Shown: in pieces, positions 1 to 64,000 of the stretch
How the letters are laid out: each line of letters begins with the position of its first letter
Position numbering within the stretch: the stretch's first letter is position 1
Assembly: GCF_019059575.1 (NCBI RefSeq)
Contig: NW_024882948.1
Span: 1 to 64,000, forward strand
Direction: 5' to 3'
Source: Amphibalanus amphitrite
Lineage: Eukaryota > Arthropoda > Thecostraca > Balanomorpha > Balanidae
DNA length: 64,000 nucleotides
Notes under the pieces: model-generated
What the model saw: only the letters and a program-made list of their open reading frames with translations
Told to the model about the DNA's origin: nothing
Databases searched by the model: none
Translations under genes and position numbers: made by a program

Positions 1-350
1 GACCTACTGCGCCAAAAAACTGCGTTCATAGATACAAAAAGGGTCCGATTTTCACTGAGTCATTTACAAGCTTGGGTTGACAGGGGAATGGGAACACGAA
101 GCAGCCGCCAGTCTGCTAACGATCTTCACACGAACAAACAAGTTATTCTCATAATAAATTCCTTCTACCATGACTCACCACCACATCTTTATGCATCTAA
201 TAACCCTCGTCACCCACCAGTATACGACATCTCTCCACTGCCCCATCTCCGCCACCCTTCTCTCCCACCCTGTCACTACCCATCCTCCACCCCTCCGGCT
301 GGCGGCTACCCACTCTCCCGGTCTCCTCCCCAGCTCTGCCGACATCTCAC
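1..350. other. intron left of the last visible exon
   Basis: Downstream intron of exon 25 on the gene strand. It holds a pyrimidine-rich stretch (about 225-335) and no recognisable exon. Confidence 0.6.
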
Positions 351-587
351 CCTGTCCAGGAAGGTCATGTTCTGCACACATCCTGTGAAGCCTCCCCAGC
401 CGGGCACGCGGTCCCAGGAGGTCATCACCGCGGCCACCTGGTCCAGCGGTACGGCCGAGCCTCCCAGCTGCAGCGGCGTGTCCACGTTCAGGAAGGAGTT
501 CTTCTGTCCGTCGGGGCCGGCCGGTGCGGCCGCCGAGGCCTGGCACTCGGACGAGCCGACGCAGCTGTCTATGAGAACTACCATCGT
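351..587 (-). CDS. CadN: cadherin exon 25 of window: laminin-G end, last exon visible
   Basis: Seventy-nine codons, phase 0: TMVVLIDSCVGSSECQASA, then GPDGQKNSFLNVDTPLQLGG and VPGWGGFTGCVQNMTFLDR. It finishes the laminin-G domain (NVDTPLQLGG, GFTGCVQNMTF). Acceptor CTCCCGACAG, donor GTGAGA. Later exons (probably further EGF/laminin-G parts, transmembrane and cytoplasmic) lie off the left edge. Confidence 0.94.
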
Positions 588-3500
588 CTGTCGGGAGAGT
601 GGACTGGTTAGTACCGGCATAATGTTCAGATACCTGTGAAAAGGCAAAACTAATAGCTCGGATGTCGGTAAGGCCGTATCTGACAGGGTGAGGTGTGCTA
701 TTGAAGCGAATGGTTTTGCAGCAAAACGCATACATCGGTGGAGGTGATGCAGTTGCCTCTACAACGTCATGGTTCATGGAAGCTGGAACCAAAACAAAAT
801 ATTACACAAAAAGTGAGAGATCTTGTTTTCTTATGCTTGTCTATATGCTCAAATTCATCTCATCTTCATCTTCATCTTCATCTTCGTGTTATCGGGGCAA
901 GAGGCACGATGTCCTGTAGGGCCCGTTCTCGCCGATTTCCATAACTTCACTTAGTACTCAGTCTGTTACAGGAGTGGAGTACCAGATCGACTCCCAGTGT
1001 GCATCCAGCCTGTTCTTAAAGACGTTGACTGAGGGCGAATGTACAATTTCTGCTGGAAGCCCGTTCCAATCGTTAATACACCGCACAGAAAATGAATTCA
1101 GTCTGGCACGGCAGGTTGCACGAGGCTTCCGTAGTTTAAGTGTGTGACCCCGAGTTCGCCTTTCAGGATTCGTTGCCAGAAGCTCTGAAGGATCAGTATC
1201 AACGTGGCCGTGCAGCATCTTGTATGCGTGAATCATATCCATGCGTCTACGCCGATAGTACAGTGACGGGAGCTTCAGTCTCTTCAGCCTTTCAGGATAT
1301 GGAAGGTGGCGGATGCTCACCACTAACCGGGTGGCTCTTCTTTGAACCCTTTCGACTGCCTTCTGATCAGCTCTATTGAACGGACCCCAAACAAGACTGC
1401 TGAACTCCAGGTGAGGCCGCACGAGAGATTTGAACAGAAGAGGCAGGGTAAATTCATCTAAAAAGGCGAAGGACCGGCGGATGACCGCAAGAACTTGAGA
1501 CGCTTTGAAGACCGCCGTAGACGCTTGCTGTCGAAACTTCAAGATTGAGTCGACCTGCACACCCAGGTCTCTCTCGACTGACGTGTTTGTCAGTCTGTCC
1601 GACCCCATTTGAAATGAGTGGTGGTCCTTGGCTGCACCAACATGAAGCACTTTGCACTTATTCTCGTTAAATGGCAGCTGCCAAGTTCTAGACCATTCCA
1701 CGAGGGCGTTCAGGTCTGCCTGCAATGTCCGCACATCATGTTCAGAAGAGATGCCTGAGAACAGCTTTGTGTCATCTGCGAACATTCGCACATTTGAAGT
1801 GACAGCATCTGGCAAGTCATTGACATAGAGCAAGAAGAGCAATGGGCCCAACACTGAGCCTTGGGGCACACCACTGCGCACAGGGACCAAGTCTGACAGG
1901 TTTCCATATAGGGACACTTGCTGCATTCTGTCTTCCAGGAATGATTCAATCCAAGACAACACTCGGTCACCAATACCATAACAGCGCAGCTTGCCTATCA
2001 GTCTCTTGTGTGGGACGGAGTCGAACGCCTTTCGGAAGTCAAGGTAAATCACTTCGACCTCCGTCTTGTCCTCCAACAGGCGGCTCCATGAGTCTATAGA
2101 GTCAAGCAGTTGCGTATCACAAGATCGCTTCGGGCGGAAGCCATGTTGGTCCTTGGACAGCAGGTCATTTGACAGCAAATGGTCCATTAAACAATCACGA
2201 ATGAGCGACTCGAGAATCTTACAGGGAACAGATGTGAGGCTGACAGGTCTATAGTTTCTTGGGTCTTCCTTTTCACCTTTCTTAAAGATTGGTATGACTT
2301 TACCGTGCTTCCAGTCTGCAGGAATAGACCCAGTTTCAAGCGATTTTCGGAACAGTAATGTCAAGGGAAGGGAGAGAGGACCACTCAACTCCCTTAAAAC
2401 GCGGGGGTGAATGTCATCAGCTCCGGGGGCACTATTGGGGTTCAGTGCTTTAAGCTTTTGCTTCACTGTGAAAAGGTTGACTGGTATATCGATCAGCGGC
2501 GGCCCTGTGTAACGGTTTGCTAGTTGTGGCACGACATCCGTTTTTTCAATAGTGAATGCGCCTGAGAAGACGTCATTCAGGAGCGAGGCCTTCTCTTTTT
2601 CCTCGCTAACAAGCTGGCCCTGGTCATTTCTTAGATCACCAATACTTGATTTAACTTTACGGCGGCTGTTCACATATTTCCAAAAAGCCTTCGGGTTTTC
2701 TTTCATGTTTGCTGATATCTTAGCTTCAAAATCTTTCCTTAACTGGCGAGTCAATGTCCTAAGCTTATTTCTGCAAATCTTATATCTGCTATAGTCGATG
2801 GGGTCTTGCGTTCTCATGTACACTGACCACAGTACCTTCTTCTTCTTCTTGAGGTTTAGTGAACGGCTATTCATGTAAACGTTCTTTTTAGACTTGACGT
2901 TTCTTGCTTTGGGTATGCACTCACTCATCAGCGATTCAAGTTTGCTCCTAAACCACTTGTAGCCCGCGTCTACACTCATGGTTGACAAACAGCTCCAGTC
3001 AACTGCATGTAGTTTTACACGCAAGGCCGTGAAGTCAGCGCGGTGAAAATTCCATTTCAAGCCGGCAGAAGAACATTTTTTGTTGTAACAGGCAATATCG
3101 CATTTCAGTAGCACATGATCACTCCTTCCTAATCCAGGACAATATTTGATCTTTGTTATCATATTCTCATCATTTGTAAACACCAAATCCAGTATACTAG
3201 GCCTACAACCCTCTCTAAATCTGGTAGGCTTGGTGACATGCTGGAACAGGAATGCATCCTGAACGGCAGACAAAAACTTGTTGGCAAAATGTGCTTCAGA
3301 TGCGCTGCAAAAGTTGTTTTCCCAGTCAATCTGAGGAATGTTAAAATCCCCAACAATGAGCAGGTGAGTGTGCTTGAGAGAAATCGCATTTTGGAGTAAG
3401 CAAGACAAATCATCAACACTTCGATGGGGGTCGCCTGAGGGGCTGCGATAAATGCATCCGGCAAGTAGCACGTCATTGTTTTCCAAGCACAATTGTACCC

Positions 3501-6500
3501 AAAGTTGCTCTTTAAATCTTGAATCTGGAAAATGTACGTTGGAAACTTTCAGTCGATGATGAATATAGATGCATATGCCTCGAATGCCAAGGTAATTGGT
3601 ATCATCAAAGTTGGTGTGCACTTCATAACCAGGCACAGAGAACAAGACAAGGGGCACTGACGACATCCGCACCTTCGGTAGCGCTTCAGTGATGAAAATG
3701 ATATCGGGATCTTCACCACAAATAGTCATGCACAAATCATCCCTCTTGTTCAACAATTGGTCCGCATTTGTGTACCAAATACGTAGGCACCGAGTGCCCT
3801 CAGAGGCATTCTTCACGGGCAGTCACGCTTGCTGAGGTTCTGGAGGACAGCCATCAGACACCGTAACATCCAAAGATAACACACGGGAGGTATCGTTACG
3901 TGCTGATGCATCAGCTGGAACCAAGTCATGGGTTGCAGCCGACGACCGGACGACTGGCAAGGTAATGGATCTGGCACTGTCCCTTGCACTATCGAACCTC
4001 CGACCGGCTTGGGCATGTGAAACTGGCCTGTTATTGGAAATGATTCTCCCGTTGCGGATTACAAGGCTTTGTTCACCGGCTGCCCTGCGAGAGCGGAGCT
4101 CATCTCTCAACTTCCTAGAAGCCTCGCGCTCCACCTTAGTTTGGTCGGGGGAGAGGTATATGTTTCCCCATCGCACTGAATGGCGGAGCTGCGGGGCCAT
4201 TTTCAGCAGTTCGTGCTTTATGTCCTCGTTCTCCAGCGTTACCACGAGCAGTCTGGGTTTGTCAGGGTTAGCCTTGCCGACCCGAAAGGATCTGGCCACG
4301 CTAACTCGTAGTCGAAAGGTTTCCTTGACCATCTCCAAAAATTGGTTGATGTCTTCCTGGGATCTCTGCTCCAAAGTTCCAGCCCTCGGCTCCGGGAGGT
4401 TGTGCAGGATGATGTTCTTTTTTCGCTTGTCTTTGTCGAAAAAATCGTCAACGACTTTGGCTATACTTGGGACGTCGTTTGGAGGTGTGGCAGAGAGTGG
4501 CAAGGCTGACAGCTTAGCGGACACTTCACTAATAACTTCGGAGCACGAACCTCTCACTATTTCGGCATAGGTACTTTCCTGTGACTTTTTCTCGCTTATG
4601 CATCCTTCAATCAGCTTCATTCGATCACCTGCGGCTTTTTCTTGTTGTTTTAGGATAGCAGTGTTTTCCAGAATAGCCTGGTGCATTTCCTTCATCTGGC
4701 TCTCTACACTCGAGAATTGCGCATCCATCTTCTTTTCAATTGACACTTTTCCCTGCACAAGATTGCGGAAATCCTGCACATGATCTTCACATTCCTCGCA
4801 CAGCCAAAGGAGACCAAATCGAGTAATCGCTTTGTACGCCTCCTCCTCCAGGCCCTGGCAAGCTGGATGGTACCAGGTCATGCATATTTGGCATCTGATT
4901 GAACCAAAAACGTCGTTCGAAACCGATTTTCCGCAAGGCTTACCCTCGGATCCATTACAAATAACATTGCCCGTGACCTTTGGCACGCTTTTACTAGAGG
5001 GCAAGGCACCGGCTTTTTTGCCCTTTCTGTTCCTCTTACGCTTGTTCGCAACAACCCACTCTTCAAAGAATGGATCAAATCCTTCAATGAGTGAGGATGT
5101 CTCAGAATCTTCGCCAACAGAGTCGCTCATATTCAGCTAATGGTATCTTGAAAAACGAACAACTACTCTATTTAGCTGCACGAGCCTTCCTACGAAAATC
5201 AAGGGCACTTTGCCCTACTTTTACTGAGTTTTTTTTAAACAAAGACTAGAAAAAATCAACTTTTAGATGTAAGAATAAAGACTCATCTTATACTTATATG
5301 ACACAAAAGTATGTTCCATAGCATCTACGTTAAATTAGGAACATGTCAATATATAATACATTAATGAAAACAAGCTATTATCGGCTAAAATCCAAGTTTT
5401 CTAGAGCACAGCAAAACACGTCTGCACACTTCAAGAATTCATGTATACCATCGTGATCAATTCATCACAGAAAACATGTATTTTCCACCACCTCAGCAAG
5501 CCTCAGTTTCTACCTCCCTCCCATAGATGACACCATCACCAGCACCAGCGGCCCATATTTACCTCCGGGTCCCAGGTGATGTCTATATGGTGTTTGTGGT
5601 TATCGCTGATCTTGAGCGCCGGACTGGCCACCGCCGTACCCGTGCCGTAGTTCATGAACACGCGCAGACGGCCCTCCATCACATCCACGGCGAAAAAGTC
5701 TGCCGGGAAAAATGGGTTAATGACTGTCAGACGGAACAATCAAGGGAACATACCCATTGTTGTGGTTGCAATTAACATATCATGCTGTGATCAACAATTC
5801 AAATCACGCGTTGCTCCGATGTGCGTCGGGTTGGTGCAAACCTTAGCCCCTTAGGCAGATCATAAATTGCACTGCGCACGGTCTTACTAACCCAGCACCA
5901 TATCCCTAACTACGCCCAATCCCACTGACTTTCCGCACCAATACTTCTTTCTGTGTCGCATTTCTGCTGACATAGCACCAGAACCCCTCACCGCGCCCCA
6001 ATTTCCACTGACCCAGCACCATATCCCCTCACCGCGCCCCATTTCCACTGACCCTGCACCAGGTGCGACGGCTCCGAAATGGGTCCGTTGTACATGACCA
6101 GCGCCTCCTCCGAGACGGTCGTCAGGTCAAAGCTCAGGTGGGAGGCGTTGCAGGCCGTCAGCTGCGGGAACCACGCGTACCCGGTGCCCTCGAAGTGGAT
6201 GGTGTCGCCCTGGCAGTTGGGACCCGGGAAACCGGCCTCGCACTCACACCTGGAGGCGGAGGTCAGGTCACAGCTAGGGTCAGTAAACGTCAGTTTAGCG
6301 CCTTATTGACAGCCGAGAAATGGCTAAAGATCGAAAAAGACAAAGAACACGTAAAACTGAAACGATCTTAGTGTACAAGAACTCATACACAATCAACGTT
6401 TACAAGACTTAGTTACGACTTAAGATGTAATTTGTACGCTATCACCGCGGACACACTCGCCATGTTACACTGATGTTATTTACAAAGTTTAAAAACTCAC

Positions 6501-9500
6501 TTCTTCTCATCGTCACTCCAGCGGCCATCGTGCAGACAGATTTCGGGCGCCATCTTGGCCTCACACTCGTTACATTTGTACTGCAGCTCCGTCTTCACAC
6601 CTGCAAACCAATCGTTTGTCAGCACTGGGCTGAAGGGAGGGAACGAACGTCCAAAAAGCCAGAAGGTGCATATAAGGCTGCATACTGCCTTCTCGTTAAT
6701 GACACAAGTCTGAAGCCACAAGGCTTCTCCTCGTCATTTTAATGAATGAATGCTACCGTAAGGGGAGTAGATCAAAAGAGCGATAAAACTGAACAATTAC
6801 ATGGATTACCTAGAAACAACTGTCTGAATCGCCCTCTATCCGCGCATAGTGCCCTAATCGATGCATCTACAATGACATATGATCATGGGATTTGCGAATA
6901 TGATGAGCTTCATTTCATCAGACGTAGGCCAACAATAAATATCGCGACTGCGAACCATTATTTACACATGGTACAACTCAGCATATGCCCATAGATACCA
7001 GACGATCGGTTGCACAAGGTACAACCGCACTACGTACCGATGATACTCGAGGTGTTGGTCTGCACCCGGTACACCTCGTTGTCGAATATCTTCAGCTCGG
7101 CGTGGCAGCTTCCCTCGCACGTGTGTTCGTAGATGCAGTCGTTGATGCCCACCTGTTCGATCTTGATGCCGAACATGGTCTCCAGCTGTCGGAGCGTGGG
7201 GAGAACGGGTTAGAGCCCCGCTCAGTAGAGTATATTACACTTTTCTTCAGCATTATTGAATCGAAAACGAATACTATAGCATTTCCAACTACATCTAGTC
7301 ATCGTAATAAGAGATAGTTAACATCAAGCTATGCTTATTGCCCGCCCCTATCTACCCAATATCAGCTACCCTCGAAGTAATTTCCTATCCTCGCCCTCTA
7401 CGATTCACCAGATCCCTGCCTTCTAATTCCTAACTCCCAGTTCCCACCCTCTCGCTCTTTCCCTCTCACCATATCTCTATTCTGGGCGACAATGCCGTCC
7501 ATCTTCTCTGCCTCGTAGTAGGGTGAGCCGTGGGCGGCGTAGCGTACATCCACGCCTCCGTCATCGTTATCCACAACACCAAACAGGTCGACGTTCTCTG
7601 GCGCCGTACTGAACAGCCGGGCCAGCTCCGTGATAAGGCGCTCGTGCATTGAGGGTGTCTGGAAAGAGCAAGTTGGAGGAGTGAGTGAAATACAGACACT
7701 GGAAGAGAGAATTTGTACGTGCGAGCCAAACTTCAGTACCTACACGGTTTACGAGCCTACCGTACCAATGTAATTGTAAACGAAGTTGACTGATTGCCTG
7801 AGCGCAAGCCATCCAAGTTTTGAAGTTAGCCTTTGAAGATGTAGATATAATCTATAAAAAGGCTGAATACGATAGTACTTGTTTACGTCGATTCCATTCA
7901 AGGACGAGTAAAATAAAAACTCAATAGTCACTTCGGGGCTATGAATAACTAGATTTTGCATGTTCACAAACATGTCTGGAGACACGTGATCGGTCATAGC
8001 CAAGGCCACAACTCCACAGCTTGTACCAGACCATCCCACATTCGGGCATTTGTCGAGTCCTCCCAACTCCGTTAGCCTGCCTTCTCACACCATCTCCTTA
8101 CATGCTTACCAAGCCGCCTCTCACTTCTTCTACTCAGAACTCACATCCTTATCGGGGCGCGAGACGAACTCAGCAGCGGAGACATCCTTGATCCTCAGTG
8201 AACCCGACTGGGTGACGGCCTCACGCGGCAGCAGTCGCACCTCGACCGTCACCAACGCAGAAACGGTGCTCTGGAACTTCTTATCAAACACCTGGCGGCA
8301 GACACGCGAACTAATCAACCTTGGGGAAAGAGCGGGGACGGCCGAGGAAACATTACTGAACAGCTGCTATATAAAGACGCAGAGCTCCCGCACAGCGGTA
8401 AAAACAAGCAGCCAGACATTAATTAACCGGAGAACTGAAATATTGGAAAGTAATGCGAAATCCGGGAGGCTGGAATCTGAGCAAAACAATACCTTCTACG
8501 CCACTTCACTTGATTAAACACGCAGACATTCGACATTCCGCTGAATACAAAGCATCTATCCATGCAGGGTTTGGTCGTCTCAGAGACTCAGACTACCCAC
8601 CCCAGGTGTTGTGCGATTGTTCACGGGTATTCCCCCACTCTCACCTGGAACTTGAGCGGGTAGCTGCCGTTGGGAGTGCCGTACTTCATGGTGATGTTAC
8701 CCGTGTCTCTGTCGAGCTCAAAGTGACGGTACTCCTCCCCCTCGAGCCAGGAGAAGGTCTTGTCGGGCAGATCCCAGTCGTCCGGGTCATCCACGTACAC
8801 CCGGCCCACCACCGTGTCGGGCATCTTACCCTGAGGGGCGGCGGAGACGGGTCAGGTATACCGCGAACAGATACTCTACAGATATTCTACAAATATTGTA
8901 CGTGTGGGGATGAGCATTTGTAGATTATTTCATGACTGTGTAGATGCTGAATTGTCAAGACAATGGAATCACCAGCGCTCCCTTCAGTCCATCAACAAAT
9001 TACCTGGCATTTCATTGTAACCTTGCACGTGTAAACGAAATAGTGGTCAATTCTCTCAATGTTAATTTTGCAGGCTCCAATCGAGTTAGCTTACGCGAGA
9101 GTGCAAAATGAGCGTTTTGTGATGGTAAAACGGATGTTCATTTAAGCCAAATTAGCCTGTTGACGAAGCCACGGTGACTATAAATAGACGATCCTACAAT
9201 TAAATGAGAATGAGGTGGGAACTGGGAACATTGGAATATTTCGCCACTCTAATCTCTAAAATCAAATTAATAAGTCATTAATATTAAATTAAGCCATAAT
9301 AATATCTATAAGCCATAAAATCAATGATAAAGTCACTTTATTCTGTAACTACTGGAATGGTTTCCCTGCGCGGTCAGAGTCGGACAAATCTGTGGTTTCG
9401 GCACTGTTGGACCGGGGTGGAGGTTGGGCGGACTGGTGCACTCGAGACCGTCAGAACTGGATGTGGAGTCAGACGGGTCAGAGGGGTCACCATTCCACTG

Positions 9501-12500
9501 CCGTGAGGGTGGAACTGCACACTGGGGTGACATATATCGAAAGGTCTGCACCGGCAGTGGGACAAACCACTGCCAGTTGAGAGATTCCCGGGGCAACGGG
9601 TACGGGCGGTGAACACTGAATAAAACGGACACTCCTGGCAACTCTCCTAGACAAGCAGAGCATGGGATGGCGCTGCTATGGACTATGGGGAGAGGATGAG
9701 CGCTACTCCGGAGAGAGGCAGGAGGGCGCTTCTTTAGAGCGAGGTAGAGCGTGTGGTGGGGCTACCGCTACGCTATGGAAAGACCTAGATCGTGGGATGA
9801 AGTTCCTCCGAGAAAGGTAGAGGTTGGGATAGAGCCACTCTCGGGCGAGGTAGGGGTGGACAGCGCTACTCCAGGGTAGAGGATATAATGGCGCTACTCT
9901 GTTACACAGGGTGGGATAGCGCTACTCCGGGAAAGATCATGAGGTAGTGCTACTCCTTAGCAGAGGATGGGATATCGCTACTCTGTTGCAGAGGGTGGCG
10001 AACCGCTACCCCGAGTCAGAGCGAGGGAGACGGCAGACGCCAGATGAGGTAGAAATGCAATCCCGGTCCCTGGAGTGCGATGGAAATCAGTCGAGCTACG
10101 AGGCACCGACGAATGCCATTGAGTTCCAGTGAGGGGCAGAGTAGCACTGAGGAAAGGTCAGAGGTTGAACACAACGCTACCGGTACTGTGCGGAAGTTAA
10201 CGTCAAAATCCAATGGGAAGGCAGAACACCAAAATCATTCTTGTTGCATAATATGTTGACAGTGTTTCGAAACTGAAAAACAATGTGGTCACACAGTCAA
10301 AATGCAGAAAATGTGTTAAATATTCAACAAAATAAAAATAAGCATTCAAAACAAGCTTCGCACGCCGTGTTGTTTCTGCAATACTGCAAGCACGCCGACA
10401 CTGGACATTCCGGGTTCTCTGCAATCTCTGCAATTTTCAAACCGCATCGCATTAGATCTCGTGAATGCTTCAGTAGCGCGAGCTGTACACACTCGGTGCG
10501 CTCGCTGCATCGCAGATCAGAGTCATCCAGTAAACATGCCAGGCACGGTGCACACTCAGACGCAAACTCTGTACACCCGCGCGGCGTGAGCGCCAACCAT
10601 GCTGAGGGCGAGTGTGAGCACCATCAAACACCAAATACGCACTGTACGGTCCCCGAGATAGATCTTTTTCCGCACATAGTCGACTGTCAGCCAGACATTG
10701 CCCGAAGGCTCCAGAGGCTCGGCAGGCCGCTCCTGACCCTGTCCGAGGTCAGGTCAGCTACGTCAGGGCTCCAGAGTGTCAGGCAGTTCAACAAAGTCCG
10801 CTAGGTCAAACCGGTAATCAACTACTTTCACAAACACGTACTCTCTTCGTTCTCCATAATTTCCCTCCCACCCAGTGAACTGACCTCGAAGTTGAAGACG
10901 CTGATGGCGCTGACGCCGTCCTTCATGTCGTTGTCGTTCTCGTCGCCGATGATGATGGTGAAGAGACTGGTGCCCGTCAGGGAGGTCGGTGACGCCGTGT
11001 CTCGGTCACTGACCACCACCGGGATGTTGTACTCCTTCTGCATCTCGCGGTCGAACGACACCAGAGGACGGATTTCGGCACGGTTATCCTGCTCTGTGGG
11101 CGGTGAGAGGTAGAGTCGGGTCATGACACGTCGGCGGAGGTCACCAGAGGTCACCAAAGGTCAGTGGGTCACTGCAGTCACCAAAGGTCAGGTCAGAACA
11201 CCTCGTTCACCGGGGTAAATGCACCGACAGCGGCGTGCGACACACCAACCATTGAAGACAAATGACGGTGCTGGCTGTGTCGAGAGCACCATTACTCCGC
11301 CTTCAAACACCCTTTGGAGCGCCGATAGCGGCACTTCCAGTGGCCGTTTGTCCCGCCTGCCGGGGCAGCGGGTGCGCTCGACGCGGCAGAGTCCGCGGGC
11401 CAGCCAGGAGACGGCCGACGGCGGACGGCGGGCTCTCGGTTCGCACGGAACCACACACAATTAGCCGAAATGCATGGCTTTATAGGCGGCATTTCGGCCA
11501 TCCGACCGGGCCAGACGGCGCCGCGCCAGACACCGCAAGTCACCGAAACGTCAGAGGCGCGCCATAACTGCCGCCATAAACCGCGCGCCGCGCGCCAGAA
11601 GCGTCACCTGGCCGCGCCGTACCTCGTCACAATTCCGCTTTATCGCCGCAATCAAGCAAACAGTACTAACACGTCAGCCGTAACGCTGCATATTCAGCTC
11701 GGCGAGTTATTAAAGCCGACCGCCCCGGGTGAGCTTCGAACCCGTGACCTTTCAGTTACTGATCCCATTCCCTTCAGCATCACGTTCCACCTACCGACGG
11801 TGGTGACGGAGAACATGTCGTGCAGCTCGGCGGGCGCGTCCGGGTCCAAGGCGAAGGTGTAGGGCGGGCCGTTCCACTGGTGGTCGTCAAAGTCATCCGC
11901 CTCGACGGGGATGACCACACCCTCGGGGGATTTGTTCTCCATGATCACCTGGCGCGTGTCTTCGCTCTGTGTGGAGATATAAGGCACCGTCATCAGGACA
12001 GTAGCATGGGTTGGGTTATGGGTATGACTCGCACTAATGGCTACATCTGCCAGGGCTGTAGTATCTGAGCCATCCAGTGTCCAGCCAGTGTGTAGTGTGC
12101 AATGGTTACATGAAATGAAATTCTGAATGGTGAACAAAATATCCGAAACCCTGAGCGATCAGTGGGCGAAGAATATAAGATAGGTTGTGAATGTATCAAA
12201 ACACGAGCTTGCCCTTCAATCAATGCCGCTATTGGCGGAGTGCGGAAGTGACTATATATGGCCTTGGCGGAAGCCCTCTTACTGTGCGGTGCGTATGGCC
12301 TTGGTCTAAGAGTCAGTGTGAAAAATGCAGAATTCCCCTGAAATGAGGCGGCCATCTTACCTGGACCAGGTATGGCGCGTTGTCGTTGATATCGGTCAGA
12401 GTCAGTGTAAAGAGTACAGAGTTTTCCCGGCCTGCGGCGGCCATCTTACCTGGACCAGGTACGGCGCGTTGTCAGTGTCAGTGTTAAGAATGCAGAGTTT

Positions 12501-15500
12501 CCCTGGCCTGCGGCGGCCATCTTACCTGGACCAGGTATGGCGCGTTGTCGTTGATATCGGTCAGCGTCAGTGTGAACGGTACGGAGTTTCCCTGTCCGAT
12601 GCCGCCCTCGTCCCACGCCTGAACGGAGAGCTCCCAGACCTCGCGTCCGCCGGTGCCCTCGTCACGGTCCAGAATCTGCCGGAACACACGTCATAGTCAT
12701 TAACATAACAGTCACAAATTGTTACCAACCGTCACAGTGTGAAAGCCGTCAACAAACCAGCATTATCAAACCGTCAGTGCTACAGACGGGTACAGGCCGG
12801 ATCATGCACGAATAGCTGCTACACACTGCTACAGGCCACAAAGATTTAGTATACGTCACACAGTACCGATACGATGTGTCATACACCGTTTCGGTCTGTC
12901 ATAAGCCGACATCGACCGTCACAAATCGTTATAAGACTGTCACAGCATAGCCGGAATGCGAGATAATAAGAACTAAGAATGGACGGCAATTTCGATGCAT
13001 AGATATGACAGTCATGGAGACTGGAATAGACAGCTGTTCCGATACACAAATATGACAGGGTCTCAGAATGGACCTGTCTCGTATACACAGCCCACAGTCA
13101 GATGTGCCGCCGTCAGATGGGTCGTATGTCAGTCGGGACACATTAGCAACGTCCACGGTCGGCGGCGGGGCCCTCATTAATCACAGAGGCGCCATCACGG
13201 TCCGTCGGCAGCCAACGGCGAGCGGACGAACCAGGATGGACCTGGGGATAGCCGGATGGACCAGGCTAGACCCCGAGATGGGCGGATGGACCCAGGATGG
13301 ACCCCGAATAGGCGGATGGACCAGGATGGACCCGGGATAGCCGGATGGGCCAGGATGGACCCAGAGATGGGCGGATGGACCCAAGATGGACCGGGGGATA
13401 GCCGGATGGACCAAGATGGACCCCAGACGGACCCCCGACGGACCCAGTGACGAGCTGACCCAGGACATGGAGCGGATGGACCCGAGACGGGGGATGGATC
13501 TGAGACGGGCGGTTCTCCGTCATCATTCTAAGGGTAGAATCGGCTGGCAATATGAGGGCCAAGATAGGTTAGGTATGCTATGGAAACAAATGATCCAGAG
13601 TATACAAATATGCCCTATTCAAAACGTTCGGTAGCACAGAAGGACTAAAATGATAAGAGATACGATGCAGGAACGATACTTTTCAACAAAACAAACACAA
13701 CACAACTAACTGACAGCACGAATACTGCAAAGACGCAGGCGCTTGCCACAGCATTAGCTTATCAGTCGAGCTTCCATACTACCGCTGGGATCCATAAATG
13801 ATTGTCATTTCATAAAAACCAGGCCCCACCTTATCAACTGATTGGTTCCGATCGATCGTATCGAAAAAAAAAATCATAATGGCACCAACATGCGACCGAA
13901 AACAGCCGGTGAGAATGGTTCCGGCGAACAAACGTATCCCGACTGATCAAAGAATACACTGCAGAAGTTGAGCCACCTGGCTCACCTGTAGAGCCGCAGA
14001 AGCAATATCAAAACGTATGGCGGGTGTCGGTAAAGTAAGACAAACGGCATCAATATATCACAATGCCTCTACGCCTTACTGTAACTCCGGCTCTCCCCCC
14101 CCCCCCGCTCCTCTCAATACCGTCAGTCCCAGCGCTGCGTCCGCTCACCTTTTGTACCAGAACCTCTCCGTTTTCGTTGATGCTGAACACATCATCCTCA
14201 GGGTGGTCGGGGAACACTCCTGGTCCGGAGAGCTTGTACACGATCGACGAGACGCCGGAGACCGGGTCCGGGTCGGTGGCCGTGACCTGAGGGCAGCAGA
14301 GGTTAGCGGAGGTTACCAGAGGTCACCAGAGGCCAGCAAATGTCAACAGAGGTCAGCAAACGTCTGCAAGGTTGATTAAGGTCAACAGAGGCCAGTGACG
14401 TTCTGAAATCAATAACGACCAAGAGAAGTAACTTGAGGACAACAGAGGTTAGTAGAAGTCAGTAGAAAAGAGACAAGTCAACGTTGACAAAGAACGGTTG
14501 AGGTCAGTAGAAAACACTCGCAGAGTTCAACTGAGGTCAACAAAGATCAACAGATATAAATGAAGATCCCAAGAGATCAGTAAAGGCCAGGCGCATTTAA
14601 AAAAGGTCACTGAGGGGTCGTATAGTTCGTCCCCTGTCTGCAGTCGCCGGTAAAGGTCAGCGTCGGCTCGGAGTCTGAACGGCCATGAAAGATTGCCGTG
14701 GAGGCGCGGAGGACGATAAAGCACAAGCCTGGTCAGGGACGGGGACTGGGGGGGGGGGGGGGGGGGCGGTACGCCGGTGGGAGACGGTTACACGGGCCTG
14801 TTTGGCCTGCGACCCTTGACGTGAAAATGAAGCCCGTATCGCAGTAATTCACAATAATAAACAGCCATAGATGATCGCTCCACGCTACCAGCTATTGAAC
14901 AGCAGCCTTAAATAAATAATAAAGGCCGGCGAGTGCAAAAGCCATCACCGTGAACAATAGCGACATCGGGCTAATTCACACTAAATATCCACGCCACCAT
15001 TTAACTTTCAAATCATAATAAATAGCCGTGCCCAGGTGCGAACTCCGCCCCAACGGTGAAAATAAACGAGCGGAATAGCATTAATAGTGACATTTTCAGG
15101 TCGGACAAACATGAAGTGTTGCCGCCTTCTTTGGAAGGCCCCGGTCGGATGTCCAGCTGTACCGATAGTTTCTCTGTGGGGTCTCGGCGTATGACTCGCG
15201 GTGCACACAAGTGTCCGTTCATCAATATCGGCAATCCATACGGGCACCGAATGAAACTGCGCCACTTTGGTCATCACGCCGAAATTACGAACATCGATTT
15301 CAGTTCCGCGCCAGGAAACGTGACTTATCAGCTAGTGGTTTCGCGAAAGGCATTGATCCTAGCTCTCAGGCAGTGTACTATAGTAGTTTTACGAAACCAA
15401 CCGCAGCCCACTCAGTGGCACTTTCCACTCTGTCGCCGGCGAGCCACGACGACAAAAGGTTTTACTTGTTACACCGGACGCGAGGCTCGCGAAAGGGCAC

Positions 15501-18500
15501 AGCGAACGGCGAAAATTGCCCCAGTAAACCGGGAAGTAAACGCCAGCCATGAAATTGCTATGTCACGTCCGGCACGAATGGCTCATATATTCGCACGTCG
15601 TGACGACAGCAGCCGAATGAATTATACATGCTCTCCAAATTACCCGGCCGCTTCTGCTCCGGCTTCACTGTTCACGTACGAAACCATTAATTCATTCGCT
15701 GTCTGCTAACACCCTACCGGAGCGCTATATGCGGGCCTTGCCCCGAGATCGGCTCTATATTATCCGAGTCAACTGGCAAGAGCCGTCAGTCATGGTGAGA
15801 GTTTCGTCAATAGTGAGTATACTGAGTTACGTCAATGGAGAGTGCTGAATTTCGTCAATAGTGAGTATGCTGAGTTACGTCAATGGAGAGTGCTGGGTTA
15901 CGCGAATGGAGAGTGCTGAGTTACGTCGATGGTGAGTACTGAGCTAAGTCAGTGGTGAGGTACTGAGCTGAGCAACATTGATAGCGAGTTAAGTCATTGG
16001 TGAGTTACCTACGTCGATGGTGAGAGGGTGGGTCGATTCTCACCTTGACGATGGGCTCGGAGGAGTCTCGCGGCCCCTCGCTCATCTTCAGCTGGTAGCT
16101 GGGCTTGTCGAACACGGGAGGCACGTCATTGATGTTGGTGACGTTGATGTCCACAGCGTGGGTGGCCTCGTACTTTCCGTCCGACGCCGTCACCGTGATT
16201 TTGTACTGCAGAAGACGAAAAGGTCAGTTAGGAGACTGGCTATATTAACATTGACTCTTGGCCAGCTGAATTAAGGATACTACGCTGAACCATATATTTG
16301 GCTTCTCAGACGTAAATGCATAAGTATTCTTTCCACATTGATACAATAAATCGATGCGCAATTTAATTCATGAATATCATTTAGAGCATCGCAATTCACA
16401 GTAATCCTCATTTAAAAATAACTCGCACAATTCTCTCCGAGAGCCAGGGTCGTGGACCGTGGTGCTGTTGGATCAGCATACAGCACTTGCGTCTAGGTCG
16501 CGGGGACTCACTGTGTTGACTCGCTCAAAGTCGAGTGCGTTCTTGACTCTGACGATGCCCGTGTCGGAGTCAATGTCGAACACGCCGCCGTAGTTGCCGT
16601 CCGTGATCTGGTACTGGATCTTCGAGTCTGACATTGGAGAGAGGCAGGTCACGACATACTCGTACAGTAGTTTGGGAGCACAAATAAACATGAGGGCATA
16701 AATCTGGGTCCTGAGCCGGTCGAAGACACCTCCACATTACGGCGAATAATACAGCATGGTGCATAGTTACTATGATACCAGCTGGCAATTGAACACAAAA
16801 TGACATCGATCCCTTATTTTTCGGGGAACAGCTCCAGCATATGACACGATCATTTTTATCAGACTGTCAGTACCAGTAACACACACACGACGACAATGTA
16901 GTATTGTCTACGAATCACCAATACAACGCCTAAAAATAGAACACAACAGTCCGAAGATAACATTCTTTCCTGCTGAATAGAAAACACATTTATAGCACAT
17001 ATAGCTTCTCCGACACCCAACTCTTCCGGGGAAGAAACCAAAAAGGTAAACTGCCTTAAAACCACTCCGGATCCCTGACCCAGCCACTCACCCGAGTCCT
17101 GGTCGCTGGCGAGCACCTCCATGACGTTGGCGCCCTTGTTAGCCTGTTCCGATATGGTGGCCTTGTATCTCCGGTTGGGGTCGAACACGGGTGGGTTGTC
17201 GTTCACATCACCAATCTCCACCTTGATGCGCTGTTTCACTGAGGACGGATGGCGGAGGTCAGGTCATGGAACAGGTGACCGGTGGGGCGCCATTTGCGCT
17301 TTATGGCATACCAGTATCTCCTCAGCGACAAGATACAGCGTGTAGGTACTGTAGGCCGTGGTAGAAATGAATTATAAGCAGAAAAGCCAACCTTAACAAT
17401 TAGTGTTTTATTATATATGCATTCTGCAACAAATGTTTGTACGCAGATGGTCTACTACGTAGTAACTACAGACTCCGGCTCAACTAGATTTATGCACAGG
17501 CCGAATTGGTCGACACGACAATGATGATAATCCGAAGACAAAAGAGCGTTCCATCAAAGTCTCCTCAACAAAAAGAGAATTACGGCAATAGTGAGCGTAA
17601 GTCATTAGCGCCTTAATACTAGTACATCAACATGGCTACTGATTACGGCTGCATTATTTACTGCCGTAATCCCCACCACCAGCAATAGCGTATTTCCCAG
17701 CATAATGCTGGGTAGAGACGTATGTACATACATGAGTCGAGCTGGACCGGAAGACGAGCCTTGCCATACTTGTATACTACGACACGAATCTCACCATACC
17801 TGTACTAGGTCAATACGTGTCCCACTATTCCAATGTTTGGTCAAAACATACCCCATCACACCTTTGTTACGCCGCTTTATAATATGTCCCATCACACCTG
17901 CCTCAAGTCAAGCCGAGTGTCACCATACCGCGTTGGCTCGACACGAGTTCCCTAACCTATGCTGAGTCGAGACACCTCCCACTTTACCTGTATTGGGTCG
18001 AGACATCTCCCACCATACCTATATTGGGTCGAGACACCTCCAACCGTACCTGTATTGGGTCGAGAAGTGTTGCGGATTCCTGACGGCGCCCCGTCCTCCG
18101 CCACCACAGTGACAGTGTAGAAGGGCGATGGCCGAGACAGGTCTTCCCGATCGAAACGCTCCCGGGTCTTGATCTCGCCCGTGTTCGGGTCGATGCTGAA
18201 GAGCTTCTCTTCTTCCGAGTTTGGCTCGAAGCGGTAGGTCACCTGTGGGGAGAGCGGAGGGGTCAGCGGGAACGTTCATATGAGGGTTATCGAAACGCGT
18301 GCTGTAAGAAATATACGCCCAATGTGAAAGTGGAGGAGGATGAGGGTTGAGAGATAATGAAACTGTTCACGGGTGTAGTGAGAATATTGAATGATGTTAA
18401 CAGTCACTTTCACGGCCCGGCCCATTCACAGGCCACACATCAGTGACCCGGAGGGCTGACACATCAGTGAATCAATGACCCTGACACACACGTCGCTCAA

Positions 18501-21500
18501 GTGACCTTGACAGTTGGCACACCAGTGTCCTGTGTAGCCCTGACACACAATGTCCTTGACCCTACCAGGCACAGCGGTAAAACCCGCCCGCTCCAGTACC
18601 GACCCTATGTCGTCGCGTGCCGCGCAAACCGCCAATACCAGACTCATTAATGTAATACGCCGTGCTGGTGGACGGTATTATGTTAATTACTGTGTCATCA
18701 GTGGTCTTGGTATTCCTCAACACAAAAAACAACACGGCCTCAAAATTGACGGGTAGGTGTATTTGTGGTTTAGTATGATTGCACGTAGTGCAAAAAGTGG
18801 AGTTTTGAAGGCCATTTGCTGGTAATGCCGATGCAGAGATGTATGTTATTAGGAGAGAGATTACTGTATGCCTGGCCTATTCAAATACATTAGCCTGAGG
18901 GGTGTGGTAATAACTGGTGTAAGCAAAGTGACCACGGTCAAAAACGAATTACCAAGTCAACATTTTGGGATGGCCTCGTTCAAAAAATGGCTAAGAGCTT
19001 CGGTCTAGACAATTATTTTATCGTTGGCATACAGTAAAATACATACCAAACTCGGCCGGTGATAAATTTTGAAGACCTCAGTCCTTACTGATTTTTGAAC
19101 TCGGCCTTCGGCCTCGTTCAAAAATTCAGTAAGGACCTCGGTCTTGAAAATTTATTTACACCGGCCTCGTTCAGTATTGTATATTACCACTAGCGTGTTC
19201 CTCGCAGTCGTGTTTGCCGTTCTGTCGATTGTTGATGACAGTGGGACTCCTATCGACGGAGGGTGATGACGGCCCACCGGCAAACACCGTGGTCCAGAGC
19301 CGCAGCATTGACTCAGAGAATGACGTGAACTGTATATCGACCAGGGGTTATGTACCTTATCGATTGACGCAAAATATGGATCAGTCAGGTAATAAGACTA
19401 TGTTTATATAGAGGAATCCGCCTCTACTGGCAAATCTGTACACACAAGACATACTTCAAGGGCTAGATGTTGCTAAACATAGACACATCATCTTATGATA
19501 TAAATATTATCGAACTTAAATAAGCTTATCAACATTCACAGTCCAAAGTCGTCCTATTATCATATCATAGCCGTCCGCTTTCCCTTCAAGCATTAACAAT
19601 CGCTCAATAACCATCCCTTCTCTCACACTAAACAGCAAAACCTACATTAATACAATTGATACCACAGCTCTTCCCCCTCCCATACACACCTGATTGTTGG
19701 GCGCCGTGCCGTCCTTGTCGATAGCCGATGTTTTGGTGACGTAGGTGCCCGGCTCAGAGTTCTCCGGCACCGTCACCGGGTCCGTGTTGTAGAAGATGGG
19801 TACCTCGTCGTTGGAATCCTCCAGGTCGATACGGAACGTGACCTCGGCGCCCGTCTGCTGGTCCGTCTGTGGAGGGTCAGGAAAGGTCAGATGGGGTCAC
19901 AGGTGAGCTGAAGTGATGGATGCCTGGACAGGACAGGAGAGGAAGATCAGGGAAGGAAAGTCAGGGCAGGGAAGGATAGGACAGGATAGGACAGGGCAAT
20001 GCAAAAAGGTCCAGCAGGAGAGAGTGGGGTAGGGTAGGGTAGGACAGGGTAGGGTAGGACAGGGCAGGACAGGACAGGACAGGACAAGACAGGGCAGGCC
20101 TGGGCAGGGCAGGGTAGGACGGGGCGGCGAGGGTCAAGGGTCAATCAGGGTCAATGTCTAACTCTTCTTAGGTTAGGAATTATAACGTCATGTCAAGACA
20201 AGGTAAGACCGGGCAGTTTAAGAGCAGTCTTTGTTTATGCATGCTTCGTTACGAGCAAACTAGCAGACTTTCTACAGCATTGGCTTGAACCGCTGTTCTG
20301 CTAAGGTACTGAAAACAAAATGTTGCAAACTTTACAATCTAATTTTCATTCTAAAAATACCCTCCACCTGAAGCTTGTGTGTATAATAACCGTGAAATAC
20401 AACGAAACTTGTATTATTTAATTACAGAGTGGCACAGGTTTCGCAGTCATTTAGAGAAGGAGCTACAGTCATTAGCAACTTGGATGCCTTTTAACGGCAT
20501 TGTCATAATCATACGGTTCAACAATGCAATCTCCACTAACTACAACTGAGCATTCAGGGCCATAAGCGCCTCTGCGAAGGCGAGGTCGACATGAAACTGA
20601 TCCAGAGGTCGCGGGTCACCGAGGCCGGCTTAACTACAAAACCACGGGAATTCTACGGAAATTCATCATTAACATGACATCGATGGTGAGAAGGCCATAT
20701 TCAACGGAAACGGTATTGAGAGCACTCGTTAAAAGTTCTAGTTTTAGCGTAGCTGGCTGTTCTAGACGTTCCAAGGTTATTTTGCGTGCGCATCGTCCAT
20801 AAGGGGAACAAATGACTTTACAGAGAGTCAGTCCTTCCATCCACATTGATTGTTAACCAAGGCCCAGTATAAAATAAGGATATTTCTTTCGTCCACCATT
20901 CACCAAACACCTGTTCTATCAACATGTCAAACCGTCTTTATCATCCCATAAGATCCGATCATCACAAGGGGACCTCCTAATCCCGTGCTAGTACCGCACA
21001 TTGTCACCCACCCCGAGGAGTTTTCAGGCCGTCCCACTCCAACCGGACACTATCCAATGACATCATCGACTGACAATGACGTCATTACCCGCCGCCCAAT
21101 GGCCGCCGTTTGCGGTCGTAAGCCGCTGTTGTCGCGAACATTAGCTGTGTTCGACAGGTATCGCCGTAATAACGGAACACGTCAGGTGGGCGTTCAGACC
21201 TGCGTTGAGTAGGGACCGTTGGAGTGGGGAAACCACCCCACCAAAGGGGGAGCGGTCACCAAGGGGGGGGGGCGACCTGAGGCCCGCCGCGTCAGGGGAC
21301 CAGCTCAGGTTCACGGATCGCTGATTCAGTAATCGTTCGGTCTGTTCTATGTACTGCATGACTGAGTTTGGTGTCAACAATGTTTCGTTTGATCCAGCAC
21401 GAAGCGTGTTTTATGTGAATAATTCGTAACACAACGAAAAAGCAGCACCTTCCGGGCATCCATCTCCAATAATGAGCCTAAATTACGCTTTGCATATTCG

Positions 21501-24500
21501 TCAGGTTGTAAATTGACTCGTTCAATTATGACCAATTCGTGAGTGCTAAAACCCTAAACGATAACCAAATAAAATCACTCACAAGCCAGCATAATGAAGC
21601 ATTATCGGTTTAACGATATCTCTATTGGCATAATACCGTTAATCTTTAGTTTACGCAGCATATCAGCAAAGGAGCCTGAGTGGTGCGGTAAATCACGCTG
21701 TGATTTTCGGACCCCGGCGCCGCCTTCTGCAGCTGGCACTGCTATACGCTGCGAACAACTCACCGTCCCATTCTTCATGTCCGGAGCGATATATCACACA
21801 ACTGCCGCCATAACCCACTAACGGCATCGAACAACCGCAATTTCGGCCGACAATGGGACACGAGCACGGCCGATTTGAATACCTCCCAGCGGCAACTTTT
21901 CGACTCCGGCTCCGCCCAAGTGGCTGCTAACAAGCACCTTCCAGACTCGCACGTTCACTGCTGACCACTAGTCTCCCCTCCCCCTTGCCCCCTGGGTCCC
22001 AAGGATCCCAACACGAACTCACAAAATAATTACCTGAAAAGTAGCTGCTAAGACCTAGCCAAGCCAACCTCCTCTGATGTGTTTTAGTACATGCACCCTA
22101 GCTCATCTTTCCTTGAAATCTACATACCGTGGCTCTGACAGTAATGTTGTAGCTCTCCAGCTTCTCGTAGTCGAGTTGCCGACTTCCTCCGTATTTGACG
22201 ATGGCGCCACCGTCGCCGTCCTCCTCCACGACAAACGTACGGTCTCTGTTGGTCTGCTCTTGGGAGCCGGCCACGATATCATAGTAGATGGCTGGACTGT
22301 CGGGAGAGTTGGAACTGCCGAGAGATGGAGGTGGGATGCGTCAGTCAAAAGAAGTTTATGAGCGCAGCATACACTCTTGAACAATGGGGGCATTGGTTTA
22401 GGGTTGCAGCGCAAAACTATACACTTGGTGGGACGTTTTACAGAAATTCGGAATTTCATTAGTTCTTAGCGTTGTTTTTTATATTCTATTTCTGCCAACT
22501 TAAAAGAACGGAAATACAGAGTACAAACTCATGAATAAAAGCAGTTAAGTTACATCTACTGTAACATTATAATACCAACTGCACTATAACCTGACAGGCC
22601 TTCAGAAGTCGAAAATGAACGCTATTAGGCTATCATGTACTTGGGCCATAAAGCCACTTGACTTTACTATGTAAAAAGAAACTACAGCCATCAAATCGAC
22701 AAACCAAATAGCCCATAACGATACCGTGCGTCGGTCGGCGCGGAAGCTCCTAACAAATTAACCGGTGCCCTTCTGGGAAACGTAACGGCCCGCATGGTAA
22801 GTACAAACTCCTAACGACTTCTGTCGAAGGCGGTAACGACCCGAAATATATGTTCAGGAAGCTATGGAGCCTCCCCCAGCCCTCAAACTACGCGACGATG
22901 GCCGAAAACTTTCAAACTTCCGGTGCATGGGCGTAGAAAATGCGCACTTATCGCACACTTTTGTGACTTGAGCGAAGTTCAAGCATGCCCTGAACAAATA
23001 GATCATCGCCGTACCTTGTCTCCACAACCAAAAGTCCAACAGAACTCTGACTTCATAAGCCACGGTCAGCAATTTTTCACAGCCATTTGTCGCCTGTCTG
23101 AAGGAAACGCCGACCAACCACGCGCCGCGCCGGACACCCGACACAACTGGTGAAGTCGCGACGGCCGTGAGCGTGATTTAGGACCCGGTCGGTGCAATTG
23201 CCCTCCTTCCCTCCCCTCGAAGGTCATGCGTACTAGCCTGACAATCTGTTTCAACCCACGTTCCCCTTCCCCTCCCATCGCGCACACTGCAAAGGTTTTG
23301 CCCGTCAACCGTGGTTGCACGTAACGGTACCTCTATTCCAGTCAAACGGACTCGTCGTCATGACCCTCTCCCCAGCTCCCTACCCCCCCCCCCCCCACAC
23401 ACACACAAACCCGAGGCTAAAATGGAGGGGCGTGTCAAGCCAGACCATTCTTCCATACAAATGGCTCACTGCATATGCAGAAACGACCCGTTAACGGTGC
23501 TAAAGGCCCGGAATCTGTAAGCGTTTTGGTTAGACTTACTTCGTGTGCGCATATTCGGGTATTTAAATAAACTATCACGCTTGGTTCAGCGACAGGCCAT
23601 TGTCGTCTTTTCTACTGCAGTCGCCCCTAATTTATGGGCTTCACGCAACAAATCCACCTCGAGGTCTTCCAACGCCGCTGCACTTTTACTATAGCATAAC
23701 TAATTTAAAAAAGAATATTAAATTATTAATGGCTTAACTTACTGAATCCTACATCTCTACACACGCTCCTCCATCTAAAACTTTGCATAAGACGTAACAC
23801 TTTAATATCATTTTAATAAGACCGCAATCGCGGTTTGACAGTGACCCAACGCTGACTTGCTATGTTCCCCTCTCATTCATACCGGCGGCCCAACTCACAC
23901 TGCCTTGACGCGAGCGATGGGTGCCTCCGTGTCTCTGAAGTTCTCCGGCAGGTGGTACGTCTGATTCGGCCTCAGGATGAACGTGGGTGGCCGCGTGTTG
24001 GAGTCCTTGACGGTGATAATGACGGACACCTCGGCAGAGAGGGGGTCCGCGCCGCGGTCCCGTGCCGTCGCGGTCAGACGGAAGTCGTAGTCGATCGAAA
24101 TCTGCGGAGGGTGAGGGGTGAGGAAGAGTGAGACAGGGGTAAGAGAAGGGAGAATGAGAGAAAAATGAGGAAGAGGGCTATGCAGTTTCAGAGACAGTTG
24201 AAGAAGGAAACTGATGGCATGACCAGAAAAAGGTTATAGCTCGTCGAAGAATAGCCTTTGTACGTGACTTTGCAGCATCAATTGTGATAGTCTTTTTCTA
24301 ACATACCACACCGATAAAAATAGTATTCCTACTAATGTGTTAGAGTCATCAAAGCAAGCACGCACAGTGAGGTCCCAACGAAGCCATTATGCTGCTGCAA
24401 AGCGACATGTCATGTCTATATTCAGTCCCTTCGTGGCGCATGCCGAGAACACTCAGGCCAAGGGGTCGTCAGCAAACACGTTCCAGACGTACCGTCTTTG

Positions 24501-27500
24501 CACTCGGCTCAGCTGTCTCATCAGTGCCAGTAGGTACGGTGTGTGTGGACTGGTGCAGAGGCGGAAGTGGAATGGAAGGGGTGAAGGGTGACAAACGGCA
24601 AAGGGGGACGGGGAATGCAAAAGAAAAGGAGAGGGGATAACCGAAAAACGGGGAATCATAACGCAAATACCCCGGCATCTCTGCAACTTCATAATACAGA
24701 AGCCCCCAACCCCCACTTACTAAATTCTCACAATGACCTCCAGCCGGCAGTCAGCCTAACTGTCTCCTCGCCTGAGAAACCGCTGCCCAGAGGCACCACT
24801 GCTCCCAAGACCCCTGTTACGAACCCCCAACCCTACCGCGCCCCATGACCCGGCCCGCTCCGCCACACTCCGGTACCGCCCACGCCGACACTGGGTCAAT
24901 ATGGTAGCAATTTACGGGTGTCTGGAGTGGCAGCACGAGGTGCTAATGTCGCACCTTCACTGCCACCTTTCAGCAGCCAGCGGCGCGCCAGTGGCGTCCA
25001 CGACACTCAGTCCGCCCCCGCGGTGCTCGAGGGCACGGGGACGGCGCCGGGGGCCGCTGACACTTGACGGTGGGATCGAGCAGGGGGAAATCACGGGACG
25101 GACGCGGGGCGGCGATGGCTTTGTTGGACGAGAATAGCGTCGAAGGGAGTGCAGATGAAGTCTGTATGTGCCAAAGAGACGAGGTGCATCGGGAGTCATA
25201 ACGAATTAGCATTGCCGAACAGACCCTAAAAAAACAATGCTGGATAATTTGGTGATTCATTTGCCTGATTCATACATCAAATCGACCCGCTTGCGGATAG
25301 TCCTCTAATTTACTAGTTCTTCATTTACGAGGTAACTACCCTTTTTATGTCAGCTGAACGGCGAAATAATCATTCCTGTAAGGACCAGCGATGAAAGCCT
25401 ACGAGGGTCATCAAATAAAACAATTCATTAACTTCGTCGCCAGCCAGTCCCCTATACAAATCACAATCACTTCATCCATCCATCTGCACACAATAATAAA
25501 TATCAGTTACCGAACAACGACACTGAAAAGTCGTGTGTTCTTCTTCCCAGTTGCACCACCGTCAATGCTGTTGCGCCCCTTTCACCCTCCCCCCTCTCCC
25601 CACCTCGTTCCGTCTAGACCACCCACTCTCACCCTTCCGTTCCCTTAAATTCCCCCCTCTCCCCGTTCCGTCCTCTAAGTCACCCCCACTATCCTCGTCC
25701 TGTCCCTCTAAGTCACCCCACTTTCCCCGCCTCGTCCCTCTAACTCACCCCTTCCAGTCTCCTGACTAGCGTGATGACACCGGTGCGAGGGTCGACGCTG
25801 AAGTACCCGGCATCGGCGTCTCTCAGTGAGGTCAGGTCGTACTCGACGGTTCCGTTCTCGTCACTGTCGGCATCGGTCGCGGAGATCCGCAGCACGGCAG
25901 AGTTGAGCTCCGTGTCGCGAGGGATCGACTCCTGGTAGCTCTGTGGAAGACGGGAGAAAAACTCGGTCAGATCGGGCGAGTGGGAAGCAATAAGGGGAAG
26001 ACTGAATGGTGTAAACGGTGCGAGATGCGCTTGAGTGTTGATATATAAGCTTGCGTGCTGATATATACGATTGTGAAACTGTTTACACATATCCAATCCA
26101 TCTTATCCGCTATTACGACAAAATTATATTCATCCATAAAAAATCAATAGCCATCATCAAAAGGCAATTCAGTTGTTTACTGTGGTATACTCATTACTCA
26201 ATGAGTCCACCGATTAACAATGCAAAGTTAAATGCTCAACTGCAAGCACAACCCTTTCTCAGAGGCCCAGTCTGAGCCAGCCCACCACACCTCGTTAGCT
26301 TTTAGCCGAGGTCCTATGTAGCACAGGACATTAATATAGGTACACGGATGCAAGCAGTCTAAGCGCTGAATTAGCCCGTATTACACACAGAATTAGCTGG
26401 TTCATCAATTACAAAATGAGTTAGACGGATTACTGGAGACGCACACTCTCATTCCCGACTCGCAGAATAGAGTCACTAAGTAGATAAGTTGTCAACCGGT
26501 AAGAACTTCCGAGACATAATAACGTCAATAATTCATCAAGAATTCCAGCGAAGAAAAGCGGCCACAATCTTGGTCCTATATTAACACTTGCCACGACTAT
26601 CAATATTAAGGGAACGACTGCGAATAAAAAGGAAACTACCAAACAAAATACTATATGAGCCCATCAACTGTGTTATAAATCTATCACAGCGCTGCCTCGC
26701 CCTCAATTAGCGTGGCAGGGGCCATAACAGAAAACTGCGGTCATTAAGCTAATTCGGTCATTTTACAACCCATTACGCCCCACAGGAGCCATTAACAGGA
26801 CCAATTCCTCACCAGCTTTCCCCGGAGACACAGAACTACGTCTCTAAATCCAAGATCCACATGCAGGCCGACGAATCTGCGAAGCCCGCCGTCCCTGACA
26901 GGAGGGCGGAGACTGTCGTTCGACGAACTCTAACCGACACCAGCCTCGCCGGGGTATTTAGCGGTGACCTACACGGCGCACTGGGTAATTCTCATTATCC
27001 TGTCACGTAAATCACCCGGACTACATGTCCCTCTCCTCACGAACGAAGCCAGGACGTTTACACAAGTCATGCTAGCAATCGGCAACGATTTATCAAACCA
27101 CCGCCTCATAGAAATTCCACAGAGGTCATTATCCCATTCGTCAACATTATTTGACGACCGTATCGGTTCCGGTAGCTCCATATCTGCCACAGCCTGAGAA
27201 AGCGCCCCGACTCGGTGTGCTAAGACTCTATTCCAGGACCGGCGTCACTATACAAACGACAGCGTTCTGAAAAAGCCGCCGGGTTCGACGGCGCGTTAGA
27301 AACGAGTCCGTTTAGCGAGATCACCGAACCATGTCATCACGCCAGCCGGGCCGTCCAACAGTCTCGCGTGGCTCGCCCACCAGACATCCAACAAGTATTC
27401 CCGCCGGCTTAAATGTCACCGCCACGTTAAAGTTTTACGGTATGAGTGCTCTGAAGACGGGACGGGGGCCGAACGAGCGTGGTGCTCGCTCCCGCGCCTC

Positions 27501-30500
27501 TGGCGCTCCCCTGGGCAGCACCAGAGTCACGTCAGCGGCTCAACGTATCCCCGCGGCCGCACCTTAGCTGTCACCGCAGCCTTCGGCGGGGCGACCTGAG
27601 GTGAAGTTAACCACTCAATGCGACCTGACGCAAGTCCCCCGGCGCTCTCCCGACCGGCTAGTGCCATGGTCCGCGTGTCATTGTCGACATAGCGCCGTTT
27701 TGCCACCTCCAGCCCTCATTCGCCACCCCCACCGCCGAAAAGTCGACAAAGTCGTGCAGTGACATCGACCGAGTGGGTTTGATATAGATATCAACGGTCG
27801 GTGTTCGCTCCCACAGCCTAAAAGACTGCTCAGGAGCTTCGGAAATGTGGAGACGGCGACCTTTTTTAGGTGACGTGACGCCCTTTTCTGGGCGTCATGT
27901 CAACTTGCTGCCATGATAAAAATTAGGATTAAGAGGCCAAACTGATCCAAAAGCCACAAGGAAACACGAAAAGTTTCATTAGCGTATACCTGGCTAACAT
28001 GCCCGGACACCATGTCCTGAACATCCGAACGCAAGCGCCGCTGGTACTATGGACCAGCTAATTGAATATCGATTTTCCAGCGAGCGCATGGTGCCAAGAC
28101 ATGACGCCCAGCCCGGTGAGTTCAGTCGACATGTGACAAGGGTGACGGCCGGGTCGATCGGTGACGATTCTGTCAGCGTGTCAAAGCTATAGAATATCAG
28201 TTATCACCCAATTCGGATACTGGCAGGTGCGGGGTTCATTTCGATCCTGATAAATAACCTAAGAAATACAAGAAATAAAGTAAGAAATGAACTGAGAAAA
28301 GAAATTCATTACATCTGGAAATGAGACACTTAGCAATATGAGATCATCAGACCACCCGTTCACATCAGAAAAATCGTTCAAATTTGGAGTAATCTATATG
28401 CAGAGGCAAAAAGCTGTCATCCAAAACAAAAATAAACCGGTAAATCGCAGTTACAGCTTTTGTAAACAGTAAACACCCAACAAATTAAGCACGGTTTTAT
28501 AACAAATGACTCCCCTTAAAAAAGCAATCTCTGAACACGATCGACAACTAACGGCAGCACAAAGTAAGACGTCTCGGCCGACGTGATCTCCTCGTCAAAG
28601 GTCCGGATCTGTGGCAGCTCACGGCAGACCGTCATCACTCAATCCGTGCTCGGTCTGTCGTCCGGTGCAGTGAAATGTCAGCAAGCCAGGGTACCCGTCA
28701 CCAACATATCAGTAGAAGGCCACAAGCTCGGCACGTGGCTTCAAGACGGGAGGTGAAAGACAAGAAAGACGGACGGACGGAGCGATAGAGGTGATGGGTG
28801 AATGAAGAGAGGGACAGAGGAAGGAAATGGGAGGGAGAAATTAAGAGCGAGCGTAAGAAAGAGGCAGCTAAGGCAAGGGGAGCTAGAGAGTGGATGTCTT
28901 CTGTTGTAATGGCTAAAAGCTGCGGAATATAAAATGATTGACGTGTAACTCGCTCTGAGTCGGGATCGAAGGTGGAAGGAGAAGGCCGCAACTAGACCGA
29001 TCTAGACCCCCTAACCGCATCCTACGAAGTGCCACCTGATCACCATCCCCAATCACTGTCCCACTGAGTTTACTGCACAGTGCACAGCCCCGAGCGTCGC
29101 ACGATGATGAAATGGACCCCTCCGTGCCCCGGGACCCACAGCCAATTGGCTGATTGCGCCCTAAAGACGGTGATATAGCGCCCTGACGGGGTCATCCAGT
29201 CGCGTTCCTGATTGGTGGTAGCGTCACAAAACGCCGGGTTATTGAAGTAAACATATACACACTGCACTGATTATTGTGCCAGTAATACACATGTCCATTG
29301 TCCATGGAATGATGACGTCTTACTGAGCATCGTCGTTATATGTAACATCACCATACATCGACTGCTTTAGCCTAGCAGATATGGCACCCTCACCATCACT
29401 TCTGCAGACAGCTAAGTATCAACAAATCGATATAGGCATGTATGCATCATTTCCTGCATTACTAGATACCAACACAAATACGTACATTATTCATACTAAG
29501 TGAGACGAATCGTGCCACTGGCGGACGTCCGTACCAGGCTGGAGATGGTGGAATAAGTGCCGGGTCACACTGCCGTAATAGTCGGGCACAGCGCGCACCG
29601 GCTGTCAGACATGATAAAGCGCCACGAATGCCGCGCTGGCGCCGATAATCGGCCGCCGGTCACCTATCCGGAACACACATGTCGTACCCTACATCCTCGT
29701 AGGATTTAGTAATAACGTTGTCACGATACGCCGGCGGTACTCTGCAACACGCACACGCTGCCGCTTACGGTGGCGTTCGCCGTAGGGTGGCGGTTTTCCG
29801 TGCAGGGCTCGCTGTTGAATTGTGACAAAGCCTGACGCCACGACACCGAGCTGCAGAAGGGATTAGCCATGCAGCCGCTGCGCAATGAAATATGAATTAT
29901 CTGAAAGTCATTTGTCGCTGGAGGTGCCACTAAACCTGCAATGATGTGGTGACGAGTGACAGCGCTTGTATATTTTAACATCTCGAGCTACGTCCTCCTG
30001 TAGGGGAAAGTGGGGTAAGACGGGCACCTTAAATTTGGAGCCATTTTTCGGCCGGTTAGAAACATCATAGAAACGGGAAACTTGGTGAAAACCTTTTGTA
30101 GACATTTTGCTTCCATTTGCCAGAAGATGAGACTTAGACCTGATTCAACAAATAAACTGCAGCTATTTTGCAAAACCTTGCAAAAAACCGTCTCACCCCA
30201 CCCCATGGGGGAAGACGGTCACATGGGTAGGGCAAGACGGCCAGCTTCTTTCACCGACCAGCAGTCAGCACAGCTCGCAACAAATGTCCGAGATTAGCCA
30301 CATTGATACAGTCGCGCGTTGGTCTCAAGTGCTTCAGAAATGGCAGTATACGAGATTCGTGCAGATGGCGTATGCTCGTATATAGGCCCTATAGTTCAGA
30401 AGCCATGTAGAACCGTTTTTCACATTCATTATTCGAGAATAAACTGTGCCGAAGGAATATTGCTAACATGTCTGTGAGTATCGGAATCGAACATATTCTG

Positions 30501-33500
30501 ATTAGAAATGCTTCTTTTTTTCCTACAGCAACAAAAATATTTTCACTTTTACAGACCCTGGACCCATTGGATTCATAGTTGCCCGTCTTACCCCAAACTC
30601 AATGTCAGAAGCTCAGCACGATTTTTCTCTGTGGACAATTTTATGCAGACAAAGCAAATCCGCGGTAAATGAGCACTGGTGGCATATGAGTGTACCACAA
30701 ATGATTGCGAGTTTTTAACTCTATAGTGTTGCACACAAAAGCTTGCACAATACATTATGGATGTTTTCAGTGAAATGAGTGTTTTAAAGAAATCAAAATA
30801 AAAGATTATCGACTGAACACAAATTCACCAGACTTCAATGGTGGTGTGTAGTGGGAAAGGCAATTCTGGTCCTAATTTTTCTCGCTCGTAGCGCTATTGG
30901 TTTGGTCTGCAGAAGGGGTGCCCGTCTTACCTACCCTGACCGTCTTACCCCACTTTCCCCTAATAACTGTAGATGGCATCTAGATTCCGGTAGCTAAAGC
31001 AAATCAACATGAATCTACCAACAAAGTAGTAGCCGGGAACAAGCTATCTATGACAACCCAAATGCTCGCGTATGCACAACTGCTGACGGGGAACAAGACC
31101 AGCTGCTAACATCTTGGTTCAAAACGCCCTGACTCAATACTGAAGCCTTCTGACAAAATAAAACATGGATGAATCCTGCATCGTATGGAAAAACACGTTG
31201 ACGAACAAAACAAAAGAGCTTTTCATACAGTTTTGATCGATAGGTACCAGTCCATTTGGAATGAGAGCAAACATGACGTTTGGAATTTGGATCATGTCGT
31301 CTTATGTCCACTGAGGTCTGAGGAATGGTCTCATTTCGGGAGAAATTACTGAATTTGCAGCATATGGGATGAACATATCATAACAAGTTCAACAAACCAC
31401 ACGAGGCTGCGGTGAATATGTACCTTGTTCAACTTGCTTATGCTGTTAGCCCGCAAACAGGGAACTGAGTGATGTGTTCCAGTCGTACCACAGCCGGCAC
31501 GGGTTGTCCGTGTTTATATGATCAAAGACTATCAACTGGAGCTGGACCATGATTGGACGAGATATGGAGGGGAACCCCGGCATATCAGCGACTTTTGCGT
31601 TGTTACAGTGAGCGGAAATGGCCATTAGGATGGGTTCGGTGAGGCCGAGGGTGAGATAATTCACCAGCTTCTATGCATGGTGGCGTCAAATTAAATGATG
31701 AAACACCATTGTTTCGCTGTCAAATGTCGTGTCGAAATTTTGTGACCTAGCGTGGCCTACGTACCTACCTTGGGCTCCGTAACCTAGTTAGGACACCTTT
31801 AGCATGCATTTATGAGTGTGTAAACAAACAAAAAAAAAAACTGAGCGAACTCGTTGTGACTTGTTAGCGGCGGTCAGAGCCCGAGTTGTAGCATGCCAAA
31901 ATGTAGACAATTTTTGCTTGGAACTGACCTGTCTGTAAGTAAATTTTCACATGCTATTCTGATAGTTCATGTGCGAGGTTTTAAAATACCGTTTCAATTT
32001 TGAAAATCGGTCGGTAACTTTTCCAGGGATTAGGGCAGGGCCCGAAATGCCCCCCCCCCCCTCTATACGGGATACGGGTGGCGGTGTCGGCGGGCCGAGG
32101 GGAATACCCCATCTATACAGAACGCGCTGACAGCGAGGGGCTGGTCTGTGTCACTGGCTCAAATTCCAGTCGCATCAGCACTAACAGGCGGCGCGTCAGC
32201 GTATTTACAAATTGCAACCGAGCTCCGCCGTAGGGTATTTTATTTCCGCCGTAGTGTATTTCAGTTGGGGTATTTTCTACCATAAATCCGCCTGAGCTTG
32301 GGGTAATTACAATTTGTCGGCGACGTTAAAAAATGATGCACCTTTTTTCGCAGTATAGGTTATCACATGTACATATTTTTGCCTTTTTTGTTGCGCTTTT
32401 CCCTCGCCCGTATTGGGGGAGGCGTTGAGCGGACCCCATCGGTTTTTCGTGAGTAACTCGCGTAAAAACCGTCCGATCGCGACGAAACTTTCAATACCCC
32501 CGATTTTATCAATTTTACTCCTACCCTGAAAATTTCATGACCCTGACCCAAATGACCTTTGACCTGTGACCTATTTCTCGAGACCATGTTTGGCACGAAT
32601 CGCGATTCGGCGTATGTCGGCTCGCATAAGCCGCGCGTTTGCAGTCTTTACGTGGTTTCAAGCGTTGAAACATGTGATATGATGTTGGTCCCATGCATAA
32701 GGGTGGGTGTCACATGAAGGTCAGGTCAGCTCAATGACCTTTGATGACCTCGGTTCACTTTTTCGAGTTTAACATGTTTCTAGGCTAGTTTTTGGAGCTG
32801 ATTTCAAATTTAGCAATCATTTGAACATTACAGCGGGTGTAACAAAGTTATCCGGACATCTTTCTTCCCGCTGTAATTAAAAAGCAAAACATTCTGCCAT
32901 TCTGATTTCTGGTACTTTTTATTTTGACTGAGCATGTAGCCAACTTTCATAAAAACAAAGTGGCGAATGTTTTGGAGCATTTCAGCCAATGGATTCTCCA
33001 GGACACTGGCTTTGATGCGGACCAACGCCGTCTAAACCTTCGCCTGCGGTTGGGCGGTGCTTGTGGCGGGCGTCTCTTCAGTCACCTGCATTAGCGGCGG
33101 AACACCTTCAATTAAGAGGGGGGGGGGGCACTGCCGACTTTTGGTCCCATTCTTTCCATGCAACGCCCATAGGGCTAAGGTTAAAATGTCAAAATCAAAG
33201 GGGGGCACGGTGCCCCGGTGCCCCCCCCCCCGTTCCGCCGCCTATGGTCACCTGCTGGACAAGAGCCCACAGGTTTTCGATTGAATTGGGATCGCGACTT
33301 TTTCCAAGTCATAAGCGTTAGCCCAGAATGATTGAAGGTTCTATCGGCATCACTTCCCGTTCTTTTAGGGACTTTTAAGTAGCGCGCCGCCCCGCATGAA
33401 GACAGCGTGGCTTGAATCAGGCATCAGTGCGCGTATAGAAACCGAGCCCTCCTATGCCGTCTGGTTGAGCGCCTCCGACTATTCATTGGCCAGTATGTTT

Positions 33501-36500
33501 CTCCGGTAATACTTGACGTTGATGGCGGTATTATCTGACATTATGTCCTATTGGAGGATCGCTAGGCAGCTGAACATGCTCCAGTTCTGGACATTGCCCG
33601 GATGTTTGACGGCGGCGAAGGCCAGCAAGTTCGAGCGGCTGGCCGCCCATACATGCCCGATTTGAGGGTTCAAAGGATAATACAGCTCGAACGGCTACCC
33701 ATCCAACCAGACCACCTCACCCTTATCATTCTTCGACCAGTGGACGCGATCTGGCGTGAGGCGAAAAGGTGGTGAACTGGTTGTTTTCCCGTCAGTTTCG
33801 TTGTCTTTTTCAGTTTGAAGGGCACTACAACCAAGTTAAAGGGCGGGTAGCGGTAAACCATGATATGGGATCTCTTATTATCTGACTTGGCAAGAATTCG
33901 AGTCAATTTGCGGATTGATTGGTGCCGTTTCCTTGCCGCTATCTTGATGACTCTCAGTCTCCTCAGTCCTCACCACTTGACAAAGGGCGGCTTTTGTGGT
34001 CGCGACCGGGCTGAGTCTGCCACCGAAGTCCCAGCTTATTACACCTCAGGCAGACTTGAAATTGGCTGCTGCTGATCGAGCATTGCAGGTTTGACAGCTT
34101 TTTGCCCCACCAGCACCACCTTCTCTGGAAAAGCTCCACCCTTGCCTATGGGGCAAAACATAAGGGACAAAAACACAAAACAAGATAGATAAAAAACAAA
34201 ACAAAATGAGCTCATTACCTAATGAAGTTCAGTCTGGAGCAAAAACATAGGTAATAGGTATCTATGTCAAATTAGAATGAAAGATTAAAATCAACCTGAC
34301 CAGGTCTCACGGTCTGACCTGATCCTAACCGCCTTACTTCACCTAACTTAACCCAATTCAACCTAACCTACCACAACACCTGCAAAGGTACCTTCCTGGA
34401 AAATGACGCCCAGGGAGGCGTCAATGACGCCCAGGGAGGTGTCCAACTTATTGGAATATTACCATGATTGCTTGTCAAAATGTGTGTCATCATGCTCTTG
34501 TTTGACAAGTGATGTATAATAAATGTGACATTCAAAAATGGTCTACTGTTAAGTGATCAGAATATTCAAATAATCAGGGTACAATGCTGTGCATCATAGT
34601 GCACACTAATCAATAATCATGTTGTTTTTGTGTAAGCCCTCTGCCTGCGCATTATTGTGTACACTGTCATGTGCACTTAAGGAAAAAAGTGACTGGTGGT
34701 ACATGAAAAGGGTTGTGCAACTGTGAAGTTCATGCCCTTGGTCTTGCTGGAGTCAAATGCCTATAGCTATAGCAGGATCAGTGAGGGTTGTAGACATGCT
34801 ACATACACTGTGAAATGTGAATTGAAGATATTGGCACAAAGTTCATCCATAATTACTATGCTTAACACCTAATGTAAGAAGCAACATAAATGCCCAGATG
34901 ATACAGCTCTCTGGTCAACATTACACAAATTTATTGACATACTTTGCAGGTACATATTTACATTCATAACAAATACTTTCAATTTGATTCAATAACTAGG
35001 TGCTAGTAAGCTTGCATTTTTGTAGGTACAACAATGAACATATATTTAATCATAAAAAATTTCTTGTGGCATTCATCACATACCTTTTTACCCGTTACCG
35101 AACAAGTACCTATCTACCATGCAATGATTCTAAAATTTGTCCGCAATCCACCTATATCTCAATAACTGACACATTGAAATTGAAATACCCTAACAAAACC
35201 TATAACTGTACAAAAGAAGAATGCGATGATACAAGAACTATGAAGTTCTAAAGTTATTCTCACATGCTGGAATGTTGAATACATTTATCGTCCATTGCCA
35301 CATTTGATTGAGCCATCATATAGAACTGTTTTTGCTCTTCAGTCATAAGCTTTTGCACAAATCTTGAATTTTTACACATCATCTTGAACCATGCTCCAGT
35401 CTTTCCAACAAGGTACTATGGAACATCAAAGCAATTTTGATTTGTTACAACAGCTTCAGATCATGATAGGCTTAAAGTTTGTTACACCATTTGCTAGACA
35501 AACCTCTACAAAATGTGTATCAATTCCCAAACTAAGCAATTGATTATATCAGTATTTGCAGTTTCCACACAATGTTTCATAATATTATTCAATTTTTATA
35601 TCAAGAAACCCAAATAATCCACAAATTGTCATTGAAACACTCCCACTTCAAGAATTCACAGCAATAAGCAAATAAACGCAAATAAACATTGCGCCAGATT
35701 TCGTATGAAACGCGCCAGCATCCTGAAGTTTCTACCACAGACGGTAGTTCAACCGCAGCCGTAGTGCGAAAACCCCTGCCCACCTTACCCCACGGCGGAG
35801 CTCGGTTGCAATTTGTAAATACGCGGCGCGTCATGCGCCCTCTCAAGGACAGCGCCCCCGATGGATGAGGCAGTCTACCACTCAGCGCCGTCCAGGGTGG
35901 TGAGTAGAACAGTTCATCGCGAGTTGCAGGAAGCATTTGGAACACAGGCCGGCCGCGAGAGCCAAACAGAAGATGAGACTGTCTCCCCTCCTAGTGATAG
36001 TTGCCGCAACGCTCGGTGAGTCTTTAAGTAGTTTGTAGGGTCTGACACCTCATACAATTACGCTTGGTCTGACGCTTAAAAAAAAAACTCGGCTTCCAAA
36101 CAGCTGATATCATAGACTGGGTAAGATAGACACTGAGACCATAGATACTTACTAAAGATGTCAATCGGATACCAACTTTTTGGTAAACCATAACGGATAC
36201 AAGAGCGATACCTACCAACTTGGTATTTGGTATTTCAATCCTAATGTTTTTTGTATGTTATTAGTATCATGAATCCTCACTACCGCACGTGTATAAGAGG
36301 CTGTGAATTTAGCACAAAGTTATAATTTTCCGGGATTCCAATTCAGTTTGGTTTCGGTATTTTCGGTTTTGGTTGGTATTTGGATTATCGGTATCCTGAT
36401 TTTCTGTAATTGACCTCACTAACCTTCAAGACCGTGCAGCGGGCAGTTCCCAAGCAGTGACTTTGACTCAATGTCACACTGTCACAGGTGTAGAGTCAAT

Positions 36501-39500
36501 GACCATGACTTCGCGACGCAGCATTGATCGCAGCCCCGTGGCAAGCAGTGGCCGTGACTGACCCCACGACGCAGCAATGGCCGTGACCCCGGGTCTACAA
36601 CGGTGATCTGACCCGTGACATAGCAGTGAACGTGCCCCTTGTCAATCAGTAACTGCATCACCTATGATATGGCAGTGACCTTGACCTATGACACAGGTGT
36701 GGCATTAATTCCGTGAACCCATCAGTGGCCTTGACCTGACATCAGTGAGCGCGACAAAGTGGCACATCAGTGACCGTGATCGGGAAATACAGCATAAGTC
36801 ACGTCGTGAGAAAATGTAACCGTGCCTCCTAATTCCTAGTGACCTTTTTGGTCACTGAGGAGTTATTGTTCAGCCTAAGACCGGCCAGTGACCTCGTGAC
36901 CCTGTACCGCAGGCGGGGCGTGGGCTGGCGCATGTGACGAGCAGCAGCACGGTCGACTTCCACCTCTGCTGGTCACCACTGCCGAGACGCCCACTGTTTA
37001 CGCCTGGCCTGAGCAGAAGGCCGAGCTCCACTGCCGGCCGTCCCAGGCCGGCGGCTGTCGGTGGCTGAAGGGCTCCAGAGAGCTGGGCACAGAGTGTCGT
37101 CTGAGCACTACCGAGCGGGGCACGATACGCTGTGTCCGCGGAGAGGAGACGTGCGGCACCGTCACGCTGAAGAACCCGAACAATCAGGCGGTCGAACACA
37201 CCCACAAATCCTACCATCAACGCAATAGTTACCACTACAGACGCAGCCATCAATATTGGGACTACAAAGGCGAGACTAGATGGAGCCGCAAGTCCTCGAC
37301 TTTTCTATGTTCCCGGTCGGGCACCATCATTCCCAAAAGCAAGGTGTGTGATGGTATCAGAAAATGCAGCAAAGGTGAAGACGAATGGCACTGCTCGCCG
37401 TCCTGCGGGCCGCCATTTTTGAGGGAGCACAACGAGCTCTCCTATACCATGGAGGAGTACCCGGACGGCTGGTCCAGCACCTACGTCTGCGAGAGCGGCT
37501 TCAGTCTGGCCGAGTCTCTGAGCGGGCTACGGAGGACGTGCCGCGCCGGCCGGTGGGAAGGGGACGCGCCCGTCTGCCGACGCAATGTCGCCCTGGGACA
37601 GCCCATCACCGTTACTGGTCTGCCGATGGCAGACTGCAAAGTTGCTGTGGATGGCTCGCTAGACACCTGGTGCATGCTGGCACCCAGCAACGGCCCCAAG
37701 GTCCTGGCTGTCCGCCTGGAGGCCAACGCGACTGTAGACAGGGTGCTAGTGCGCGCGCTGGGTACACGCTACACCGTAGCGTTGCGGCCAGTGAACCAGA
37801 CCAATAACGAAGTCGGCTGTCCGTGTCAGGAGCTGAGTAGCGACAAAATAACGCCATCAGTATCTGGAGTGAGAGTCTGCGTCTGCCCCGAGCAAGCGTC
37901 GACCGTCGGGCAGCTCGAGGTGCGGGTGTCGGCCGAGACAGGCGCCTTTCTGACCCTCTCAGTGGCAGAAGTCGTGGCGCTAGAGAGGTCCGATGATGAT
38001 AACGGGGACGCGTGTGCACTCCTTGGTCAACCAGCGCACAGAAGGTACGAGCCGGCACAGACGGGCACTGTCAAACTCTCGTGCGACCCAGGCTACACCC
38101 CGTCCTGTTCCGACCCTGTCCGGTGCTCCGACCTACAGAGTGGCACCACCCGCCTGAGCTGCGTGGCCGCAAAATGCTCGTCCCCGCCCGCCATCCCCAA
38201 CACCAAGACCGGCCCGAAGAACGGCACCGGCTGGCGCTCTGTGGTCGAGTACAGCTGCGCCGCCGGCTACGCCCTGTACCCGTCGGAACAGAACACTACA
38301 TCGACTTGCGACTCGGACAGCCTCTGGTCGCTCGGACACATCTCCTGTGTCTCCGAGACCGATATCCGCGTGATTGCCATGCGGCTGGGCGAGCAGCACG
38401 AGCGCAGTATGGCCACGCTGCGTGCGGAGCTGGAGACCCCGCTGATGAACCTGTTAGCTGACCAGAATAGCACCCAGCAGCGGCTGAGCAAGCTGGAGCT
38501 CAGCATGGCCGCACGGCGTGCAGAGCTGGAGACCCTGCTGACGGGCCAGCGCCAGCTGCTGGCTGACCAGAACAGCACCCAGCAGCGGCTGAACAAGCTG
38601 GAGCGCGAGGTGGCGCGGCTGGGACTGGCCGCCGGAGCGTACCTGCCCGCTCAGGAGAGAGATCCGACGGAGGACGCCACCGAGCCCGCACCCGAGGAGG
38701 AGGGTGTGACACAGACTTCAGAGACAGCCACAGACCGCACTGTGACACAGGTTCCGGAGGCAGCCTCAGACCGCACTGTGACACAGACTTCAGAGACAGC
38801 CACAGACCGCACTGTGACACAGATTCCGGAGGCAGCCACAGACCGCACTGTGGCCACCAGGCCCGAGCAACAGCCGGCCGGAGCCGCGGACTCCGAGGAG
38901 CTGGAAGAGAGGACAGCTGAGACCACCCCGCCGTCAGACGTGGAGCTGATTCCTTGGATTTACTGATCCATCCACAGCACTCGCATCCTTCTCTGAACCG
39001 TGAATTGTGCCGCGCTGGACGGTCACCATATCCGACCTGAGAGGTAACCGGCGCGCTTGCCAGTGGTCTGTGGTTTATGTGCGGGAACTTAAATACCGCC
39101 GTCACTAGCCGCCTGCCACGCACAGGACGGAGGTAACCCTATACTGCTGACTTTCATTAACCTTCATCGGGAGTACTGGGATACAATTGTGAGCTTGTAT
39201 CGTGCCCAGAGGCGTCTTCCAGGGATAGTTTCCGGGAGGCATGCTTTCGCGAAATACCGGATCGCCGACATTCGCCGCTTCGCCAATTACTTTGTTTGCA
39301 TCGGCAGTGTTGTGGCTGGATTGGCTGTGCCGCACAAATATAATCTATTGTCGTATATTAGGTGTACTCTGTGAGGTGGGTGACGTCACTTTGCAATGAA
39401 ACTGACAGGGACGGATGTAATTACAGGAGAACTGGGGAGGGGGTTATTTGATAAAATGCAAATTGTGATACAAGTGAGTACACCTCCACCAGTTGTTACA

Positions 39501-42500
39501 TTTTTATCTAACACCGACACAAAACCGATACCTTTGGACACATTTATGGTGCTGATATATAATGTAAACGTAAGCATAGGTGGATTCAGGCAAGGGAAAT
39601 AACTAGGAGCGTCACATGAGAAAGTGAGAAACATAAGAAACAACTCAAAGCGCCACTAGGTACGGTAACCTCTGACAAGATGTAAAGCAGGTGCCTACCA
39701 GTACCAGGCGACTGCTGCCAGTGCTGAGGCCTAGGTAACCGGTGGGCAAGGAGCCCCGATCGCTCAGCTTGAACCCAACTAAACTAGCTGCCGGTGTAAC
39801 AGAAACTGCAATCGAAAACTGGCTTCAGGATGAGCAAGACTCGATATAAGCTCATGATCAACCAGATGACGAAGAGCGCTTCACCATCGGTGTCTTCATT
39901 CTCTTCGGAACACATGTGTGAAAAGTCACAGTCAGTGTCTCGCACCCATGTAGCACCGGCCGCGCCGCAGCGGGGCAGACCTCACGCGCGTCCCTGTTGA
40001 CACGTTCGGAGCACTGCAGACGCGTGCGGCCCCGTTTGGCCATATTGGACGGCACGCAATATGCTGGGCACGCAGGGGCCACCGGAAAAGATCGTGTCAG
40101 GAAGTTGAAGCCGAGTGACGTGGCAGCAGAATAGGTTGTCGACTGTGAGGCGACTTGGCGTGACTTCCGACAGAACTGGCGGCCATGTGATTGGATAAAA
40201 CACTGATATTTGACCATAGAACATCACCCATAACTGCAAGCATTACAGCTTATGCGTTACTGTTACGCATCCCTTTGGTGATATTCCTACCAACATTAGA
40301 AACATTGATATTGATGGCGCCGCCACAAGCCACTAACAACGCAAATTGAAACCTAAAATGCTCACGCTTTCCAAAATATGAAATGTGAGTCGCCCACCGA
40401 TGTCATCTCTCCAACTCACCGCCTCACCGACCCGTTCTCCCCCTAACTCACCGACTTGTCGAACATGGGATGGTTGTCGTTGACGTCTCGCACGTTGACG
40501 ACGAAGGCGCAGGTGCCCTCCAGCGACGGCGAGCCCCTGTCGTTGGCCTTGACGATCACTCTCAGCTCCTTTTCGTGGTCCGGCTCGTCACGATTGAACA
40601 CCTGTGACAGGTCAAAGGTCAAGGGTTAAACACCTGTCACAGGTCAAAAGTGAAAGGTTGTACACACGTGACAGTTCAAAGGTCAAAGGTTTAACATCTG
40701 TGGTAGGGCAAATGTTTAAAGTTAAACATCTGTAACAAAGCTGAGGTTTGAGGCTAGACAACTGTGACAGGTTAAGGCTAGATATCGCTGATTGAATACC
40801 TATTGATTAACAGGTTGATGATTGACAGATTGATCGACAGAGTGATTGATGACAGGTCAGAGGTCAAAGGTTGGGCAGCTGAAAGAGGTAAGAGGCTGAA
40901 TGTCAAAGGTAAATGAAAAGGTCTAGAAAAGGTGGAAAAGATCACTAACCCGTCAACCGACCCGTCGGACGCATAAACTATGTATGTACCAGGTTCTTTG
41001 TCCAGCAAAATAATCAAATACCTATCGCACATGAGAAAAAAAACTTCTTTCTCTTCTGGTTGTTGTGACCGAGACATGCACGAGTCATTAACAGTGAAAG
41101 CAGAAAAAATGATGCTGCAAGATAAAGCATAACAGCGATAACTCAATTCCAAGGAGCTGAGCCAACACTGTTGACAGCAGCAGTAAATATCTGATACGGC
41201 GGACCGACGTGAAAGCTCCCGTGAACAGCGCTGCCACACGCGCGGACGCGATCGGCAGTAACTTTGTAAGCCGGTGTCGGGAATGATTGGCTGCAGGAGC
41301 TCACAGCCAGGCGTCGGTCCGCCACGCATGTGATCAATCACGGCATTTACCGTGTCGAAAGGAGACGGCTGCTGGAAACCTGCGCAGGGGACGATCAGTG
41401 AAAGCCGAGCAACACACGGGTTGTACGCCAATGCATGTAGTGTAATATTACTCTTCAATAAAACATGGATGTGGTGCTACTTAGAACAATTAACTTGGAG
41501 CATGTCATTCCCTCGCCGCTATTATACGAATTGGCCTTTGTAAACACACTATCTTGCATTGTCTAAAAGAAGTTACGCGAAAATGATCGCGTATTTATGA
41601 CCAACTGAACTGTCCCATGAGCTTCGACTGATGATCGATGTTACTTGGTGTGGTGACCTTTATAATGATAACAGACAGTCAGCGGCTTCAATATCCATTA
41701 GCGGCTGCTGACGCCCGGACAACCAGCTCAGGAGCCAGGACATGACACGTGCTTATTCAGGCTGCACTTAGCGGAGGCCCGCGATCCGACGCGAGACACG
41801 AGCCATCAGTGATAAAGGCGCATCGGTTTATTGATCAGTGAAGATGACCGGCCCAAAGCGGTACATTTTACCACCTGTTCGATGGATTATTGGAGTACAT
41901 AAAGCATGCAAGGCGTCCTCAAACATCCATTAGAGTACAATGCCGACATAGATCTTGACCCAGTGTTGAAAAGCTGCAGTTAATCGTGCCAATGGTAATT
42001 AATTCATGAACCAGGCCGGCGGCAATTTATAACGCAATTTGAGGTCGCATTATCATGATGGCTCGACAAACATTGAAGTTCCGCGTAGCAGTACGGTTAA
42101 TTGTTAAGTGTTCACCAAATATGCAGCTAATGAAGGAATAAAATATTTGAAGGTTGCAAGGCATGCTATGATATGCTTCCCAGGTTGCCCGACGCATGAC
42201 ATAGGTATTAGGTATCCACATCCACGAAAAAGTCATGTGCACCCAGAAACACCACTTTAATAAACGTACAGTTAATTATACATAAGGAGTGACATAAAAA
42301 CTACGAAGAAGCGCGAATCATGAATGCTACTGCTAGCAAGACTTCTGCTCCTTTTTTCTTCCACTACCTACCTCCTACCATCGACTCCTATCCAAGCAAT
42401 GTACCCTCCCTGTAGATAGCGTTAGTGAGCCTGAAACGCCGTACTCGTAGCAATTTCCTGTCTCGACAGGTCTGTTTCCGCCTTGGCCTTGCGCCGGAGG

Positions 42501-45500
42501 GGGGGGGGGCTGACGGAGGGGGGGGGAGCGCGGTGGTATGGGGGTCAGAGACGCGTCACGCAGAACGTCACCTAGCCGTCAGGTCCGACAGTTCACTCGC
42601 CGTGTGATTACAGAGCGCGTCCGGTCGGACGGGCACGCAGACACCTCGGTAAATCAGGGCACCCGCAGTGAGACCCGGCCGGAGCGCTGCATTCAGCCCG
42701 TGTGGCATGCAGGTCAGACAGCGCCTAAATCATTACAATGAGCGCGCGAAATGGAGAATGGTCGACCTACCGACCTGGCTCGAATAAATATGCGAGGGTT
42801 ATCGGTGTCTGCATCCTGAGCTGATCTAATCAAAGAAAGAAATGATAATATTCAGTAGACTGCATAGAGTCTTTGACTCATTGAAGCAAGTATGAGGAGG
42901 CATAGTTTGCAATATGGCATTCCATACCAGCTTCCAAGAATGCATTGAGAGCGTAGTTCTGCGTTAAATTGAGACCATGATGCAAGGATATCGAGCATTC
43001 ACATTTTACACAGCCATTCAGCAAGCGACTTTCAACAATGCTACTTCTTCTAGGAACACTGCTTTGTATAGAAACTGACTACTGAAAAACGGGTAGATCT
43101 GTACTTCGCTACAATACTACAAAACGACTGCCAAGAAATGACAGTACACTGACACCTCAGGTAAAAGGCGTGCACTAAGAAAAAACAACTTGGAGCAGTG
43201 TGAGCCACTATCTTTGTTCTATCTAAGAATCAGAAAGGCACTATAGGGTTAGGTTATTCTTAACAAACAGAAGACACGGCCCTATCACTACTCAGGTCTC
43301 AGAGCCTAATGCACGCTGCACCAGCCCTACCAGCATTGCGGTACAGTATACCACTCAGGCGTTTGTCGCTAGCGACATCTAGACGCAGAGATACGAACTC
43401 GTGTCGTGCGGTGCAGTGTAACTTCAGGCGTTGACCACTAGCGACATCTAGCCGCCGGGGCTGGTACCGAAGCATGCGGTGCAATAACAAACGCTCAGGC
43501 ACAGGTTTCTACCACTGTTACATAACTTGAATGCATAAATAAACATGCTACCGCAACGTTGTGCAGGGTTCCTCGTTAGGCTTCTGTTTTAATTATATAA
43601 AGCAATTCAATTCAGTCAATTCACAATTCACAAATTACAATTCAGTCATTCAAGACCTTGAATGTAACATGAATAGGTATCTAACAATGTTTTGAAAATA
43701 TACAAAAAAAAATGATAGATAAAATATGGTTATTTATGAGCTAATGCAAATAATATGCTGGCATAAGTAGGAGCTATAATTCTTACTCTATACTTATCTA
43801 AATCTTTATGATGTATATGTTACGGGCCAAGTGCGAAGGCTAGTCCGTTTGCGAACAGACTAGTCCATTCGCGAATGGACTAGGCCGTTTGCGAATGGCG
43901 GTCCGTTTGCAAACGGACTAGTCCGTTTGCGAATGGCCGGCCATTCGCGAATGGCCTAGGCCGTTTGCGAACGGACGGGTTTGTGGCGTTGCACTTAGCC
44001 GCCGGAAGCATGGATCCTCGGATTGGGGTACGATTCCGAATGAATGGGGGACCGCTGGTCGATGCAGGGGCGTCGCCGACGGGGGGGGGGGGTCGGAGGG
44101 GTCCGGACCCCCCCCCCACACACACACACACACATTCTTGAAATATGCCGGTCCGACGCCCCCCCCCCCCCCCCCCCTCCACACACACACACTTTTGGCC
44201 ACGAAAATCGATCAAGAATAAAATAAAATATTTAAAAAACGATTTTGGTGCATTCTCAAAATAAAATTGTCTAAATCCGAGGAGTTTTCAGTATTTGGTG
44301 GGGATTACTTTGACTGACCGTCCGACCAGATCCCCTAGTCGAAAATCCGTGGCGACGCCACTGCGTCTATATGTTTAGTTTGTTCTCCGGAGCAGATCTG
44401 CGAGCTGGCGCAACTCTGGGTTAAGGTCTCCACACACCTGGTCCATTCGGGATGCGACTTTCCGCTGAACCCGCTGAATAGTTCAGATCAGTTTGGTTTC
44501 AGACCGGGACACTCAACTTACATGCCCATCCTTCTGCTGCAGAACATGGTGCTTGAGGGCTTTGAGCAAAACATGATTTCTTGTGGCATATTTTTAGATT
44601 TAAAAAGGCTTTTGACACAGTAGACCACTCAATTTTATGCAACAAACTCAAAGCAAAAAAGGCTTTTGACACAGTAGACCACTCAATTTTATGCAACAAA
44701 CTCAAAGCATATGGCATCACAGACAAACTCTTTTCAATTATTAGCTCCTTCTTAACAAACAGATATCAAAGTGTCAAATTCAACAATACCATGTCTGGCC
44801 TGCAAAGAATAGCAGTGGGCGTGCCCCAAGGCTCTATCCTTGGCCCACTCCTTTTTATTCTTTTTGTTAATGATTTCCCTAATATTTCTACCAAATTCAA
44901 ACCTTTGCTTTATGCAGATGACACAACATTGGTATTTCAAGGAAAAAGCTATGCTGAATTGCAGTCTACATTAAATGAGGAAGTTCCCAAAATTTGCAAA
45001 TGGCTCCATACAAATAAATTAGCTCTGAACACGGACAAAACTTCTTTCCAGATATACAGCAATCAGAAAGATAAAGCCACCATTAATATCCAAATGAATG
45101 GAATTACAATTAAAGAAACACAAACAGTGAAATACCTTGGTGTATTAATCGATAATGACCTCAAATGGAAAAGTCACATTAATTGCACTTCAAACATCAT
45201 AAGCCGGAATATTGGTATAATTGGTCGCTCCAGGCATTTTCTAAACAGAAAGCATAGACTTCTTTTATATAACGCTTTGGTTCTACCATACCTTAACTAC
45301 TGCTGTCTCCTTTGGGGTTACTCATCAAAAACGCATATGCTTAAACTAGTCACTCTTCAAAAAAAGATTACCAGAATTATTGATGACCAGCCCAGGCTAG
45401 CTCACAGTAGTCCAAATTTTGCCAAACTAAAGCTACTCAAACTAGAAGACATTGCCAAACAGCAAACCATATCACTCATGTATAATATAATCCATCTGAG

Positions 45501-48500
45501 ATCACCATTACCCATCATTTCCCTCTTTCAGCCAACCCGACCCGGTAATAGAGAAAGCAGAAACACAAAACATTTTATGGAGCCATTTACAAGCAAATTA
45601 TACCGCACCCAGACGTTAGCCTGGATTGGTCCGCGAATTTGGAACTCAATGATTGCAACGCATTTCCCATCCATTAAAGCTGAACCTGTATCAAAAAGAA
45701 CAATAAAAGAAACATCGAAGCAGCTTATGATAGCTGAATACTAACTCCATAACAATTATAGGTCTATTGGGCTGTGGACAGGATGCTGTGAACGACTGTA
45801 CGGAGGAATGAATGCACGCATACAGGGTAACCACGTAAGCTAAGTAACGTAGAAGCGGGCTCCGCCGGCCTGTGGCGGAGCCCTGCGTTGCCGAGCATTG
45901 GGCCCCCGCCCCTATGACCCATCCGGGCCAACCTGGGTACCGGTCCCACTTGAAAGGGACCGGTCGGCCGTCCGGGCGGGCGGGGCGCCGGCCTGTCGGG
46001 TCGGGTCGGCGCTCCCCTCGCCCGGGCGGTGGTTAGGGGGCACCCCCGGGAAAGATGATTTTCCGGGGGTGCGGGCGGGGGCTCGCGGCCCGCCTGGCCG
46101 TCAAACATTAAAACTTATTGTAGGTTAGTAGTTCTCTTGCCCGTCTTTCCTTCCCAGCTGTATTCCTTCTCCGTCTTTTTTCCTCTCTCGTTGATGTTAC
46201 CTCTCATTTTCGTTATATTGCATTAATTTCTACTCCAACCACCTCGGAACTGGCCTCTGTGGGCTGTCTGACAACAAGCTCTGCTTAGTTGGACAGCTTT
46301 ACAGAGGCTCAGTGAATGACCTCGCTTGAATTTGACCAGAAATGTTCCCTACGACCATCCACCATGTATGTATGACTGCTCCCTCTAATCCCTTCCTCCC
46401 ACTAACAATACCCTGTGTAAGTGTGCATCAGTGGGTGTTCTTGGCGTATTTTAAAATAAAAAAAAAATAAAAAAAAACCTGCACAACGCGGAAATTATAG
46501 CAACGTGTTGCCGCTGGCCAGGCTTCGGCCACCGATCTGGATCTGGGGAGGTCAAATATCCCCGTGACCTTCGAACAGCGGAGAGTCGCGTGGTGTGCGG
46601 AGACCATTAGTACCGTGCTCTGGGCTCCCCGCTGATGACCCGACCTGACCTTGGTCGAGTTTGTGGCGCTCGATTCATTCTGCTCTGGTGTGGTGTACCG
46701 GGACGGTGCGGCTTGTGTGTGGTGAGTGCGGTGCGGTGAGTGTTCGAAAAACTGTTGTGTTGCATTGCATTTAACAATACGCGCACTGCAGGGGGGTTGC
46801 TTTCAACCCCCCTTTGGTTTTTCACAGATCACGAGAAAACGGCGGCGCGCAGCAAGGCCAAATTTTGTATACCTTTTCTCCCATATTCTGCGCACATTGT
46901 GTGAAAATGCTGACTCCAGATGACCTAAGGTCAGGTCACCAGGCCAGGTTAAGTGACGTCACCTCCGAAAAAGTTTGCACTTGCACCAAAGCTACAGCTG
47001 TTGAGCAATCGATATGAAACTTTTAAGATGTAGTAAGGGTGACACTGACCCGGTTTCCATGGGCACTTTGAGACATAGCGGATTACGGGAGGATTAGGGT
47101 TGTAATTCCGACCCGTACTCACGGAACCCATGTTTTTAAGTGGATTAGGGTTCGAATGCCTCCGTTTTATCGGCTGAGAATAAAAAAGTACCGGAAATTA
47201 CGGAAAGCAAGCTGTAATCGCACTAATCCTTTATTTCACTGATCCGATCAGTGAAATAAAGGATTAGTGAGGGTTGAAATAAAGGTTAAAGGTTAAAGGA
47301 AATAAAGAAATAAAGGTTGAGTTACCAATACTTTGCACGCATCATTTCACACGGGACTTTGCACATGCCAAGTTGACTTGCCAAGTTGACGTCACTTTGC
47401 TGGATATTTCGCACTTGGCCTGACTTCGCACTTGGACTGGGAGCATAAACGCCCGTCCATTCGCAAACGGCCTAGGCCAACTGCAATAACGCACATGGAC
47501 TAGTCTATTCGCAAACGGTCTAGTCCAAGTGCGTTATCGCACTTGGACTAGGCCATTCGCGAATGGACTAGCCTTCGCACTTGGCCCGCAACATATATAG
47601 TCTAGCACTGCATTGGGTGAATACTGAAATCATGAACAGAAGTCAGAAATTGTGCATATATCAGGCACACATAAAAATCCAGTTACGAAAACATCCCACA
47701 TGAAGCCTGTCGGCATCCACCCACCTTCAGAGTGGTGAGCTGTCCAGTGGTGCGATCAATGTCGAAGAAGGACTCTGGCGAGCTGGGACTGGTGACCAGC
47801 GAGTACTCGACCTCAGCGTTCTCGCCTTTGTCCGCGTCAATCGCCTCCACCTGAACACACAGAGGGCAGAGGGATTGGTGACGGGGGCGAACGATCAGAT
47901 GACACAGAGGCACAGGACACATGGATGGACTATTGTTACTGATGTTAGCAAATAGCCATTCCTTCTGCCAAACTCATTATAGCTTAGCTGATGCAGAGAA
48001 CAGCAGAATTTTCGCGCTGGGCAAGAGCATGCATGCAACAGATAAAAGCATCCTTGTGTCTATTCATTCCTTCGTACGCTTTTTCATAATTAACAGAGAA
48101 AATCCACTGGTATGAAGTGCAACCCACCCCTGACAGGCAAAAGCCGTCAGAAGCAATCCCGGAACTATTTCAATTCCGGAGGGGAAGTGAGAGACCCCTC
48201 CCTCCTCCCCGGGGTGTCAGGAAGCTGAGCCGGGGATCGGACGCTCGCCTGCTGAGCTCTCCCCTATATCAGGAGAGTGGGGAGGCGGAAAGATACCTCA
48301 AGGGAGGGAGGGGAGCGTGTGTCATCATTGCCCAACTAATACACCCACTCCGACTCTGACAGGGGTTGCACATGGCTAGGAGCTGCCACCGACAACATAA
48401 ATATGTTGTTCACGCGTTGATATTATCCATGAAAGCTAGACTAAAAATAGAAAAATGAACACAATCCTCGAATATGGGAAAAGTGTGGCAAGAAACACAT

Positions 48501-51500
48501 ACAACATTCATGGTTTTGAAGAATTGTGACCGAGTTGAGGCTTTTCAGCCAACAATAAACCGCAATGGCAATAGCCGCTACAATCGTACTACCTCGATCA
48601 TAAAACTTCCTCGCTCTCTCATTAAATATTAATTTTCTTACATCAGCCTCAGCAGTCCTAATCTTAGAAGGGTGCATGCTGCACGCGAGTAATAAGAGGC
48701 AAAAAAAATCAAATTAGGGAGAACCGCGATAAACAGAGACCACTAGGTCCCCACCAACTCTCCCCAACCAAAACACACATCTACCTGCCTACTACGCAGC
48801 ACCCCCCCCCCCCCCCCTCTTCCCCCCCACCGCGTCCCGCCAGCCACTCATACATCCAACATACATCAATTCCATCCCACTTTACCAACACCGCACTATA
48901 AAAATAGACCCAACTAACAAGAACACGGAGTAACCAAACACTAGACTAAATCACCACTAACCTGAGTGGTTTAACTCTATTTGATGCACCCTCATCCCGA
49001 CTGGACAGCAAACTACTCGCGGTAACGACATGAAGCAAATTAACGACCCCGCCAGGTGAATTGAACAACACTCAAACAATCGTGCCAATCACCGTGTTGC
49101 CCGCGGACATCTGCCCCATAAACGCAGTGAATGCAGCCCAAATTCAGTGAGCGTTATCCACACAGCAGGCGCTGGCTGTCCATTGGCCGACGCGGCACTG
49201 ACAGTGGCTGCCACCACGGCTGTCAGGTGCGGCAATTAATGACAGAACAATCCGACAATGTCCATGGACCATGAGTCCAGCAAGGTCATGGTACATGCGG
49301 TACGGCGCGGTGCGGTACGGCACGGGACGGGACGGGACGGTACGACATTGTACGGCACGACACCGTACGGGGCGTCCCGGCATGGCAAGGGACAGCACTG
49401 ATACGGTCATACTGTATTGCTTACTTTACTAAGATCTGTTACCTATAAGATACGGTATGTCACGGTATATCAAGTAAAACTAAACACGATAGCATTCGAT
49501 ACGACACGCTAAGCTATATCGCGGTACCGATTCTCACCGATTCAATGCTACGATGTAGTCAATACGACTTGACAAGACGTAATATGATATTATATAACAC
49601 GATACAAAATAGAACTGGTAACTCGGGCGTAATAACAGGGAGACTGGTATGTAAGGAGCGTAAGGGGAAGGAGTCACAGTAACTATTTCCAGCCGTCAGT
49701 ATGACATGGCCTTAATCAGCTGATACAATCATACATCAGAATACAAAGGGCCCGGTGGCAATCCATGCAGTGGACTGGCCTGCAGGAGCCATGGACGGGG
49801 CAGCGCATTTATATTCCCCGGGTCTGATTCATAGCTCGACAGAGAGTGATGACACTATCGATTTTCGTAAGGTGTTTAAATACGTTTGCTGATTTGGTCA
49901 TAACCAATGTGAAAAAAACGAAGCGAGCTTCTGATTGCTGCTCTGCTGCAAATGCATGAACACAGGGCTAGTCAGGCCTAATGGATATTGCTACTCAGAT
50001 TCAACAACGTTGAAATCAAGGCAATGCTATCAAAACGCGACTCAGCACGTCCAACAAGCACACATCACTTACTCAATAATTTCATTCACGTAAATCCAAT
50101 CAGTCAAATAGTTGGCTTGGAACATTGATGGTTTCAATCCTTTGCCATTCAGCATTAATGAACAAATATATGGCTCACCACCACCTATTGCAATGTCCAT
50201 AATACTGATTGGTGCTCGGAGCTGGCCGACTGCCGGTTAATATACGACACCCCTCCGCAGCGTTTGATTAATTCAGCTTAGTCAATGCGCGGCCGTGGAT
50301 CAGCGAGCGCTCGGCGAAGTCTGTCCGCTGCAGCAGGCGATTACTGAACACACCCCCGGGACGCACACGCACAGGGTCTACCTACTCGTGCAATGAGAGT
50401 CCCGCAGTCGGCGGTGTAGGTAAGATGAAAAGGTAAAGAAGTTGGCAGCGATTTCCCGGAACTGGAAAGGTCATGGCACTATCTTAGTCCTTTGAGATGA
50501 CTTACTGGATTTGGTATGGCGCACGCTTAAATTTAAAGCTGCGTGGGTATCGTAAAAGTTCTTGAAAGTTTTCCCAAGATATAGCTTTGCCTTAATGAAA
50601 TATTCCATGAACAGAGTCGAAATACGCACAACTATCGCATTAAGTGACGGAAATGTACCGATGATTTTCATACGTTCAGATCATTTGATGACAAGTAAAA
50701 GGAATCGGCTAAGCCACAGACTTCTCTATATATAGAGAAGTCTGTGGCTAGGCAGTTGATAATTGCATGCATTTAAAAGTAATATTGATTGATTGACGTC
50801 TTTATGAAACAAACACACAAACCATGGCAACAACAGGGATGTTCCACCAGTGAGGTCACGGTATGTCCACCAGTGACGTCATCACTCACCGTGAGCACCG
50901 GCGTACCGCTGGGCTTATTCTCCTCCACCTCGGGACGGTAGTTCTCGCAGTCGGGGAACATCGGACGATTGTTGTTGACATCTGCGAACACAGGAAAAAG
51001 TAACGCGCTGGAAATCGGTGCGGTTATGTGGGTTTGGTTAAATGGGGCGCTTTTATCAGCAAGCACATACAGGGTGGGCCAAAAAAAAGTGTGTCACTTT
51101 TCAGCAGTAATTTCTCGAAAGTGGTAAGAGATACGAAAAAGAAACTTTCACAACTTAAAGAAAATCGTTTGACAAATTATGTGATACCAATTTTATGGAA
51201 AAGTTTCAATCGAACTGACGTTGCATCATCGATTTAAAAAACGGGATCTGTGCGTCTCTTTATTTGCGCATGTGCTTGAAGTGGGCACCGCCAAGCTGAA
51301 CGCGCTCCAGGAAGCTGACGCCCACCTCTCCGCGGTGTCTGCTGGCACTTCACGCACGTACTGCTCGACGCTGACACGCAGCTCCTCCAGGCTACCGGGC
51401 TTGTTGTGATAGACGCTGTCGCTGTCCTTGCAGGCTCCCCAAAACCAGAAGTCCAGCGGGTTGAGGTCAGGACTGTGAGGAGCCCACTGCTTTTCGCTTC

Positions 51501-54500
51501 CCTTGGAGATCACGCGGCAACCGAAGAGCTCTTGTAGCAGCTGCAGTGTCTCTCGGGCCTTGTGCGGTGGCGCTACATCTTGCATGAACAAAGCTTGTAG
51601 CGTGATCACCAAGGGAAGCGAAAAACAGTGGGCTCCTCACAGTCCTGACCTCAACCCGCTGGACTTCTGGTTTTGGGGAGCCTGCAAGGACAGCGACAGC
51701 GTCTATCACAACAAGCCCGGTAGCCTGGAGGAGCTGCGTGTCAGCGTCGATCAGTACGTGCGTGAAGTGCCAGCAGCCACCGCGGAGAGGTGGGCATCAG
51801 CTTCCTGGAGCGCGTTCAGATGGCCTTCAGCTTGGCGGTGCCCACTTCAAGCACATGTGCAAACATAAAAGACGCACATATCCCATTTTTTGAAATGGTG
51901 ATGGCAACATCAGTTCGACTGAAACTTTTTCATAAAATGGGTATCATATAATTTGTCAAACGATTTTCATTAAGTTGTGAAAGTTTCGTTTTGGAATCTC
52001 TTACCACTTTCGAGAAATAGCCGCTGAAAAGTGACACACTTTTTTTGGCCCACCCTGTATGCCTAGTGCTTTAAGTGTCGTCGAAGACTGGTATAGCCAA
52101 TTTGGCAGATCTTCCCTTGTAAACAATAAATTGACTTTTCCACAAGCGTGAAGCTCCAATGTCGAAATGCGAAAGTAGATAAAAGAAAATAAGTTTAGAA
52201 AATTGTTTGCGTAAGTTCAAAACATTCATTAGCTTAGGAAAAGAAAGTGCTATCAGATTTTTCTTTATTCTGAACCAGTTATTCGATCTCCCCTGACAAC
52301 ATTTTCCGGGAATAGTACCTTCTTTTCATGACATCCTTACCATACAACTTGCACACAAATCAATCTGAACCGCCGGCAGGTTAGCCCCTACTGAATGACA
52401 ATCAATAGCATCCAATCAGAGCCTGTATCAGAGCGTAGTTGTGCGCTATAGCCGTCCTGTTCCCGGGGACCCAATCATTCTGCATCAACCACTGTCGCAC
52501 GTGTGTCTAACTCGCCGCTGCCAGCCACGGTCCTGGCCTACCCTGCACTCGGCACATATAAGTTAAAGGAAATAGTTCACTTTTTAACATGGGTTTTGAA
52601 CTGGAATAGCAGTTCCGTAGCTTGGGCTGAGACGAGCATAAATCAGGAGCTTTTACAGCCCAACGATCACCCTAGGCAAAGATATTCTATTTCTCGTCCC
52701 GAAAAAGGTGTCTTGCGTTGAGGATGTGTGCCTTGCATATATTTCCATCCAGTATGAAAAGAGCATGGGTCCCGAAAATTCTTCAGAAACTAGAGAAATT
52801 ATCTACGAGAACTCTAGAGAAATTCTCGTACTGATCAATTAGGACATTCAGGGGAACATTATCAGATCGAGCAGATCGCCCAAATGCCGGTGGCTGCGAT
52901 AATTTCTCTGTCTCTGAAGAATTTTCGGGACCCATGCTCTTTTCATACTGGATCGCGTGTGCCTTACAGAAACTGAAAAGTTCTTCCTATATCAAAATAT
53001 AGAAAAAAAATCTTTTGTTATAAAAAGGTTTTATTTTCTTTGCTGATTATTTTGAACATAAAAAAAAATAAACCGTTGCAAAAAAAATAATTTCGTGAAA
53101 GTGAACTATTTCCTTTAATCAACACGGCACAGTTCTTCCCCGTCCACGTGCAACATCAGCTTTTATATCTTCTGTCGTAAAGACAAGATGCGCTATTAGC
53201 TGCGCTCTATAGTAACTCTACCGGGAGCTGGCCCGCCTCTTTCTTATTCCGCTGCTCTCTCAAAGAGCCGACTGACATTAGCTCAGTCATATCTGCGTCC
53301 CAAGCTCGGTCGGATCATACGCGTCCAAAGCTGAGTCGGGAAGCAGGGGCCACTGACGCTGGGCAAAAGTCCCGCGGGCACAAACCCTCATCAGAGCGAC
53401 AGCTGCCCCCGCGGAGGACCAGTGGAAACGACACAAAGGATAGCAACAGCTGAGCCATAAGTGCGCGGTCTCTCTAGCTAGCGCCAGTGGATGGAAGAAA
53501 ATGACTTAAACCCAAAGCCGAGATGGGAGAATTCTTTCGCAAATTTCACCTGAGACCCACGATGAGGATTTAGTTAGCAGCGCGACTACGATTCACCATT
53601 CTCTACCTCGTTTTCCCTAGCAAACACAAAATACTAATATTGAATATCTACCATAGAACTAATCGAAGGACGTCTATCTTTCGACGAGTCCTATTGATCT
53701 AGCCTGATAGGATATTGAACATCTTCAAACACCGGCTGCTCTTTTCGCACTACCACTGTTTCCCCTGTCCACAATGAAGCCATCATCTATGATGCCGCCG
53801 CTGCCGCCGAGCGAGCGACATGCCAACGTCAGCTGTCTTATTTGGTGGTGAGGAGGGTTAGTGGATTTGTTGGCGATGGCCCGCTGCTACTACAGTGGCT
53901 ATACCATCACAACAGCGCAGTTGTGGACAATGGGCGGTGGGCGGTAGGCGGTGGACGTTGGAAGGTGGATGGTGGACGGTGGACAGTGAACGGTGGATGA
54001 CGGGCGGTAGACGGTGGACGGCGGTCGACGAACGGTGGACGTTGGGCCGCTGACGGCGGGCAGAGGTCGGATAGCGGACACAGACCACGGACTATGTGCA
54101 ATGCAAAGCTGGGGACGGGTATAGTATCCCTAGTGGAACATCCCAGATTATCTCTCCTGTGAAAGGATGCGACTGAGCCGGCTGGACCAGAGCGGATCAG
54201 CTGGATCAGGTGGATCAACAGGATCACCGGTATCCAGATGGAACCAGGACCAAAACCAGCCAGCGTGACAGCGGAATGGGTGCGTGAAAATCCGGCGAGG
54301 GGGATCACAGGAGGGTCATCAGCGGCGGGATCCCCAGCGGAGGGGAAACCCGGGGAAAGACCGCGCTGGGAGGCAGAAGATAATACCCCCGGATCAACGC
54401 TCAAAGGGGTGTAAGTTGAGACACCGCCACCCAAAAGACAGGACGAAATAAGCCCGGTATCGAGCGTTCAGGGAGAGAGGATTCCTCTGTCGGATGCAGA

Positions 54501-57500
54501 CTTCGCTTACAAAATTAATGAGGCTGCCATTTGTAAAATGGAAAATAGAAACTTCTTTAGCAGCTGCTGAAACCAGTGTTGAGTGATAAATATTGCTCGT
54601 TTCGCACAATATGACTGCATAAAAAAGGAACAATATCTGCAATGGCGCCGGGCAGGGGACCAATCATAATTTGTTGCTGCGACCTGACCTTTCTATTGGA
54701 CCGCGTAATCTAATTTCACCGAAGAATTATGTGACTTCAGTCCGGCATGACCCGAAATTGGAACATTACCGAAGATCCCCGAATAATGCACAAAAGGAAA
54801 AGGGCGTAATCATATGGAAAGAGCTTAGAAGATAAAACCAAACTAAATGAAACGGTTACACGAATACTACAAATATTGTACAGTGTTAACTGCTTTACCT
54901 AGAATGTCCAAATCTGATATTTCAAAGAGGATTTCATCTGTACAGGTACTAAGGGCTCATCACCGAACATACATCACATGTACATACCCTTGCAATCCTT
55001 ACGCAATGTAAACAGACTACCTAATCATTAGGTTGCCGCTCTCCCGCCACTCACCTATAATGTGCACGTGCACAGCTGCCGTGTCGTTCTGGTTGTGCGT
55101 GTCACGTGCGATGACCAGGAACGAGTAGTCCTCCTCGGTGAACTGAAACGGCCTCGTCACCAGGCGGATGACGCCCGTCTGGCGGTTGATGGTGAACTGA
55201 AACACATCGAGGGGAGCCCTGGTGAACTGAAGTATCAAACATGGTGAACTGAAACACATCGAGGGGAGCCCTGGTGAACTGAAGTACCAAACATTTTAGC
55301 GAATACAGTGCGATACGCCGCAATTTCACATTGTGTGGTGTCTGCTGAGATAAAACACACTCCGGGCATGAGTGAACTGGAATACAAACCAAGAACTTTG
55401 GCGAATTGAAACAAACTACGGACGGTATACACAATTGGTCATAGAAGATAGCTGCTCAGCTTAGCTGTTAGTATTTACGTTCCAATCCAAGACGTTTTGA
55501 TTTCTGAACTGATATGCATATGCAAACACGTCACACCAGCCTTCCTAACGAACGTTCCATCCAATTATTCTGTAACAACGGCACTCAAAATGCGCTGTCC
55601 GTCACCCAATTCCAAGGCAGGCATGCCTCCGCGTACCATCTCCCTCTGGGACGGAGGACACACGGCGGGACAGGGGCGGCGGAGTGGGCGTATGTTGGGA
55701 CAGGGGGAGGGGAGGCGGGCGCCAGACCAGGCCCAGTCCGGTCCCAATTAAGTACGACTCGCCTGGGACTGCCGACGTCCCCGAACAATCGCGATATCAC
55801 CTCGATACACGTCTGTCTGGCCGTCTGCTCGACACGTCTGCATCTGTCTATTGGCAAGGGCGGACCGGCGCCGGAAAACACCCCAGGGCGTCTACCGTCC
55901 AGCGTCCACCACACCCTCGCCCGGCGCTCACTGAAAGAAGTTGGCCTGTCCGACCCTGTTTTCGACAGGCCAGGTGCGGCCGGGTCGCGTGGCTCACGCT
56001 CGAAAACATTCCTGAGTTAAACGTGGCGGAAGATAAAAACGACCAAGTAAATAACGGTATTTTCCCATTAGCCTATCGGCGGGAAAATGAATTCCTCCGG
56101 TAGGACCAAACGGTAAACTAGCCGCGTCCTTCGTATATCTAACATAAACGGCCCAAGTGGCATTCAGGTATCCACCAAACATCGACGCTAAAGCATAAAC
56201 AAACGGTACCGGGCGCGCTAAACGGTCGTTTCTGAAGAACCAATAACGACAGGACAGCGCCTTCCGCAAGGTCAAAAACGGAAAGGCGAATACAGCGCTT
56301 CGCTGTCGCATTTGTTAAGCTGTACTTCACGCCTTCACCTTTGCAATCGTCCACCTATCGGCTCTGTCAGCACAATGTGACAGCACTGCCAGCACTGTCA
56401 AAGTGACAGCAATTTCACTATAGTATACCCGATGGGAGGCGATTTTATTATGTATTTTGACTCGCTCTATGACGTCTATGTCGGTATAGCATATATATAG
56501 CAATTACGACACATGAACTATGCGGCATTTGTCAACGGAATAATGAGGATAACAGACCTACTCGTATATGCAATTGCACAGCCCAAAAGAAAAAGCTGTT
56601 AAGCCACTAAGAAGACAGTGAGCAGAGGTCTTCAGAAAGACAATTTAGCAATGCATTGCCATCCATCTACTTTTAAGTCATTCTACAGAATACCATTCTG
56701 ACTTTCAGCGACAATAGATTGACGATGTTATCGAATCAGCCGAAACTCTCAGTCCTTTTATTCCTCCTGATGGCATAGGTAACTTTTTTCAAACAGAGAA
56801 CTAGAGGTCGTCTGCGTTGGCGAGTCGCTGATAGAATGGATCTGATTATATAGGCCGTAGAGTGCAGCCATTAGCGGAGGCATTAGCGATCGACGCCGGC
56901 CGCAGTGGGCTAAAATCTGCCGCGGGCATCGGGCGCCGGGTCAATCAGGTCGGTCGGCTGACGGTGGCTCTCAAACATCTGCATAATGGTACTGCTGCAG
57001 ACATTTCGACAGGAGGATTTAGACAAAGGTCGCCGGAATCGCAAGAGTAGATGACATTACTAGCATTGTAATACAAAGGATCATCATAGCGGATTGATGT
57101 AGAATCCAAAAGTCATTCACCCACTTCCCCACCTCAGCCCACCCTTCCTTATCGCCATGAAGTGAAAATGGCATTATAAACATTGCCTTGACTGCAATAA
57201 AACATATACAGGGTGATCCAAAAAAAAATGGAACCCCTAACTTAAAATGTCTATAAGTCCGAAAATATTCACTTTATTGACAAATTGCGAACACCATTAG
57301 AAAGAGCATTATATCCTCTAAACATATCACGTAAAATTGGTGCATGTATGTTGTAAAGCATTGGCACACTATTAGCTTTTGGAATGAGCGTCAGAAAACT
57401 GAGTGAAACGAAATCGCCAAATGTTAACAATGCGCTGAAATCCGTTAGCACTCTATCTCTTGTCTTTTTGCGAATATCACCACATCCAAATTCAATTTTA

Positions 57501-60221: not shown

Positions 60222-60370
60222 CTGGGGGCAGGGCAGGTCAGGTTAGGTCAGGTTAGGTCACAACAGGAACATAAACCACAGCGCGCACCAGTAAGCCTAA
60301 GGAGACAGGTCAGGCCAGGGTTCTACGCCACTGGGCGCACCACGTGCCTGGGGCAGGTTAGGTCAGGTCA
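60200..60370. repeat. triplicated acceptor of exon 1
   Basis: Three copies of acceptor plus about 25 exon bases. On the gene strand: CCCCCAG|GCTCACTGGTGCGC (60221), CCTTAG|GCTTACTGGTGCGC (60296) and CCCCAG|GCACGTGGTGCGC (60347). Between them lie taacctgacc repeats. Confidence 0.9.
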
Positions 60371-62186
60371 GGGCAATACACTAATGCTCAGTGCTCACAC
60401 CAGCGATGCCATGTCGAGGAAGAAAAGACTAGTGAAAATAAAGGGCACATACCTACCTTACACAATTACTCATGCCAGTGAGCCTCTTAGAGTAGAGCCA
60501 TGTCATCAAATAAGGTCAAAACGAGTCAGGTAACGGGAGGGGAATGACCTCTAGTGACGTCTTTTCCAGGTAACGCCAAAGCCATGTTATAGTAAGTAAC
60601 ATGATAATCTGTACTCGCTGGTAATCGCAGAGCACTTCAGACTTTCATTGATATTGATCACTCACATCAACTCAGGAAAGGTCGGGCCTTGCTCATTCTG
60701 GAAAGATCACTTATCACGCCAAATGCACAGCGATTTATCGGCGAATTCAACTAAGTTCAGACTGAGGCTCGTGGCATTTCCAGAGAGAAGGTCAGGAGAG
60801 TGACCTACTAGAGTCGTGGGAAATACATTTGTATTAAAATGGGCTCGGTCATGAAGCCAACAACTGTAATGTGTTCATTTGAGTTCAGAAATTTGTTACA
60901 ATCATACGAGAATAGATTTGCACAATGCATTTCTACACTAATACACTAAAAAATGTACCTACATGAATAAAATGTTCAAACAAATCGATGCTGTCGTTTT
61001 AGCACCTTTGAGGACTTTCACGGCACCGCTAACAGATCGAGTCCAAAGAGTGGACTGCCGTCACTCCCCTTCGAGGCGGGTCCATTCTCCTCGCCAGCGG
61101 GCCGCGGCCGTTCTGAATCTGAACCGTTCATCACTGCCGGCCTGGCCGCTGTCGGGACCGCTTTCGCGATTGGACACAGGCACGCTAGCGAGAATGCGAC
61201 AAAAGTTTTATGATAAGGGTGCCGCCTAGAGGCCAGCGTCCAATAGCGGTTTAACTCTGACAGTTGCTTTTATTGTTAGAACGATGGCCATGCCGTTTGC
61301 GGGTCGTATGCTTTGTTCGAAGGGCAGGCCAAATGACGCTTCGCTCATCTTCATGAGAAGTGGGTACGATAAGTCAGGGCGAGACACATTATCTGGACAG
61401 TGGCACTCGGAAATGAATCAAACGCGACGCTAAAACTGTAAACAAATGGTTGGACACGATTAATATTACAGAAATATCGCCCTGTCCGGCAGCTAAGGTG
61501 GCGGCAACATGACACAGGGGAATTAATGATGGTTCAGTGCGAAGGAATTGTGTTTGCCAGGGATCTTAATGTGTTTGAACCTAATTAGGACCAACAAAGC
61601 AGGCAATGGGCACTGAAGCCACCCGTGGTAAACCGACAATGAACAGCATTGGACATTGAGCAGCTTAAAGGTAGTGTGCCAGCTTTCTTGGACCGTATGG
61701 AGTTAATGGCCCAGATAAGGAGAACCGGATTTTTAGAACTTATCCATACCTTCAAAACTCATGGAAACGTCTTAAATTCTTCAAATTTTGAGTACCCCAG
61801 TGCGAAATTCGCCCCGACGGGTTGTCGGTCGTACCCCAACCACATTTCACATCACTATGAACAATAAATGCACACACTGAAATCGCTATTACCGATATGC
61901 TCATCCAATCAAGTTTCGATAAACCCGTTCATCATCATCTCCTGCGGTTTCGAACACGCCTGTTAGGTGGCTTCTGATGCTCGTCGAGGTCGGAATTTCC
62001 AAATACGCGTGGTGCGTCGGGCCGCGCGCTCTGACTTCGGCCAATAAAAATGCGTCAGCTGATCATTGTCATTTCTGCCACTTGCGTGTGGTGAAATGGG
62101 GTCATAACTTATAAGACGGCTTTTTCATATCAATTATTTTACATAAAATCATATTTCTCATGATTTTAATCATATCTCTCCTCGTA
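60371..62186. other. region upstream of the first visible cadherin exon
   Basis: No further cadherin exon was found here on the minus strand, so the next one lies beyond the window. A plus-strand frame at 61649-61867 is unrecognised. Confidence 0.5.
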
Positions 62187-62320
62187 TCTCAGTGATACGA
62201 GGAGGTGGAGTTGCTATCATCTACCGTGACTCAATAAAAATTTCGCTTTTGAAAATTCATAATACCGATCCGGTAACCGACGCACTCTGGCTGTCTGCCA
62301 CCAGTCACGGTCCACAGTGA
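62187..62320 (+). pseudogene. LINE endonuclease fragment
   Basis: RGGGVAIIYRDSIKISLLKI then DPVTDALWLSATS. RGGGVAxxYRxSL is the conserved strand of LINE AP-endonucleases. No other part of a LINE is seen next to it. Confidence 0.5.
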
Positions 62321-62791
62321 TGCAAATGGGGTTCACGAGTGGCCATAAATACCCAAAAGTCAAGTTTACCAAATCGAGTTAATTGCGATATGGCCGAGTA
62401 GACAAATGTTTGGGGCACCTGAAATCACATGGTTTTCATGTTTTTGTCAAAACCGGCCTCGTGTATAATCGTCAGAAGTCGTGACATTTTCTAGGTCGTA
62501 AAATGACGGTCAGACACTCGCAAGTTCGAACGCCGCTGGTTTGCGTTCATTTCGTATAAATTGAAAAAATGATGCATGGGAATGATCCCCAAAGCCTTCT
62601 GCTTCTAATGCCGGGTCACAAAAAGCCGTATCTCATTCGCTTTGGCGGTAATCTGACTATTTATCATCATGTTGCAATCGCAGCTTTTTTCTAAGAAAAA
62701 AATGCTTTCGTTTCACCTACAGCACTTAACACAGTGTGTGCCCGTTAGTCCATCATACCATAGCCTTCCCTGATCATTTCTGAGTCGCATC

Positions 62792-63023
62792 GTGAAAGAA
62801 TTAAGGCGCTAGCACAGGGCTGACCGGCGCTACAGAGGTTTTTGTCCGGGCGGTCGGGTGCCGCAGTGGGCGCGCAGTGGGCGGGTGGGTGCCGCCGCGC
62901 GGCGTTCGGGAGGCGCGGCGACGCGGTCGCCCGGGCCGCCCGCTGCGCCGCGGCACCCGACCGTGCCGGACGAAAACTTCTGTAGCGCCGGTCAGCCCTG
63001 TGCTAGCGCCTTAATTCTTTCAC
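62792..63023. mobile_element. GC-rich foldback MITE
   Basis: gtgaaagaattaaggcgcta plus cacagggctgaccggcgcta at the left end recurs inverted at the right end. Arms are about 75 bp. No clear target duplication, no coding capacity. Confidence 0.85.
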
Positions 63024-63299
63024 TATGCTGTGGACGTGTGGTATTGGAATTTGCATCTCGCTTGTGTGCTCGGGTGGCCGGCCGCGAGCTGGCGGCGCCT
63101 CGGCTCGCCGGGCGGCCGGCCTGCCCTGGGGCGGTGCGGGCCGCTCGGCGGGTCGGGCGGCGGGCGGCGCGGGGAGTCGGTTGCGGGGCTCGGTGGAAGG
63201 TGGACGGTGAATACAGGCGTGGAACGGCTACATGTTTTGACGGTGAATGAAGACGGCGAACGGCTACATATTTTGGGGGCTCGTCTAAAAGCCTAGCAA

Positions 63300-64000
63300 G
63301 TTCACATGAAGTACGTGCCTGTGATTCCGCGCTGTGATTCCACGCTGTGATTCGGTGTTGAGATTCAGCGTTGTGAGTCTGCGTTGCGAGTCTGGGCTGG
63401 AGTCGCTGCGTCGCGAGTCGAGAGTCGGTGTCCAGCAAGCCAGCAAGTTGACGCCTAGCAAGCCAGCAAGTCGGCGCCCAGCAAGTACTCGCGCTCACGT
63501 ACTGAGCTCTACATTATCCGCGCCACGTTGGGTCTGCGCCGCGCCGCTCCACGTCGAGCCTGCTCCGCGCCGCGCCACGTTTGGCCGCGCCGCGCCACGT
63601 TTGGCCGCGCCGCGCCACGTTTGGCCGCGCCGCGCCACGTTTGGCCGCGCCGCGCCTCTCGTCGTCGAGGCTGAGCCTGCGCCGCGCCGCGCCACGTTTG
63701 GCCGCGCCGCGCCTCTCCACGTCGAGCCTGCGCCGCGCCGCGCCACGCCACATTTGGCCGCGCCGCGCCACTCCACGTCAAGCCTGCGCCGCGCCGCGCC
63801 ACGTTGGCCGCGCCGCGCTTCTCCACGTCGAGGCTACACCGCTCCGCGCCACGTTTGGCCGCGCCGCGCCTCTCCACGTCGAGCTTGCGCCGCGCCGTGC
63901 CACGTTTGGCCGCGCCGCGCCTCTCCACGTCGAGCCTGCGCCGCGCCGCGCCACGTTAGGGCTGCGCCGCGCCACGCCACATTTGGCCGCGCCGCGCCTC
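63300..64000. repeat. GC-rich satellite running off the right edge
   Basis: First 12-base gctgtgattcc and cagcaagccagcaag units (63310-63490), then from 63530 fifteen-base ccgcgccgcgccacg / tttgg units with an interspersed cctctccacgtcgagcctgc block giving a higher-order period of about 50-60 bp. Long frames on both strands here are artefacts. The repeat continues past the window. Confidence 0.92.

Follow-up and report, generated by a model that had tools for sequence, protein, structure and literature searches.

Tandem arrays over the exon borders of a cadherin gene as probable mirage-type minisatellites

Minisatellite-like arrays lie over several exon edges of a cadherin gene in the stretch of DNA analyzed here (64,000 nucleotides; the window), which raises the question of whether such repeats are started at splice sites or tolerated there. 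The first-pass annotation had named eight tandemly duplicated edges and had read their concentration at exon borders as the sign of a seeding process or of selection for decoy sites. The analysis below favors local tandem duplication that is tolerated at borders.

The gene model covers part of the gene, the rest of which lies outside it, and its 25 minus-strand exons (Table 1) form one stop-free open reading frame (ORF) of 1,333 amino acids with phase-consistent junctions; reading phase decided where exons G, K, and P begin and end. A Pfam search of the model ORF returned Cadherin (9e-99), Ig_Shg, the DE-cadherin Ig-like domain (3.1e-24), and Laminin_G_2 (2.6e-13). With cadherin repeats, this Ig-like domain, and laminin G together, the predicted product is a DE-/DN-type cadherin. 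The segment CECEAGFPGPNCQ in the ORF appears EGF-like in our own reading of the sequence. Cadherins of many kinds were among the best 60 of 170 matches in a PDB search, and an Rfam search of the window returned nothing at gathering thresholds. The GC content is 49.5% for the window and 48.2% for non-exon sequence.

Table 1. Coordinates of the cadherin gene model, its exons, and the arrays at exon borders
Feature	Positions	Strand	Basis
Part of DE-/DN-type (classical, non-chordate type) cadherin gene	351..60221	(-)	25 exons A-Y
Exons A, B, C, D, E	60118-60221, 55055-55196, 50890-50981, 47725-47850, 40452-40601	(-)	
Exons F, G, H, I, J	25749-25940, 23899-24101, 22128-22314, 19690-19866, 18050-18242	(-)	
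Exons K, L, M, N, O	17092-17238, 16512-16627, 16044-16205, 14149-14286, 12526-12675	(-)	
Exons P, Q, R, S, T	11795-11966, 10885-11093, 8645-8830, 8145-8291, 7470-7658	(-)	
Exons U, V, W, X, Y	7038-7185, 6501-6600, 6053-6249, 5563-5699, 351-587	(-)	
Array over acceptor of exon A (edge 60221)	60198..60372	(-)	alignment
Array over acceptor of exon B (edge 55196)	55189..55294	(-)	TRF score 205, unit 52 bp
Array over acceptor of exon E (edge 40601)	40597..40737	(-)	TRF score 142, 32 bp, 4.4 copies
Array abutting donor of exon F (edge 25749)	25652..25751	(-)	TRF score 119, unit 32 bp
Array over donor of exon J (edge 18050)	17966..18065	(-)	TRF score 158, 31 bp, 3.2 copies
Array over donor of exon O (edge 12526)	12293..12549	(-)	TRF 12395-12549 score 261 + alignments
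Array over donor of exon W (edge 6053)	5960..6062	(-)	TRF score 150, unit 41 bp
10/20-bp array adjoining acceptor of exon N (edge 14286)	14295..14364	(-)	TRF rows; scan score 29

Seven of the eight named edges (60221, 55196, 40601, 25749, 18050, 12526, and 6053) carry an array. The eighth, donor 40452, has no TRF row and scores 11, about background (in the null, 9% of samples score at least 10 and 6% at least 12, with 200 bp around exons, the LINE, the nested gene, and other listed elements masked). TRF units at the named edges are 31, 32, 32, 41, 52, and 76 bp. The copies were said to include the splice site plus 8–75 exon bases; exon bases are indeed present, and by alignment their number ranges from 2 to 67. 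At six named edges copies hold four or more exon bases, with at least one copy of eight or more, and those at 25749 hold 2–3. Border copies were aligned at 49 edges, that is, all but the donor of exon Y, in a run without its own control. A copy scoring at least 26, with at least 4 exon and at least 3 intron bases, was found at seven of these: six of the named edges (not 25749) and acceptor 14286. At a score of 18 or more, 4/25 donors and 4/25 acceptors are affected, two of these eight hardly matching the exon.

The arrays differ in how far they reach into the exon. At acceptor 60221, where TRF has no row for the array and lists only 60235-60260, alignment gives one copy at offset 75 that includes 21 exon bases (match 36/44) and another at 126 that includes 23 (42/50). 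Acceptor 55196 has one copy at 52, identical at 34/34 positions (TRF matches 98%) with 8 exon bases, and an inner repeat TTCAG|TTCACC. At acceptor 40601, aligned copies at 32, 64, and 160 include 5, 8, and 4 exon bases. The array at donor 25749 abuts exon F more than it takes in its end: the copies, at offsets 32, 65, and 126, align over only 3, 3, and 2 exon bases. Of the exon end at donor 18050, 16 bases recur in the aligned copy and 21 in a weak match at offset 250 (22/28); at donor 12526 the copy at 76 takes in 24 exon bases (44/45) and that at 165 takes in 67 (82/92). At donor 6053 a copy at 40 (34/36) includes 9 exon bases, and a decayed further copy lies at 5886-5940. Acceptor 14286 is a borderline member of the set: its exon match is marginal (exon side 1), and a further copy at 14428-14452 (21/25, 5 exon bases) is without AG.

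The copies thus carry the splice site together with exon bases, and the frame stays open throughout when the copy next to the exon is used. At all seven arrays the exon-proximal copy is the one used in the stop-free ORF, and 15 of the 17 in-register decoys scored would introduce a stop codon (two more exon A rows are one base out of register and not among the 17). Sites that would keep the frame open occur once each at 55196 (offset 30) and 18050 (offset 93), and these two exon limits therefore rest on our reading of cadherin sequence. The frame supports the exon-proximal copy as the predicted authentic splice site; at two edges a second site would fit it as well.

Whether border arrays exceed chance was assessed by placement (39 arrays, 5,000 placements, one gene, post hoc). 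The 60221 array, missed by TRF, was added by hand, and counts are given with and without it. These counts, and those of pseudo-sites below, cover units of at least 7 bp up to position 63100, outside arrays touching 900-5200 (LINE), 36300-39050 (nested gene), 44500-45800, and 51200-51900. Seven of the 39 arrays cross an edge, against a mean of 1.1 when arrays are placed within the same intron (P 0.0002–0.0004); without the 60221 array there are six against 1.1 (P 0.0004–0.001), and placement anywhere in noncoding sequence gives P 0.0004–0.002. Circular shift over 50 edges gave 8 against 2.4 at a score of at least 18 (P 0.0017), P 0.003–0.037 at other cut-offs from 12 to 25, and 6 against 2.1–2.7 (P 0.015–0.049) when at least 5 was required on the exon side. 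A cruder test, counting edges inside TRF arrays (score 50), was not significant: 5/50 against 2.5 with 4 flanking bases (P 0.11), 4 against 2.4 with 6 (P 0.22), and 3 against 2.3 with 8 (P 0.40); at TRF scores 40 and 30, P was 0.14–0.47. The claimed concentration at exon borders is thus borne out by placement and not by TRF coverage. Border arrays seem to exceed chance placement, with a strength that depends on the test; all the tests are post hoc, on one gene picked because of the excess.

Within 200 bp of exon flank the placement test counts 16 arrays against 7.9 expected. Repeat-like positions make up 15%–17% of the flanks up to 100 bp and are no denser at the junction than farther out; part of this flank gradient is made by the border arrays. 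Base composition was rejected as a cause, since flank GC (0.473) is not above that of deep introns (0.48). None of the 39 arrays lies inside cadherin exons. This absence lends weak support, because zero has a P of about 0.05 by length alone and the nested gene does contain a coding array (38705-38852, TRF).

We consider it likely that the border arrays are mirage-type minisatellites, formed by local tandem duplication and tolerated since the frame is preserved by the copy next to the exon. A stretch spanning an exon–intron border would have been duplicated in tandem, perhaps by replication slippage, repair, or unequal exchange, and its copies would then have multiplied and decayed within the intron. 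Border duplications would survive because an intact exon end and splice site remain available in the copy next to the exon, further copies being presumably spliced out as intron. Splicing would ignore the decoys, and the events would be neutral. The excess at borders probably combines this tolerance with some repeat-proneness of the flanks and with a longer period over which copies remain recognizable when their anchor is conserved exon sequence. Against tolerance stands the size of the excess: on our reasoning, an excess of no more than about twofold would be expected from tolerance and slower decay, whereas placement gives about sixfold, and even against a mean of 2.2, seven or more crossing arrays have P 0.0075.

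A transcription-, splicing-, or break-linked process that starts duplications at borders at a raised rate is a reading we regard as unlikely. The sixfold excess of edge-crossing arrays under within-intron placement would fit it, as would the involvement of donor and acceptor borders alike. TGACC, which we take to be branch-point-like, is dense ahead of acceptors (23 against 2.5 expected) and present in the repeat units at 40601 and 60221. Seeding is opposed by the TRF-coverage test, by the choice of a single gene after the fact, and by the exon part of the copies, which at 2 to 67 bases points to duplications without one fixed start point. The region upstream of the nested gene is also without an array: at its acceptor (36480-36912), where repeats had been noted as a hint of a genome-wide process, there is no TRF row and only loose CAGTGACC-like motifs are seen by eye, and the hint fails. 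In deep introns, pseudo-sites on the gene strand with a score of at least 18 number 0/24 for GTRAG[TA], 0/39 for [AC]AGGT[AG], 9/191 for GTNNGT, and 4/120 for YYYCAG; on the other strand, in the same order, they number 2/40, 2/31, 16/133, and 0/66. On these counts, splice-like sequence was rejected as repeat-prone by itself, though GTNNGT on the other strand (12%) comes close to the real edges (8/50, 16%). Deep-intron splice-like sites are mostly not repeat-prone, which neither requires nor rules out seeding. The arrays do carry splice sites and exceed chance at borders, as the case for seeding had it; the need for such a process does not follow. More doubtful still is the broader proposal for an animal outside the lancelets: that its exon borders act throughout the genome as hot spots of tandem duplication, and that mirages arise generally from breakage linked to transcription or splicing and steadily supply new splice sites and introns.

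The other readings fare worse. Chance, by which some arrays of a repeat-rich stretch happen to touch edges, would agree with the TRF-coverage test and with the 54 TRF rows (units of at least 7 bp) that cover 5.4% of the window; it is made improbable by the edge-crossing placement tests (P 0.0002–0.002), by the circular shift at score 18, and by three edges with copied exon stretches of 16–67 bases. Decoy sites maintained by selection to buffer or regulate splicing are very improbable and find no support in the frame, given the stops that 15 of 17 decoys would bring. On a small matrix derived from this gene, several decoys do reach scores similar to that of the true site, among them the acceptor copy at 55196 and two at 12526 with identical CAG|GTAAGA (offsets 76 and 165), but GTGAGT is lost in the 25749 decoys, reading GTGACT in the two nearest, and AG is lost in the 40601 decoy at offset 64. 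Least credible is an assembly error placing allelic or stuttered copies in tandem. The 98% likeness within the 55196 array is as expected of allelic copies, and one mirage was apparently assembled aberrantly in a draft genome (PMC3087553). Matches in the five TRF arrays over other named edges are only 73%–91%, and with the divergent 60221 copies they imply time spent in the genome.

The phenomenon itself is already published: in lancelets, tandem duplications at exon–intron borders of Adh, globin, TnC, and PGBD5 genes are described as "mirages" (PMC3087553, PMC3902484). Their units, as given there, measure 10–72 bp in Adh3, 150–160 bp in globins, and 60 and 108 bp in PGBD5, a range of 10 to 160 bp within which the cadherin units (31–76 bp) and the 60221 offsets fall. 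Common to both are minisatellite-like copies that span borders on the donor or acceptor side; the lancelet copies often contain AG/GT, and regular splicing is reported or argued for them (PMC3087553, PMC3902484). Unlike the lancelet cases these papers describe, with one array each in globins BflGb6 and BflGb9 and two in PGBD5 (PMC3087553, PMC3902484), the cadherin gene has seven, tested against placement and known here from a single sequence. With about sixfold more crossings than random placement, the hot-spot question is one that a genome-wide count can test. Chromosomes of B. lanceolatum have 41%–42% GC, against 49.5% in the window, which suggests a source other than Branchiostoma. Sizes of exons and introns given in papers on barnacles are comparable in magnitude to those of the cadherin gene, and a barnacle or another GC-rich invertebrate is no more than a guess at the source; if the host is not a lancelet, border arrays are a wider trait than the lancelet reports indicate.

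Minisatellites averaging 30-bp units, some at exon–intron boundaries, are also reported in human genes within segmental duplications, where they differ between recent paralogues and can create new introns (PMC2812944); for the cadherin arrays, the frame argues that the copies remain intronic. Border arrays have been proposed as a route to intron gain (PMC3087553), through tandem duplication of AG/GT sites (discussed in PMC3087553; PMC4974935). Duplicated splice sites as raw material are common to that model, as discussed there, and to the cadherin arrays, in which existing introns are extended and no new one is seen.

The window contains a partial cadherin gene on the minus strand. Its 25 exons, placed by junctions and phase, join into a stop-free frame of 1,333 residues in which Pfam detected seven stretches of Cadherin (9e-99) together with Ig_Shg (3.1e-24), the Ig-like domain of DE-cadherin, and laminin G (2.6e-13). 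The cadherin edge coordinates of the first-pass annotation coincide with the terminal exon bases of this rebuilt model. GC content is 49.5% in the window, 48.2% in non-exon DNA (CpG ratio 0.93) and 82% at third codon positions.

Eight cadherin edges had been described as lying in repeat ladders. TRF arrays (57 rows in the window) touch six of them; the ladder at acceptor 60221, formed by the edge and two unevenly spaced copies, was missed by TRF and recovered by alignment. Donor 40452 is not supported as one of these, its self-match score of 11 falling within the top 6%–9% of null samples. Repeats had also been claimed for the nested-gene acceptor (36480–36912), but no TRF row lies upstream of that gene, where only loose motifs are discernible by eye. 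The longest exon match is at exon O, whose end agrees with 12336–12427 at 82 of 92 positions, 67 of them exon bases. A borderline case is acceptor 14286, where an array adjoins the edge and one weak copy carries 5 exon bases.

Border arrays of the cadherin gene, with exon bases per copy from alignment, and other elements in the window
Feature	Position	Strand	Observation
Acceptor 60221 array (exon A)		minus	exon bases 21, 23
Acceptor 55196 array (exon B)		minus	exon bases 8
Acceptor 40601 array (exon E)		minus	exon bases 5, 8, 4
Donor 25749 array (exon F)		minus	exon bases 3, 3, 2
Donor 18050 array (exon J)		minus	exon bases 16; 21 in a weak, distant copy
Donor 12526 array (exon O)		minus	exon bases 24, 67
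Donor 6053 array (exon W)		minus	exon bases 9
LINE-like element	958-5136	minus	in X-Y intron; 437-aa ORF (PHD-finger match) precedes 954-aa endonuclease/reverse transcriptase ORF
Nested ORF	36900-38966	plus	in 14.5-kb E-F intron, opposite to cadherin; two Sushi stretches
Coding minisatellite of nested gene	38705-38852		36-bp unit
Reverse transcriptase fragment	44566-45744	plus	perfect 54-bp tandem duplication in ORF, 44602-44709
Nested inverted repeats	51077-52051		arms 225 nt at 97%, 165 nt at 87%; both strands read by eye as coding transposase-like peptide; zero Pfam matches
Palindrome-like motif array	43832-43976		TGCGAACGGACTAGTCCGTT; related to next, ~3.5 kb apart
Palindrome-like motif array	47455-47571		GTCCATTCGCAAACGGACTAGG
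GC-rich satellite	63518-64000		units 5 to 51 bp, reaching window end

The open frame is obtained with the exon-proximal copies, those touching the exon. Among 17 in-register intronic copies of splice sites (decoys) that were scored, 15 would introduce a stop, and two keep the frame open, one near 18050 (offset 93) and one near 55196 (offset 30); two further rows, at exon A, are off register by one base. Some decoys at 12526 and 55196 score on par with the true site, and those at 25749 and at offset 64 of 40601 are decayed. This pattern fits a process in which a border stretch would be duplicated and its copies would then decay neutrally within the intron. Judging from the frame, the decoys are probably ignored by splicing. 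TGACC, a likely branch-point motif, has 23 occurrences within 60 bp upstream of the 25 cadherin acceptors (2.5 expected; present at 12) and forms part of some border repeat units.

Whether arrays concentrate at borders depends on the test. Placed randomly inside their own introns, 39 arrays (a count that leaves out the nested gene) would yield 1.1 edge crossings; seven were observed (P 0.0002–0.0004), or six without the hand-added 60221 array (P 0.0004–0.001). Border-centred self-match scores of at least 18 were found at 8 of 50 edges, against 1.6 expected from 8,000 null samples at 4,000 noncoding positions and 2.4 under circular shift (P 0.0017). Edges 14286 and 25749, both among these eight, show almost no exon match. 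Requiring an exon side of at least 5 left 6 edges against 2.1 under the same shift (P 0.015), or against 2.7 at the laxest such cut-off (P 0.049). In deep introns, scores of at least 18 occurred on the gene strand at 0/24 GTRAG[TA], 0/39 [AC]AGGT[AG], 9/191 GTNNGT and 4/120 YYYCAG pseudo-splice sites, and on the other strand at 2/40, 2/31, 16/133 and 0/66, respectively. TRF arrays contain 5 of 50 edges against 2.5 expected when the edges are shifted circularly along the full 64,000 positions (P 0.11; 0.14–0.47 under alternative settings).

Sixteen arrays lie within 200 bp of an edge (7.9 expected from random placement), and repeat-like positions account for 15%–17% of intron sequence up to 100 bp from the edge, 12% between 100 and 200 bp, 4%–6% deeper and ∼2% of exon positions at least 20 bases from an edge. 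Because the border arrays themselves occupy much of the flank, this gradient cannot separate junction seeding from repeat-prone flanks. GC composition, compared between flank and deep intron, does not explain the flank excess. Not one of the 39 arrays falls entirely within a cadherin exon (P ∼0.05 by length share), and the uncounted nested gene has a coding array. The border excess is suggestive and merits following, but it is post hoc, from a single gene and variable with the test used; the process proposed to seed repeats at splice sites can be tested but is unproven.

Tandem duplications spanning exon-intron borders, termed mirages, are described in the available text on lancelet Adh3 and globin genes, at both border types; many copies carry AG/GT signals, splicing is regular, lengths are unstable, and a contribution to intron gain has been proposed (PMC3087553). 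PGBD5 and TnC are additional lancelet cases (PMC3902484, in part), and human duplicated genes have tandem repeats at exon-intron boundaries (PMC2812944, in part). The window is richer in GC than B. lanceolatum chromosomes (41%–42% in the text available; PMC11907188), which argues against a Branchiostoma host. A barnacle would be a guess, from composition and from exon and intron lengths comparable in magnitude with those of barnacles. The host lineage is perhaps new for mirages, among cases gathered under that name; reports using other names may have been missed. As in lancelets, donor and acceptor borders are both affected, with splicing here read from the frame, and the cadherin border arrays are a good example of this known kind.
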